A stretch of 64,000 nucleotides of DNA, from contig VCJN01001008.1 of the NCBI GenBank assembly GCA_006384855.1, forward strand, positions 1 to 64,000, given 5' to 3'. The notes under the pieces are model-generated. The model searched no databases and was not told the DNA's origin. It was given only the letters and a program-made list of their open reading frames with translations. The position numbers and the translations under genes were made by a program. Positions 1 through 64,000 of the stretch are shown piece by piece (positions within the stretch are counted from its first letter, which is position 1; every line of letters starts with the position of its first letter). This DNA is from Tetraselmis striata. Taxonomy: Eukaryota; Chlorophyta; Chlorodendrophyceae; Chlorodendrales; Chlorodendraceae.

Positions 1-638
1 CCTACAGTATGTTCTTTAGCCCTACTGCGGCATTGCTCAAAATGCCTCGCAATAGACTCAGTCATATGCCATGGAGGGTGAATAAACACACGTTCATTCG
101 ACAAGTCGCGCGATAATATCGAATTTTGTTCTGAACAGAACGGCAAGTTTCGATGGGTATTCAGACCCTCATTATCCGCACAGCCCTCCAGCGTAAACTG
201 GAACATCTCATGTAAGGGATCGAAGACTCTATCGACCAGTCGCCACTCGGCACTGACTGCAGTCTTTCTAGGCATACGACGCCTCAGAGCCTTTACGCGA
301 CGATGAGTCGAAACTTTCCGAGCACCCGTTACACAGGCTACTGGCAAAGTCGTACCAGACTCGCGTACACTATTCGAGTTCTCATCAGTAGGCGACTCAA
401 CATAGTCGTTACTACTCTCAGAGATGACGACATCGTCACTCGAACATGTACTCGTCACAGGTATATCGTCATTCAGACGTGCATTAGACAATAATGCGGA
501 TACCTCAGGTGCCAATGACATATCGGCAACAGTAACTTCGCAGTCATGCGACTCGACAGTTACTGGACAGCATGATGTAACACAAACATCACTTACATCC
601 CTATCTACTGAGCTGTCAGCAGCAGAATAAGGGCACCC
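1..638 (-). CDS. Pol-like segment of a retroelement, truncated by the window edge
   Basis: An open minus-strand frame of about 212 codons runs off the left edge. It follows, in the same frame, the UAG that ends the zinc-knuckle ORF. The first ~110 codons are acidic and Ser/Thr rich, typical of a linker. A basic patch (RVKALRRRMPRK) and a compact domain follow, with the strings FDPLHEMFQFTLEGCADNEG, LPFCSEQNS and VFIHPPWHMTESIARHFEQC. The order 'F.PL...F.FTL.GCAD..G.N.H...FCS......V(F/W)I(N/H)PP(F/W)' is what I recall from a domain near RT in algal and plant LTR and DIRS retroelements, sometimes compared with adenine methylases (NPPF). Here the N of NPPW is H. RT and integrase would lie beyond the edge. 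Family assignment is inference. Confidence 0.5.
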
Positions 639-842
639 CTATTTCATCTTAGGGCAGTCTTTCAGAAGGTGAGCCTCACCACATTTAAAGCATGTTTTAG
701 CAGCCAGATGCTTAGCATACTTCTCTGGCTCATGCAGTTTTGTGCCGAGGCAACTTACCGAGAGAACGGGCGCCACTAAAAGACCATAGCAAAGGTCGCC
801 GAACAGCGTGTCGACATATTCTTGACGCGTACTCAGCGGAAG
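639..842 (-). CDS. Gag-like zinc-knuckle ORF (CCHC), ends at an in-frame UAG
   Basis: This minus-strand frame has no ATG after the upstream stop (843-845). It carries one perfect retroviral-type knuckle C-x2-C-x4-H-x4-C (CFKCGEAHLLKDC, 654-692), followed by PKMK and UAG (639-641). Such knuckles bind nucleic acid in Gag-like proteins. The frame then continues open for ~212 codons, so Gag and Pol may be joined by readthrough, or the UAG may be a mutation. Upstream coding probably lies in another frame (730-1,077), implying a frameshift or decay. No intact Gag can be defined. Confidence 0.5.
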   Translation of the reverse strand, partial: LPLSTRQEYVDTLFGDLCYGLLVAPVLSVSCLGTKLHEPEKYAKHLAAKTCFKCGEAHLLKDCPKMK

Positions 843-904
843 TCACCGGCACTTCATCAGCACGTCCTGCTGTCATCTGTAGTAACAAACTTACCTGCAT
901 GCAA

Positions 905-1034
905 ACTATAGATGCAAATGCAGGTGCAGATGCTACTATAGATGCAAATGCAGGTGCAAATGCTACTATAGATGCAGATGCAGGTGCAGATGATACTATA
1001 GATGCAGATGCATATGCAAATGCTGCTATAGATG
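905..1034. repeat. 30-bp minisatellite, 4.3 copies
   Basis: The start motif ACTATAGATGC recurs at 905, 935, 965, 995 and (degenerate) 1,025, so the period is exactly 30 bp. The repeats keep frame: plus strand encodes TIDANAGADA-like decapeptides, minus strand ASIVAFAPAF-like ones. It lies between the Nudix-like and zinc-knuckle ORFs. The neighbouring coding frames are on the minus strand, so the minus reading is likelier if either is translated. Confidence 0.85.
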
Positions 1035-1218
1035 ATGCAAGCTTCTCGTTGAGGATCTTGTACTTGAGCCGAAACATGAACGGCTATACGACGAGCTCCC
1101 AGGTCGCAGTCACAGCAGGTCGTTGATCAGCATGTGCAAGTCCGGCAGTAGTCGTCGACTTCAGTCCCACTGTACCGAGCTGCTCCGGCAGTCCAGTACA
1201 GCGCAGCTACTGGTGCAG

Positions 1219-1647
1219 CTAGGTGCGATATATGACTAGAGCGAGCGACCTTTCTGGCGTGCTCATTTCAGGCGTGCGCATCTCACTGACTATCTTTCTG
1301 GATGATAGCCTAGATGCATATAAGAAACATTTCATGCCATCTATGATGAGAACGTCAAACAGTTCTAAGTCGTCCTCAGAGACAAGCAGACCAGTTTCCT
1401 CGCGGAGTTTCCGCACAGCCGTGCCGCGCACAGTAATATCAGACGCTATCGACTTTCCGACAGGTAAGAAGAGAGTCGATCTAGCGTTTGGTTCAGTCGT
1501 CAGAATCACTTGGCGTTCGACCGAGTGACCCTTACCGTAAGTCACCACCACGGCTGCACAAACCTTGGTAGTCGACAGGTCGACAGAACTTTCCTCGTTG
1601 AGCAGCAGCTCTCGGCTCTTGCCAGCAGAATTCATCGACTCAGACAT
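1219..1647 (-). CDS. Nudix-like ORF within the left retroelement region
   Basis: A 142-residue minus-strand ORF starts at the first ATG (1,645-1,647). The frame is open further upstream but without ATG. The fold pattern looks like a Nudix hydrolase: strand VCAAVVVTYG, strand RQVILTTEP, FLPVGK, then AVRKLREETGLL, then DLELFDVLIIDGMKCFLYAS. The core RKLREETGL fits the R-E-U-x-E-E-x-G-U part of the Nudix box except that the first E is K, and the spacing from the box glycine is one residue longer than usual. If real, it would hydrolyse nucleoside-diphosphate derivatives, possibly with reduced activity. It lies on the same strand and 5' of the zinc knuckle, so it may belong to the retroelement or be a captured host fragment. 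Confidence 0.45.
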   Translation of the reverse strand: MSESMNSAGKSRELLLNEESSVDLSTTKVCAAVVVTYGKGHSVERQVILTTEPNARSTLFLPVGKSIASDITVRGTAVRKLREETGLLVSEDDLELFDVLIIDGMKCFLYASRLSSRKIVSEMRTPEMSTPERSLALVIYRT

Positions 1648-1758
1648 GTCGAACTGCTCAGTCGAGGTATCGCAAGTTGAGCAGTGGAAGCTAGAATAAG
1701 GAGCGCAACAGTCGCTCCGAAACCAGTGCGGCAGTCTCGGGTGCCTCACGCAGGTCAA

Positions 1759-2273
1759 GCAGACAAGGCTGTCGTAAACACACAGAAGGCAGCAGAGAGA
1801 GAAAGAAACAATGGTTACAACGTTGTCACCACCCGCCGCTATTTATGCGTATGGCTAGCTCACAGCTAGCCACCACCAAGCGGCACGCGCACTGCTAAGC
1901 GCGTCACCGTGGAGAGTCGTGCCTTGAAGTGTCGAACAGGAGGTCGTCGCTTAGAGACCTCCGCACATGTAGTTGACACATCAGTTTATACACAAGTATA
2001 CAACTGATGTTACAGAGGCAGGCACATTATACTTGTGCCCGCTACGGGTACGCACATGCGTATTATCCCGTAACTACTACTGAACAGTGTACCGGTACCA
2101 GCAGGGGTAACCCCTGGTACCAGTAGGACTCGTCTCATGATTCATCATCCACCAGTACTCGTATTGTGGCGCGTGACACACGCGCGCACACATACGATAC
2201 ATCAGGTACTCGTACATGAATGATGCTACGATCATACAGTACCCGTACAGAGTATGCCATTATTGTCGTCACA
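1759..2273. other. Non-coding stretch with two hairpins, left of the duplicated segment
   Basis: I see no gene here. It holds an imperfect 33-bp palindrome at 1,978-2,010 (arms ACATCAGTT/AACTGATGT with TATAC/GTATAC inside). A second inverted repeat around 2,090-2,125 is built on GGTACCAG and CTGGTACC flanking GGGGTAACCCC. These could be terminal structures of the retroelement to the left, but no terminal repeat pair is visible. Confidence 0.5.
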
Positions 2274-2690
2274 CCACGATGGTTAAACATCCTTTTTGGT
2301 GTCACCAGGCAAAGTACAGGTAATTCTCCCGCGCGCGGTGTAGCGTATGGTGATACTCGAACAATGTCACTAGTCAGGTATGGTATACTGCAGGTATTAA
2401 CGGATAAATTACTACTCGTGTGTAAAATATGATGTAAAAAAAGGTGTAAAAATCGTACTCCACAGAGGCATAGGTATGGACAGAAACAATATTGCGTGAC
2501 ACAGACGTCTTCGCATTTTTTCACTGGCAAACGGCAACTTCTCCATCAACAAATCCGTTCATTAATTTTGACGCCTGTAGTAACGTAGCCTCGCAATCGT
2601 GCGCGATGAGACGATGTGGGCCGCTTTGCCAAGTTGATCAAGCGGCAACTTTGTTACTGGCCTTTTGTAATTTACACCAGTAATAAATGG

Positions 2691-3706
2691 TTACATGAGC
2701 CAGCTGCAAAATTCAAGAAATCCATACAGAAATCCAGAAGGAAATCAAAGCAGCTTTGGTTCACATCGATCTTGTTACGAGTACAGCTGTACAGGTACCA
2801 CCACCGGTGTAAGGATATGTACCACACAAATCCCCATGTGGGTACCCAGTGCCTGGTGCGTTTTGCGCGGTATCCTTACAACCGGTAGTACTGGTACAAG
2901 TAACAAATACAGGTTCGCCCCGGGTCATCGGCCGAAGCCGCTACAGCACTTGCTACTGACGGGAATTCCCCCCCCACCCACCCACCCGCTGCCTGGGTGG
3001 ACCCGACGACCGTCCTCGGCCCTCTCAATCGCGAGCCCTCCGTCCGCCTCCACCCCCGGATGGGGATTGGGGCGGGGCGCGTGCACGGGTGGGACCTTGG
3101 AAGCCTTGGACCCGCCCATGCTGTCACTGCCGCGGAGGAGCAGTGCGAGATGGACACCGGCGTCTTATGTCGTTGCTGATCTGGTCAACTTCTCGTTCGC
3201 TTTTCGTTGAGCACCCTCTCCTTTCATGTCATGTCGGCGCCTCCACCTCACATTCGGCCTAGTGCCGCTATTGGGGTGGCCCGGGATGTTGTGCTGGGAA
3301 GTTCTACTTTCGGCGGAAGGGGACGCGACCCAGCTGGCGGCGGATCTGGCGTTGGGAGGCTCGCATAGGGTATACGTACCCGCCCGTGGCGCCCCGTTCT
3401 GGGTTGACCCCCCCCCCCCCCCCCCACTTCCGCTCCTTGCTGCGAGACATCTTCGAAGCCCCTTTCCTGTCGCATCGGCGCCTCCACCTCACATTCGGCC
3501 TAGTGCCGAGATCGGAGTGGCCCGGGATTGTGTGCAGGGGAGAGCGTCCCTACTGCGTGGAGCGGCGCGCGGGTGTCGGGTGGCGATGCCTGGTCGGTGG
3601 CTGCCATAACGGTTCCCGCCTCTGGTGGCCCATAGCTGGATTTCCTTCTGGATTTCCTTCTGGATTTCTGTCTGGATTTCTTGAATGTTGCATCTAGCAC
3701 ATGTAA
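2691..3706. mobile_element. TIR element with ~56-bp imperfect inverted ends (unit 1)
   Basis: The left arm (2,691-2,746) and right arm (3,651-3,706) are imperfect reverse complements. Left reads TTACATGAGCCAGCTGC then AATTCAAGAAATCC; right, inverted, reads TTACATGTGCTAGATGC then CATTCAAGAAATCC. Both contain tandem GAAATCCAGAAG-type repeats. The ~1-kb interior has a C17 tract, a ~60-bp direct repeat (about 3,234 and 3,475) and a nested 84-bp element, but no convincing ORF. It is likely a non-autonomous or foldback DNA element. Unit 2 copy: 29,647-30,895. Confidence 0.6.
2803..2886. mobile_element. 84-bp MITE-like inverted-repeat element (unit 1)
   Basis: It begins ACCGGTGTAAGGATA and ends TATCCTTACAACCGGT, a 15-bp terminal inverted repeat with one inserted base. 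It is too small to code. In unit 2 its core occurs twice (29,751-29,827 and 29,998-30,075) around 170 bp of other DNA. Confidence 0.6.
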
Positions 3707-4281
3707 TCATAAATACAGGTACTAGTACTGATGCTACCTGTGAATTTGTTATCTCGTAGCGCCTCTTCCTGAGCTTCTGCCGCTCTCCTTCCCGGTAGTA
3801 ATATAATTACATGAGCTAGCAGCAGAAGGCGATATTCATGTTCATGTAGTAATTCACTGCTGCAGCACGAGTATGGACATACCGAACGGTGCCTGTACCA
3901 GAAATCATTCTCAGGCCAGTACAGGGCGCGAGCTTATTGAGCGCTGGCGGATATATGTTGCTACTGATCTCCGAATACGGGTAGCTCCACTGCTTGTACC
4001 TGTATATCCGAGCGGCGACTTTGTCATTACCATGTACACGTACTGTCAGGGCGGAGGCGACACGGGCGGAATCGCACAATTCTTCACCCGTGCCTCGCCA
4101 AATATCAAACGACTCAGCCCATATCCCACCCAAAGCCCATAAGGGCCCATGCGTGGTGGCTTAGAGGTTCTCGTTCACGTCGTGTGCACTGCTAGTGGCG
4201 AATTCGGGGGTGTGATGGGGGTGATCCTTGTACGGGTACATGAGACACCGTACGCGCGCTATATCGCGCCGATTTCAATCA
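3707..4281. other. Gene-free stretch (unit 1)
   Basis: No gene seen. It is shared with unit 2 as 30,896-31,221 plus 35,939-36,173. The 4.7-kb block of unit 2 sits after the shared motif TACACGTACTGTC (about 4,043). Confidence 0.6.
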
Positions 4282-4770
4282 CACACCGGTTCCCCGGGTA
4301 CTCGTTCAATGAAATCCTCCCGGGCTAGAAGCTACGTCTTGCGGGGTCACAATCCTGAGATGCAGCTACCGAAACGAGTACGAGTAATAATTAGTTTCCG
4401 GTTGATATAGTCAACTATAGTCAAATATACCGTCATTTGATCAAAACTCAGAGCCCACGTGACCACCCGTCTCGCCAACCCATCCCACCCCACCGATGCC
4501 CATCGGACACACCGGCCGGCACCATCACGCGCATACCACGGTAGCAGTGCCCTAACGTAGGCATGTGGTGGCCTTCAGGTTCCTCGTCTTGTGTGTCGCG
4601 GGCAGGGATGGGGCTAACGGCGGGATGATGAGGGAGAAGCGCGAGCGGTCACGTGCTAATTATACGCACGTAGCGCGTGCCACGTAGCCAAAAAGCGTTG
4701 CCAGCTACTCATCTCGGATTTGAGACCCGTTTGCGGTCTTCAGAAACGAGTACCTACGCGAACCGGTGTG
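4282..4770. mobile_element. CACACCGG MITE, copy 1
   Basis: A 489-bp insertion with perfect 11-bp TIRs CACACCGGTTC ... GAACCGGTGTG. Unit 2 has the uninterrupted site at about 36,170 (TTTCAATCACCGTGCGGG), which shows a 2-bp CA target duplication. There is no ORF of note, so it is non-autonomous. The CAC... ends and 2-bp duplication resemble CACTA-type elements, but the family is not certain. A second copy is at 20,617. Confidence 0.85.
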
Positions 4771-5098
4771 CACCGTGCGGGTGCGCCGTGGTGTCGGTGC
4801 AAGCAATGGGGCAGTGGACAGTGGCGATGGGTGGCGGAGTCCCCCCCAAAGCCCGCCGTCCGTGCCCGACCTTTAATTCGATAATTAGGGGGGTATTTGC
4901 GTGTACAGCTGTGCTGTGCAGCGTAGCTGTACAATCCTGTAATGCGGATGTTACGAGGCTGTAATGATGTACAGCATGGCGGCATGGTAGACATGGCATA
5001 GTCGCTACAGGTACATAGAAAATAGTGTTCCCATGTCCGTGTCCTGCGCGTACCCGTCTCGGAAACGGGAACTGGTACCGTGACATTTTCATGGGGTA
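4771..5098. other. Gene-free stretch left of DIRS-like element 1
   Basis: Matches 36,174-36,499 of unit 2 almost base for base. No coding signal; long ORFs on either strand here are not supported by any motif. Confidence 0.6.
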
Positions 5099-5104
5099 TG
5101 TTTA

Positions 5105-5277
5105 AAACTAGTTTATGTGGTTTCTCTACCTGTACGAGATAGCCCTGGCGCGGCGCCCGTAGCGCGTGTGTGCGCGCGCACGATTGCGGGGGCCGGTCAG
5201 AGCCACCACCTGCCTTCACGGCGGACCGACCGGTCACTCTCCTTTGCTGTGGCACGCTCCATCGAGCGCACCACAGC
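5105..5277 (+). repeat. Repeat A1 of DIRS-like element 1
   Basis: 173 bp beginning AAACTAGTTTATGTGG and ending GCACCACAGC, apparently identical to A2 at 7,858-8,030. A 5' copy plus an internal 3' copy next to B1 define the split-repeat structure. It is followed directly by a perfect 18-bp palindrome at 5,283-5,300. Confidence 0.9.
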
Positions 5278-5282
5278 AAAGT

Positions 5283-5300
5283 CGCGGCAAATTTGCCGCG
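5283..5300. promoter_or_regulatory. Perfect palindrome next to A1
   Basis: CGCGGCAAATTTGCCGCG is an 18-bp perfect palindrome 5 bp after A1. Copies 2 (minus strand, about 24,107-24,124) and 3 (about 54,226-54,243, one base changed) have it too. It could be a protein-binding site or a hairpin in the element RNA; function unknown. Confidence 0.5.
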
Positions 5301-5535
5301 CAGGGTGCCGGTCTTCCGCCATTGTACCATGTACGGTGAGCGACGCCTTTCGGGGCCCCCCTGGGAGAAACCCGTTAGGGTTTGTGTGGTTAATGTACGC
5401 GCGCCGCTTGCGACGTGCTCACTACTACCCGCGAACGAGCTGCTGATTACTCGAGGAGAGGACGATGCTGCAGCGCTTCCCCATTCAGTGGAACAAGGTC
5501 CAAGACCTTCGACCAGTGTCGACCAACAGTAACCC

Positions 5536-7629
5536 ATGGCTGCCCTTTCCCGTGTGGGCATGGCTCGATCTGTACTGGCCCCTACCCGGCGTAGGTGTCG
5601 CGATGCGCTCCGACTGGGGCGTATGCCGGCGTATGCCCGTCGTCTAGTACAGATTCGAGTACAAAGTGACAGTACACTGCCAGTGGCCAAGCCAGCGCCC
5701 AGTGGCACATGGCTACTCCCACGCCGCTGCACTCCTACTGTGCCGCGCACCGTGGACCCTGACGCCGACGCGGAGAGGGCCAGCAGAGCGACATGGCGCT
5801 CTGCTCGCCCCCCTCGCGACATCCATCGCGCCAATTCATGTACTCCCGACTCCCCCTTTATGAGACATCGCGTCCGTCGTAATCTCGGCAACTGGCAAGC
5901 CGCTGGCGCAAATCGCAGTGTTCTCAACTGGATATCCCGAGGTGTACGCGTTCCTTTCTTGGACGGGCTTGCCCCACCTTCTTTTCATCAGGGGGTGTCA
6001 ATGGGGGGTGCTACTCCTGCTCAACTGGAGTTTATGGACGGTGAATTGGCTCGCTTACTGGCCGTTGGGGCCTGGGAGCGAGGCTACTGCGCAAAATGGG
6101 TGTCCCGGCTGTTCCTGGTTCCTAAGCCTGGACCAAACAAATGGAGGCTCATCATTGACCTCCGCCCCCTGAACCGCTATTGCGAGATGCGCGATCTTTC
6201 GTTTGAGACGCTTTCGCATTTACGCAACCTGGCGCGCCCTGGGGACTACATGTTGCAGATGGACCTGCATGACGGGTTTTACGCGGTTGGAATCGCCCCT
6301 GAGGACAGGGATTTTTTCACTGTCGATTACCGCGGCACTCTGTACCGACTGGCTGGCCTTCCCATGGGCTGGTCTCTGTCCCCCTATTACTTCTGCCAAT
6401 TCACCAACGTCCTCACTAGGGCATTGCGTCGTAACCCGGCTGAAGCATATGGCACACCTATTCCCCGGCGACGATTTGGCCTGCGCATGTTGCCCTACAT
6501 GGACGATTTCTTGTTTCTAGCTCGGACTCAGGCTGAGGCCATCTGGCAACGTGACTACATCGAACGCCACCTCTCGGGCTTTGGTCTGCTGCGCAACCCC
6601 AACAAGGGCGTGTGGGAGCCCACCCAGAAGCTCGTGCACCTGGGGTTAGAAATTGACACATCGGGATCACCTACTCTTCGTGCGCCCGCTGAGAAACTCG
6701 CCAGCATTGCTCGCGCGGCCAAACGCCTAATCCAACGAGCAAAACGCGATCGTCGGTGGTTGCCAGCTCGCGAGTTGGCCGCTCTCGCGAGCAAATGCCA
6801 GTTTCTCTACTTGGCCATTGCCCCTGCCCGTTTCTACCTTCGTGAGCTGCATGATGTGCTCAAGACGCGCGACTCTTGGTCCGGCCGCGTCAAGCTTACC
6901 CGCCAGCTCGAACGCGATCTGCAATGGTGGGTGGGTGTGCCCACCCAACACAACGGCCGTCCCATTAACCGCCCCGTCGAAACCGGATACCTACACGTCG
7001 ACAGTTCGTCGTACGGCTGGGGTGCCGTTTTGAACGAGCACCATGAAGCTCGGGGTTTTTGGTACGACGATGACCGCAATGCGCACATTACCCTGAAAGA
7101 GCTCAAAGCCGTCCGCTTGGCTATTGAGTCCTTCCTCCCTATGCTCCAAAACCGCCACATCCGCTTGCACGAGGATAACCAAGCAGTTGTCGGCGTCCTC
7201 CTTAACATCACCTCTCGCTCTCCACGCCTCATGGCTGAGCTACGCAAAACGTGGTACCTCATGGACACGCACGGCATCACCCTTTCCGTGCGCTACATCC
7301 GTTCTGCGGCGAATATATGGGCTGACCGCCTTAGTCGCGAGGTTGATTGCGACGACTGGCAGTTCAACCCTCGTCGATTCGCCTCGCTCACTGCTAAATG
7401 GGGCGCCTGCACCATCGACCGCTTCGCGACTTCTGAAAACGCCCTCCTGCCCCGCTACAACGCCCGCTGGCGTGACCCGCGGTGCGAGGCCGTCGACGCC
7501 CTGCGCCTCTCCGACGCTGCATGGCGTTGCGAACGTAACTGGTGTAACCCTCCGTGGAACCTCATCGGCGATCTAGTCTCCAAACTTGAGTCCAGCGGTG
7601 CCCCAGCCATCGTCATTGTGCCCTACTAG
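5536..7629 (+). CDS. DIRS-type reverse transcriptase-RNase H-methylase-like polyprotein (C-terminal end lost)
   Basis: 697 codons from the first ATG after an in-frame stop. Residues 1-100 are basic and low-complexity. RT follows: WVSRLFLVPKPG, motif A MDLHDGFYAV (D about 243), GLPMGWSLSPYYF, and the catalytic YMDD at 321-324. RNase H: LHVDSSSYGWGAVL (D489), ELKAVRLA (E522), LHEDNQAV (D547). After it comes IDRFATSEN ... NWCNPPWNLI (NPPW 671-674), the methylase-like region usual in DIRS polyproteins. The element would reverse-transcribe its own RNA. The frame stops at UAG 7,627-7,629, where the other copies read Trp; two further Trp-to-UAG changes follow within 130 bp, so ~65 C-terminal residues are lost. 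No integrase or tyrosine recombinase is present. Confidence 0.9.
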   Translation: MAALSRVGMARSVLAPTRRRCRDALRLGRMPAYARRLVQIRVQSDSTLPVAKPAPSGTWLLPRRCTPTVPRTVDPDADAERASRATWRSARPPRDIHRANSCTPDSPFMRHRVRRNLGNWQAAGANRSVLNWISRGVRVPFLDGLAPPSFHQGVSMGGATPAQLEFMDGELARLLAVGAWERGYCAKWVSRLFLVPKPGPNKWRLIIDLRPLNRYCEMRDLSFETLSHLRNLARPGDYMLQMDLHDGFYAVGIAPEDRDFFTVDYRGTLYRLAGLPMGWSLSPYYFCQFTNVLTRALRRNPAEAYGTPIPRRRFGLRMLPYMDDFLFLARTQAEAIWQRDYIERHLSGFGLLRNPNKGVWEPTQKLVHLGLEIDTSGSPTLRAPAEKLASIARAAKRLIQRAKRDRRWLPARELAALASKCQFLYLAIAPARFYLRELHDVLKTRDSWSGRVKLTRQLERDLQWWVGVPTQHNGRPINRPVETGYLHVDSSSYGWGAVLNEHHEARGFWYDDDRNAHITLKELKAVRLAIESFLPMLQNRHIRLHEDNQAVVGVLLNITSRSPRLMAELRKTWYLMDTHGITLSVRYIRSAANIWADRLSREVDCDDWQFNPRRFASLTAKWGACTIDRFATSENALLPRYNARWRDPRCEAVDALRLSDAAWRCERNWCNPPWNLIGDLVSKLESSGAPAIVIVPY

Positions 7630-7824
7630 CCTGACAAAGCTTAGTACCAACTCCTCTCGGAGATGTGCTCCGACATGTGCTCTTGGAAGCCGCGCCACGA
7701 CCTCTTCATTCCTGGCCGTACCGGCGACCGCCTTCCTGTGGGCGCACCCCGTTAGCATGTCGTCGCCTTCAACATTCCCGCCCGTGACCCCCGCCCGTGG
7801 CCTGCTGCGCCCGGCATTTTCTAG

Positions 7825-8137
7825 TCGGCAAACCAGACGATCCTTGTGAAATGTTTTAAACTAGTTTATGTGGTTTCTCTACCTGTACGAGATAGCCCTG
7901 GCGCGGCGCCCGTAGCGCGTGTGTGCGCGCGCACGATTGCGGGGGCCGGTCAGAGCCACCACCTGCCTTCACGGCGGACCGACCGGTCACTCTCCTTTGC
8001 TGTGGCACGCTCCATCGAGCGCACCACAGCCCGCCCAACCCTCCCTGGCTGTGGGATTGTATGCCTGCAAATTCCTGAATATCACAACCTGTAACCAGAC
8101 CTGGCATTCTTCGGCAAACCAGACGATCCTTGTGAAA
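7825..8137 (+). repeat. B1-A2-B2 terminal array of DIRS-like element 1
   Basis: B1 (7,825-7,851, TCGGCAAACCAGACGATCCT then TGTGAAA), the 6-bp core TGTTTT (7,852-7,857), A2 (7,858-8,030), 80 bp of spacer, and B2 (8,111-8,137, identical to B1). The B1-core-A2 junction is the expected imprint of joined element ends in a circular intermediate. Confidence 0.9.
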
Positions 8138-8822
8138 CGGGTAGTCGTACCTGCCCCCCCCCCCCCCCCCCCCGCCGCCAGTTCGGGAAGTTCCCTCATC
8201 ATATTTCTTCAATTTAAAATACTCGTATACGTCCTCGTATACCTGCGGGTCCGCTGCATATATTTCGGGTCAGGTTATGGCGTCAACACCTGTGGACTTT
8301 ACTGCCTTTATTTTGGGCGGGGTCCCCCCTCCCATCACGGCGCCCTGGATTTTACTGGGAATGGGAAATTTTTCCAGCTATGGCGTCGGGCCCTCCCTCA
8401 CATTGCCTTTTTTGTTGCACATGTATCGCACTGCCGAAATGCTTTGCTCCGCGGGTTGGGGCTTACCCCAACTCGCATTACTCGAATGGGCCGACGCCCA
8501 AACGGGTAGGGCGGACCTTTCGTGGTCAGTGCCGGGTATTTTGATGGCAGTGTTTTAGACGGTGATCCAACAGTGTTGGAAATTCCATTATTGGCCTTCA
8601 ATTAGTCTTGCAGAATGCTTCGGCAATTTGCTTGATGACTATAACGGAGCGTCGCCTACCCAGGGCTTTCCGTAACTGGATTGCTGCCTAAACGGCCGTC
8701 GTAGAGACGCTGCAACGGTTTCACTGGTGCCAGTCCTATCCCGGGGGCGAAAAAATTTCGGGTCGAGTTTATAGTGCGAAGTACTAGCGACTAGCAGTGT
8801 TAATTTTCCCCACAGACATATA
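8138..8822. other. Gene-free stretch with a dispersed repeat at 8,440-8,760
   Basis: After a poly-C tract (about 8,153-8,173) no gene is seen. About 8,440-8,760 recurs, diverged and inverted, at about 31,390-31,705; shared strings include TTTTAGACGGTGATCCAACA and CGTCGTAGAGACGCTGCA. It is likely a fragment of a dispersed non-coding repeat. Unit 2 copy: 36,506-37,192. Confidence 0.55.
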
Positions 8823-9369
8823 AGGCGTTAAGGATTATAAAGTGTGGTTTGGGAACCAGGATCTCCGGGAAATCCGTGGGCGGGCGGGCACCGTTTAATC
8901 CACCCCTGTGTATTCAGTTTATCACCTATAGTACTGTGTAATGTACTGATCTCAACCCAGCCGAGCACTCAAGCAAACGCCGCGCCGCGCCCGAACCTTG
9001 GGCGGTGCGGCAAACGGCGCAGAGCTACTCTGCCGGTAGCGCATCCCGGGAGCCACAACCACCATGTAACCTCCAGACGTGTCACCATCACCAGGCAACC
9101 ATGGCGGCCATCATACGGCCCGAAATTGCGGCTTAATGGTTAGCGTTCGCAAGATCTCAGCTGCTACATGGCGAGGCGAGAATGTGATGAACAACAAGTG
9201 GACCATCCGCATCTCAGCGTGGCTGCATGACAACGACAGCGCTGCCTTACTGAATGAAGGAGGTGTTGGAAGAGCACAAGCTCGCGGAACTGGCCGGCCT
9301 GCACCGTACCTGTGAGGTGCGGTTGGAGGTCGCAACCCTTCGTGAGCGCTCACATGGTGGGTTGCTGAG

Positions 9370-9640
9370 CTTAGGAGGCGGCGGTGGAGTGGCAGCAAGC
9401 TGGGCAACAAGCATGCGAGGAGCTGCTTGCACAATAGGCGGCGGTGGAGCCGCATCAAGCTGGGCATCGGGCACGCGAGGAGTTGCTCGCATAGGAGGCG
9501 GCGGTGGAGCAGCACCCAGCCAGACGGGCAGCCGGCAGGCGAGGAGCTGCCTGCACAAGAGGCGGCGGTGGAGCAGCATCAAGCGGGGCATCAAGCGGGC
9601 GAGGAGTTGCTCGCAGAGGAGGCGGCGGTTGAGAAGCCGC
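9370..9640 (+). repeat. Degenerate ~57-bp tandem repeat
   Basis: About five units start near GGAGGCGGCGGTGGAG and end near GCGAGGAGCTGCTTGC. In one frame they read as a 19-residue repeat of the type EEAAVEQHQAGHQAGEELLA, which would form a coiled coil, but early units contain stops. Unit 2 copy at about 37,740-38,010. Confidence 0.6.
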
Positions 9641-11166
9641 AGACCGATGAAGAGGACATGCCCCTCAGCGATGAATACGACTCTGACTTCGTGGCAGAGG
9701 GATGAGACGTTGACGACGACACTGCGGAGATTGTGTCATCGGCCCCTCCGGAGCGAGATGAGGCGATTGACCTCTGTGAGGACATTGATGCGCGTGAAGA
9801 GGACGTCATTGATCTTTTGAATGATGATGAGGATGTCCCTCCGGTTGCGACGTTCAAGCAGATGTTTGAGGACAACGTGAAGCATGTGCAGACATTCGTA
9901 GAGGAAAAGATCGAGCAGGCGACATGCGCTATGCGTTGGATGGCAGCCTATGGGGAGGGGAGCAATACTACGTTGTGCCGCCTGCCGTAGATAGCGAGAT
10001 CGGCCCAGTGCTCAAGACTTTGCAGCTGCTGGATCCCACACTCCAAGATGTGTCTGTCACCGGCGTGAGTTGTATCCTGCGCTGGAGAAGGTGTTGCTGA
10101 ATCACACTGTCAGCACATCATGCATGGACGGTGCAGTTCCTGAAAGCTTGCATCAATCAGCCCTGCGATTTCATCGCGTGCAAGAAAGGCATTTGGCCGG
10201 CAAGCTACGTCACTGATCAAGATATGTACTGGAAGATTCAAGCGATGAGCATGCCCGCTCCCATCCCGAAGCGTGTGGACCCCAAGAACAAGGCATCCAA
10301 GCTGCACTACATGCCGTGTTTTGAGGCGATACACCAGCCTTTCACGGCAGAGCACCAACCCAGCAAGATCTTGACAGACACAACCCCCACGGGCAAGCTC
10401 GTTGATGGCACTCCTACTGCAGCACCAGCGGCAGAGGCGGCAGAGGTGGCAGGGGCGGCAGGGGCGACCGAGGACGAGGCAGAGGCGCCGCAATACCAAC
10501 GTTGCTGCCGGAGCACTGTATGGAGATCGTCACGCCTGGCGGTGGGCATCTTCTTCAGCAATTGTCCAGAGGGGTTGTGGAATGCAAGGATAGTTGCAAG
10601 CCCCGGTTCATCTACTCAGCGCGCGCTCCTAGCAACATGACGCCTCCAGACCGCAAGGATGGCGAGCCACACAGCGTGGCGCCACTGAGGGCATGCCGCC
10701 AGGCAGCCAAGAATGCGTTTCAGGAAGCGCAAGACGGTCTTGATTACATATGTGGAGGCCAGCCCCTTCCAGAGGACCACCCCTACCACAAGGTATTCTA
10801 TTGTGCCGATGACTTAGAATGCCACATGCATGTAGGGGCGCAATACTATGTTAAGCGAGGAAGGCATGCTCTTGTGGCCTCTTGGGCTGATGACACACTG
10901 TTGTGCTCCAACTGTGTTGGAATCACTCGCGAGGCTGGCATCGTAGAGTGTGGCATTCTATTCAGCACTGCGTTGCCTCTATGCAAGCAATGCAAGGCAG
11001 GGGGGGCAAATACGTTGTCAGGTCTGCCACTAGGATGGTTGCGGGCAGGGCGGCAGCGGCAGAACATGCAGCCAATAGGGTTGCCCACAAGGCGGCAACA
11101 AGCAGCACTGCACGTAGGAAGCGTGCGAGGGTAGCATGGGACATGTACGAAGCCATGATGCAGTGA
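9640..11166 (+). pseudogene. Putative transposon protein, broken frames (unit 1)
   Basis: Three successive frame segments can be read. An acidic part (DMPLSDEYDSDF, DEAIDLCEDIDAREEDVIDL, 9,640-9,990, with one UGA at 9,703-9,705). A middle part (10,131 to about 10,490: GIWPASYVTDQDMYWKIQAM, RVDPKNKASKLHYMPCFEAI). A Cys-bearing part (from ATG 10,520: DGLDYICGGQPLP, FYCADDLECHMHVGAQYYVK, LLCSNCVG, LPLCKQCK). A frame change near 10,490 occurs in both units, so it may be an intron or an ancient lesion. Unit 1 also lost one G in a run near 11,000, which breaks the basic C-terminus. No family recognised. Confidence 0.45.
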
Positions 11167-11480
11167 TTTCCGACCTATCGTACCACATACCAAGTGTTGC
11201 CCACCGATTTTCTGCGGCCCCCGGATGGAGGGGGTGAGGGGGGGGGGGGGGGGTCAAATCCATCAGTGGGATTGTTTGGCCATGAATGCATGTGCCCTTT
11301 GGATAGTATTGCATATATGTATCCCTTATAATATTTGAAGCATGCTTAGCCGCTCCCATGGCATTTGCAGCCATGTAAATGCCCAAACCAGTGATATAAC
11401 TGGTGGTCTAACGAAGTCGGTGGGCAGCGAAAATCAGTGGGCGTTGTCTCCCAAACCACAACATATAATCCTTAACGCCT

Positions 11481-11965
11481 AAGAAATGAAGATTGCTGGA
11501 ACATGCTAGCTTATTGGCACCTTCCCAGCGAACCCTCCTCGTACGAGTACTGTTGGACTATCAAATTACTTTATTTCCAGCGGTGGGTTTATAACCGGCC
11601 TTTTTGTATTAAACTCACCGGAGTACGGGTAGACTATTACATTATCAATCCTAACCCTGCTGCGCTACAGATTATTTACTCGTACCCGGTACCCGTACAT
11701 GTACGACCATACATACTTTGGCGACGCACGAATGCTACCGCGATTCTACGCCGGTGCTACGCCGCTTATTGCTTATTCGTACGAGGATTTTTTCCTTAAT
11801 GGATAGGCGGAAACTGGTGACCGTGCTATGCCGGATTTGGAGGCTTATTGCTTACTGCTCTCCCTTATTCACGAACGGTCGCTGTAACGGTCGCGGCTAC
11901 CTGTACAAGTAGTTCGCGAAAGCTTACGGCGTGGCAATGCGCATCGCATTCCCTACCTGACGGCC
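11481..11965. other. Gene-free stretch (unit 1)
   Basis: No gene seen; identical apart from point changes to 39,852-40,336. It is rich in GTAC-containing strings such as TACCCGGTACCCGTACATGT. Confidence 0.5.
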
Positions 11966-12373
11966 ATGCTATCACCGCCGCGGCACGCTCCAATGGCGCG
12001 CGGGAAGGACGAACGAGGAGGTGAAGGTTGGGGCCGCGGTACCTCAGCTAGAGGCCGGGGGAGGGGGAAAGGGACTAGCAGTGTTATTGCTTCCGCGCCA
12101 TTCCGCGCACCCGCGTCCGCGCGGGCAGCCGCACCGCCAGCCGCCGAACCGACTCCACTCGCGCCCCATCCGACCCCCCCCCGCCCCCCCGCTTCTGACG
12201 AGTCCCCGGTTAAGCGAGGACGCGAGTCTGCCTTTGTGGCGGCGACTGGCGAGGACAGCTACGGGCGCCAGGACGTTTGCGAAGAAAGCATGCCGCTCGG
12301 CGACAGCGGCGGCTTCCGTACGACTGAACGCCACCGTTGCAGCCTCGGATTGAGCCGGCCTGTTCTTTGCTAG
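11966..12373 (+). CDS. Hypothetical basic, Pro/Ala-rich ORF (unit 1)
   Basis: 135 codons ending just before the LTR element. It has an RGG-like N-terminus (GWGRGTSARGRGRGKGTS), then an Ala/Pro tract and ESPVKRGRES. Unit 2 (40,337-40,744) encodes the same protein with one Gln/His change. RG-rich starts occur in Gag-like and RNA-binding proteins, but I recognise no domain. It may be the 5' part of a longer ORF cut by the LTR element, or chance. Confidence 0.25.
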   Translation: MLSPPRHAPMARGKDERGGEGWGRGTSARGRGRGKGTSSVIASAPFRAPASARAAAPPAAEPTPLAPHPTPPRPPASDESPVKRGRESAFVAATGEDSYGRQDVCEESMPLGDSGGFRTTERHRCSLGLSRPVLC

Positions 12374-12386
12374 GTGAAAATAGGGG

Positions 12387-13984
12387 TGTTGGAATCTGCC
12401 CGATACCCTAGCACCGGCCGATACCCTAGCACCGGCCGGACACATGTCCCGCGCGCCTTTGCGCGCGCGTGCCTGTCTCCCGGCCCGCCGGGCGCTCTGC
12501 TTTCACTCTCTTCCTGTCCACAGTCCCCGCAGCTCGAGCCCGGCTCGCTGCTCCCACTGTAAGATGCTCCGAGCACCTCCACTCACCATCACCTCCGCGG
12601 TTGTGCCGTTTAGGTTATGGGCCCTCACACGTCACGTGGGCGCGAGCGGGGTACATGGAGAAGTCCGTGCGTTCGGCGCACGTCCGGAGTCGTTCGAAAA
12701 ACGGCCGAGGCGGCTGCCACAAGGGCGCCGAAAACTAGCCCACAAGGGGCGAGGGATGCACGCTGAGCCTCCGGCGGGGCCAGTACACAACCCTCCCGAC
12801 ACCGTATCGGGGTTCCGCCTACCGGCCCGAGAGAGCCAGCCTCCGGGGCTGCGCTCAACATACCGTATCGGGGTTCCGCCTACCGGCCCGAGAGAGCCAG
12901 CTTCCGGGGCTGCGCTCAACAGACAAGTCCCCGGGATTTTGTCGAACCACTGCTGTACTTAGCTTTTAGATTCAAACCTCAAAAATAGAATTCGAAAACA
13001 CACCTTGCGTCGAGCCAGGCCGTCACACGTCGTGGTTCCACTAGCAAAACCGGAGGCAGACGGCGAAACGACCGGCGAGCCCGCTGGTGGCTTTTGCTTA
13101 CTGGAAGGACCGCCGGACGACCGTCGCGGAGCTGTTGTGCGGACCCTTGGACCCCGGACAGCGATAACACAGTGGAGCGTTTCAGCGGAGCGCGTCGTTT
13201 ACCAGCCATCCAAGATCCTCGCAGCGAGAACCACACGCGAACCGCCCAGGCGCCTACCTACCCAGGTCCCGCCTATCACGTCATGCCTGCCACCTTCGAC
13301 GGAGTGAACGACCACTGTGGTGCTGCTGGCCACTCGCCGACCGCGCGTATGGGGCTAGCAACTGCGAGGCAGCACTGCTACTGGGTGCCAGCAGCTCAGC
13401 TACGAGCAGCCCGCCCTGTGCTCCCCCGCCTGCGTTGGCTACCAGCAGCTCGTGCTCAGCAGCCCCGCCGAGGCTGCCAGAAGCATCTTGCGCAACGCAC
13501 TGCCCGGCATCGCCCAAGGCACGAGGATGACGCCCTCGCGGCCTCAACACCAGCCAGCTCCGGCTCACCAGCTCCACAGTGGGGCGACAGTACAGCATGG
13601 AGCGGTGCACGCGGAAGCGCGTCGCTCGGAAGCTATCAAGAATGTATAGAGTAGTCGCTATTAATTTCTGCTGCTATTCAGTACTGTATTAGCGCCAGAT
13701 TCCGAATATTGTTCCAATTGCACACAGCGGTCAAACGGAGATGATCCCCGTGTACAATTGAGGGGGGCTGTTGGAATCTGTCCGATACCCTAGCACCGGC
13801 CGATACCCTAGCACCGGCCGGGCACATGTCCCGCGCGCCTTTGCCTGTCTCCCGGCCCGCCGGGCGCTCTGCTTTCACTCTCTTCCTGTCCACAGTCCCC
13901 GCAGCTCGAGCCCGGCTCGCTGCTCCCACTGTAAGATGCTCCGAGCACCTCCACTCACCATCACCTCCGCGGTTGTGCCGTTTA
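12387..13984 (+). mobile_element. Small non-autonomous LTR retrotransposon (TRIM-like), unit 1
   Basis: LTRs at 12,387-12,612 (226 bp) and 13,769-13,984 (216 bp; differs mainly by a 10-bp deletion) start TGTTGGAATCTG and end TTGTGCCGTTTA. A polypurine tract (GAGGGGGG) directly precedes the 3' LTR. Perfect 5-bp target duplications AGGGG flank it (12,382-12,386 and 13,985-13,989). The LTRs contain a 19-bp tandem repeat (CGATACCCTAGCACCGGC). The 1.16-kb interior encodes no recognisable Gag or Pol and has a 61-bp tandem repeat, so enzymes must come from elsewhere. Confidence 0.88.
12801..12921. repeat. 61-bp tandem duplication inside the LTR element
   Basis: ACCGTATCGGGGTTCCGCCT ... GCGCTCAACA at 12,801-12,861 is repeated at 12,862-12,921 with one or two changes. 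The unit 2 copy shows the same duplication. Confidence 0.85.
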
Positions 13985-14229
13985 AGGGGTGCTTCCATCA
14001 TTGGGTTTGCTTAAGCGAGGCTGCGGGTGTGGCTATAGGAGCCCAACGCGGGAGGGATGGGCGGCCGCCGGAAGCTGGCGTTCGCAAGATCCCCCACGCG
14101 AGTGGTGGCGGGAGGCCGGTATACCATCCCGCATTAGATCCAGATGAGCCGTCCGATGGAGTGGGCGCCCTCTGAAACGCGTTGACCGCCGTCCATTTCG
14201 CCCACCGGAAATGTACGTTCCTGCGCAGT

Positions 14230-14316
14230 CAATAAGGAATGAATACGCTCTTATTCCTTATTGCGTGTCACGGGGGGCCCGCGGACCCCCCTGCGTGACA
14301 CCCAATAAGGAATAAG
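14230..14316. repeat. Hairpin cluster 3' of LINE-1 (unit 1)
   Basis: AATAAGGAAT occurs direct, inverted (ATTCCTTATT) and direct again. Between the last two lies a strong hairpin: GTGTCACGGGGGG and CCCCCCTGCGTGACAC around CCCGCGGA. Also present at 42,607-42,694. It could be a small palindromic element or a structured LINE tail. Confidence 0.5.
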
Positions 14317-14529
14317 GGCTTTAAAAAATTTTATTACATAAGGGCTTTCACAAAAGCGCACTACAAACATAACTAACAGCAACTATGAAAGGTTGCCAGC
14401 AAAAGAGAGACATAAGCCTGAAACCAAGGTCGAGCATGAGGACAGGGAGCCAAGAACCAAGAAGGAGCCAAGGGAACCACGAAGTCACTTAGCTGCCAGG
14501 AACCAAACGGACCCCCGCCCCGGGGTAGG

Positions 14530-17500
14530 CTATCGGCCGCGGCGAGGACGCTTGCAGCCAATGACCCGGGTCATAGCAACACATGCCGACGAGCGACGCG
14601 ACGCAAGCGCAGGAGCACCATCACGTGCCGCACGCGCGGCCGCGACCCCGCCAAGAACGTTGTCTGCATGTGCCATGTTGATGAGCAAGGAGAAACGGCG
14701 GCGCCACGCAGACAAGAGCTGGCCGATTTTTTGGCCAGTGTGTGTGGCTAGCTTTCGCGAGCTCCACCAAGAAAGCCTCGGCGTGCGGGGCCAGCGAGCC
14801 AAACTCGGAAACGGCGAAAGGAACAAAGCGAAGCATGCCGGCGGCGTTTCGGACACCCTCGTCACACTTCTGGATTTTGTGGCGCTCTGCAGCCCGCAAA
14901 GCAGTCGTTGGATCCGAGCTTGACACGCCGAGGATAGGGGCAATGGTGATATCGACAGCAACCGTGTTTCCGCGGATACCGCCATACCCAAAAAGCCCAA
15001 CATCGGCCGGCCGGCCGTCGCTGCCCTTCGGGAGAGAAACAAGCACCGACGGGTCCGTGAGGATTTGGACACCCACGCCCAGCGCGGACTTCACGTCGTG
15101 GCAAATGTCGGAAAGGCCATGTGCCGCCCACTCGTGTGCGGCGTGATTGGAGTCGCCCCCAGAGCAACGTGCCACGTGATCAGCGTATGCGACCGCCCAA
15201 GTTGAAGGAGTGAACTCCACGCCAGCATCCTGAAAACGGGCCAGCATACCTTGTACTGAGAAGGAGCAAGAAGCACAAGAGCATGGCTCGCCAAGGGAGA
15301 GGACAGGAGCCGCCGGAAGGCCAAATGGGCGGCAAGCGGCAACACGGAACATGGAATCGTAGTACTCAGGGGTACGCTCACGGACTTCACCAAGGCGACC
15401 CTCACTTGGAGGATCAGTCACCAGGAACGCTGTCGCAACGCTAAAGAGGCGGCCTCGGAAGCGGTTGCTGTTAGGGCCGCTTGTAGGCATACGCGCAGCA
15501 AGCTTTGCGAAACGGACCGTGTGAATGCGGTGGCTCAGGGTTTCCTGTGCTTTCCGCATGGAGTGCAAGGGGAAGTCCGAGTAATGCGGGATAGCTTGGA
15601 GGTCGGCCGCCGAGCGCATTGCAGACGCCGGCTCAGCCCCGGCGGCCGAGCAGCCGGCACGGGCAACGTGGGAGCGCTTGGAGGGGAGCAACTTTAGGGC
15701 AGAGGCCAACGGCCCCGCTAGATCTTCGAGCACCGCGTCTCCACACTCGTCAACGACACGGGTATGAGCGGCGCGAAGCTCGACAGCCCACATCGGCGCC
15801 GACGCGTTGGCGCCGGCATCGAGCTCCAACGTTGGGGTGGCCAAAGCTTGGTGGATCGAGGACGCCCCAACACGGTAGAGGCTATGAGGGCTGGATACGC
15901 CGGACGGGTCGGAAAAGAACGCCCCGGCGTCGCTCAGGGTGGCGTGTTGAGCACGGAGGAAAGTCACAGCTTGGCCAACCACGAGGGCGGCAGCGCCGAT
16001 GTGGGAGGCATCTGCTATAACCACATTATCGCCGATGCCGAGGCCCCCAAATTGGACCGGGAGGGATAGCTGCGTGCGCATGGAGGGCGTATCCAAGAGG
16101 TCGGGACTAACACCCCATATGGCGGCAAGCGTTGAAAATGCGGCGGCGTCTGCATCTTCGAGGAAAGACGTAATAGTGTCGCCATACCCCTCGGATCGAC
16201 CCAAGCCCGGAGGCGTGGAGCGGAGATGGTGGCCAAGACGACGGGAGCAAACTCGCAGCAAACGAGTAGCAGTGTGGGAGTGGAAGTGGTCTGCCAAACC
16301 GATAAGCCGGGAGCCGAATTGGTGAAATCGTTCGACCGTTTTGTCGAACAGTTCCCGGGCGAAAGTGGCCGAGCCCACATGGGCACCAAGCACCTTGATT
16401 CCGGACGAGGAGAATGCAATACCATGCAACAAATGCCCAAAAGGAAGGGCGCCGAACGGGGACGAAGAGCCAAGCTGACAATATGCCTGTCGTTTGCGAA
16501 TGGTGACGCTTAACCCAACGGCGGCAAAAGCGGACGGGGCCACCCACGTAGCAAGCGCAAGTCCATCACCAGTGCCGACCAGGTTGACGTCGTTTGAGAA
16601 AGCCGCCAACACTGAGTGATTGGGGGCAGCCGCGCCGATGCGAGCATACACTCGGGCAGCGACGGCGGCGAACAGGATGAGGCCGAGGACGCAACCCTGG
16701 CGGGCCCCTCGACGGCTTGGAATCCGGAGAGAGGGACCCGGCTGGGAGCCGTCGAAAACGTACAGATTGGACTCTTGACCATAAAGCATGATCGCCGAAC
16801 GCAATAGAGGCTGCCAAACAGGGTCCTCGAGCAGTGTGCGGAACAGTTCGGAGCGGTAGAAGGAATTGAACGCGTTTTCGGCGTCAAGTTGCACCAAGAC
16901 GAGGGATGGATCCGAGTCTAGGAGAGATCGCCCAAGGAATTGAACTAGTTTCACGCCACCCTTAACGCCAAAACCGAACTGGCCGCGGGCGGCAAGCCAT
17001 TGGGCAATGGGCTCGCCATGAGCGCGCAAGAGGACGCGCATAGCGAACCGGACAAGCACGCTGCCGATGCCAATGGGCCGAATGGACCCCTTCATGTCTC
17101 CGGCACTTAGTTCAAACGCATTGCGCTCCGCCGGCGTGAGCTTATCTAGGGGAACCAAGGGAGCGGAGGAAAGGAAATGGGCGACGCCAGCAGGGACCTC
17201 CGCATTCGCGATGGCCTCGGCTATGCCACGGAGGTGAGAGCGCGAGCAGAGGGCACGGAGAGCCTCAAAGCGGATGCCATCGAGGAATGGGGCAGAACCA
17301 TTGGGGTTGCTGGACAACACCTCGCAAACGTCCACCGGAGCCTCAGGGAAAGTGAGGCGGTCCAACGAGAACGGATCCGGGAGCGCGCAAGGAACAGGGT
17401 CCGAGGTCTGGGGATGTAAGCGGAGGAGCTCTTTGTGAAGCCGCGGGCCAGTGGGCGCGAGCGGGACTGAGTGAAGGGCGGCAGCTGCGCGGCTGTACTC

Positions 17501-17890
17501 GCCCACCGCGGCCAAAGCCGAGGCCCGAGCAGCTTGGCGTTTGGTAACCGGCGGTGGGTCCACACAATTGGCCGACGCCGGAGCCACGTAATCATGAGGA
17601 GTAGCCCGAACAGATGCATGCGTACGCGCGGGGGCGAACAACTTGTCTAGGTCACCACGCTCCCAATGCGACAGACGGTTGTCACGGTAGTCCGCCACCG
17701 GGTCGGGGGGTAAAAACCGCGGGGAGTCGGTCATGGGCCGCAATATCAACCTGAAGAACAAGAGGTAGGCACTCCACGCAGCATGGGCAGCCTCAGATTG
17801 GCTCGCGCGGCCCTTGAACGAGAGAGCGTAGGTAAGGGTGGCGTCATGGTGGGGTTTGACCAGGGCAACCACGGACTTAGGGCATCCATT
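14530..17890 (-). pseudogene. LINE-1 RT-endonuclease ORF, RT motif C altered, frameshifted end
   Basis: A long frame (14,621-17,872) encodes RT motif A LDAENAFNSFYR, then RQGCVLGLILF, then AFSNDVNLVG where these enzymes have (F/Y)ADD. The first catalytic Asp is Asn (codon 16,592-16,594). The C-terminal half has CSCASC, DHVARC and a PD-(D/E)xK-like endonuclease (RPADVGLFGYGG, VAVDITIAP, ERHKIQKCDEG, RFVPFAVSEFGSL). Near 14,740 a 2-bp deletion versus the copy at 52,909 shifts the last ~70 codons into another frame, ending at 14,530. The product would lack RT activity and its normal C-terminus. Confidence 0.75.
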
Positions 17891-18501
17891 AGCGCAAGTA
17901 GCAGACCGGAAGGATAGGAGGGTCGACTCAAAGAAATCAAGTTACGAGGCGCCGCCGCGGGCACCACGATCGAAACACCAGCGAGCAGCCGGGGGCATAT
18001 CGCACAACCCCCCGCAGTATGTAGCCCACCCCCGGAGCGAGGGAGAAGGACGGAAGCCGGCTGGGCCGCGCCCGCCGCACAAGAACGCAAGTGCCGACCA
18101 AGGCCGGAAGCGTGGAACCACAGGCCGCAGCGCTGGCACGCCGACATCAAATGCCGATCTGCGTCACGAACAGGACATCCGTCGGCCGGCCGGACGGCTA
18201 GACATGCCGGCGAGGAGGTCATGTGGGCCCGCAAGTCATTTACGCGTGGATAGGGTTGAGCACACCCGACGCAATGGAGGGTCGCAGGCTGGCTCGGCCC
18301 AGCACCCTGTGATAGCGGCACCGGGGCTGGCGGGGTCTCGGGAGGAGGGCTCGAGGGCAATGGGGGCATCGGAGTGACGACCAAGGGCCGGTGGTGAGCC
18401 GTGGTTGGCTGCGCTGGCTGGCTGTGGCCTGACGACTCGGAGGGGGTGGAGACCGCGAGGGAAGGCCCAAAACTGCTGCCACCACCGGAACAAGAATCCA
18501 A
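17746..18501 (-). pseudogene. LINE-1 N-terminal zinc-finger region (unit 1)
   Basis: It encodes two C2HC fingers: LHCVGCAQPYPRVNDLRAHM...C and CQRCGLWFHASGLGRHLRSC. Such fingers bind target DNA in R2-like LINEs. In unit 2 the fingers are in one frame with the RT ORF (45,017-46,762). In unit 1 a frameshift around 17,900-18,010 separates them, so the protein is split. Confidence 0.65.
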
Positions 18502-18572
18502 GCGAGCGCCGTCCGGTGTACGGGTACCAGCACCAGAAGTACCAGCGGCGGTAGGGGTACCAGTATAAGGGC

Positions 18573-20464
18573 GACTACTGGTGTGAATTACAAAAAGGAC
18601 AGTTCCCCAGAATTAGAAAATCAATACAGCAAGCCGCCTAAAAGCGGCCCGCATCCCGCATGAGACGGGATGGATGAGTGATACGCGCACGGTTCAGAGT
18701 CCGGGCCACGCGAGCACGTGTGTGTGTGGGTGATCTTCGGACGTGCTGTGCAGCTTCAGCAACGGGATGGCAGACGAATCTGCGCCGTCTGATGAGGCAG
18801 CGAGCGCGCTCTCGAGCGGCCACCAAGCTCAGGACCCCGAGGAAATCTCTTGCGAGCAAGGCCTCCTGGTGAGCCCGGGTGATGCACCGAGTGCCCCGCG
18901 ATGAGAGGGCACCCCGATCCGCAGCCAAGCACGCGATACCACGCACTGTGCGGTGCACCCCCTTGCTCACCTCACCCACTGTGCCGAAGACCATGCCCGT
19001 GTACTCCGACATATCCAGGATGTCTCGAAGAGGACCCTTCTGCCCGGGCTCCGTGTTGTGCCACGCCGCATCCCGCGCAGCCAACCCCCGTTGTATGTCG
19101 CCCAACAGGGAGCGCTCAAACCGATCCACAGCCGTGGCCCGGGGCACTGAAGTGTACTTGACCCCGTACCGCATAGTCTTGAACTCCAACAGGGTGGACT
19201 TCAAGCTCCGGGGATCATAGCTCCCGGTCACGACGTTGAACGCCGGAAGGGAGAGCTCTGCGTCCGGCACTAGGTCCTTGAGCTCATCCCTGGGTACGGT
19301 GTTGCCGAGAGGCACTGCCTGCTGGAACAAGTCATCCACCTCCCGCCGTACTGCGATACCTAGGTCGTGAACACAGTGATCGCGGAAGGCATCTGCGATA
19401 GCGTCGTGCTGTACACGCCAGTGAGCGTCTCCAGGCGCCGGGAGGTTCATGAGCGCGTCGCCGTATAGATCAACAATGACAGGGTTGTGCTCTGTCGAGG
19501 GCAGAATGATCTGGCACCCAACCACCGGGGCCAAGCACGGGCTAGGCAGAAAGAAGTACCCGGCAGCGACCTCCCGCAGCTCATGCGGAGTCATGACTGC
19601 CCGCGCGGTGGGGATGGCCACTGTCCACATGCCTGACGCCGCGTCGAGCTGGTTGAACAAGATCCGTTCCCTACATGTGGCGGGGAGAGCGCACACCTCA
19701 TTTCGAAGCCGAGAGTTGTTGGCCTGGTCTAGAAATGCCGTCAGCTCCTTTTGCGAGCCCGACGCAGCCTCCACTTCCCGCTCCATCTGGCGTGCATCTG
19801 CGTCGCCGAGATGGCCAGCAGTAGCCACTTGGAGGCGGCCCCACGCCTCGCGCATCTCCGCGGCGTAGCTGTCCGACCCATGAGCATCGTTGAGGAAGTG
19901 GTCATACTGGCGGGCGGAAGAATTTGCGTTGAAGCTGCCTCGGCCAAGTACGGACCCGAGCTGTGGGTCGAAGAAACCAGGGGTGGGGGTGTTGGTGCCG
20001 GAGTTCCTAGTCAGGAACCTTGGGAGGATGGCATTCATGCAGCCGATGAAGGCGGCATCACGAACGGTAGCCATGCGGCGGATGCCAGCTCCCTTCAATC
20101 GAGTGGGGAGGTGAAGCCTGCTGCGCGCCCTGGCCACTGCATCCTCGCTCAAGGTAGCCACCTCCGCTGCCATGGGGTCGGGGTCGTGCAAAAGCTCCGC
20201 CAAGAAATCGGTGACCACCGGATTGGTGTCGGTGCCGTACGTGGAGGGATCAAAAGAGACCCCTAGCACCCGTTCGACCGCCGCGAGGATGGTGGCATCC
20301 ACCGCCTCCGCAAAGGCCTCCACCTCGGACGGAAGACAATTGCGGAGCCAATACCCCGCCTTGTGTTGCATGCAGTGCTTGAGCAGGGCCCATGCGTGGT
20401 GATGCAAGGTAAGGCGTGGGTGTACCGACGGCTGGGCTTGGCAGATAGAAGCTTGCTCAGGCTA
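18573..20464 (-). pseudogene. LINE-2, 5'-truncated copy in reverse orientation (unit 1)
   Basis: A minus-strand copy of 49,104-52,258 of the longer LINE-2, without the hAT insertion. It encodes the part after RT, through the endonuclease-like motifs (LVPDAELSLPAF, LLEFKTMRYG), in one open frame (18,638-20,407). It is flanked by ACTACTGGT on both sides (left about 18,564-18,572, right about 20,470), while unit 2 has a single uninterrupted site at about 46,248. That fits an independent LINE insertion. RT is absent. Confidence 0.75.
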
Positions 20465-20616
20465 CTGGTACTACTGGTACTAAAATAAGGACGGGGGCTG
20501 CCAAATAAACGGGCACCCGTACGAGTACGAAGGCCAGTAGCATTATCGGCGGCGGTGCCGGTACGAGTGGATCTGATCGCAGTACCAGTACCAGTACCAG
20601 TACAAGTGGCGCCTTG

Positions 20617-21095
20617 CACACCGGTTCCCAGGGTACTCGCTAAATGAAATCCTCCCGGGGTTTAAGCTGTGTATAGCGGGGTCCCAATCCTGAGATGCAA
20701 CTACAGAAACGAGTGCGAATAGTGATTAGTGTCCGGTTGATACAGTCAAATATAACGTCATTTGATCAAAACTCAGAGCCCACGTGACCACCCGTCTCGC
20801 CAACCCATCCCGCCCCACCGATGCCAGTCGAACACACCGGCCGGCACCATCACGCGCATACCACGGTAGCAGCGCGCTAACGTAGTCATATGGTGGCGTT
20901 CAGGTGCCTCGTCTTGTGTGTCGCGGGCAGGAATGGGGCTGGCGGCGGGAGGATGAGGGAGGACCGCGAGCGGTCACGTGCTAATTTTTCGCACGCAGCG
21001 CGTGCCACGTAGCCAAAAAGCGTTGCCAGCTACACATCTCGGATTTGAGCCCCGGCTACGGTCTTCAGAAACGAGTACCTACGCGAACCGGTGTG
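20617..21095. mobile_element. CACACCGG MITE, copy 2
   Basis: 479 bp with the same 11-bp TIRs as the copy at 4,282 and similar interior. The flanks GGCGCCTTG and TGCTGTGTTG, compared with GGCGCCTTGCTGTGTTG at about 52,120 in unit 2, give a 2-bp TG duplication. Confidence 0.85.
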
Positions 21096-21255
21096 TGCTG
21101 TGTTGATTTTCTAATTCTGGGGAACTGCCCTTTTTGTAATTCACACCAGTACCAAGCAGCAGTTCTGGGGAACTGCCTTTTTGTAATTCACACCAGTACA
21201 AGTACGAGTACCAGTTCCAGTACGCGCGGGGTCGCGCGATGTCACTACATACAGG

Positions 21256-24200
21256 TTTCACAAGGAACGTCTGGTTTGCCGAAGAATGCCAGGTCTGGTT
21301 ACAGGTTGTGATATTCAGGAATTTGCAGGCATACAATCCCACAGCCAGGGAGGGTTGGGCGGGCTGTGGTGCGCTCGATGGAGCGTGCCACACAGCAAAG
21401 GAGAGTGACAGGTCGGTCCGCCGTGAAGGCAGGTGGTGGCTCTGACCGGCCCCCGCAATCGTGCGCGCGCACCCACGCGCTACGGGCGCCGCGTCAGGGC
21501 TATCTCGTACAGGTAGAGAAACCACATAAACTAGTTTAGAACATTTCACAAGGAACGTCTGGTTTGCCGACTAGAAAATGCCGGGCGCAGCAGGCCACGG
21601 GCGGGGGTCACGGGCGGGAATGTTGAAGGCGACGGCAGGCCAGCGGGGTGCGCCCACGGGAAGGCGGTCGCCGGTACGGCCAGGAATGAAGAGGTCGTGG
21701 CGCGGCTTCCAAGAGCGCATGTCGGAGCACATTTCCGAGAGGAGCTGGTACCAAGCTTTGTCAGGCCAGTAGGGAACAAGGACGATGGCTGGGGCACCGC
21801 TGGACTCAAGTTTGGAGACTAGATCGCCGATGAGGTTCAACGGAGGGTTACACCAGTTACGTTCGCAACGCCATGCAGCGTCGGAGAGGCGCAGGGCGTC
21901 GACGGCCTCGCACCGCGGGTCACGCCAACGGGCGTTGTAGCGGGGTAGGAGGGCGTTTTCAGAAGTCGCGAAGCGGTCGATGGTGCAGGCGCCCCATTTA
22001 GCAGTGAGCGAGGCGAATCGACGAGGGTTGAACTGCCAGTCGTCGCAATCAACCTCGCGACTAAGGCGGTCAGCCCATATATTCGCCGCAGAACGGATGT
22101 AGCGCACGGAAAGGGTGATGCCGTGCGTGTCCATGAGGTACCACGTTTTGCGTAGCTCAGCCATGAGGCGTGGAGAGCGAGAGGTGAGGTTAGTGAGGAC
22201 GCCGAAAACCGCTTGGTTATCCTCGTGCAAGCGGATGTGGCGGTTTTGGAGCATGGGGAGGAAGGACTCAATAGCCAAGCGGACGGCTTTGAGCTCTTTC
22301 ATGGTAATGTGCGCATTGCGGTCATCGTCGTACCAAAAACCCCGAGCTTCATGGTGCTCGTTCAAAACGGCACCCCAGCCGTACGACGAACTGTCGACGT
22401 GTAGGTATCCGGTTTCGACGGGGCGGTTAATGGGACGGCCGTTGTGTTGGGTGGGCACACCCACCCACCATTGCAGATCGCGTTCGAGCTGGCGGGTAAG
22501 CTTGACGCGGCCGGACCAAGAGTCGCGCGTCTTGAGCACATCATGCAGCTCACGAAGGTAGAAATGGGCAGGGGCAATAGCCAAGTAGAGAAACTGGCAT
22601 TTACCCGCGAGAGCGGCCAACTCGCGAGCTGGCAACCACCGACGATCGCGTTTTGCTCGTTGGATTAGGCCTTTGGCCGCGCGAGCAATGCTGGCGAGTT
22701 TCTCAACGGGCGCACGAAGAGTAGGCGACCCGATGTGTCAACTTTCTAACCCCAGGTGCACGAGCTTCTGGGTGGGCTCCCACACGCCCTTGTTGGGGTT
22801 GCGCAGCAGACCAAAGCCCGAGAGGTGGCGTTCGATGTAGTCACGTTGCCAGATGGCCTCAGCCTGAGTCCGAGCTAGAAACAGAAAATCGTCCATGTAG
22901 GGCAACATGCGCAGGCCAAATCGTCGCCGGGGAATAGGTGTGCCGTCTGCTTCAGCCGGGTTACGACGCAATGCCCTAGTGAGGACGTTGGTGAATTGGC
23001 AGAAGTAATAGGGAGACAGAGACCAGCCCATGGGAAGGCCGGCCAGACGGTACAGAGTGCCGCGGTAATCGACAGTGAAAAAATCCCTGTCCTCAGGGGC
23101 GATTCCAACCGCGTAAAACCCGTCCTGCAGGTCCATCTGCAACATGTAGTCCCCATGGCGCGCCAGGTTGCGTAAATGCGAAAGCGTCTCAAACGAAAGA
23201 TCGCGCGTCTCGCAATAGCGGTTCAGGGGGCGAAGGTCAATGATGAGCCTCCATTTGTTTGTTCCAGGCTTAGGAACCATGAACAGCCGGGACACCCATT
23301 TTGCGCAGTAGCCTCGCTCCCAGGCCCCAACGGCCAGGAAGCGAGCCAATTCACCGTCCATAAACTCCAGTTGAACAGGAGTAGCATCCCCCATTGACAC
23401 CCCCTGATGAAAAGAAGGTGGGGCAAGCCCGTCCAAGAAAGGAACGCGTACACCTCGAGATATCCAGTTGAGAACACTGCGATTTGCGCCAGCGGCTTGC
23501 CAGTTGCCGAGATTACGACGGACGCGATGTCTCATAAAGGGGGAGTCGGGAGTACAGGAATTGGCGCGATGGATGTCGCGAGGGGGGCGAGCAGAGCGCC
23601 ATGTCGCTCTGCTGGCCCTCTCCGCGTCGGCGTCAGGGTCCACGGTGCGCGGCACAGTAGGAGTGCCGCGGCGTGGGAGTAGCCATGTGCCACTGGGCGC
23701 TGGCTTGGCCACTGGCAGTGTACTGTCACTTTGTACTCGAATCTGTACTAGACGACGGGCATACGCCGGCATACGCCCCAGTCGGAGGGCATCGCGACAC
23801 CTACGCCGGGTAGGGGCCAGTATAGATCGAGCCATGCCCACACGGGAAAGGGCAGCCAGGGGTTACTGTTGGTCGACACTGGTCGAAGATCTTGGACCTT
23901 GTTCCACTGAATGGGGAAGCGCTGCAGCATCGTCCTCTCCTCGCGTTGGGCGAGTAATCAGCAGCTCGTTCGCGGGTAGTAGTTAGCACGTCGCAAGCGG
24001 CGCGCGTCCATTAACCACACAAACCCTAACGGGTTTCTCCCAGGGGGGGGGGCCCGAAAGGCGTCGCTCACCGTACATGGTACGATGGCGGAAGACCGGC
24101 ACCCTGCGCGGCAAATTTGCCGCGACTTTGCTGTGGTGCGCTCGATGGAGCGTGCCACAGCAAAGGAGAGTGACCGGTCGGTCCGCCGTGAAGGCAGGTG

Positions 24201-24302
24201 GTGGCTCTGACCGGCCCCCGCAATCGTGCGCGCGCACCCACGCGCTACGGGCGCCGCGTCAGGGCTATCTCGTACAGGTAGAGAAACCACATAAACTAGT
24301 TT
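21256..24302 (-). mobile_element. DIRS-like element 2, minus strand (unit 1)
   Basis: 3,047 bp. In plus coordinates: B2 21,256-21,282, A2 21,363-21,537, core AGAACA 21,538-21,543, B1 21,544-21,570, A1 24,130-24,302. The element-side core AGAACA (TGTTCT on the element strand) is at 24,303-24,308 and the target-side core TACAGG at 21,250-21,255. Unit 2 has the empty site TACAGG at 52,286-52,291. The flank of unit 1 carries an extra TACA next to the core. Confidence 0.9.
21571..23841 (-). pseudogene. DIRS-type RT-RNase H-methylase-like ORF, one frameshift
   Basis: It encodes the same polyprotein as 5,536-7,629. A single inserted base near 22,739 breaks the frame within the RT, after the YMDD region (LVHLGLE), giving ORFs 22,738-23,841 and 21,571-22,635. 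This copy keeps the complete C-terminus (PYWPDKAWYQLL ... PWPAAPGIF), which shows where the family protein ends and that no recombinase follows. The start is an ATG downstream of 23,841. Confidence 0.9.
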
Positions 24303-24899
24303 AGAACATACTAAAAACGGCGACGATGATGATGACGCGCCGCCAGGCGGGGCGTGTTGTACGGGCACATGTACGGGTACAGGTCCGCACGCGCGCGGCC
24401 GCCCCGCGGCGCACCAGGCGGAATGCTCTACGGGCCGGGGCGCCCCCATGGACTGGCGCCCGGACATGCTGCGCCACCAGCAGCCCGGCGGGCACCACGA
24501 GCGCAGAAGGGGCTCGCCGTGCACGTACCAAGCACGGCGAGATTGGCGAGGGGGTCGCCGGGCCAAAGGGGCGGCTGGCAGCGCACCAGGGAGCCGCAGG
24601 AGAAAACGGGCGCGCTCAGAAAACCAGGGGCGGGCGCGGTCGGTCGCAGGTCGGTCGCGGGCGCGAAGCTCCAAGAAGAAACGCCGCAGCGGGAAGAGGT
24701 CTCCAAGGACGCCCAGCAAGAAAGGGTGGGGGGGGGGGGGGGGGGGGGGGGGTCGGTCCGCGAGATGCCAGGCGGGTGGGGGGCAGGCGCAAGGCGCGGC
24801 GGCCGGTCGGATCGGATCGCATGAATAAATCTACCCATAAAAGCAGACCTGAAAGATCGACACTACAAGCCGGCTGAAAGCGGGCCGCATCCCGCACGA
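24303..24899. other. Gene-free, G-rich stretch (unit 1)
   Basis: A long G run (about 24,727-24,752) lies in DNA matching 52,292-52,879. Several long overlapping ORFs exist on both strands but show only low-complexity Arg/Gly/Pro composition. No gene supported. Confidence 0.5.
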
Positions 24900-25794
24900 G
24901 GCTCAACCCAAGACCCACCGCCGATCACGTGGCACGTTGCTCTGGGGGCGACTCCAATCACGCCGCACACGAGTGGGCGGCACATGGCCTTTCCGACATT
25001 TGCCACGACGTGAAGTCCGCGCTGGGCGTGGGTGTCCACATCCTCACGGACCCGTCGGTGCTCGTTTCTCTCCCGAAGGGCAGCGACGGGCGGCCTGCCG
25101 ATGTTGGGCTTTTTGGGTATGGCGGTATCCGCGGAAACACGGTTGCTGTCGATACCACCATTGCCCCTATCCTCGGCGTGTCAAGCTCGGATCCAACGAC
25201 TGCTTTGCGGGCTGCAGAGCGCCACAAAATCCAGAAGTGTGACGAGGGTGTCCGAAACGCCGCCGGCATGCTTCGCTTTGTTCCTTTCGCCGTTTCCGAG
25301 TTTGGCTCGCTGGCCCCGCACGCCGAGGCTTTCTTGGTGGAGCTCGCGAAAGCTAGCCACACACACTGGCCAAAAAATCGGCCAGCTCTTGTCTGCGTGG
25401 CGCCGCCGTTTCTCCTTGCTCATCAACATGGCACATGCAGACAACGTTCTTGGCGGGGTCGCGGCCGCGCGTGCGGCACGTGATGGTGCTCCTGCGCCTG
25501 CGTCGCGTCGCTCGTCGGCATGTGTTGCTATGACCCGGGTCATTGGCTGCAAGCGTCCTCGCCGCGGCCGATAGCCTACCCCGGGGCGGGGGTCCGTTTG
25601 GTTCCTGGCAGCTAAGTGACTTCGTGGTTCCCTTGGCTCCTTCTTGGTTCTTGGCTCCCTGTCCTCATGCTCGACCTTGGTTTCAGGCTTATGTCTCTCT
25701 TTTGCTGGCAACCTTTCATAGTTGCTGTTAGTTTCTGTTTGTAGTGCGCTTTTGTGAAAGCCCTTATGTAATAATTAAAAGGCTCAACCCAAGA
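24900..25794 (+). mobile_element. LINE-1 5'-truncated copy with 14-bp target duplication (unit 1)
   Basis: GGCTCAACCCAAGA at 24,900-24,913 and 25,781-25,794 flank 867 bp matching the 3' end of LINE-1. It encodes the endonuclease domain (from DHVARCSGGD on), with an ORF at 24,929-25,483, then the 3' UTR and an ATAATTAAAA tail. This is a classic target-primed insertion. The same insertion is in unit 2 (52,880-53,776), so it predates the duplication. Confidence 0.9.
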
Positions 25795-26160
25795 GGTACC
25801 GGTAGGGGCACCTCCACAAATCCCCGGCGCGAAGCGCCGCTTAGTACCAATAACCCTGGATCCATAAATGAGGTACAGCGAGTAGGTACGAGTACTCATG
25901 CGCGCGGCATGCGCACAAGCACTCGTACTGGCACCCGTTGTACCCGCCGTAGAATGTTACATGTACATAATCATGCCGTACAGGTACTCGTACAGTATTA
26001 TGCCAAAGGTAGTTCAGGACAAGTTATAACTCATTATAACTGTCACCCTACATTTCTGTTCTTGCCGGCTTCCGACCGCCTCCGACAGGCTCCTGCCTTA
26101 CAAAACTCTGTAACCAAAGCCAAAGCGCTTTTTCGGCATACCACGCAGCCCTCTCCTTGA
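25795..26160. other. Gene-free stretch with empty DIRS site
   Basis: No gene. Rich in GTAC strings (for example CCGTACAGGTACTCGTACAG). The core TGTTCT at 26,057-26,062 is the unoccupied counterpart of DIRS-like element 3. Confidence 0.6.
26057..26062. other. Empty site of DIRS-like element 3
   Basis: Unit 1 reads TTC-TGTTCT-TGCCGGC. Unit 2 reads TTC-TGTTCT-[element]-TGTTCT-TGCCGGC. Here the target core equals the element core. Confidence 0.9.
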
Positions 26161-26164
26161 TTAA

Positions 26165-26240
26165 ACGCGAAGTCGAATCCGCGAAGTGGCAGATCGCGAA
26201 GAGCTCGCGAAGGGCTCGCGAATGAATTTCGCGAGGGCCG
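26165..26240 (+). promoter_or_regulatory. TCGCGA-rich region upstream of ISCU (unit 1)
   Basis: Within 76 bp the string CGCGAA occurs five times and the palindrome TCGCGA four times, ending in GAATTTCGCGAGGG, about 255 bp before the ISCU ATG. It is conserved in unit 2 (57,196-57,271). Clustering upstream of a gene suggests a promoter element, but no experimental link is known to me. Confidence 0.35.
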
Positions 26241-26494
26241 ACCCAGCCTAATGAAACCTTTGCAGGGTCTCTACTGGTTCCTGCACGAGGCCGTTTGGGT
26301 GCGCAGCGATCCACTTGCGGAAATCGCAAAGTACGGTACCTGTACCTTACATCCGCCCTACAACACACCTTGTGTAACCAGTATACCCAACACAGCCACT
26401 CCAGCCGCCCCCTGCACCTCCAGCCAAGACATCCCTGGCAAGCCGCATCCTCTAGATACCTTGTGATCAGATTTAGGCCTCCCTCTTTGCAACC

Positions 26495-27883
26495 ATGCTC
26501 ACCATCTCCCGAATTGGCGCCGCAGCGCTGGCGCGGGCCGCTCCTGCTGCGGGCGGCACCGCAGCGGCAGCGGCCCTCGTAGCCGCGCGTCCGTACCACA
26601 AGAACGTAGTGGACCACTACGAGAACCCGCGCAACGTGGGCTCCTTCGACAAGACGGACGCTAACGTGGGCACAGGTAGAAGCCCACCTCGTCGCCCTGG
26701 CGACACCCTTGCGCATGGTTGGCCGCGCAGTGTACATGGCCAAGGGCGGCTTGGGCACTTGAGCAGGCTGTCAGGCGAAGCAGGCGGTGCTGCGGATGGG
26801 TGAGATGCGTCGTGGCGGGCTGCGTGCTGTCACTGGTAGGGTTTGTACGGTATGTCGCGTACACGTGCTGCGCCTTTCCCGCGCTTGCTTGGGGTCCTCA
26901 ACCACAAACACTGCACGGCGTTGCACTGTGCTTCCTGGCATTCGCGTGCTTAACTGTACCAGTATCGACTAGTGCAGGCGGCCAGGCGTGGCGCGGACGT
27001 TCGGGCAGGCGGTCGGACGGAGCAAGCGGGGGTATGCGGACGTGTCAGCCGGGCTGCTGCACACTGTTAGTTTAGGGTGTTAGAATAGGGTTTGTGCCGT
27101 TCCAGAGCGTCGGATCCAGTCCAATCAATGCGTGTCCGGCGTGTTGGAGCTCTCAGCCACACGCGTTTCATTGGCGTGCCTTCCCACGGCCTCTGATTCA
27201 CCCTCCTATTCGCATGTGCAAGGTCTGGTGGGCGCGCCCGCTTGCGGCGACGTGATGAAGCTGCAGATCCGGGTGGACGACGAGGGCAACATCGTGGACT
27301 CTTGCTTCAAGACCTTTGGCTGCGGCTCCGCCATCGCCAGCAGCAGCGTGGCCACGGAGTGGATAAAGGGCAAGTCCGTGGAGGAGGTGCGCGCGACCCC
27401 CCCCCCCCCCCCCCCCCCCCACTCTTCCCTGCCTTCTCTTTTTACATACCTGTGCCACTGAAGCTTGGAAGAAGCGTACAACTCTGGCAACGTGCTGTGA
27501 TGTGTGCTGTGTCGCCGACCTTAGGCTGCGGAAGTGAGGTTGGGAAGGTTTCCGTTCAGCCCGACGAAACTGAATTCAGCTGAATTACAACAAAGAAAAG
27601 TGCTTTATGGTGTGGCGTGGAAATTCAATGTTCGCCAAAATAGTTTTGGTATTTGGCGAGAATCCAGCCTTGATTTCGTCCTACATTAAAAGTTGAGCAT
27701 GCAGTACAGCTGTGCGAGTGGGGAAGTCGGGATCATGGCATGCAAGGGGTGTGGGCACGCGCCCAGCAGCTGACAAGGGCTGCGCCGGCCTGCCTGCCAG
27801 GTGCTGGAAATCAAGAACTCGGACATCGCCAAGCACCTCAGCCTGCCCCCCGTGAAGCTGCACTGCAGCATGCTCGCATGGGA
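26495..27883 (+). pseudogene. ISCU Fe-S scaffold gene, truncated in exon 3 (unit 1)
   Basis: Exons 26,495-26,675, 27,223-27,386 and 27,801 to about 27,883. Exons 1 and 2 appear to encode the same protein as the intact copy at 57,530. Exon 3 keeps the LPPVK motif and the third cluster cysteine (KLHCSMLA), then diverges: after CTCGCA the intact copy has GAGGACGCCATCAAGG, here TGGGACGCCATCAGGA, and the last helix is replaced by unrelated residues from inserted DIRS-type DNA. If translated it would end at 28,103 with a foreign ~60-residue tail. Likely non-functional, though splice sites and upstream region are intact. Confidence 0.85.
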
Positions 27884-27931
27884 CGCCATCAGGACGCCAG
27901 AGGACGCAGAGGACGCCAGCCTGAGCAGGGT

Positions 27932-28912
27932 GTGCCGCCCCTGGGTGCCACGGCGGCAACCGTCGCGCGCTACATCGCGTGGCAGGATTTGCGGGGGACT
28001 GTCAAGGCAGCCAGTCTGCAGCCTTACCTTTCCGCGATCAACGGCTTCTACCGCGACCACGGCGCGGAGCCGGTGGCGCAAGGCGACCTCATCGGCAAGA
28101 TGAGGAAGGGCCTCGCGGCATCGCAGGTTGAGCCAGACCCGCCGGGGGTCCGCACCGACGTGCCCGCCCGGTTGGTCACACGGACACTGCGGCTGGCGGA
28201 GACCCTGCGTGAGGAGTTGGGACCCACATGGACCCGCGACCAGCACCCTCGTATCCTCTTGTTCCGCGCCGCGATGGCAGTCGTTGCCATGTATGTGTTC
28301 TACGCGCGTGGCAAGGCCGGCGTAGCTTGCCAAACGGGCGATTTGACGGTTACTGCAGATGGTACAATCCTACTGTAACATCGGGACCGAAAAGGCAAAC
28401 GAGGGCAGCACCGGGACCGCAAGTTACAGCGCCAGATTCCGGCGCGCGTGGAGCCCCGGATTGCGTCCCTGCTGCTCTATTTTGATGCCGCACGCGCAGT
28501 TTACAACCCGCCGGTGGGCAGTGACCCAGGACGAGCCGGCAGCATCGTGGACATCTGCCACCGTTCCACCGTCGGTTGGTTGCAGCTAGTGGCACATATG
28601 TTGGAGGAGCACCCGCCTCTTGGGTTTGTGTGGACGTCACACTCGCTCCGCAAAGGCACGGCCACTGCGGCGTACGCCATCGGCGTGGTGCTTAAGAAGA
28701 TCAAGCACTTTGGCGGTTGGGCGGAGTTGTCCAGCGTCGTGCTCGACTACATCAATCCCACGGCGCTGCCGTGTGCGGCATCGTGGCAGCTCTACGGCTG
28801 GCTTACCCATTGGGGTGGGCCGCCTGCGACAGGCTGCCCGCCCATGGGCGGCATGATGGCAAATGCGGCCCCACAATGGTTAAATGGTCATATTGGTAAT
28901 ATAGAGGTTTGA
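27932..28912 (+). pseudogene. DIRS-type tyrosine recombinase, one in-frame stop
   Basis: One frame, interrupted only by UAA at 28,376-28,378, encodes a phage-integrase-like domain. The N-terminal core-binding part reads YIAWQDLRGT, LQPYLSAINGFYRDHG. The catalytic part has the first Arg probably in FYARGKAG, HSLRKGTAT (H at 28,640), and the nucleophile in VLDYINPT (Tyr codon 28,748-28,750). Tyrosine recombinases integrate DIRS elements. The fragment starts inside ISCU exon 3 and lacks RT, so it is a partial element. Confidence 0.75.
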
Positions 28913-29227
28913 TTACACCGGGCTATTCTGTCACCGGTACTGATAACGTTAAGATTCTAGTTTGAATGCTAGCTACATGTACTCGCAGTACGCGTACCGC
29001 TTGGACTTCCCGATGTCCACCGGCGCTAGCGACAGCATGCGACATACAGCCCTGCTACATGACTCACCCGCACCACGAGGGGAGTCCACCTTCTGTCTTT
29101 GCGCAAGCTGACCGGCTAGCGCAACCCACCCACCCCGCTATGCTACCCTTTTAAATGCGGACAGTACGTCCCTGTGGGCCTACTCACACCCAAAAATGTA
29201 AGAGGTTCACAGCTTTGGCAATTGCGG
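28913..29227. other. Junction between units 1 and 2
   Basis: No gene. GCGGCCCCAC(A/G)ATGGTTAAA occurs at about 28,864 and again at about 29,223, where unit 2 begins. Part (about 29,075-29,120) resembles 32,050-32,110 upstream of the deleted DIRS element, so it may be an end of the recombinase-bearing element. Confidence 0.5.
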
Positions 29228-29646
29228 CCCCACGATGGTTAAACATCCTTTTTGGTGTCACCAGGCAAAGTACAGGTAATTCTCCCGCGCGCGGTGTAGC
29301 GTATGGTGATACTCGAACAATGTCACTAGTCAGGTATGGTATACTGCAGGTATTAACGGATAAATTACTACTCGTGTGTAAAATATGATGTAAAAAAAGG
29401 TGTAAAAATCGTACTCCACAGAGGCATAGGTATGGACAGAAACAATATTGCATGACACAGACGTCTTCGCATTTTTTCACTGGCAAACGGCAACTTCTCC
29501 ATCAACAAATCCGTTCATTAATTTTGACGCCTGTAGTACCGTAGCCTCGCAATCGTGCGCGATGAGACGATGTGGGCCGCTTTGCCAAGTTGATCAAGCG
29601 GCAACTTTGTTACTGGCCTTTTGTAATTTACACCAGTAATAAATGG

Positions 29647-30895
29647 TTACATGAGCCAGCTGCAAAATTCAAGAAATCCATACAGAAATCCAGAAGGAAA
29701 TCCAAGCAGCTTTGGTTCACATCGATCTCGTTACGAGTACAGGTACCAGCACCGGTGTAAGGATATGTACCACACAAATCCCCATGTGGATACCCAGTGC
29801 CTGGTGCGTTTTGCGCGGTATCCTTACAGTTGGTGCTTCTACGCACGCATGGATCCGGGTTCGATCCCGCGGAGAAACATATAATATGATATGATATCCC
29901 GCAATGTTGGACGACCCGGCCAATGCGGATCGCCACCGAATCCAAGCCGAAACGTTGCTGGAGGAGGTCCTCCATCCTATGGGGGGGGTGGAGTAGTGTA
30001 AGGATATGAACCACACAAATCCCCATGTGGGTACCCAGTGCCTGGTGCGTTTTGCGCGGTATCCTTACAACCGGTAGTACTGGTACAAGTAACAAATACA
30101 GGTTCGCCCCGGGTCATCGGCCGAAGCCGCTACAGCACTTGCTACTGACGGGAATTCCCCCCCCACCCACCCACCCGCTGCCTGGGTGGACCCGACGACC
30201 GTCCTCGGCCCTCTCAATCGCGAGCCCTCCGTCCGCCTCCACCCCCGGATGGGGATTGGGGCGGGGCGCGTGCACGGGTGGGACCTTGGAAGCCTTGGAC
30301 CCGCCCATGCTGTCACTGCCGCGGAGGAGCAGTGCGAGATGGACACCGGCGTCTTATGTCGTTGCTGATCCGGTCAACTTCTCGTTCGCTGTTCGTTGAG
30401 CACCCTCTCCTTTCATGTCATGTCGGCGCCTCCACCTCACATTCGGCCTAGTGCCGCTATTGGGGTGGCCCGGGATGTTGTGCTGGGGAGGAAGTTCTAC
30501 TTTCGGCGGAAGGGGACGCGACCCAGCTGGCGGCGGATCTGGCGTTGGGAGGCTCGCATCGGGTACCCGCCCGTGGCGCCCCGTTCTGGGTTGACCCCCC
30601 CCCCCCCCCCCCCCACTTCCGCTCCTTGCTGCGAGACATCTTCGAAGCCCCTTTCCTGTCGCATCGGCGCCTCCACCTCACATTCGGCCTAGTGCCGAGA
30701 TTGGAGTGGCCCGGGATTGTGTGCTTGGGAGAGCGTCCCTACTGCGTGGAGCGGCGCGCGGGTGTCGGGTGGCGATGCCTGGTCGGTGGCTGCCATAACG
30801 GTTCCCGCCTCTGGTGGCCCATAGCTGGATTTCCTTCTGGATTTCCTTCTGGATTTCTGTCTGGATTTCTTGAATGTTGCATCTAGCACATGTAA
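29647..30895. mobile_element. TIR element with GAAATCCA arms (unit 2)
   Basis: Counterpart of 2,691-3,706, longer because of extra DNA at 29,828-29,997. Confidence 0.6.
29751..30075. repeat. Duplicated MITE-like element around a 170-bp insert
   Basis: Two copies of the GTAAGGATA...TATCCTTAC element (29,751-29,827 and 29,998-30,075) flank 170 bp absent from unit 1. The insert contains GGTTCGATCCC (about 29,853-29,863), a perfect match to the tRNA B-box consensus, but no full tRNA can be folded and no good A box is visible. It could be a SINE remnant or recombined neighbour DNA. Confidence 0.5.
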
Positions 30896-32148
30896 TCATA
30901 AATACAGGTACTAGTACTGATGCTACCTGTGAATTTGTTATCTCGTAGCGCCTCTTCCTGAGCTTCTGCCGCTCTCCTTCCCTGTAGTAATATAATTACA
31001 TGAGCTAGCAGCAGAAGGCGATATTCATGTAGTAATTCACTGCTGCAGCACGAGTATGGACATACCGAACGGTACCAGAAATCATTCTCAGGCCAGTACA
31101 GGGCGCGAGCTTATTGAGCGCTGGCGGATATGTTGCTACTGATCTCCGAATACGGGTAGCTCCACTGCTTGTACCTGTATATCCGAGCGGCGACTTTGTC
31201 ATTACCATGTACACGTACTGTCTCCGCAGTGCTTTGTAATTCACACTGGTAGCGCGCTACTGCTGATGTGGATTGCCTGTATGTGGGACCTACGGACCAC
31301 AACAGGCGGGGTACTCTGTCATGAGCCCATTAGCATCGTTACGGGCGGGTCTTTATATTTCCTGCTGGTTATTTTTTCGCCCCGACCTGAGACAAGACTG
31401 GGAACCGTGAAAATCTTGCAGCGTCTCTACGACGTCCATTTAGGCAGCGGTCCAGGTACGGAAAGCCTAGTGTAGGCGACGCTCTGCTTTAGTCTTCAAG
31501 GAAATTATTGTGGAAGTCAGTGACGGAATTCTAACACTGTTGGATCACCGTCTAAAACAATGCCATAAAATACCGGCACTGACCACGAAATGTCCGCCCT
31601 ACTAGTTTGGGCATCAGCACATTCGAGGAATGCGAGTTGGGGCAAGCCCCATCCCGTGGAGCAAAGCATTTGGGTTCGCCCCGGGACATCGGCCGAAGCC
31701 GACCCAGCACTTGCCCTCTTGATGTGCCAACTGCAGTCGTAGGTCTGGCATAGCCCTTAGACCATAACCATATACCACCAACAATATGTATTGCATGCTC
31801 CTCAAATTATTAAAAAATTGACTATCAAATTGAATATATATATATCGGAACTGCAAATGTGCTCTTTGAGGATGATGTGTCCGCCCGCTACTTTCACTGG
31901 GCATTGCCGCTGGCGGATGAGCTCGTAAATGGTCAGATGTAGTCATCTAGACGTTTACAGTACATTAGCTATGTTGTACTGCGCACGACCCCCGAGGTCG
32001 GCGCACGGACTAAGGCCTGCCGGCCCGCACCAGCACTACGACCTGAGGGATCCACCCTCGGGCACCGGCACTCTCTGCTTTGCGCTCGCCTCAACCGGCT
32101 CGCGCAAGCAGTCTCGACTCTAGCAGTCGAGCAGAGTGTCAGCTTACT

Positions 32149-33190
32149 CTATGCCGACTCGGACCCGAGCCTCAGCCTCCCGAGACGCTACACCTTCCCC
32201 ACCCCGCGACAGCAGGATGCCCCCTCGCCATGTACCGGAAGACGCCTTAGTGGACGACGCCCCGGGCGGCGCCACGGGGCATCTGTCGCGGAATTGGAAA
32301 AACGCCTGACGGCCCAAGCGGAAGCCCTGGAGAAGCGGCTGGCCGGGCAGTTTGAGGCTGCTACGGCTGCCTTGCTCGCTCGACTCGCCCCCCCCACTAA
32401 CCCGCTTCCTCCCGAAGGCACCCAGCCAGCCAACCCCGCGGGCACGCCTGCGCCCGAGGGTGGTGAGCAAGGAGCACGAGAGCCCCTTCCTGCTGAGCTA
32501 GACGCACCCGACGACGAGCTCGAGTACGTCGACTTTGCCTACTACGGCCGAGTCATCCCCCCCGGTCTGGAGCGCCCCCCGCGCGACGTCGACGAGCCCC
32601 GCCTGTGGACCCTGACCGACGACACCACCCGCGCCCTCGCGGAGAAGCGGAGTCAGACAGCGTACGACGAATACATGCACCTAGGCTGCTATGCCTTCTT
32701 CAGTAGCTGCGCCAACGAGGCGATGCGCGGCGCTTTGGAGTCGCTTTCGACCGAGTCTGCTACGCCGGCAAGCAAGGCTGCGTCCCTTGCCGAGCTCCGC
32801 GCCTGCTACCGCACCCACTTGGCGACGGAGGAGGCCACCCGTTCCCGGTTGGGCTACCTCCAGCTCGCCAAGAATGGACCAACGGCTACAGAGGCGGACC
32901 GCGTTTTCGCCGAGCTCGCCCACGCAAAGTTCTGCACCCCACGGCGCATCGCCGTGTCCGGGCAACTCGACCAACTCCGCCGAGCGTTCGACGACAAGAC
33001 CCTCGAGATCAGCCTTTCCGCAGCGGGCAACGCCCGTGCCGCGGCCGCGTTCGCCAAGGCTACCCCCGACAAGCCCGCCCCCACAGAGTCCGCCGAGAGG
33101 CGCAAGCAACGCGAGCAAGCCGCTGCAGCGCGGAAGGCCGCAGCGACAGCCACAGCGTCCGACAAGGCCAAGGCCAAGGTCACCAAGTGA
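32149..33190 (+). CDS. DIRS Gag-like protein
   Basis: The main frame (no ATG; open from about 32,280) encodes ~300 residues ending at UGA 33,188-33,190. An Ala/Gln coiled-coil start (EKRLTAQAEALEKRL, LAGQFEAATAALLARL), a Pro-rich linker, YVDFAYYGRVIPPGLERP, then a helical domain (YMHLGCYAFFSSCANEAM, LAELRACYRTHL) and a Lys/Ala tail. An upstream ATG frame (32,149 to about 32,285: HVPEDALVDDAPGG) probably joined by a frameshift. The position 5' of the RT and the helical composition fit Gag of DIRS elements; no named domain recognised. Confidence 0.55.
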
Positions 33191-33207
33191 CGGTGTGGCC
33201 CGCCGCG

Positions 33208-34324
33208 CCGACTCATGTACGCCTACCTCCCTCTACATGCGACACCGCGTGCGGAGAAGATGGCGCGACTGGGAGAGCATCGGCGCGAGCGGACAAGTCT
33301 TGAGTTGGATCCGCCAAGGGGTCGGGATACGCTTCAAGAACGGGCGACGCCCTCGCCCCTACAACCACGGCGTCTCTATGCGCGACGCCACTCAGGCACA
33401 ACTGGACTTCATGGCTACAGAACTGCCCCGTTTCGAGGCGATTGGCGCGTGGGAGCGAGGACACTGCAACCAGTGGGTATCCAGAATGTTTCTAGTCCCC
33501 AAGCCCGGCACCAACAAGTGGCGCCCCATCATCGACCTGTCGCCCTCGGCGAGATGGTGGCCGACGCGCGCCGCGGCCTGGCCATCCAGCAAGAGCGTCT
33601 TGCGGCGGAAGACGTCCGCGTCGCCCTGCCTGCGCCCGTTGCGGCTGACATCCTGGACACCGCGATTGGATTTCGGCGGACATTGGTGTGGGAACCCGCT
33701 AATATTGCGGACATCCGCGCTTTCAGAGCCGCGCTCGCGACGATTACGGCGTACGTCTTCGTGTGCCGCGCGGAGTCCGGCATTAGCTGCGAGACCGCTG
33801 ATTTAGTGGTCGACCGACCGTCCGGAAGCATTCTGCTGTACGTCCGCAAACAGAAAAGCGACCAGCGTACGAGGGTTTCCGCTAAGCCCCTGATAAATCT
33901 GCCCATCGCCGCCGTTCCGGACTTCGCCGACCTGCTGGACTGGTACACCATCAGTCGCGACGCCTACTGCCGCCGTTTCTACGGCGCCAGCCCGCCGCCC
34001 AAGTTCTGGAGCGTCTCCCCGCTGGAGTCTTCCGCCACTTGGTCGGTTTCAGCCACTCTTACCGAGTGGTTACGGGAAGCCTACATGGCGGCAGGCGCCC
34101 GACCTCCCACCGGTTTCAAGTGGACATCGCACAGTTTACGCAAGGGCGCCGCTTCCGCAGCAAGCTGCATCGGCGTCCCCTTGCCGGCCATCAAACACAT
34201 GGGCGATTGGTCGAAGAACAGCGACGTGGTCACAGGGAAGTACATCGACCCGACCATGCGCCGAATTAATGAAACCTCGGCGAAATGTTTCGTTTATTAT
34301 TACTTTTTTATTAGGATTGCATAA
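33208..34324 (+). pseudogene. Internal-deletion fusion: start of DIRS RT joined to tyrosine recombinase
   Basis: From 33,208 one frame encodes the RT start seen in the other DIRS copies (MRHRV, HGVSM, AIGAWERGHCNQWVSRMFLV, PKPGTNKWRPIIDL). At about 33,540, before RT motif A, it jumps to a recombinase in another frame that is open to 34,324. Recombinase features: FVCRAESG (probable first Arg), HSLRKGAAS (34,130-34,147), GDWSKNSDVV and KYIDPT (Tyr 34,241-34,243). RT palm, RNase H and methylase-like region are deleted. The recombinase part looks catalytically complete and could act in trans if expressed. Confidence 0.8.
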
Positions 34325-34330
34325 AATCAC

Positions 34331-35938
34331 GGTGTAATATATTGCACTCGATATTTCCACGTAGCACGTCTTCCCGCCCGCTTGGCGCGAGAGGAGGTCA
34401 CGCCATACGATGTTTGACCATAAAAGTCGTGGCACGCGGAGGCTAGCGTCGAGCGTTGACCGGGCTTTACGGGTGCTTCGCCTATCGTTCTACCGGTAGC
34501 GGCGCATATATAGCATGCGCCGCCGCCTGGGCTTCAGGGGTCTTCGCCACCATGCGCAAGGTAGCGACGACCGGAATCGGGTGCTTAGTGCTGACCAAAT
34601 AACATGCAATGCATGTCTTATCGAAGCTGAGGGGGAGGGGGCGTGGGGGGGGGGGGGGGGGGGGGTTCCGGTGGCGGGGCATTCTCGGGATCGGGCAGTG
34701 ATGTACTGGTGTTATTCGGTTTCCTACCTCTGAAACAAGGTCTTATCCTCTTATTCGAGAAACTAGATAGAGATGGGATGTCTAATAACCTGTCATATAT
34801 AAGGATCTGTCGCTAGGCCTAGTTATCGCTACTGGTTCAAGGTCGTCGTCATCCCCACCCAGCGAGTCGCTCTATCTTGCGGGATTGACGCGCTACCGCC
34901 GGCACCTACAGGTACGAGCTCTTACGCGCTCATCTCGCACCGACATCCACGGGTCATGGCACACCCAGCGGGTGCCTAATCGGAGATATAGCAAAACATA
35001 CATTTCGCGGTACGTTATTTAGTACTCTAGAATAGTTTATCGTGTTTATCACTTATTTGCCGGTATATTCCGCTCGTGTGCTTCGTAGCCGTGCGCGAAA
35101 ACAGCCTCATGTCGGCCGCAACCGTGGACGGGCAATGCCCGTTCGGCTCACGGAGGGGGGCGATGCTCACGGCCTACTCATGCCCGAGCCGAACGGGCAC
35201 CACCACCTCTGGAAATAGGATAGGTCCATAGCCTATCTCATATGTATCCTATAGAAACATACTGAGCTAGAGATCGGGGGCTAAAAGGACGGTGCTCCAT
35301 GTGCCCCCGATTCAAGAAACCGTCCGATCGTCTAGGAACCCGCGTTTTCGGAAATACACCCCCGGCCTCAATCCCTCCCGTGGGGGCGGCTGAGGCAGCT
35401 CTATCTCTGCTTGTCGATCGTATGAGCACTAGTAGAGGCCCATACGCAGGGGTGACGCCCGCCGGCGGTCAGCTTGTGGCCAATCTCAGTCGATGCCGGC
35501 CCGATGGACCCAACCGACCCGGATTTTCCGCGCTCTCAACCCCCTCCCGCATAGGCATCCCCTGCCACATGCAGCTTACCATTTAGCCCGCCGCATATGT
35601 ACCGTCCCATGGCCTAGCTTCTAGGGGTGCGATAGAGCCCATATGCTGAGTGGCACATGAGGTGGTCGGTGCGCGGTGCCCCATCTCCCCCCGTACTTTT
35701 GAGCCGAGATTAGATGAACGGGCTGAATTGGGGGCCGGTCAAGCACCACCGTAGATGCGTGATCGACGCGCCACCCATCTACCTATACGCCTACCAAAGG
35801 CCAATATACCCATATGCTAGTGATAGAGACCGATATGGGCCGATTCGTCTGCTTGTAGGTGCACCGGGAGCCGATGGAGTGACGGGTAGCTGTGATAATC
35901 GGCTATGTAGCGGAAAAGTATGTAGCGGAAATACGCGG
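34331..35938. other. Gene-free stretch with inverted repeat
   Basis: No gene recognised. A G run lies at about 34,645-34,665. A perfect 14-bp inverted repeat TGCCCGTTCGGCTC (35,136-35,149) / GAGCCGAACGGGCA (35,186-35,199) has a 36-bp loop. Confidence 0.5.
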
Positions 35939-37191
35939 TTATCGGGCGGAGGCGACACGGGCGGAATCGCACAATTCTTCACCCGTGCCTCACCAAATAT
36001 CAAACGACTCAGCCCATATCCCACCCAAAGCCCATAAGGGCCCATGTGTGGTGGCTTAGAGGTTCTCGTTCACGTCGTGTGCACTGCTAGTGGCGAAATC
36101 GGGGGTGTGATGGGGGTGATCCTTGTACGGATACATGAGACACCGTACGCGCGCTATATCGCCGATTTCAATCACCGTGCGGGTGCGCCGTGGTGTCGGT
36201 GCAAGCAATGGGGCAGTGGACAGTGGCGATGGGTGGCGGAGTCCCCCCCAAAGCCCGCCGCCCGTGTCCGACCTTTAATTCGATAATTAGGGGGGTATTT
36301 GCGTGTACAGCGTGCTGTGCAGCGTAGCTGTACAATCCTGTAATGCGGCTGTTACGAGGCTGTAGTGATGTACAGCATGGCGGCATGGTAGACATGGCAT
36401 AGTCGCTACAGGTACATAGAAAATAGTGCTCCCATGTCCGTGTCCTGCGGGTGCCCGTCTCGGAAACGGGAACTGGTACCGTGACATTTTCATGGGGTAC
36501 GGGTATTCGTACCTGCGGCACCCCCCCCCCCCCCCCCCCCCCCCGCCGCCAGTTCGGGAAGTTCCCTCATCATATTTCTTCAATTTCAATACTCTATACG
36601 TCCTCGTATACCTGCGGGTCCGCTGCATATATTTCGGGTCAGGTTATTGCGTCAACACCTGAGGACTTTCCTGCCTTTATTTTGGGCGGGGTCCCCCCTC
36701 CCATCACGGCGCCCTGGATTTTACTGGGAATGGGAAATTTTTCCAGCTATGGCGTCGGGCCCTCCCTCACATTGCCTTTTTTGTTGCACATGTATCGCAC
36801 TCCCGAAATGCTTTGCTCCGCGGGTTGGGGCTTACCCCAACTCGCATTACTCGAATGGGCCGACGCCCAAACGGGTAGGGCGGACCTTTCGTGGTCAGTG
36901 CCGGGTATTTTGATGGCAGTGTTTTAGACGGTGATCCAACAGTGTTGGAAATTCCATTATTGGCCTTCAATTAGTCTTGCAGAATGCTTCGGCAATTTGC
37001 TTGATGACTATAACGGAGCGTCGCCTACCCAGGGCTTTCCGTAACTGGATTGCTGCCTAAACGGCCGTCGTAGAGACGCTGCAACGGTTTCACTGGTGCC
37101 AGTCCTATCCCGGGGGCGAAAAAATTTCGGGTCGAGTTTATAGTGCGAAGTACTAGCGACTAGCAGTGTTAATTTTCCCCACAGACATATA
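35939..37191. other. Gene-free shared DNA with empty sites of MITE 1 and DIRS 1
   Basis: Counterpart of 4,044-8,822 of unit 1 without the MITE (site about 36,170) and without DIRS-like element 1 (core CGGGTA at 36,500-36,505, in CATGGGGTA-CGGGTA-TTCGTACCTG). A poly-C tract follows at 36,522. Confidence 0.85.
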
Positions 37192-39851
37192 AGGCGTTAA
37201 GGATTATAAAGTGTGGTTTGGGAACCAGGATCTCCGGGAAATCCGTGGGCGGGCGGGCACCGTTTAATCCACCCCTGTGTATTCAGTTTATCACCTATAG
37301 TACTGTGTAATGTACTGATCTCAACCCAGCCGAGCACTCAAGCAGACGCCGCGCCGCGCCCGAACCTTGGGCGGTGCGGCAAACGGCGCAGAGCTACTCT
37401 GCCGGTAGCGCATCCCGGGAGCCACAACCATCACGTAACCTCCAGACGTGTCACCATCACCAGGCAACCATGGCGGCCATCATACGGCCCGAAATTGCGG
37501 CTTAATGGTTAGCGTTCGCAAGATCTCAGCTGCTACATGGCGAGGCGAGAATGTGATGAACAACAAGTGGACCATCCGCAGCTCAGCGTGGCTGCATGAC
37601 AACGACAGCGCTGCCTTACTGAATGAAGGAAGTGTTGGAAGAGCACAAGCTCGCGGAACTGGCCGGCATGCACAGTACCTGTGAGGTGCGGTTGGAGGTC
37701 GCAACCCTTCGTGAGCGCTCACATGGTGGGTTGCTGAGCTTAGGAGGCGGCGGTGGAGCGGCAGCAAGCTGGGCAACAAGCATGCGAGGAGCTGCTTGCA
37801 CAATAGGCGGCGGTGGAGCCGCATCAAGCTGGGCATCGGGCACGCGAGGAGTTGCTCGCATAGGAGGCGGCGGTGGAGCAGCACCCAGCCAGACGGGCAG
37901 CCGGCAGGCGAGGAGCTGCCTGCACAAGAGGCGGCGGTGGAGCAGCATCAAGCGGGGCATCAGGCGGGCGAGGAGTTGCTCGCAGAGGAGGCGGCGGTGG
38001 AGAAGCCGCAGACCGATGAAGAGGACATGCCCCTCAGCGATGAATACGACTCTGACTTCGTGGCAGAGGGATGAGACGTTGACGACGACACTGCGGAGAT
38101 TGTGTCATCGGCCCCTCCGGAGCGAGATGAGGCGATTGACCTCTGTGAGGACATTGATGCGCGTGAAGAGGACGTCATTGATCTTTTGAATGATGATGAG
38201 GATGTCCCTCCGGTTGCGACGTTCAAGCATATGTTTGAGGACAACGTGAAGCATGTGCAGACATTCGTGGAGGAAAAGATCGAGCAGGCGACATGCGCTA
38301 TGCGTTGGATGGCAGCCTATGGGGAGGGGAGCAATACTGCGTTGTGCCGCCTGCCGTAGATAGCGAGATCGGCCCAATGCTCAAGACTTTGCAGCTGCTG
38401 GATCCCACACTCCAAGATGTGTCTGTCACCGGCGTGAGTTGTATCCTGCGCTGGAGAAGGTGTTGCTGAATCACACTGTCAGCACACCATACATGGACGG
38501 TGCAGTTCCTGAAAGCTTGCATCAATCAGCCCTGCGATTTCATCGCGTGCAAGAAAGGCATTTGGCCGGCAAGCTACGTCACTGATCAAGATATGTACTG
38601 GAAGATTCAAGCGATGAGCATGCATGCTCCCATCCCGAAGCGTGTGGACCCCAAGAACAAGGCATCCAAGCTGCACTACATGCCGTGTTTTGAGGCGATA
38701 CACCAGCCTTTCACGGCAGAGCACCAACCCAGCAAGATCTTGACAGACACAACCCCCACGGGCAAGCTCGTTGATGGCACTCCTACTGCAGCACCAGCGG
38801 CAGAGGCGGCAGAGGTGGCAGGGGCGGCAGGGGCGACCGAGGACGAGGCAGAGGCGCCGCAATACCAACGTTGCTGCCGGAGCACTGTATGGAGATCGTC
38901 ACGCCTGGCGGTGGGCATCTTCTTCAGCAATTGTCCAGAGGGGTTGTGGAATGCAAGGATAGTTGCAAGCCCCGGTTCATCTACTCAGCGCGCGCTCCTA
39001 GCAACATGACGCCTCCAGACCGCAAGGATGGCGAGCCACAGAGCGTGGCGCCACTGAGGGCATGCCGCCAGGCAGCCAAGAATGCGTTTCAGGAAGCGCA
39101 AGACGGTCTTGATTACATATGTGGAGGCCAGCCCCTTCCAGAGGACCACCCCTACCACAAGGTATTCTATTGTGCCGATGACTTAGAATGCCACATGCAT
39201 GTAGGGGCGCAATACTATGTTAAGCGAGGAAGGCATGCTCTTGTGGCCTCTTGGGTTGATGACACACTGTTGTGCTCCAACTGTGTTGGAATCACTCGTG
39301 AGGCTGGCATCGTAGAGTGTGGCATTCTATTTAGCACTGCGTTGCCTCTATGCAAGCAAGGCAAGGCAGGGGGGGGCAAATACGTTGTCAGGTCTGCCAC
39401 TAGGATGGCTGCGGGCAGGGCGGCAGCGGCAGAACATGCAGCCAATAGGGTTGCCCACAAGGCTGCAACAAGCAGCACTGCACGTAGGAAGCGTGCGAGG
39501 GTAGCATGGGACATGTACGAAGCCATGATGCAGTGATTTCCGACCTATCGTACCACATACCAAGTGTTGCCCACCGATTTTCTGCGCCCCCCGGATGGAG
39601 GGGGTGAGGGGGGGGGGGGGGGGGTCAAATCCATCAGTGGGATTGTTTGGCCATGAATGCATGTGCCCTTTGGATAGTATTGCATATATGTATCCCTTAT
39701 AATATTTGAAGCATGCTTAGCCGCTCCCATGGCATTTGCAGCCATGTAAATGCCCAAACCAGTGATATAACTGGTGGTCTAACGAAGTCGGTGGGCAGCG
39801 AAAATCAGTGGGCGTTGTCTCCCAAACCACAACATATAATCCTTAACGCCT
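37192..39851 (+). mobile_element. Unclassified TIR transposon (unit 2)
   Basis: Counterpart of 8,823-11,480 with the same ~32-bp TIRs and 57-bp repeats (37,740-38,010). Confidence 0.65.
38889..39536 (+). CDS. C-terminal part of the TIR-transposon protein, intact frame
   Basis: From ATG 38,889, 215 residues: a Cys/His-bearing part (YICGGQPLP, FYCADDLECHMHVGAQYYVK, CSNCVGITREAGIVECGILF) then a basic tail (AATSSTARRKRARVAW) ending EAMMQ. Unlike unit 1 the G run before the tail is in frame. It may continue upstream from the frame at 38,500 through an intron or frame change near 38,860. Not recognised; DNA binding through Cys/His and the basic tail is a guess. Confidence 0.45.
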   Translation: MEIVTPGGGHLLQQLSRGVVECKDSCKPRFIYSARAPSNMTPPDRKDGEPQSVAPLRACRQAAKNAFQEAQDGLDYICGGQPLPEDHPYHKVFYCADDLECHMHVGAQYYVKRGRHALVASWVDDTLLCSNCVGITREAGIVECGILFSTALPLCKQGKAGGGKYVVRSATRMAAGRAAAAEHAANRVAHKAATSSTARRKRARVAWDMYEAMMQ

Positions 39852-40336
39852 AAGAAATGAAGATTGCTGGAACATGCTAGCTTATTGGCACCTTCCCAGC
39901 GAGCCCTCCTCGTACGAGTACTGTTGGACTATCAAATTACTTTATTTCCAGCGGTGGGTTTATAACCGGCCTTTTTGTATTAAACTCACCGGAGTACGGG
40001 TAGACTATTACATTATCAATCCTAACCCTGCTGCGCTACAGATTATTTACTCGTACCCGGTACCCGTACATGTACGACCATACATACTTCGGCGACGCAC
40101 GAATGCTACCGCGATTCTACGCCGGTGCTACGCCGCTTATTGCTTATTCGTACGAGGATTTTTTCCTTAATGGATAGGCGGAAACTGGTGACAGTGCTAT
40201 GCCGGATTTGGAGGCTTATTGCTTACTGCTCTCCCTTATTCACGAACGGTCGCTGTAACGGTCGCGGCTACCTGTACAAGTAGTTCGCGAAAGCTTATGG
40301 CGTGGCAATGCGCATCGCATTCCCTACCTGACGGCC

Positions 40337-40744
40337 ATGCTATCACCGCCGCGGCACGCTCCAATGGCGCGCGGGAAGGACGAACGAGGAGGTGAAGGTT
40401 GGGGCCGCGGTACCTCAGCTAGAGGCCGGGGGAGGGGGAAAGGGACTAGCAGTGTTATTGCTTCCGCGCCATTCCGCGCACCCGCGTCCGCGCGGGCAGC
40501 CGCACCGCCAGCCGCCGAACCGACTCCACTCGCGCCCCATCCGACCCCCCCCCGCCCCCCCGCTTCTGACGAGTCCCCGGTTAAGCGAGGACGCGAGTCT
40601 GCCTTTGTGGCGGCGACTGGCGAGGACAGCTACGGGCGCCATGACGTTTGCGAAGAAAGCATGCCGCTCGGCGACAGCGGCGGCTTCCGTACGACTGAAC
40701 GCCACCGTTGCAGCCTCGGATTGAGCCGGCCTGTTCTTTGCTAG
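40337..40744 (+). CDS. Hypothetical basic, Pro/Ala-rich ORF (unit 2)
   Basis: Same as 11,966-12,373 with one residue change. Conservation only reflects the recent duplication and is no proof of coding. Confidence 0.25.
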   Translation: MLSPPRHAPMARGKDERGGEGWGRGTSARGRGRGKGTSSVIASAPFRAPASARAAAPPAAEPTPLAPHPTPPRPPASDESPVKRGRESAFVAATGEDSYGRHDVCEESMPLGDSGGFRTTERHRCSLGLSRPVLC

Positions 40745-40757
40745 GTGAAAATAGGGG

Positions 40758-42362
40758 TGTTGGAATCTGCCCGATACCCTAGCACCGGCCGATACCCTAG
40801 CACCGGCCGGGCACATGTCCCGCGCGCCTTTGCGCGCGCGTGCCTGTCTCCCGGCCCGCCGGGCGCTCTGCTTTCACTCTCTTCATGTCCACAGTCCCCG
40901 CAGCTCGAGCCCGGCTCGCTGCTCCCACTGTAAGATGCTCCGAGCACCTCCACTCACCATCACCTCCGCGGTTGTGCCGTTTAGGTTATGGGCCCTCACA
41001 CGTCAGGTGGGCGCGAGCGGGGTACATGGAGAAGTCCGTGCGTTCGGCGCACGTCCAGAGTCGTTCGAAAAACGGCCGAGGCGGCTGCCACAAGGGCGCC
41101 GAAAACTAGCCCACAAGGGGCGAGGGATGCACGCTGAGCCTCCGGGGCCAGTACACAACCCTCCCGACACCGTATCGGGGTTCCGCCTACCGGCCCGAGA
41201 GAGCCAGCCTCCGGGGCTGCGCTCAACATACCGTATCGGGGTTCCGCCTACCGGCCCGAGAGAGCCAGCTTCCGGGGCTGCGCTCAACAGACAAGTCCCC
41301 GGGATTTTGTCGATCCACTGTTGTACTTAGCTTTTAGATTCAAACCTCAAAAATAGAATTCGAAAACACACCTTGCGTCGAGCCAGGCCGTCACACGTCG
41401 TGGTTCCACTAGCAATACCGGAGGCAGACGGCGAAACGACCGGCGAGCCCGCTGGTGGCTTTTGCTTACTGGAAGGACCGCCGGACGACCGTCGCGGAGC
41501 TGCTGTGCGGACCCTTGGACCCCGGACAGCGATAACACAGTGGAGCGTTTCAGCGGAGCGCGTCGTTTACCAGCCATCCAAGATCCTCGCAGCGAGAACC
41601 ACACGCGAACCGCCCAGGCGCCTACCTACCTAGGTCCCGCCTATCACGTCATGCCTGCCACCTTCGACGGAGTGAACGACCACTGTGGTGCTGCTGGCCA
41701 CTCGCCGACCGCGCGTATGGGGCTAGCAACTGCGAGGCAGCACTGCTACTGGGTGCCAGCAGCTCAGCTACGAGCAGCCCGCCCTGTGCTCCCCCGCCTG
41801 CGTTGGCTACCAGCACCTCGTGCTCAGCAGCCCCGCCGAGGCTGCCAGAAGCATCTTGCGCAACGCACTGCCCGGCATCGCCCAGGGCACGAGGATGACG
41901 CCCTCGCGGCCTCAACACCAGCCAGCTCCGGCTCACCAGCTCCACAGTGGGGCGACAGTACAGCATGGAGCGGTGCACGCGGAAGCGCGTCGCTCGGAAG
42001 CTATCAAGAATGTATAGAGTAGTCGCTATTAATTTCTGCTGCTATTCAGTATTGTATTATCGCCAGATTCCGAATATTGTTCCAATTGCTCACAGCGGTC
42101 AAACGGAGATGACCCCCGTGTACAATTGAGGGGGGCTGTTGGAATCTGCCCGATACCCTAGCACCGGCCGATACCCTAGCACCGGCCGGGCACATGTCCC
42201 GCGCGCCTTTGCGCGCGCGTGCCTGTCTCCCGGCCCGCCGGGCGCTCTGCTTTCACTCTCTTCATGTCCACAGTCCCCGCAGCTCGAGCCCGGCTCGCTG
42301 CTCCCACTGTACGATGCTCCGAGCACCTCCACTCACCATCACCTCCGCGGTTGTGCCGTTTA
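40758..42362 (+). mobile_element. Small non-autonomous LTR retrotransposon (unit 2)
   Basis: LTRs 40,758-40,983 and 42,137-42,362, both 226 bp, with AGGGG duplications at 40,753-40,757 and 42,363-42,367 and polypurine GAGGGGGG before the 3' LTR. Both LTRs are full length, unlike in unit 1. Confidence 0.88.
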
Positions 42363-42708
42363 AGGGGTGCTTCCGTCATTGGGTTTGCTTAAGCGAGGCT
42401 GCGGGTGTGGCTATAGGAGCCCAACGCGGGAGGGATGGGCGGCCGCCGGAAGCTGGCGTTCGCAAGATCCCCCACGCGAGTGGTGGCGGGAGGCCGGTAC
42501 ACCATCCCGCATTAGATCCAGATGAGCCGTCCGATGGAGTGGGCGCCCTCTGAAACGCGTTGACCGCCGTCCATTTCGCCCACCGGAAATGTACGTTCCT
42601 GCGCAGTCAATAAGGAATGAATACGCTCTTATTCCTTATTGCGTGTCACGGGGGGCCCGCGGACCCCTCTGCGTGACACCCAATAAGGAATAAGGGCTTT
42701 AAGAAACT

Positions 42709-45700
42709 TTATTACATAAGGGCTTTCACAAAAGCGCACTACAAACAGAACTAACAGCAACTATGAAAGGTTGCCAGCAAAAGAGAGACATAAGCATGAA
42801 ACCAAGGTCGAGCAGGCGGACAGGGAGCCAAGAACCAAGAAGGAGCCAAGGGAACCACAAAGTCACTTAGCTGCCAGGAACCAAACGGACCCCCACCCCG
42901 GGGTAGGCTATCGGCCGCGGCGAGGACGCTTGCAGCCAATGACCCGGGTCATAGCAACACATGCCGACGAGCGACGCAACGCAGGCGCAGGAGCACCATC
43001 ACGTGCCGCACGCGCGGCCGCGACCCCGCCAAGAACGTTGTCTGCATGTGCCATGTTGATGAGCAAGGAGAAACGGCGGCGCCACGCAGACAAGAGCTGA
43101 CCGATTTTTTGGCCAGTGTGCGTGCCTAGCTTTCGCGAGCTCCACCAAGAAAGCCTCGGCGTGCGGGGCCAGCGAGCCAAACTCGGAAACGGCGAAAGGA
43201 ACAAAGCGAAGCATGCCGGCGGCGTTTCGGACACCCTCGTCATACTTCTGGATTTTGTGGCGCTCTGCAGCCCGCAAAGCAGTCGTTGGATCCGAGCTTG
43301 ACACGCCGAGGATAGGGGCAATGGTGGTATCGACAGCAACCGTGTTTCCGCGGATACCGCCATACCCAAAAAGCCCAACATCGGCCGGCCGGCCGTCGCT
43401 GCCCTTCGGGAGAGAAACAAGCACCGACGGGTCCGTGAGGATGTGGACACCCACGCCCAGCGCGGACTTCACGTCGTGGCAAATGTCGGAAAGGCCATGT
43501 GCCGCCCACTCGTGTGCGGCGTGATTGGAGTCGCCCCCAGAGCAACGTGCCACGTGATCAGCGTATGCGACCGCCCAAGTTGAAGGAGTGAACTCCACGC
43601 CAGCATCCTCAAAACGGGCCAGCATACCTTGTACCGAGAAGGAGCAAGAAGCACAAGAGCATGGCTCGCCAAGGGAGAGGACAGGAGCCGCCGGAAGGCC
43701 AAATGGGCGGCAAGCGGCAACACGGAACATGGAATCGTAGTACTCTGGGGTACGCTCACGGACTTCACCAAGGCGACCCTCACTTGGAGGATCAGTCACC
43801 AGGAACGCTGTCGCAGCGCGTAAGAGGCGGCCTCGGAAGCGGTTGCTGTCAGGGCCGCTTGTAGGCATACGCGCAGCAAGCTTTGCGAAACGGACCGTGT
43901 GAATGCGGTGGCTCAGGGTTTCCTGTACTTTCCGCATGGAGTGCAAGGGGAAGTCCGAGTAATGCGGGATAGCTTGGAGGTCGGCCGCCGAGCGCATTGC
44001 AGACGCCGGCTCAGCCCCGGCGGCCGAGCAGCCGGCACGGGCAACGTGGGAGCGCTTGGAGGGGAGCAACTTTAGGGCAGAGGCCAACGGCCCCGCTAGA
44101 TCTTCGAGCACCGCGTCTCCACACTCGTCAACGACACGGGTATGAGCGGCGCGAAGCTCGACAGCCCACATCGGCGCCGACGCGTTGGCGCCGGCATCGA
44201 GCTCCAACGTTGGGGTGGCCAAAGCTTGGTGGATCGAGGACGCCCCAACAAGGTAGAGGCTATGAGGGCTGGATACGCCGGACGGGTCGGAAAAGAACGC
44301 CCCGGCGTCGCTCAGGGTGGCGTGTTGAGCACGGAGGAAAGTCACAGCTTGGCCAACCACGAGGGCGGCAGCGCCGATGTGGGAGGCATCTGTATAACCA
44401 CATTGTCGCCGATGCCGAGGCCCCCAAATTGGACCGGGAGGGATAGCTGCGTGCGCATGGAGGGCGTATCCAAGAGGTCGGGGCTAACACCCCATATGGC
44501 GGCAAGCGTTGAAAATGCGGCGGCGTCTGCATCTTCGAGGAAAGACGTAATAGTGTCGCCATACCCCTCGGATCGACCCAAGCCCGGAGGCGTGGAGCGG
44601 AGATGGTGGCCAAGACGACGGGAGCAAACTCGCAGCAAACGAGTAGCAGTGTGGGAGTGGAAGTGGTCTGCCAAACCGATACGCCGGGAGCCGAATTGGT
44701 GAAATCGTTCGACCGTTTTGTCCAACAGTTCCCGGGCGAAAGTGGCCGAGCCCACAGGGGCACCAAGCACCTTGATTCCGGACGAGGAGAATGCAACACC
44801 ATGCAACAAATGCCCAAAAGGAAGGGCGCCGAACGGGGACGAAGAGCCAAGCTGACAATACGCCAGCAGGGACCTCCGCATTCGCGATGGCCTCGGCTAT
44901 GCCACGGAGGTGAGAGTGCGAGCAGAGGGCACGGAGAGCCTCAAAGCGGATGCCATCTGAATGGGGCAGAACCATTGGGGTTGCTGGACAACACCTCGCA
45001 AACGTCCACCGGAGCCTCAAAAAGTGAGGCGGTCCAACAAGAACGGATCCGGGAGCGCGCAAGGAACAGGGTCCGGGGTCTGGGGATGCAAGCGGAGGAG
45101 CTCTTCGTGAAGCCGCGGGCCAGTGGGCGCGAGCGGGACTGAGTGAAGGGCGGCAGCTGCGCGGCTGTACTCGCCCACCGCGGCCAAAGCCGAGGCCCGA
45201 GCAGCTTGGCGTTTGGTAACCGGCGGTGGGTCCACACAATTGGCCGACGCCGGAGCCACGTAATCATGAGGAGTAGCCCGAACAGATGCATGCGTACGCG
45301 CGAGGGCGAACAACGTGTCTAGGTCACCACGCTCCCAGTGGGACAGACGGTTGTCACGGTAGTCCGCCACCGGGTCGGGGGGTAAAAACCGCGGGGAGTC
45401 GGTCATGGGCCGCAATATCAACCTGAAGAACAAGAGGTAGGCACTCCACGCAGCATGGGCAGCCTCAGATTGGCTCGCGCGGCCCTTGAACGAGAGAGCG
45501 TAGGTAAGGGTGGCGTCATGGTGGGGTTTGACCAGGGCAACCACGGACTTAGGGCATCCATTAGCGCAAGTAGCAAACCGGAAGGACAGGAGGGTCGACT
45601 CAAAGAAATCAAGTTGCGAGGCGCCGCCGCGGGCACCACGATCGAAACACCAGCGAGCAGCCGGGGGCATATCGCCCAAACCCGCCGCAGTATGTAGCCC

Positions 45701-46240
45701 ACCCCCGGAGCGAGGGAGAAGGACGGAAGCCGGCTGGGCCGCGCCCGCCGCACAAGAACGCAGGTGCCGACCAAGGCCGGAAGCGTGGAACCACAGGCCG
45801 CAGCGCTGGCACGCCGACATCAAATGCCGATCTGCGTCACGAACAGGACATCCGTCGGCCGGCCGGGCGGCTAGACATGCCGGCGAGGAGGTCATGTGGG
45901 CCCGCAAGTCATTTACGCGTGGATAGGGTTGAGCACACCCGACGCAATGGAGGGTCGCAGGCTGGCTCGGCCCAGCACCCTGTGATAGCGGCACCGGGGC
46001 TGGCGGGGTCTCGGGAGGAGGGCTCGAGGGCAATGGGGGCATCGGAGTGACGACCAAGGGCCGGTGGTGAGCCGTGGTTGGCTGCGCTGGCTGGCTGTGG
46101 CCTGACGACTCGGAGGGGGTGGAGACCGCGAGGGAAGGCCCAGAACTGCTGCCACCACCGGAACAAGAAACCAAGCGAGCGCCGTCCGGTGTACGGGTAC
46201 CAGCACCAGAAGTACCAGCGGCGGTAGGGGTACCAGTATA
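42709..46240 (-). pseudogene. LINE-1 with RT domain deleted (unit 2)
   Basis: Counterpart of 14,331-18,560. The N-terminal half is one open frame (45,017-46,762, 581 codons) with both C2HC fingers (CVGCAQPYPRVNDLRAHM, CQRCGLWFHASGLGRHL). The junction 44,860/44,861 removes 701 bp (16,484-17,184 of unit 1), i.e. all RT catalytic motifs, and small indels at about 44,957 and 45,018 shift the frame. The endonuclease part is open at 42,999-44,360. It cannot make RT. Confidence 0.8.
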
Positions 46241-49200
46241 AGGGCGACTACTGGTACTCAAATAAGGACGGGGGCTGCCAAATAAACGGGCACCCGTACG
46301 AGTACGAAGGCCAGTAGCATTATCGGCGGCGGTGCCGGTACGAGTGGATCTGATCGCAGTACCAGTACCAGTACCAGTACAAGTACCAGCCACCCAGCGG
46401 CCCCGGAGGCGCCCCGGGGCCGTGTGTCGCCATGCCTCACCCGCCGCCCATATCGCGTAGCTGCCCTCAACCCCCTCCCACGCGACGTCACCGTTATGCC
46501 CAGGCTGTGGCGGGTCGCTTGTATCCGGCGGGGCGCCGCGCGATGTCTGCGCCTTCCGCCGATGGTGCGGCAGAACGCGCCGTTGACCCCGGGTCGCCGC
46601 CGCCCCCCAGTACATCGTCCAGTACATCAGGCAGCCCCGGCGCATCGCGTGCGGAGGGAGCGTCGCCCGCGGCAACACCGTCCAGCGGCAATGCACCCGA
46701 CGCCACCCAGCCAAGGCCGAGCCCGCCCGCGGCGGTCGCCCCGCCGGCTCCCACGTGGCCACGTACGCCCAGGCGGTGAGCCGGTCGTCGAGTCCCGAGT
46801 CCGCGACCGGGCGCGGCAGGTACGACCGGCGCGCGCGCTGAATCGCCTGTGTCGTCGCCTCGCCGCAGTACTTTCAGCAGTATTTCGGGTCCCGGCGCGT
46901 CACAGCGCGATCACGACAGCGCTCCGACCGGCCAGGAAGTCTCCGAGCGGCCCCAGCCGCGGCCGCGCGGCGGCAACCGCGGCCTAGCGCTCACCGGCCT
47001 CGATGCTCTCGCCCGCATGCATTCCAGGCTACACGACAGCGGGCCGGCGCGGCGGGGCGTAGCGCCGGCAGCGGCTTGGACAGTCGCCGACGCGCTTTCA
47101 GTCGATGGCGTCGCCGCGGGCGCCGCGTGGGCGCCGAGGATTGACGCCGCAGCCAGGTCGCTCCAACCCGCCCGCGTCGGGCACCACCCGGCCGACGTGG
47201 TGGCTTTCACTGAGGTCGCCGCCGCGTGGCTAGCCAAGGCACGCGCCGTGCTGGCCGAGCGGCACCGCCGTCGGGGGGCGCGCCGCGCCGGTGGAGCTGG
47301 ACAACCGACAGTGTTGCCGTCGCCCGCATTGCCGTCCGTTGCTGCGTTCCGGGGCGTCGCAGCGCCCCCGGTTGTTGCCCCCACGCCGCCAGAGGTGGGT
47401 GCACCGGCCGGCCACCCCGGTAGCCAGGCCTCACGGGCTCGGTATCCGCCCCCCCCCCCCCCCCCTACTCGCCCATCTCCAGCCGGCAACGGGGTGGGGT
47501 GGGGTGCGGTGGACCATCTCTCCGACGTGGACATGGTGCACATGCCGGCGGAGATGTCCATGGAGACGGCGGTGCCTATTGACTTTCAAGAAGCATGGGC
47601 GGAGGCACAATGCTGCGTGAATGAGCGGGTGGTGGCGGCGGTGGAGGCCGGTGACTCCGTGGTGTTGGATAGGGCGTTGAAGTGGAAGTACATGCTGCTG
47701 CAATTGTTGCTTAGGGCCCCGAGCCGAGGCGGGCGGCGGCGGCTACAAGCCTTGGCATGGCGCTTCCGCGCTTTCGCGGAGAGGCGCATGACCGAACTCG
47801 TGCGCTCATGGGACGACGCGCGCACCGAGGCGTTCTACGCCGGACACGCCCGCCAGCGTCGAACGGACGCCGATCTCTTTGCGGCGCTGCTCGTGGGCAC
47901 CGCGGACACCGTTGTGGCGTTGGTGGAGGACGGAGAGCTCTCCCGAGCGGCGGGCCGACTGTCTCCTAAGGGTATGGGCGACTTGTCCGATCTTGCTATC
48001 CTCGCCCAGCTGCGCGACAAACACCCGTCCCGTAGCCACCCGATCCCAGACGCCGCGTATGACATTCCGGTGGACGAGGCCGCCCTGACAGTGGACATGC
48101 GCGTGCCGTACCAGCAGCTCAAGCAACACGTCGCGGCGGGGCCCTCAGGCATGCGCAACGAGTATCTCCGCTGCTTGGTGGGCGAATACGCCCCGGCGTC
48201 CGGGCCTGCGGCAGTCCGCGCCATGTCGGAGGTTGCCTCCATGTACCTCCAAGGTCGCTTGCCCGGGTGGTTCAACCGGCTCTTCGCCTCTGCTAGGCTC
48301 GTGGCACCTGTCAAGAAGCTAGGCGAGGGGAGGGCCCCGGACGTGCGGCCTGTGGCAGTCGGGGAGGCAGAGCGGCGCGCAGCGGAGCGGGCAGTGGTTG
48401 ACAACATGAAGTAGGCATACGTGTCGGTGCTCGCTCCATCTCAGCTCGGCGTTGGCATTCCCGCGGGCGACTCTATGCTCATTCACGGCGTCCGGCTCAT
48501 CGCCGAGAAGCTTGGCCCACGTGCCGTCATCGTCCACACAGACCTTCGCAACGCTTACAACGAGGCATGGCGCCGCACCATCATCCAACGCCACATCGAT
48601 TGCTCTCCACTACACCCTGTCATCCCTGCGCTCCTAGCCTCCCTCTCCACGGATTCGTATCTGGTCGTGGACGACCGGTCTGCCCCTCTGCGGTCGGAGG
48701 ACGGCGTGCAACAGGGCGCACCTTTGGCCACGACTTCCTTTTGCGTCGCGATTCACCCCGAGGTGCAGCAGTGTGATACCACATTGGAGGTCAATGACGG
48801 GGCGGCGCGCTTCAACGCCGACGACGGATTTTTGGTGGGCCTTCCAGAGCACGTTTGGCCGGCTCTTCACGCCTTCCGCACGTCCATCAAGGCGTCCGTG
48901 GGGCTTGAGGTGCGCTTCGACAAGATGCAGGCGTACAGCGCAGACATGGAGGCCGCGCGGCGTGAGGCTCCGGCCGACATCGAGTGGCCCGAGCTAGATG
49001 GCCATCACGGCATCGCGGTCCTCAACGTGCCGCTCGGATCGCCGGAGTACGTGCAGGCGTACATGCGCGGCAAGGCGGAGGAGCTACGAGAGGAGGTGGA
49101 CGCTAGCCTGAGCAAGCTTCTATCTGCCAAGCCCAGCCGTCGGTACACCCACGCCTTGCATCACCACGCATGGGCCCTGCTCAAGCATTGCATGCAACAC

Positions 49201-50048
49201 AAGGCGGGGTATTGGCTCCGCAATTGTCTTCCGTCCGAAGTGGAGGCCTTTGCGGAGGCGGTGGACGCCACCATCCTCGCGGCGGTCGAACGGGTGCTAG
49301 GGGTCTCTTTTGATCCCTCCACGTACGGCACTGCAACCAATCCGGTGGTCACCGATTTCTTGGCGGAGCTTTTGCACGACCCCGACCCCATGGCAGCGGA
49401 GGTGGCTACCTTGAGCGAGGATACAGTGGCCAGGGCGCGCAGCAGGCTTCACCTCCCCACTCGGTTGAAGGGAGCTGGCATCCGCCGCATGGCTACCGTT
49501 CGTGATGCCGCCTTCATCGGCTGCATGAATGCCATCCTCCCAAAGTTCCTGACTAGGAACTCCGGCACCAACACCCCCACCCCTGGTTTCTTCGACCCAC
49601 AGCTCGGGTCCGTACTTGGCCGAGGCAGCTTCAACGCAACTTCTTCCGCCCGCCAGTATGACCACTTCCTCAACGATGCTCATGGGTCGGACAGCTACGC
49701 CGCGGAGATGCGCGAGGCGTGGGGCCGCCTCCAAGCGGCTACTGCTGGCCATCTTGGCGACGCAGATGCGCGCCAGATGGAGCGGGAAGTGGAGGCCGCG
49801 TCGGGCTCGCAAAAGGAGCTGACGGCATTTCTAGACCAGGCCAACAACTCTCGGCTTCGAAATGAGGTGTGCGCTCTCCCTGCCACATGTAGGGAACGGA
49901 TCTTGTTCAACCAGCTCGACGCGGCGTCAGGCATGTGGACAGTGGCCATCCCCACCGCGCGGGCAGTCATGACTCCGCATGAGCTGCGGGAGGTCGCTGC
50001 CGGGTACTTCCTTCTGCCTAGCCCGTGCTTGGCCCCGGTGGTTGGGAG

Positions 50049-51236
50049 CAGGGTTGGGCATAAGTGACCCCTGGGTCGCTTATGTCATAACATAAGTACT
50101 TATGACATAAGTACATAATTATGTTATGATCCGGCATAAGCGGAATTATGCCTTATGTTATGACATAATTCTTGAATAATTATGCTCATAACATAATTAT
50201 GCCATAATTTATGGCATAAGAAGTGAGGAAGTGGCCGAAATACACCGCCACCGCGACCTTTGTATGTCAGCTCGTACTTGGGGAACAGCTTGGAACCGTT
50301 ACGATAGGGCCAGCTCAGCCATCGGCTCAGCCCACGTCTTGGCGTTCAGCTCCTCCACAGTCGCACAGAAGGGCCCCTCTCTCGGAAACTTCGGGTGCAG
50401 CTGGTTGGTTTTCGAGCCGAAACTCAAAATACAGCATATTGCCTCTCCAGCGGACGAGCCATCCACAATCTCGCAGTCGACAGCCTCCCGGGAAGAGTTG
50501 TCGACGAATAAGCCCCAGTAAGGCGACTTCCTGCGGGTCGCGTGCGATCCCCATGACGCCTTAAGATTCTTCTTCACTAGCTCAATCCGTGCGCGCGCGC
50601 GGCGAATGCCCTCAGCAGTTCGTGTGTCCGAAGCGCCGCGTTCAGCCTTATCGGAAGCCGGGAAGTTCGAATAATCGTCGGCTGTTGGGGCGGTGGTGGT
50701 GGCAGCAGCCGCAACGGGTGGTGCGGCGGCGGGTGTCTGCTCACTAGCGGCGGGTGAGGAGCCGCCATCGCCCGTACCGGAGCAAATCTCGCTGCGAACC
50801 GCAGTGTGGCGCGACAGTACGGACCTCCAAGCGCATGTAGACATGGCGGAGCCCGTCAACGTTGCCTCGTCCTTGCCCGTTGGGGGTGTTGGTGTGGTCA
50901 TGGCGGGCGCCTGTGCGCCTGCTGGCAAGGTGCTGGATAGCGATCCGGCGGGAAGATTGCCTCTGCGACGGTCGTCTGTGTGCCGGCATCACGAGTATAT
51001 TACTTATAATTTCGTACTATCGCCTCGTACGGTAACACCTCGTACATAGGTACTGTATCTACGAGCAGTACGCAGTCTGCGGGGGAGCCAACTGCGGGTT
51101 TTATCGGCACTTATGCCGGACACTTATGCCTGGGACTTATGCCGATTTTCGATGGGACTTCCTCATAAGCATAACCACTTATGTTATGTCATAACATAAG
51201 TTTCCCGGAATAACTTATGCCTTATGCCCAACCCTG
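50049..51236. mobile_element. Non-autonomous hAT-like element inside LINE-2
   Basis: 1,188 bp with 16-bp TIRs CAGGGTTGGGCATAAG ... CTTATGCCCAACCCTG and a perfect 8-bp target duplication GTTGGGAG (50,041-50,048 and 51,237-51,244). Unit 1 (minus, about 19,525) has the uninterrupted site. An 8-bp TSD and CAGGG ends are diagnostic of hAT. About 170 bp at the left end and 110 bp at the right are crowded with CATAAG/CTTATG and ATAACATAAT strings, the subterminal repeats that hAT transposases bind. The element is too short for a full transposase. Confidence 0.9.
50299..50928 (-). CDS. N-terminal fragment of a hAT transposase (possible BED finger)
   Basis: A minus-strand ORF of 209 codons. The first ATG is not certain. 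An Ala/Thr-rich start is followed by RRKSPYWGLFVDNSSREAVD and GEAICCILSFGSKTNQL. The spacing W..F ... C-C resembles a BED finger start, which binds TIR DNA in hAT transposases, but the second Cys/His pair is not clear. The dimerisation and catalytic parts are missing. Could also be a truncated repressor. Confidence 0.4.
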   Translation of the reverse strand: MPAGAQAPAMTTPTPPTGKDEATLTGSAMSTCAWRSVLSRHTAVRSEICSGTGDGGSSPAASEQTPAAAPPVAAAATTTAPTADDYSNFPASDKAERGASDTRTAEGIRRARARIELVKKNLKASWGSHATRRKSPYWGLFVDNSSREAVDCEIVDGSSAGEAICCILSFGSKTNQLHPKFPREGPFCATVEELNAKTWAEPMAELALS

Positions 51237-52285
51237 GTTGGGAGCCAGATCATTCTGCCCTCGACGGAGCACAACCCCGTCACTGTTGACCTATACGGCG
51301 ACGCGCTCATGAACCTCCCGGCGCATGGAGACGCTCACTGGCGTGTACAGCACGACGCTATCGCAGATGCCTTCCGCGATCACTGTGTTCACGACCTAGG
51401 TATCGCGGTACGGCGGGAGGTGGATGACTTGTTCCAGCAGGCAGTGCCTCTCGGCAACACCGTGCCCAGGGATGAACTCAAGGACTTAGTGCCGGACGCA
51501 GAGCTCTCCCTTCCGGCGTTCAACGTCGTGACCGAGAGTTATGATCCCCGGAGCTTGAAGTCCACGCTGCTGGAGTTCAAGACTATGCGGTACGGGGTCA
51601 AGTACACTGCAGTGCCCCGGGCCACGGCTGTGGATCGGTTTGAGCGCTCCCTGTTGGGCGACATACAACGGGGGTTGGCTGCGCGGGATGCGGCGTGGCA
51701 CAACACGGAGCCCGGACAGAAGGGCCCTCTTCGAGACATCCTGGATATGTCGGAGTACACGGGCATGGTCTTCGGCACAGTGGGTGAGGTGAGCAAGGGG
51801 GTGCGACGCACAGTGCGTGGTATCGCATGCTTGGCTGCGGATCGGGGTGCCCTCTCATCGCGGGGCACTCGGTGCATCACCCGGGCCCACCAGGAGGCCT
51901 TGCTCGCAAGAGATTTCCTCGGGGTCTTGAGCTTGGTGGCCGCTCGAGAGCGCGCTCGCTGCCTCATCAGACGGCGCATATTCGTCTGCCATCCCGTTGT
52001 TGAAGCTGCACAGCACGTCCGAGGATCACCCACGCACACACGTGCACGCGTGCCCGGACTCTGAACCGTGTGCGCATTACTCATCCATCCCGCCTTATGC
52101 GGGATGCGGGCCGTTTTTAGGCGCCTTGCTGTGTTGATTTCTAATTATGGGGAACTGCCCTTTTTGTAATTCACACCAGTACAAGTACGAGTACCCGTAG
52201 GCGGCTTGCTGTGTTGATTTTCTAATTCTGGGGAACTGTCCTTTTTGTAATTCACACCTGTACGCGCGGGGTCGCGCGATGTCAC

Positions 52286-52291
52286 TACAGG
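52286..52291. other. Empty site of DIRS-like element 2
   Basis: Unit 2 reads GATGTCAC-TACAGG-TACTAAAAGCGG. Unit 1 has the element between TACAGG and AGAACA followed by TACTAAAAACGG. Confidence 0.9.
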
Positions 52292-52879
52292 TACTAAAAG
52301 CGGCGACGATGATTATAAATGATGACGCGCCGCCAGCAGGCGGGGCGTGTTGTACGGGCACAGGTACGGGTACAGGTCCGCACGCGCGCGGCCGCCCCGC
52401 GGCGCACCAGGCGGAATGCTCTACGGGCCGGGGCGCCCCCATGGACTGGCGCCCGGACATGCTGCGCCACCAGCAGCCCGGCAGGCACCAAGAGCGCAGA
52501 AGGGGCTCGCCGTGCCACCAAGCACGGCGAGATTGGCGAGGGGGTCGCCGGGCCAAAGGGGCGGCTGGCAGCGCACCAGGGAGCCGCAGGAGAAAACGGG
52601 CGCGCGCAGAAAACCAGGGGCGGGCGCGGTCGGTCGCAGGTCGGTCGCGGGCGCGAAGCTCCAAGAAGAAACGCCGCAGCGGGAAGAGGTCTCCAAGGAC
52701 GCCCAGCAAGAAAGGGTGGGGGGGGGGGGGGGTCGTTCCGCGAGATGCCAGGCGGGTGGGGGGCAGGCGCAAGGCGCGGCGGCCGGTCGGATCGGATCGC
52801 ATGAATAAATCTACCCATAAAAGCAGACCTGAAAGATCGACACTACAAGCCGGCTGAAAGCGGGCCGCATCCCGCACGA

Positions 52880-53776
52880 GGCTCAACCCAAGACCCACCG
52901 CCGATCACGTGGCACGTTGCTCTGGGGGCGACTCCAATCACGCCGCACACGAGTGGGCGGCACATGGCCTTTCCGACATTTGCCACGACGTGAAGTCCGC
53001 GCTGGGCGTGGGTGTTCACATCCTCACGGACCCGTCGGTGCTCGTTTCTCTCCCGAAGGGCAGCGACGGGCGGCCTGCCGATGTTGGGCTTTTTGGGTAT
53101 GGCGGTATCCGCGGAAACACGGTTGCTGTCGATACCACCATTGCCCCTATCCTCGGCGTGTCAACCTCGGATCCAACGACTGCTTTGCAGGCTGCAGAGC
53201 GCCACAAAATCCAGAAGTATGACGAGGGTGTCCGAAACGCCGCCGGCATGCTTCGCTTTGTTCCTTTCGCCGTTTCCGAGTTTGGCTCGCTGGCCCCGCA
53301 CGCCGAGGCTTTCTTGGTGGAGCTCGCGAAAGCTAGCCACGCACACACTGGCCAAAAAATCGGCCAGCTCTTGTCTGCGTGGCGCCGTCGTTTCTCCTTG
53401 CTCATCAACATGGCACATGCAGACAACGTCCTTGGCGGGGTCGCGGCCGCGCGTGCGGCACGTGATGGTGCTCTTGCGCCTGCGTCGCGTCGCTCGTCGG
53501 CTTGTGTTGCTATGACCCGGGTCATTGGTTGCAAGCGTCCTCGCCGCGGTTGATAGCCTACCCCGGGGTGGGGGTCCGTTTGGTTCCTGGCAGCTAAGTG
53601 ACTTCGTGGTTCCCTTGGCTCCTTCTTGGTTCTTGGCTCCCTGTCCGCCTGCTCGACCTTGGTTTCAGGCTTATGTCTCTCTTTTGCTGGCAACCTTTCA
53701 TAGTTGCTGTTAGTTTCTGTTTGTAGTGCGCTTTTGTGAAAGCCCTTATGTAATAATTAAAAGGCTCAACCCAAGA
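52880..53776 (+). mobile_element. LINE-1 5'-truncated copy with 14-bp target duplication (unit 2)
   Basis: Counterpart of 24,900-25,794; GGCTCAACCCAAGA at 52,880-52,893 and 53,763-53,776. Its ORF (52,909-53,553) keeps the endonuclease C-terminus in frame to KRPRRG, unlike the copies at 14,530 and 24,929, and shows the original end of the LINE-1 protein. Confidence 0.9.
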
Positions 53777-54047
53777 GGTACCGGTAGGGGAACCTCCACA
53801 AATCCCCGGCGCGAAGCGCCGCTTAGTACCAATAACCCTGGATCCATAAATGAGGTACAGCGAGTAGGTACGAGTACTCATGCGCGCGGCATGCGCACAA
53901 GCACTCGTACTGGCACCCGTTGTACCCGCCGTAGAATGTTACCTGTACATAATCCTGCCGTACAGGTACTCGTACAGTATTATGCCAAAGGTAGTTCAGG
54001 ACGACAAGTTATAACTCATTATAACTGTCACCCTACAGTTCTGTTCT

Positions 54048-57000
54048 AAACTAGTTTATGTGGTTTCTCTACCTGTACGAGATAGCCGTGGCGCGGCGCC
54101 CGTAGCGCGTGTGTGCGCGCGCACGATTGCGGGGGCCGGTCAGAGCCACCACTTGCCTTCACGGCGGACCGACCGGTCACTCTCCTTTGCTGTGGCACGC
54201 TCCATCGAGCGCACCACAGCAAAGTCGCGGCAATTTTGCCGCGCAGGGTGCCGGTCTTCCGCCATCGTACCATGTACGGTGAGCGACGCCTTTCGGGGCC
54301 CCCCGTAGGAGAAACCCGTTAGGGTTTGTGTGGTTAATGTACGCGCGCCGCTTGCGACGTGCTAACTACTACCCGCGAACGAGCTGCTGATTACTCGCCC
54401 AACGCGAGGAGAGGACGAAGCTGCAGCGCTTCCCCATTCAGTGGAACAAGGTCCAAGACCTTCGACCAGTGTCGACCAACAGTAACCCCTGGCTGCCCTT
54501 TCCCGTGTGGCCATGGCTCGATCTGTACTCGCCCCTACCCGGCGTAGGTGTCGCGATGCGCTCCGACTGGGGCGTATGCCGGCGTATGCCCGTCGTCTAG
54601 TACAGATTCGAGTACAAAGTGACAGTACACTGCCAGTGGCCAAGCCAGCGCCCAGTGGCACATGGCTACTCCCACGCCGCGGCACTCCTACTGTGCCGCG
54701 CACCGTGGACCCTGACGCCGACGCGGAGAGGGCCAGCAGAGCGACAGGGCGCTCTGCTCGCCCCCCTCGCGACATCCATCGCGCCAATTCCTGTACTCCC
54801 GACTCCCCCTTTCTGAGACATCGCGTCCATCGTAATCTCGGCAACTGGCAAGCCGCTGGCGCGAATCGCAGTGTTCTCAACTGGATATCCCGAGGTGTAC
54901 GCGTTCCTTTCTTGGACGGGCTTGCCCCACCTTCTTTTCATCAGGGGGTGTCAATGGGGGATGCTACTCCTGCTCAACTGGAGTTTATGGACGGTGAATT
55001 GGCTCGCTTCCTGGCCGTTGGGGCCTGGGAGCGAGGCTACTGCGCAAAATGGGTGTCCCGGCTGTTCCTGATTCCTAAGCCTGGAACAAACAAATGGAGG
55101 CTCATCATTGACCTTCGCCCCCTGAACCGCTATTGCGAGACGCGCGATCTTTCGTTTGAGACGCTTTCGCATTTACGCAACCTGGCGCGCCCTGGGGACT
55201 ACATGTTGCAGATGGACCTGCAGGACGGGTTTTATGCGGTTGGAATCGCCCCTGAGGACAGGGATTTTTTCACTGTCGATTACCGCGGCACTCTGTACCG
55301 ATTGGCTGGCCTTCCCATGGGCTGGTCTCTGTCCCCCTATTACTTCTGCCAATTCACCAACGTCCTCACTAGGGCATTGCGTCGTAACCCGGCTGAAGCA
55401 GACGGCACACCTATTCCCCGGCGACGATTTGGCCTGCGCATGTTGCCCTACATGGACGATTTCCTGTTTCTGGCTCGGACTCAGGCTGAGGCCATCTGGC
55501 AACGTGACTACATCGAACGCCACCTCTCGGGCTTTGGTCTGCTGCGCAACCCCAACAAGGGCGTGTGGGAGCCCACCCAGAAGCTCGTGCACCTGGGGTT
55601 AGAAATTGACACATCGGGGTCACCTACTCTTCGTGCGCCCGTTGAGAAACTCGCCAGCATTGCTCGCGCGGCCAAACGCCTAATCCAACGAGCAAAACGC
55701 GATCGTCGGTGGTTGCCAGCTCGCGAGTTGGCCGCTCTCGCGGGCAAATGCCAGTTTCTCTACTTGGCCATTGCCCCTGCCCGTTTCTACCTTCGTGAGC
55801 TGCATGATGTGCTCAAGACGCGCGACTCTTGGTCCGGCCGCGTCAAGCTTACCCGCCAGCTCGAACGCGATCTGCAATGGTGGGTGGGTGTGCCCACCCA
55901 ACACAACGGCCGTCCCATTAACCGCCCCGTCGAAACCGGATACCTACACGTCGACAGTTCGTCGTACGGCTGGGGTGCCGTTTTGAACGAGCACCATGAA
56001 GCTCGGGTTTTTTGGTACGACGATGACCGCAATGCGCACATTACCCTGAAAGAGCTCAAAGCCGTCCGCTTGGCTATTGAGTCCTTCCTCCCCATGCTCC
56101 AAAACCGCCACATCCGCTTGCACGAGGATAACCAAGCAGTTGTCGGCGTCCTCACTAACCTCACCTCTCGCTCTCCACGCCTCATGGCTGAGCTACGCAA
56201 AACGTGGTACCTCATGGACACGCACGGCATCACCCTTTCCGTGCGCTACATCCGTTCTGCGGCGAATATCTGGGCTGACAGCCTTAGTCGCGAGGTTGAT
56301 TGCGACGACTGGCAGTTCAACCCTCGTCGATTCGCCTCGCTCACTGCTAAATGGGGCGCCTGCACCATCGACCGCTTCGCGACTTCTGAAAACGCCCCCC
56401 TGCCCCGCTACAACGCCCGCTGGCGTGACCCGCGGTGCGAGGCCGTCGACGCCCTGCGCCTCTCCGACGCTGCATGGCGTTGCGAACGTAACTGGTGTAA
56501 CCCTCCGTGGAACCTCATCGGCGATCTAGTCTCCAAACTTGAGTCCAGCGGTGCCCCAGCCATCGTCATTGTTCCCTACTGGCCTGACAAAGCTTGGTAC
56601 CAGCTCCTCTCGGAGATGTGATCCGACATGCGCTCTTGGAAGCCGCGCCACGACCTCTTCATTCCTGGCCGTACCGGCGACCGCCTTCCTGTGGGCGCAC
56701 CCCGCTGGCCTGTCGTCGCCTTCAACATTCCCGCCCGTGACCCCCGCCCGTGGCCTGCTGCGCCCGGCATTTTCTAGTCGGCAAACCAGACGATCCTTGT
56801 GAAATGTTCTAAACTAGTTTATGTGGTTTCTCTACCTGTACGAGATAGGCCTGGCGCGGCGCCCGTAGCGCGTGTGTGCGCGCGCACGATTGCGGGGGCC
56901 GGTCAGAGCCACCACCTGCCTTCACGGCGGACCGACCGGTCACTCTCCTTTGCTGTGGCACGCTCCATCGAGCGCACCACAGCCCGCCCAACCCTCCCTG

Positions 57001-57090
57001 GCTGTGGGATTGTATGCCTGCAAATTCCTGAATATCACAACCTGTAACCAGACCTGGCATTCTTCGGCATACCAGACGATCCTTGTGAAA
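54048..57090 (+). mobile_element. DIRS-like element 3 (unit 2)
   Basis: 3,043 bp: A1 54,048-54,220, B1 56,778-56,804, core TGTTCT 56,805-56,810, A2 56,811-56,983, B2 57,064-57,090 (one base differs from B1). Cores TGTTCT at 54,042-54,047 and 57,091-57,096. The empty site is in unit 1 at 26,057-26,062. Confidence 0.9.
54513..56621 (+). CDS. DIRS-type RT-RNase H-methylase-like polyprotein, nearly complete
   Basis: 702 codons from ATG 54,513. The upstream ATG used in copy 1 is CTG here. All catalytic motifs are present: MDLQDGFYAV, YMDDFLF, LHVDSSSYGWGAVL, ELKAVRLA, LHEDNQAV, NWCNPPWNLI. It ends at UGA (56,619-56,621) after WYQLLSEM, where copy 2 reads Cys and continues ~50 residues. This is the least damaged copy. 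Role as for 5,536-7,629. Confidence 0.9.
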   Translation: MARSVLAPTRRRCRDALRLGRMPAYARRLVQIRVQSDSTLPVAKPAPSGTWLLPRRGTPTVPRTVDPDADAERASRATGRSARPPRDIHRANSCTPDSPFLRHRVHRNLGNWQAAGANRSVLNWISRGVRVPFLDGLAPPSFHQGVSMGDATPAQLEFMDGELARFLAVGAWERGYCAKWVSRLFLIPKPGTNKWRLIIDLRPLNRYCETRDLSFETLSHLRNLARPGDYMLQMDLQDGFYAVGIAPEDRDFFTVDYRGTLYRLAGLPMGWSLSPYYFCQFTNVLTRALRRNPAEADGTPIPRRRFGLRMLPYMDDFLFLARTQAEAIWQRDYIERHLSGFGLLRNPNKGVWEPTQKLVHLGLEIDTSGSPTLRAPVEKLASIARAAKRLIQRAKRDRRWLPARELAALAGKCQFLYLAIAPARFYLRELHDVLKTRDSWSGRVKLTRQLERDLQWWVGVPTQHNGRPINRPVETGYLHVDSSSYGWGAVLNEHHEARVFWYDDDRNAHITLKELKAVRLAIESFLPMLQNRHIRLHEDNQAVVGVLTNLTSRSPRLMAELRKTWYLMDTHGITLSVRYIRSAANIWADSLSREVDCDDWQFNPRRFASLTAKWGACTIDRFATSENAPLPRYNARWRDPRCEAVDALRLSDAAWRCERNWCNPPWNLIGDLVSKLESSGAPAIVIVPYWPDKAWYQLLSEM

Positions 57091-57096
57091 TGTTCT

Positions 57097-57529
57097 TGCC
57101 GGCTTCCGACCGCCTCCGACAGGCTCCTGCCTTACAAAACTCTGTAACCAAAGCCCAAGCGCGTTTTCGGCATACCACGCAGCCCCCTCCTTGATTAAAC
57201 GCGAAGTCGAATCCGCGAAGTGGCAGATCGCGAAGAGCTCGCGAAGGGCTCGCGAATGAATTTCGCGAGGGCCGACCCAGCCTAATGAAACCTTTGCAGG
57301 GTCTCTACTGGTTCCTGCAGCAAGGCCGTTTGGGTGCGCAGCGATCCACTTGCGGAAATCGCAAAGTACGGTACCTGTACCTTACATCCGCCCTACAACA
57401 CACCTTGAGTAACCAGTATACCCAACACAGCCACTCCAGCCGCCCCCTGCACCTCCAGCCAAGACACCCCTGGCAAGCCGCATCCTCTAGATACCTTGTG
57501 ATCAGATTTAGGCCTCCCTCTTTGCAACC
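57097..57529. promoter_or_regulatory. Upstream region of the intact ISCU gene
   Basis: Shared with 26,063-26,494. It contains the TCGCGA cluster (57,196-57,271) about 260 bp before the ATG. No TATA box is obvious. DIRS-like element 3 lies only ~440 bp upstream of this ATG. Confidence 0.4.
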
Positions 57530-58983
57530 ATGCTCACCATCTCCCGAATTGGCGCCGCCGCGCTGGCGCGGGCCGCTCCTGCTGCGGGCGGCACCGCAGC
57601 GGCAGCGGCCCTCGTAGCCGCGCGTCCGTACCACAAGAACGTAGTGGACCACTACGAGAACCCGCGCAACGTGGGCTCCTTCGACAAGACGGACGCTAAC
57701 GTGGGCACAGGTAGAAGCCCACCTCGTCGCCCTGGCGACACCCTTGCGCATGGTTGGCCGCGCAGTGTACATGGCCAAGGGCGGCTTGGGCACTTGAGCA
57801 GGCTGTCAGGCGAAGCAGGCGGTGCTGCGGATGGGTGAGATGCGTCGTGGCGGGCTGCGTGCTGTCACTGGTAGGGTTTGTACGGTATGTCGCGTACACG
57901 TGCTGCGCCTTTCCCGCGCTGGGGGTCCTCAACCACAAACACTGCACGGCGTTGCACTGTGCTTCCTGGCATTCGCGTGCTTAACTGTACCAGTATCGAC
58001 TAGTGCAGGCGGCCAGGCGTGGCGCGGACGTTCGGGCAGGCGGTCGGACGGAGCAAGCGGGGGTCTGCGGACGTGTCAGCCGGGCTGCTGTACACTGTTA
58101 GTTTAGGGTGTTAGAATAGGGTTTGTGCCGTTCCAGAGCGTCGGATCCAGTCCAATCAATGCGTGTCCGGCGTGTTGGAGCTCTCAGCCACACGCGTTTC
58201 ATTGGCGTGCCTTCCCACGGCCTCTGATTCACCCTCCTTTTCGCATGTGCAAGGTCTGGTGGGCGCGCCCGCTTGCGGCGACGTGATGAAGCTGCAGATC
58301 CGGGTGGACGACGAGGGCAACATCGTGGACTCTTGCTTCAAGACCTTTGGCTGCGGCTCCGCCATCGCCAGCAGCAGCGTGGCCACGGAGTGGATAAAGG
58401 GCAAGTCCGTGGAGGAGGTGCGCGCGACCCCCCCCCCCCCCCCCCCCCCCCACTCTTCCCTGCCTTCTCTTTTTACATACCTGTGCCACTGAAGCTCGGA
58501 AGAAGCGTACAACTCTGGCAACGTGCTGTGATGTGTGCTGTGTCGCCGACCTTTGGGCTGCGGAAGTGAGGTCGGGAAGGTTTCAGTTCAGGCAGACAAA
58601 AGTGAATTCAGCTGAATTACAACAGGAATAGTGCTTTATGGTGTGGCGTGGAAACGCGATGTTCGCCAAAATAGTTTTGGTATTTGGCGAGAATCCAGCC
58701 TTGATTTCGTCCTAAATTAAAAGTTTAGCACGCAGTACAGCTGTGTGAGGGGGGATGTCGGGATCATGGCATGCAGTACAGGGGGTGTGGGCACGCGCCC
58801 AGCAGCTGACAGGCGTTGCGCCGGCCTGCCTGCCAGGTGCTGGACATCAAGAACTCGGACATCGCCAAGCACCTCAGCCTGCCCCCCGTGAAGCTGCACT
58901 GCAGCATGCTCGCAGAGGACGCCATCAAGGCGGCCGTCAAGGACATCAAGGCCAAGCGCGTGGCGGCGAGCGCCTCCAAGTGA
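57530..58983 (+). CDS. ISCU: ISCU, mitochondrial iron-sulfur cluster assembly scaffold
   Basis: Three exons: 57,530-57,710, 58,254-58,417, 58,837-58,983 (163 residues). Introns are GT-AG; exon 1 ends in phase 1, exon 2 in phase 0. Residues 1-33 form a mitochondrial presequence (MLTISRIGAAALARA ... ARPYHKNVV). The scaffold follows with the three cluster cysteines in GAPACGD, FKTFGCGSA and KLHCSMLAED, and the chaperone-binding LPPVK motif. Length and sequence match ISCU/IscU, on which Fe-S clusters are built from NFS1 sulfur, with frataxin and the HSP70 system. The ending EDAIKAAVKDIKAKR resembles plant ISU proteins. Intron 2 starts GTGCGCGCGA then 24 C. TGTAA at 59,120-59,124 is a candidate poly(A) signal. 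The only intact copy here. Confidence 0.95.
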
Positions 58984-59075
58984 TCTAGCCCTCTCCCCAC
59001 CCCCCTATGTAGCTCAATGTACAGCATCCTGGCAGGGTCGCCGCGCCTCACTGTGGGACGCGCCCGGCTGCCTCG

Positions 59076-59922
59076 CAGTGCGGCCCGCCGTAATTGAACC
59101 CATGTAGTACCTTTCACAGTGTAATGACCTCTCCGGTCACACGTCACCGGGGTGTGTGGACCCCGGGCAGATAGTCGTGGACATGGCGAGGCTGGACCCC
59201 CCCCTTCCCGCCCTTCCGGCCACTCACATATTGTGAGCATTCCCTACCCCATCCCCACTCGCCAACTCATCAGTAACAGCATGATCAGCAGCAGTAGCAG
59301 TAGCAGCAGCATGATCATCAACGCCACTAGGCTACCACGTGGGTGTTTGTACTCCTCACTGCAGTGACGGAAGGGGGGGAGGGGGGGGGGGGCTTGGCTT
59401 GGCAGGGGCATCCAGGAGGTGTCAGCAAATGGTGCGCCGCCAGGAGGAGCCACATGACAGGCCCGAAGCGCAATCCCACTTGAGCAGGGGAGCGCCGCAA
59501 GTCGGCAAGTTAAAGTATCAGTGCGGCCCGCCGTAAGTGAACCCATGTAGTACCTTTCACAGTGTAATGACCTCTCCGGTCACACGTCCCCATTTGTGTG
59601 GAACCCGAGCAGATAGTCGTGGACATGGCGAGGCCGGACCCCCGCCCTTCCGGCCACTCACATATTGTGAGCATTCCCTACCCCATCCCCACTCACCAAC
59701 TCATCAGTAACAGTAGCAGAAGCAGCGGCAAGATCATCAACGCCACTAGGCTACCACGTAGGTGCTTGTACCCCTCACTGCAGTGACGGAAGTGGGGGGG
59801 GGGGGGGGGGGGGACATCCAGGAGGTGTCAGCGGATGGTGCGTCGCCAGGAGGAGCCACATGACAGGCCCAAAGTGCAATCCCACTTGAGCAGGGGAGCG
59901 CCGCAAGTCGGCAAGTTAAAGT
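59076..59922 (+). repeat. Tandem duplication downstream of ISCU
   Basis: Unit a 59,076-59,518 and unit b 59,519-59,922 share CAGTGCGGCCCGCCGTAA through GTCGGCAAGTTAAAGT. Each has the TGTAA motif (CACAGTGTAATGACC) about 45 bp from its start, an AGCAGTAGC-type microsatellite and a G run. No ORF. It may offer two alternative 3' ends to ISCU. Confidence 0.85.
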
Positions 59923-60121
59923 TCAAATCAAATTCCGGCTCATTGCATGTCATCCGTCAAAAGGCCAAGCTCCCGATTCAAAAGAGAGATTGCCTCCTAT
60001 TCTGCCCCCGCCCACAGACTTACAACCTGTAAAGGCAGGTGGAAAAGCGCCGCGTTGGCGAATTTGCTTTTGAGTCGCAGGGCAAGGGGGGGGGGGGGGG
60101 GCGTCACAAGCACCTAGCTCC

Positions 60122-62703
60122 TCAAAAGGTCTCCACCGTCCTGGTTGACAGCCGGCGAGCGAGGCTGGGGCGGCCGGCGTAGGTGCTCGACTGCGCGGCA
60201 TCCACCCAGGCGCGCATGTGACCCGCCGCCCCAAAGAACTCCCCGTCCGTGGCGCCCTCCAGCGCGGACTCGTCCAGCGGCGGCGCCAACGGGGCGCCAG
60301 CCACCACGGCGGCAAACAGGTGCAGCGCGGCCTGTGGGCGCGCCATCGGGACCAGGTGCCCCGACCCATGCACCGTCGCGAAGCTCAGCCCGCCCACGTA
60401 GTCCGTGACGTAGCCGCCGAGCACCACGGGCGGCGGGTGGGCCGACAGGCTGCGCCCCCATGTGGGTGCCTTGGCAGCCAAGAGCTCCACGGGTGCGGCC
60501 TCGGGCTTGATAAACCAAGGCCGCCAGTCGCCGCCGGGCGTGGTGGGATAACCGAGAGAGGCCACCGCGTCCTCCGTGCCCTGCCATGCCCAACAGGCGC
60601 CACCCACAGGAAAGGGAGAGGAGGAAATGGTCACCCAGAGGGCCGGGGGGGGGGAGGGGGGGGGGATATCAACACAATGCCAGGGTGCCATCAGTCATGG
60701 GCAGGTTCGTTGCCATCAAAGGATGAATATGGCCTGTTTCACGCACTAACCCCACCCACGGCCTGAATCTAGATGGTGCATTGCACAATGATCCGCAGTC
60801 GGTGATGATGAAGAAGGCACAGGGCGTTGTGCCACACTTCCGATGCAATGTATATATACACATACATATATACATATATATGTATATGTATATTTGCTCT
60901 GTATTCAATGTATATATATACTTATTTACACATACAACATATTAATATATGTACATACTGTAGCATTCCAGAGATCGGCCACATTTTGCCGGCGCACCCA
61001 CAAGTACCCCTATCATAAGCCTCACAGCGGGCGTGCATGCAACCTCTAAGAAGGTTCGCTTCAGTCCCGCGATTGTTTTGTCTACATTACACCTCCGACA
61101 GGCAGCGCCGGTAATTATTCCGAATGTTCTTATTATACCGCGCCGGCGCCCGTACCCGGTAGTGTATGAACTCGTGAGAAACATGAGCGGTGATTGCCAC
61201 TGGACGCCGACACGGGATCAGGAAACAGTGGAAATAATGCCTGCATGCATACCCGCAAACATGCCTGTATACACTACCAATGGCATACTTGTGTCAGTGT
61301 GCGATCATCGAACAGCCACACAAAATATTATATACAAAAACAATATCCTATACAGGATTAACAACCAATTCAACAGGTGTTTGTCTCCGTACGGTATGGT
61401 ATGGTGTTTGTATGGTACGATGCCGCGCACCTTTCTTCCGACTGATACAACCGTCCGCATTGCGGATATCAGGTTGCGGACCCCCCCCCCCCCCCCCCCC
61501 CCCGCGCCGGCGTCTGTCCTGCCTTCCCTTCTCCCCACCCTACAAGCGCACCTGGAACTGCAAGCAGGGGTCCGTGTCGCCGTTGAAGACCAGCATGCGC
61601 GGCACCTTGCCCGCCAGCCGGCGGTACACGTCCAGCATGGACTCCGCAAAGCGCGGCCGCGCGCTCGCCGGCGAGTCCTCCTCGTAGAAGCAGGCCTCGT
61701 ACTCCTTGGTGTAGTTCAGGTGGCGGCCCCAGGCGCTGAGGTTGGCGCCGCCCACGTGCAGCGCGTCCACCACGCCAGGGCTGCTGAGGTAGTCCACCAG
61801 CGCGGCGTCGTACGCGTGCGCGCTGGGCGCGTAGGCGGCGTACTCGTCCACAAAGGCGGCGGCCCCCAGCGTCCCATCGTGGCCGGCAATGCCCGCGGCG
61901 TCGCTGGTGGCAAGCCAGTAGGCGCGCCAGGCTCGGCGGCAGCCGGGCGGGGCGGTATCGGCTGCCGCCACGCCGGAGGCGGCACCCGCTGATTTTGTGC
62001 AGCGCTCGCTTAGCGTGGCGTGCAGGCCGGCGGAGATGAAGCCGCGCTGGAGCGCGAAGTTGAGGTTGAAGTGCAGCTGCCCGCCGATGTGCTGGTACGC
62101 CTCGCTGGTGCAGGGGTCGCCGACCGCAAACCCGCGCAGCTGCAGCGGCAGCCCGGCGCCCAGGAGCGCCTCCGCCAGTGTGGGCACGTACACACCGGCG
62201 TAGGACTCGCCCCATAGCCAGAACGGCCGGCCCGCGTACTCGGGGAAGGCCTCCAGGAAGCGGGCGAGCGCCTGGACGTTGAGCGCCGCGGTGGAGCTGT
62301 CGCTGTGGGCGCAATTCTGCCCCCTACGCATCGCGCCGCACGTGGAATAGCCCACGCCGGTCGGTGACTCCAGGAAAAGCATGTTGGCCACGCTAGTCCA
62401 GGCGTAGGGGTTGCGCAGCAGGCTGGAGTCGGCGGCCAGCACCGCGGGGCCCAGCTCCTGAAAAAAGCCGATCAGCGCGGACGCGCCTGGGCCGCCGTTG
62501 AGCCACAGAACCAGCGGGTCTGCGACGGGGTCGCGCTCGCTCTCGGCCAGCATGTAGTGCACACTGTCCTCGCCGGTGGTCTACGCCAGCAAGGTCATCA
62601 TAAATGGGGCAGAGAAGCGGGACCGCGGCGGGGAAAATTCAGGCCAGTGGCGCCCCCCTTCGAAGAGCGTTTGATCAGGAGCGGCCGACGGGGGGGGGCG
62701 TGG

Positions 62704-62736
<33 letters not shown>

Positions 62737-62878
62737 GCACCAGGTAGCCGCTGTACAGTGCGGAGGGCAGCTCCCCGCGCAAGCCTGGCAAGCTGAGCAC
62801 CCGGTCCTCCACGCGCGCCGCGGCCGCGCCGCGCGCCAGACAGGCGAGGAGCGGCAGCGCAAGCGCGAGCCGCAGCAT
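60122..62878 (-). CDS. Serine carboxypeptidase (peptidase family S10)
   Basis: Three exons on the minus strand: 62,741-62,878, 61,552-62,580, 60,122-60,580; introns GT-AG in phase 0; 541 residues. Start chosen at 62,878 because it opens a signal peptide (MLRLALALPLLACLARGAAA); in-frame ATGs lie upstream. Then YSGYL, oxyanion motif WLNGGPGAS, ESPTGVGYS, nucleophile elbow WGESYAGVYVP (Ser about 172), NGDTDPC (Asp about 383) and VHGSGHLVP (His about 464). Family members remove C-terminal residues in the vacuole/lysosome or secretory route. The usual GGPGCSS Cys is Ala. Intron 1 begins GTGCGC then ~29 C; intron 2 (971 nt) has a 23-nt G run near its start and a TATA-rich stretch. TGTAA follows at about 60,025. 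Confidence 0.93.
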
Positions 62879-63466
62879 GTCGGCGCGGCGGCCGTCGAAG
62901 GACCGTTGGTGACGCCGGCCGGCCGGCATCGAGTCGGCGACGGGCGACGACATCGCGCGCGGGGTGGCCGGGGCCTTCACCTGCGCGGACTTCAGTAGTG
63001 TGGCAAGTTCAGTAGCGTGGCAGGTATCTGCTGTATTTATGCCCTCCATACCAACGCAGCTCGGGTGTCGGGCTGTGTGTGAATATTCCTTCTGGGTGCA
63101 CGGCTATGCGCAGTAACAGCAGGGTGATATGGATGTGGATGACAGGTGGGGGGTTGGTGGAAGATACACTTCGGTGCTGGGATTGTGACTACAGGTACGG
63201 GTAAGGATTATGTAATTTTATGGACTGCTGTATTGCCAGCCACGGGTTTACTGATAGAATAATATGATGATATATATATATGACGACGATATGATAGAGA
63301 AGGATTTCGCGACTACCCTGCATATGTTAGATGTGGGTGTGCATAAATATATAGCGACTGTGTAGTGTGTGGTGACGATGACGCACGGGTGTGCCCGGGG
63401 TGATGACGACTATACTACGGGTCGACGACGCGCGATGACCGCCTACTATACCCTTCCACATAAGTC
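62879..63466. other. Intergenic region between carboxypeptidase and the right-edge gene
   Basis: 5' region of the carboxypeptidase and 3' region of the next minus-strand gene. Simple AT repeats (TATATATATA at about 63,272) and AATATATAG are seen; no gene. A basic in-frame extension upstream of the carboxypeptidase ATG is not favoured. Confidence 0.5.
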
Positions 63467-63890
63467 TCAGCTTCCCAGGCCCCTTTCTCGCCGAATCGCA
63501 TGCAGATGCTTCTCCCGGAGCTTGAAAAAGCGCTTGAGGGACAAGAACTTCCGGAACCCGTAGTCTACAAACATCAGCTTGTTGGGGTCCGGCTGGGCCC
63601 ACAGCTCATCCTGAGACTGATTATTAGGTGTTTATTGCACATCGCAAAGTTGAGACCGCCTAGTTAGACGTAATGGAACTCGGCGGAGGTGAAGGGATGG
63701 TGGAAGTACGGCTCGCAAGCTGTGGCGCGCTCGTTCATCAGGTCGATTGCCACCTCCATGTTGCGCATCGGAAAGAATGCTTGGAAGTAGCCGATAGCTT
63801 CGACGTCTTTTGGAGGGCACCCCAGCTTCATCAACCCAGCGTTGCGCACGTTGAACTTGTGCACAGACTGAGCTTGAGGGCAGGTCCACG
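63467..63890 (-). CDS. 3' end of an unrecognised spliced gene (5' part beyond the window)
   Basis: Minus strand. An exon after a CAG acceptor (about 63,873) encodes SVHKFNVRNAGLMKLGCPPK, DVEAIGYFQAFFPMRNMEVA and IDLMNERATACEPYFHHPF, ending TSAEFHY. A 59-nt GT-AG intron (63,611-63,669, GTCTAAC...CAG) in phase 0 leads to the last exon, DELWAQPDPNKLMFVDYGFR, KFLSLKRFFKLREKHL, ending with UGA at 63,467-63,469. Without splicing the first exon stops just after FHYV. I do not recognise the family. The residue pattern is that of a normal, conserved-looking protein. Confidence 0.5.
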
Positions 63891-64000
63891 CTCGCCGGCC
63901 AGGCGAGACGCCGACATGCGTCTAGGAGATCATGGGCGGGTCCGGGAGCGGGCCGTACGCGTCCTCTTGTATTGCGGGTCGTCCTCGCTTATTGCATCGG

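Follow-up and report, generated by a model that had tools for sequence, protein, structure and literature searches.

For the DIRS1-like relatives of the PAT group, the accessible text of two studies describes how a circle integrates and leaves the target unduplicated (PMC3266345, PMC4157794), and in the model given there a 3-bp junction recombines with an identical genomic sequence (PMC3266345). The Ngaro elements of Cafeteria burkhardae have the order A1-[ORFs]-B1A2B2, isolated AB repeats have been reported alongside them, and the YR (tyrosine recombinase) is encoded inside the element; the consulted portions of this source describe no polar 6-bp footprint (PMC8547959). A polar footprint is described for the bacterial DNA elements SE and Tn554, where a 6-bp spacer carries the circle core at one fixed end and the target core at the other, and the consulted parts of these sources read it as the exchange of one specific strand (PMC10214605, PMC5991714). 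SE and Tn554 depend on two recombinases and helper genes, do not involve reverse transcription, and three SE integrations are described in the same portions of text. For Tn916, CTnDOT and SXT, heteroduplex spacers to which both strands contribute are described in the excerpts available. Insertions of these elements are found in either polarity. Among LTR retrotransposons, parasitism of the BARE1/BARE2 type is known, in which one element, missing a function, obtains it in trans from another. The literature searched, which was mostly open-access, mentioned neither polarity in DIRS elements nor a YR retrotransposon in split form.

Here we describe an element, alpha, from the green alga Tetraselmis striata that shares the A1-B1-A2-B2 repeats with the PAT group and with Ngaro and the polar 6-bp footprint with SE and Tn554. 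Our data suggest that alpha inserts by the exchange of one DNA strand and that the enzyme is encoded by a partner element. The window, i.e. the whole stretch of DNA that was analysed, comprises 64,000 nucleotides of contig VCJN01001008.1, and its elements were compared with further copies in the assembly.

Three alpha insertions in the window

Each of the three alpha copies in the window has the order A1, RT-RNaseH-Dam-like, B1-core-A2, B2 over about 3.03 kb, with the split direct repeats of the PAT group, and each has an empty counterpart. The repeat order and the empty counterparts had been proposed for all three, as a DIRS-like architecture, in a reading of the sequence alone (the sequence-only reading), whose coordinates and cores of both occupied and empty sites were reproduced exactly; the architecture can now be specified as PAT-type. 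Copy 1 (5105..8137, forward strand) has A1 from 5105, the end of B1 at 7851, A2 from 7858 and the end of B2 at 8137. Its left core TGTTTA (5099..5104) differs by one base from its own internal B1-A2 core TGTTTT (7852..7857), which is either a mutation or the trace of a target base, and its right core CGGGTA (8138..8143) is the target core found at the empty site (36500..36505, forward strand). Copy 2 (21256..24302) lies on the reverse strand, with A1 running from 24302 downwards and B2 ending at 21256. On this strand the left core (24303..24308) and the internal core (21538..21543) are both TGTTCT, and the right core CCTGTA (21250..21255) is the target core that recurs at the empty site (52286..52291). 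The right flank of copy 2 reads CCTGTA TGTA GTGACATC when occupied and CCTGTA GTGACATC in the empty unit, corresponding to a 4-bp TGTA indel in the flank. Copy 3 (54048..57090, forward strand) carries TGTTCT as left core (54042..54047), internal core (56805..56810) and right core (57091..57096), and its empty site (26057..26062, forward strand) also reads TGTTCT; the target core equals the circle core and this insertion is uninformative.

The pol frame of copy 3 (54486..56621, forward strand, 711 aa from stop to stop) matches RVT_1 (PF00078, 3.7e-17) and RT_RNaseH (PF17917, 4.3e-06) and contains no recombinase domain. Matches to the Dam-like PF05869 reached 0.002 in a fragment of copy 2 and 0.007 in the predicted protein P0001, both below the curated cut-off. 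Relative to copy 3, the RT-RNaseH frame of copy 1 has two TAG codons, and the pol frame of copy 2 has one TGA. Pfam detected neither YR nor gag in the pol frame or in the 10 other copy 3 frames scanned (longest 191 aa). In the 40 alpha loci fetched, no match to the YR of beta or gamma, the two further families described below, lay inside alpha; five loci had such a match, always outside the element. No longer alpha version holding a YR was found among these 40 copies, and the distance from A1 to B1 was 2744-2814 bases in 26 of them, with L031 (1701) and the composite L053 (3067) as outliers. A1 was not found in 12 of the 40: L040, L042, L054 and L066 are cut by contig ends, L038, L050, L052, L059, L062 and L070 partly miss the 5' end but consist of alpha in the remainder, and L032 and L065 are alpha over their final 0.4-0.5 kb only, the upstream sequence being something else.

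Alpha is a non-autonomous relative of the PAT-group DIRS retrotransposons. It resembles PAT, TOC and kangaroo in its A1-B1-A2-B2 repeats and RT-RNaseH, and may share their methyltransferase-type domain through the weak Dam-like match, but differs from them in the lack of gag and YR. Ngaro elements, according to the accessible text of PMC3266345, are devoid of a methyltransferase domain, of which alpha shows the weak Dam-like match. Of the sequence-only description of the three elements as DIRS-like YR insertions, the architecture stands, but alpha itself shows only RT-RNaseH-Dam-like functions and neither a tyrosine recombinase nor gag. Because none was found in alpha, the recombinase must be provided by another element, most likely by beta, a gag-YR family.

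Polarity of the cores across the genome

For alpha, 69 unique insertions were tabulated, with 51 readable left ends, 66 right ends and 49 copies with both ends; two duplicate insertions and the composite C1267 were left out. One duplicate and three right ends without B2 were left out of the gamma counts, and for beta 20 left ends were parsed, two others being unparsed by the script yet visibly TGATCT. The assembly contains 151 exact B-N6-A sites and a reversed control none, and thus the core pattern is not due to chance.

Both ends could be read in 69 informative insertions (48 alpha, 11 beta, 10 gamma); in every one of them the circle core is on the left and the target core on the right, and the reverse was never found. 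The rule first drawn from the window, that the 5' side takes the circle core and the 3' side keeps the target core, therefore held when the left, right and internal cores of the genome copies were tabulated, and extends to three families. Left and internal cores of alpha are identical at 46 of the 51 left ends that could be read; four of the five exceptions have TGTTCT on the left and an odd internal core, and the fifth is window copy 1. TGTTCT is the left core in 48/51 ends, and all 51 are at most one base away from TGTTCT or TGTTTT. The left core is TGATCT in 20/20 parsed ends of beta and TGGTCA in 10/10 of gamma. At the right end, the circle core of the family was found once in 66 alpha ends (window copy 3, where the target matches), and in none of 19 beta and 48 gamma ends; likewise, right and internal cores of alpha agree in 1/49 copies with both ends, again window copy 3 with its TGTTCT empty site. 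TGTTTT is both left and internal core in C1663 and C1795, as it should be if element and core are copied together, and C1060 has TGTTCT on the left and TGTTTT inside. Nearest-neighbour clustering of the TGTTTT copies was partial.

Duplication-like matches of at least 4 bp were absent from the insertion ends of all 49 alpha copies with both ends read, and the empty sites are precise, in agreement with the earlier claim that no target duplication is formed. Empty sites were searched with 20 joined flanks and 40 candidates scored per search; repeats flooded the results, and 16 flanks were searched again, L069 with a shortened right flank. Matches across the junction, read at base level, were obtained for five further insertions (L034, L047, L055, L058 and L064), all with precise empty sites. 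At L064, one base of the right core is different in both empty copies that were read, and the flank of one of these copies contains a 1-base indel. L033, with 77-79% matches across the junction, was left out of the count, and for the other 14 of the 20 joined flanks no empty site was found among the candidates scored.

Target motif and overlap length

Alpha targets have the dyad motif GWWH-N6-WWNC centred on the 6-bp core. In 471 of 500 bootstraps the best spacing was 6, which independently backs the exchanged length of 6 bp proposed from the window copies. Position -4 is G in 25/51 targets, and +4 is C in 31/66 and A in 15/66; the strongest constraint is in the left arm, where the sense strand would be cut. 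The left-arm targets of beta are alpha-like in 18 of 20, and its +4 is C in 6/19 and A in 8/19. Gamma targets have T at -4 in 10/10 and A at +4 in 23/48. TAT at -4..-2 was found in 2/51 alpha, 0/20 beta and 10/10 gamma targets. The dyad test was ambiguous for gamma (spacing 6 best in 171/500 bootstraps), because TATA is itself palindromic.

Within the core, c1 is a pyrimidine in 64/66 alpha, 19/19 beta and 46/48 gamma targets. At c3, alpha targets have T in 30/66 and C in 15/66, gamma targets T in 22/48 and beta targets C in 12/19, the circle base being T in alpha and G in gamma. Beyond c1, no match to the circle is required in alpha and gamma targets, as had been proposed for the window copies. 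The short circle/target identity at the junction was not found, in contrast to the DIRS1-like model as set out in the consulted part of PMC3266345, and the core is 6 bp long.

Two further ideas were rejected. Annealing of target c1-c3 to the circle, considered as a sign of strand swapping since alpha targets are rich in T, G, T, was dropped because gamma targets prefer T at c3 despite the G of the circle and beta targets favour C. An integron-like folded single-stranded substrate was rejected for the alpha junction, which has no attC-like hairpin (z -0.14 and -0.26); at the gamma junction z was -2.25 and -2.30, alike on both strands.

Families beta and gamma

Beta is 3.2 kb long, has the order A1...B1-core-A2...B2 and contains a single open frame of 876 aa with YR domains that ends at the B1-core-A2 site. 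Its sequence was read in pieces, with the middle covered via gene models. No RT was seen in beta, judged by its size, open frame and gene models, and 0 of 120 listed relatives were tagged PF00078. The N-terminus of beta resembles that of P0129 (26% over 189 aa, E 5e-11), read here as gag-like, and, weakly, that of gamma (E 0.076). There was no Pfam gag match in the beta N-terminus or in the gamma frame at the gag position. Both alpha and beta look young, because 38 of 63 best genome matches to alpha pol and 56 of 58 to beta YR are stop-free.

Gamma encodes RT and YR, has split direct repeats and a gag-like frame recognised by its position, and is an autonomous PAT-group family. The window holds a deleted gamma copy (31930..34262, forward strand) with the core TGGTCA, A1 from 31936, the gag-like frame (by position), the start of RT and then YR, which is 93% identical over 249 aa; the 3' end is missing.

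Alpha and beta have the recombination site and the left-arm target preference in common, and gamma has neither. Over the first 20 bases of A, alpha is matched at 19 positions by beta and at 7 by gamma. Beyond these bases and the B end, the repeats of alpha and beta (165/310 columns) are no closer than those of alpha and gamma (174/307). GAAA-N6-AAACTAGTTTATG sites number 1203 in the assembly, of which 151 are of the exact alpha type, 820 of the beta type and 232 of neither; an additional family that combines RT and YR may be among the latter. In the families read here, Pfam gave only RT-, RNase H-, Dam-like and YR-type domains, and the gene sets intA-tfp-intB-srap of SE and tnpABC of Tn554 were absent. 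Alpha is SE-like at the junction, yet outside the SE class.

Discussion

We propose that alpha is a non-autonomous PAT/DIRS-like element that inserts from a circle by sense-strand-only exchange over the 6-bp core, catalyzed in trans by the YR of beta, and assign this reading a probability of roughly 0.56. Reverse transcription would yield a circle whose B-core-A junction copies the internal B1-A2 site including its core. A tyrosine recombinase, most likely from beta, would bind the dyads of target (GWWH-N6-WWNC) and circle (GAAA-TGWTCT-AAAC) and cut the sense strand 5' of the 6-bp core. The circle core would then be joined to the left flank of the target and B to the target core, the sense strand alone being exchanged, and replication or elimination of the opposite strand would make the junction permanent. 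Such an exchange leaves the circle core on the left and the target core on the right, without duplication or need for homology and never in reverse. We infer the circle, the one-strand step and the action of beta YR on alpha from junctions and gene contents, and likewise that alpha RT serves beta.

Strand loss or mismatch repair with a constant bias after an ordinary two-strand exchange would give the same junctions as the one-strand model. A two-strand YR exchange over 6 bp as in Tn916, with the heteroduplex always repaired or segregated toward the same strand, is in our view rather unlikely. It leads to identical final junctions, again without homology or duplication, but since a mismatched overlap leaves a heteroduplex, both polarities should result, and the bias would have to yield 69/69 in three families (a single polarity under 50:50 has a probability of 3.4e-21). 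Moreover, circle and target bases are not mixed within left cores, except for one base in window copy 1. The footprint had been interpreted as that expected for tyrosine-recombinase strand exchange; the 6-bp overlap without need for a match holds, but the ordinary two-strand form of this exchange would not by itself account for the single polarity.

With regard to the source of the enzyme, it is unlikely that alpha is mobilised by gamma or an unseen family rather than by beta. Gamma does encode RT and YR, the 232 of 1203 same-site matches that are of neither exact alpha nor beta type leave room for another family, and the c3 and +4 preferences of beta are unlike those of alpha. However, for gamma itself, the A end (7/20) and the target motif (TATH in 10/10) differ from those of alpha.

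Beta YR acting on alpha remains our preferred reading, and beyond it alpha and beta look like the halves of a split PAT/DIRS-like retrotransposon. We tentatively consider a two-component YR retrotransposon, although the odds are somewhat against it, in which alpha (RT-RNaseH) and beta (gag-YR) each need the other, use the same B-core-A site and exchange only the sense strand as proposed for SE/Tn554. In contrast to BARE1/BARE2, alpha and beta lack complementary functions, with RT on one and the gag-like part and YR on the other. That beta is instead a DNA transposon akin to Cryptons which itself encodes a YR, and that the RT element alpha only borrows its site without mutual dependence, appears decidedly unlikely. 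Such a transposon would fit a YR without visible RT and an N-terminus without Pfam gag match, but A1...B1-core-A2...B2 is a retrotransposon feature, the N-terminus resembles that of P0129, read here as gag-like, and a left core equal to the internal core is expected from templated circle formation.

Joining of a linear cDNA to a break, with TGTTCT merely the left end of the element and not a recombinase core, would suit the nearly invariant left core (48/51) and the lack of a recombinase in alpha, but is very improbable given precise empty sites with junctions free of loss or gain, a target dyad with these 6 bp at its centre, an identical rule in two YR-encoding families and an internal B-core-A site that an end-joined linear element does not need.

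In the parts of the literature available to us, integration in the DIRS order has so far been a model, and it can now be examined in dozens of insertions that arose independently, some of which have an empty counterpart. The insertions in Tetraselmis striata establish how long the overlap is (6 bp), where the cut falls, which motif the target has and which polarity the strands follow, and they open the strand question to direct tests. As an insertion tool, a recombinase that works without core homology and prefers AT-rich sequence only weakly is also of interest. If alpha and beta are interdependent, retrotransposition would be shared out between a pair of selfish elements, with the polymerase on one and the recombinase and probably the capsid on the other, similar to a segmented genome.

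Results

The window belongs to contig C800 of a 224-Mb assembly (2903 contigs), and the proteins closest to it are Tetstr1 gene models with up to 98% identity; Tetstr1 denotes the green alga Tetraselmis striata. We read it as two diverged duplication units. The sequence-only reading had placed three insertions with split direct repeats here, each matched by an unoccupied site in the other unit, and both this arrangement (A1...B1-core-A2...B2) and all the core letters given for them were reproduced. The insertions are copies of the 3.03-kb element alpha, at 5105–8137 (+ strand, copy 1), 21256–24302 (− strand, copy 2) and 54048–57090 (+ strand, copy 3). An indel of 4 bp, TGTA, distinguishes the flank on the right of copy 2 from the empty site.

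Alpha codes for a single pol frame, in which Pfam recognises RVT_1 and RT_RNaseH; this frame is stop-free in 38 of the 63 best genome matches and broken in window copies 1 and 2. A weak Dam-like Pfam match, below the curated cut-off, occurs in the fragment of copy 2 and in predicted protein P0001. The Pfam scan detected no recombinase in the pol frame and no match in a further 10 frames of copy 3 (up to 191 aa). No tyrosine recombinase (YR) was found inside alpha in 40 loci; matches to the YRs of two other families, beta and gamma, were present at 5 loci, always outside the element. At loci L032 and L065 an alpha 3' end (B1-core-A2-B2) is preceded by non-alpha sequence through the remaining stretch; these could be 3' fragments or belong to a different element with the same end.

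Further features of the window include a 1106-aa frame at 14621–17941 (− strand), possibly another RT element, whose RVT_1 match is weak (1.3e-05) and does not reach the curated cut-off; the matching stretch of the other unit has shorter frames only. Two long frames of 544 and 550 aa at 46780–50067 (+ strand) gave no Pfam match at E 0.01. ARAGORN reported a tRNA-His-like match with anticodon atg at 35174–35259 (− strand), and in an Rfam scan of the window no family reached the gathering score.

The B-N6-A pattern of alpha has 151 exact matches in the assembly and none in the reversed control. After removal of two duplicates and one composite, 69 unique insertions from the stretches read entered the alpha table; the counts refer to copies read, a subset of all genome copies. 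The left core equals the internal B1-A2 core in 46 of 51 alpha insertions, the exceptions being window copy 1 and a further four copies, where TGTTCT on the left is combined with a differing internal core. The right core equals the internal core in only 1 of 49, namely window copy 3, whose empty site has TGTTCT as well. In line with the claim that targets are not duplicated, a duplication of ≥4 bp was found in none of 49 alpha insertions.

Among 20 flank pairs searched, five more insertions (L034, L047, L055, L058 and L064) sit in sequence with other, empty copies, and no usable empty site was found for the remaining 15. In these five the flanks join at the junction with nothing lost or gained, and in four the right core is identical to the empty core in at least one empty copy; L064 is one core base off in both empty copies examined. 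The proposal that the right core is that of the empty target holds for the window trio and for four of these five. The L055 target is a tandem repeat with a unit of ~335 bp and many copies (e.g. on C2023, C1764 and C1039). At L053 and at C1267:153522 and 153809 the copies are composite, with a further A-B unit beyond B2; such a unit would be expected from recombination between junction and internal sites.

The alpha target motif is a dyad flanking six core bases, with 6 as the best spacing in 471 of 500 bootstraps. In the left arm, position −4 is G/A in 42/51, −2 is T/A in 50/51, and G is absent at −1; the core begins with C/T in 64/66; in the right arm, +2 is A/T in 54/66 and +4 is C in 31/66. 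The outer positions of gamma targets shift jointly (T at −4 in 10/10, A at +4 in 23/48), whereas alpha favours G and C there; for gamma, spacing 6 was best in 171/500 bootstraps and the test is ambiguous. The suggestion that the 6-bp core need not match is borne out, since targets equal the presumed circle core of their own family in 1/66 (alpha), 0/19 (beta) and 0/48 (gamma). T at the third core base is equally preferred by alpha and gamma targets despite their differing circle-core base. Core homology between circle and target is unnecessary.

Two YR families were detected, gamma (P0064) and beta (P0133), in whole-genome protein searches that gave scores for the best candidates only. Gamma has at least 115 genome matches, an estimated length of 4.87 kb, split direct repeats and the core TGGTCA; its YR matches Cre weakly in sequence (best E 0.002). 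Gamma is an autonomous retrotransposon family, and a deleted copy of it at 31930–34262 (+ strand) retains A1, a gag-like frame assigned by position and an RT start fused to the recombinase, and lacks 3' repeats. Beta has a single open frame of 876 aa carrying YR domains; A1 begins 293 bases ahead of the protein start, and the repeats give a length of ~3.2 kb. Viewed through gene model P0244, the middle of the frame shows no RT. Its so-called gag-like N-terminal part has no Pfam match, weak similarity to the gamma frame (E 0.076) and 26% identity over 189 aa (E 5e-11) to the N-terminus of P0129. The latter, encoded on a 134-kb metagenomic contig by a frame of 1488 aa (a long Pfam-less middle, YR at the end), is a possible relative outside the T. 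striata genome.

Discussion

In all 69 informative two-end insertions (48 alpha, 11 beta and 10 gamma) the circle core lies on the left and the target core on the right. By the established chemistry of YRs, exchange of both strands across an overlap that does not match produces heteroduplex at each of the two junctions, from which replication should yield insertions of either polarity. Because the breakpoint is single, the data suggest that one strand contributes. Sequence constraint is strongest at the left cut site of alpha targets. The main rival explanation is biased repair, which would also explain the single polarity. A folded single-stranded substrate finds no supporting hairpin at the alpha junction, and therefore a double-stranded circle, one strand of which is exchanged, is an equally good guess for the substrate.

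For SE and Tn554-related bacterial elements this polar 6-bp footprint is on record as well, and for SE it is likewise read as a one-strand contribution (PMC10214605, PMC5991714). The model described for DIRS1-like elements has a 3-bp junction recombining with identical genomic sequence (PMC3266345), and PAT-like DIRS elements are reported from Chlamydomonas and relatives (PMC8226300). Our literature search, which key subscription papers lay outside, found neither DIRS-element polarity nor a split YR retrotransposon.

The beta junction is GGCAAAACCAGACTCAACTTTGAAA-TGATCT-AAACTAGTTTATGGGGTTTC. The start of A is identical to that of alpha at 19/20 bases in beta and at 7/20 in gamma, and the left-arm targets of beta are alpha-like in 18/20 (log-odds); thus, the recombination site and left-arm choice are common to alpha and beta. 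TAT at −4 to −2 occurs in 2/51 alpha, 0/20 beta and 10/10 gamma targets. Two positions count against shared target choice, namely C at the third core base (12/19 in beta versus 15/66 in alpha) and +4, where beta (C 6/19, A 8/19) is intermediate between alpha and gamma. The repeats of alpha and beta, from A to B, resemble each other at the recombination site only. At L012 (C2868), C602 and L063 (C781), alpha and beta copies are close neighbours, no more than ~2 kb apart and oppositely oriented. As far as the copies were read, the gene contents of alpha and beta are complementary. Of 1203 exact sites of the shared form, 151 are of the alpha and 820 of the beta type, and the remaining 232 could include an element that carries RT together with YR.
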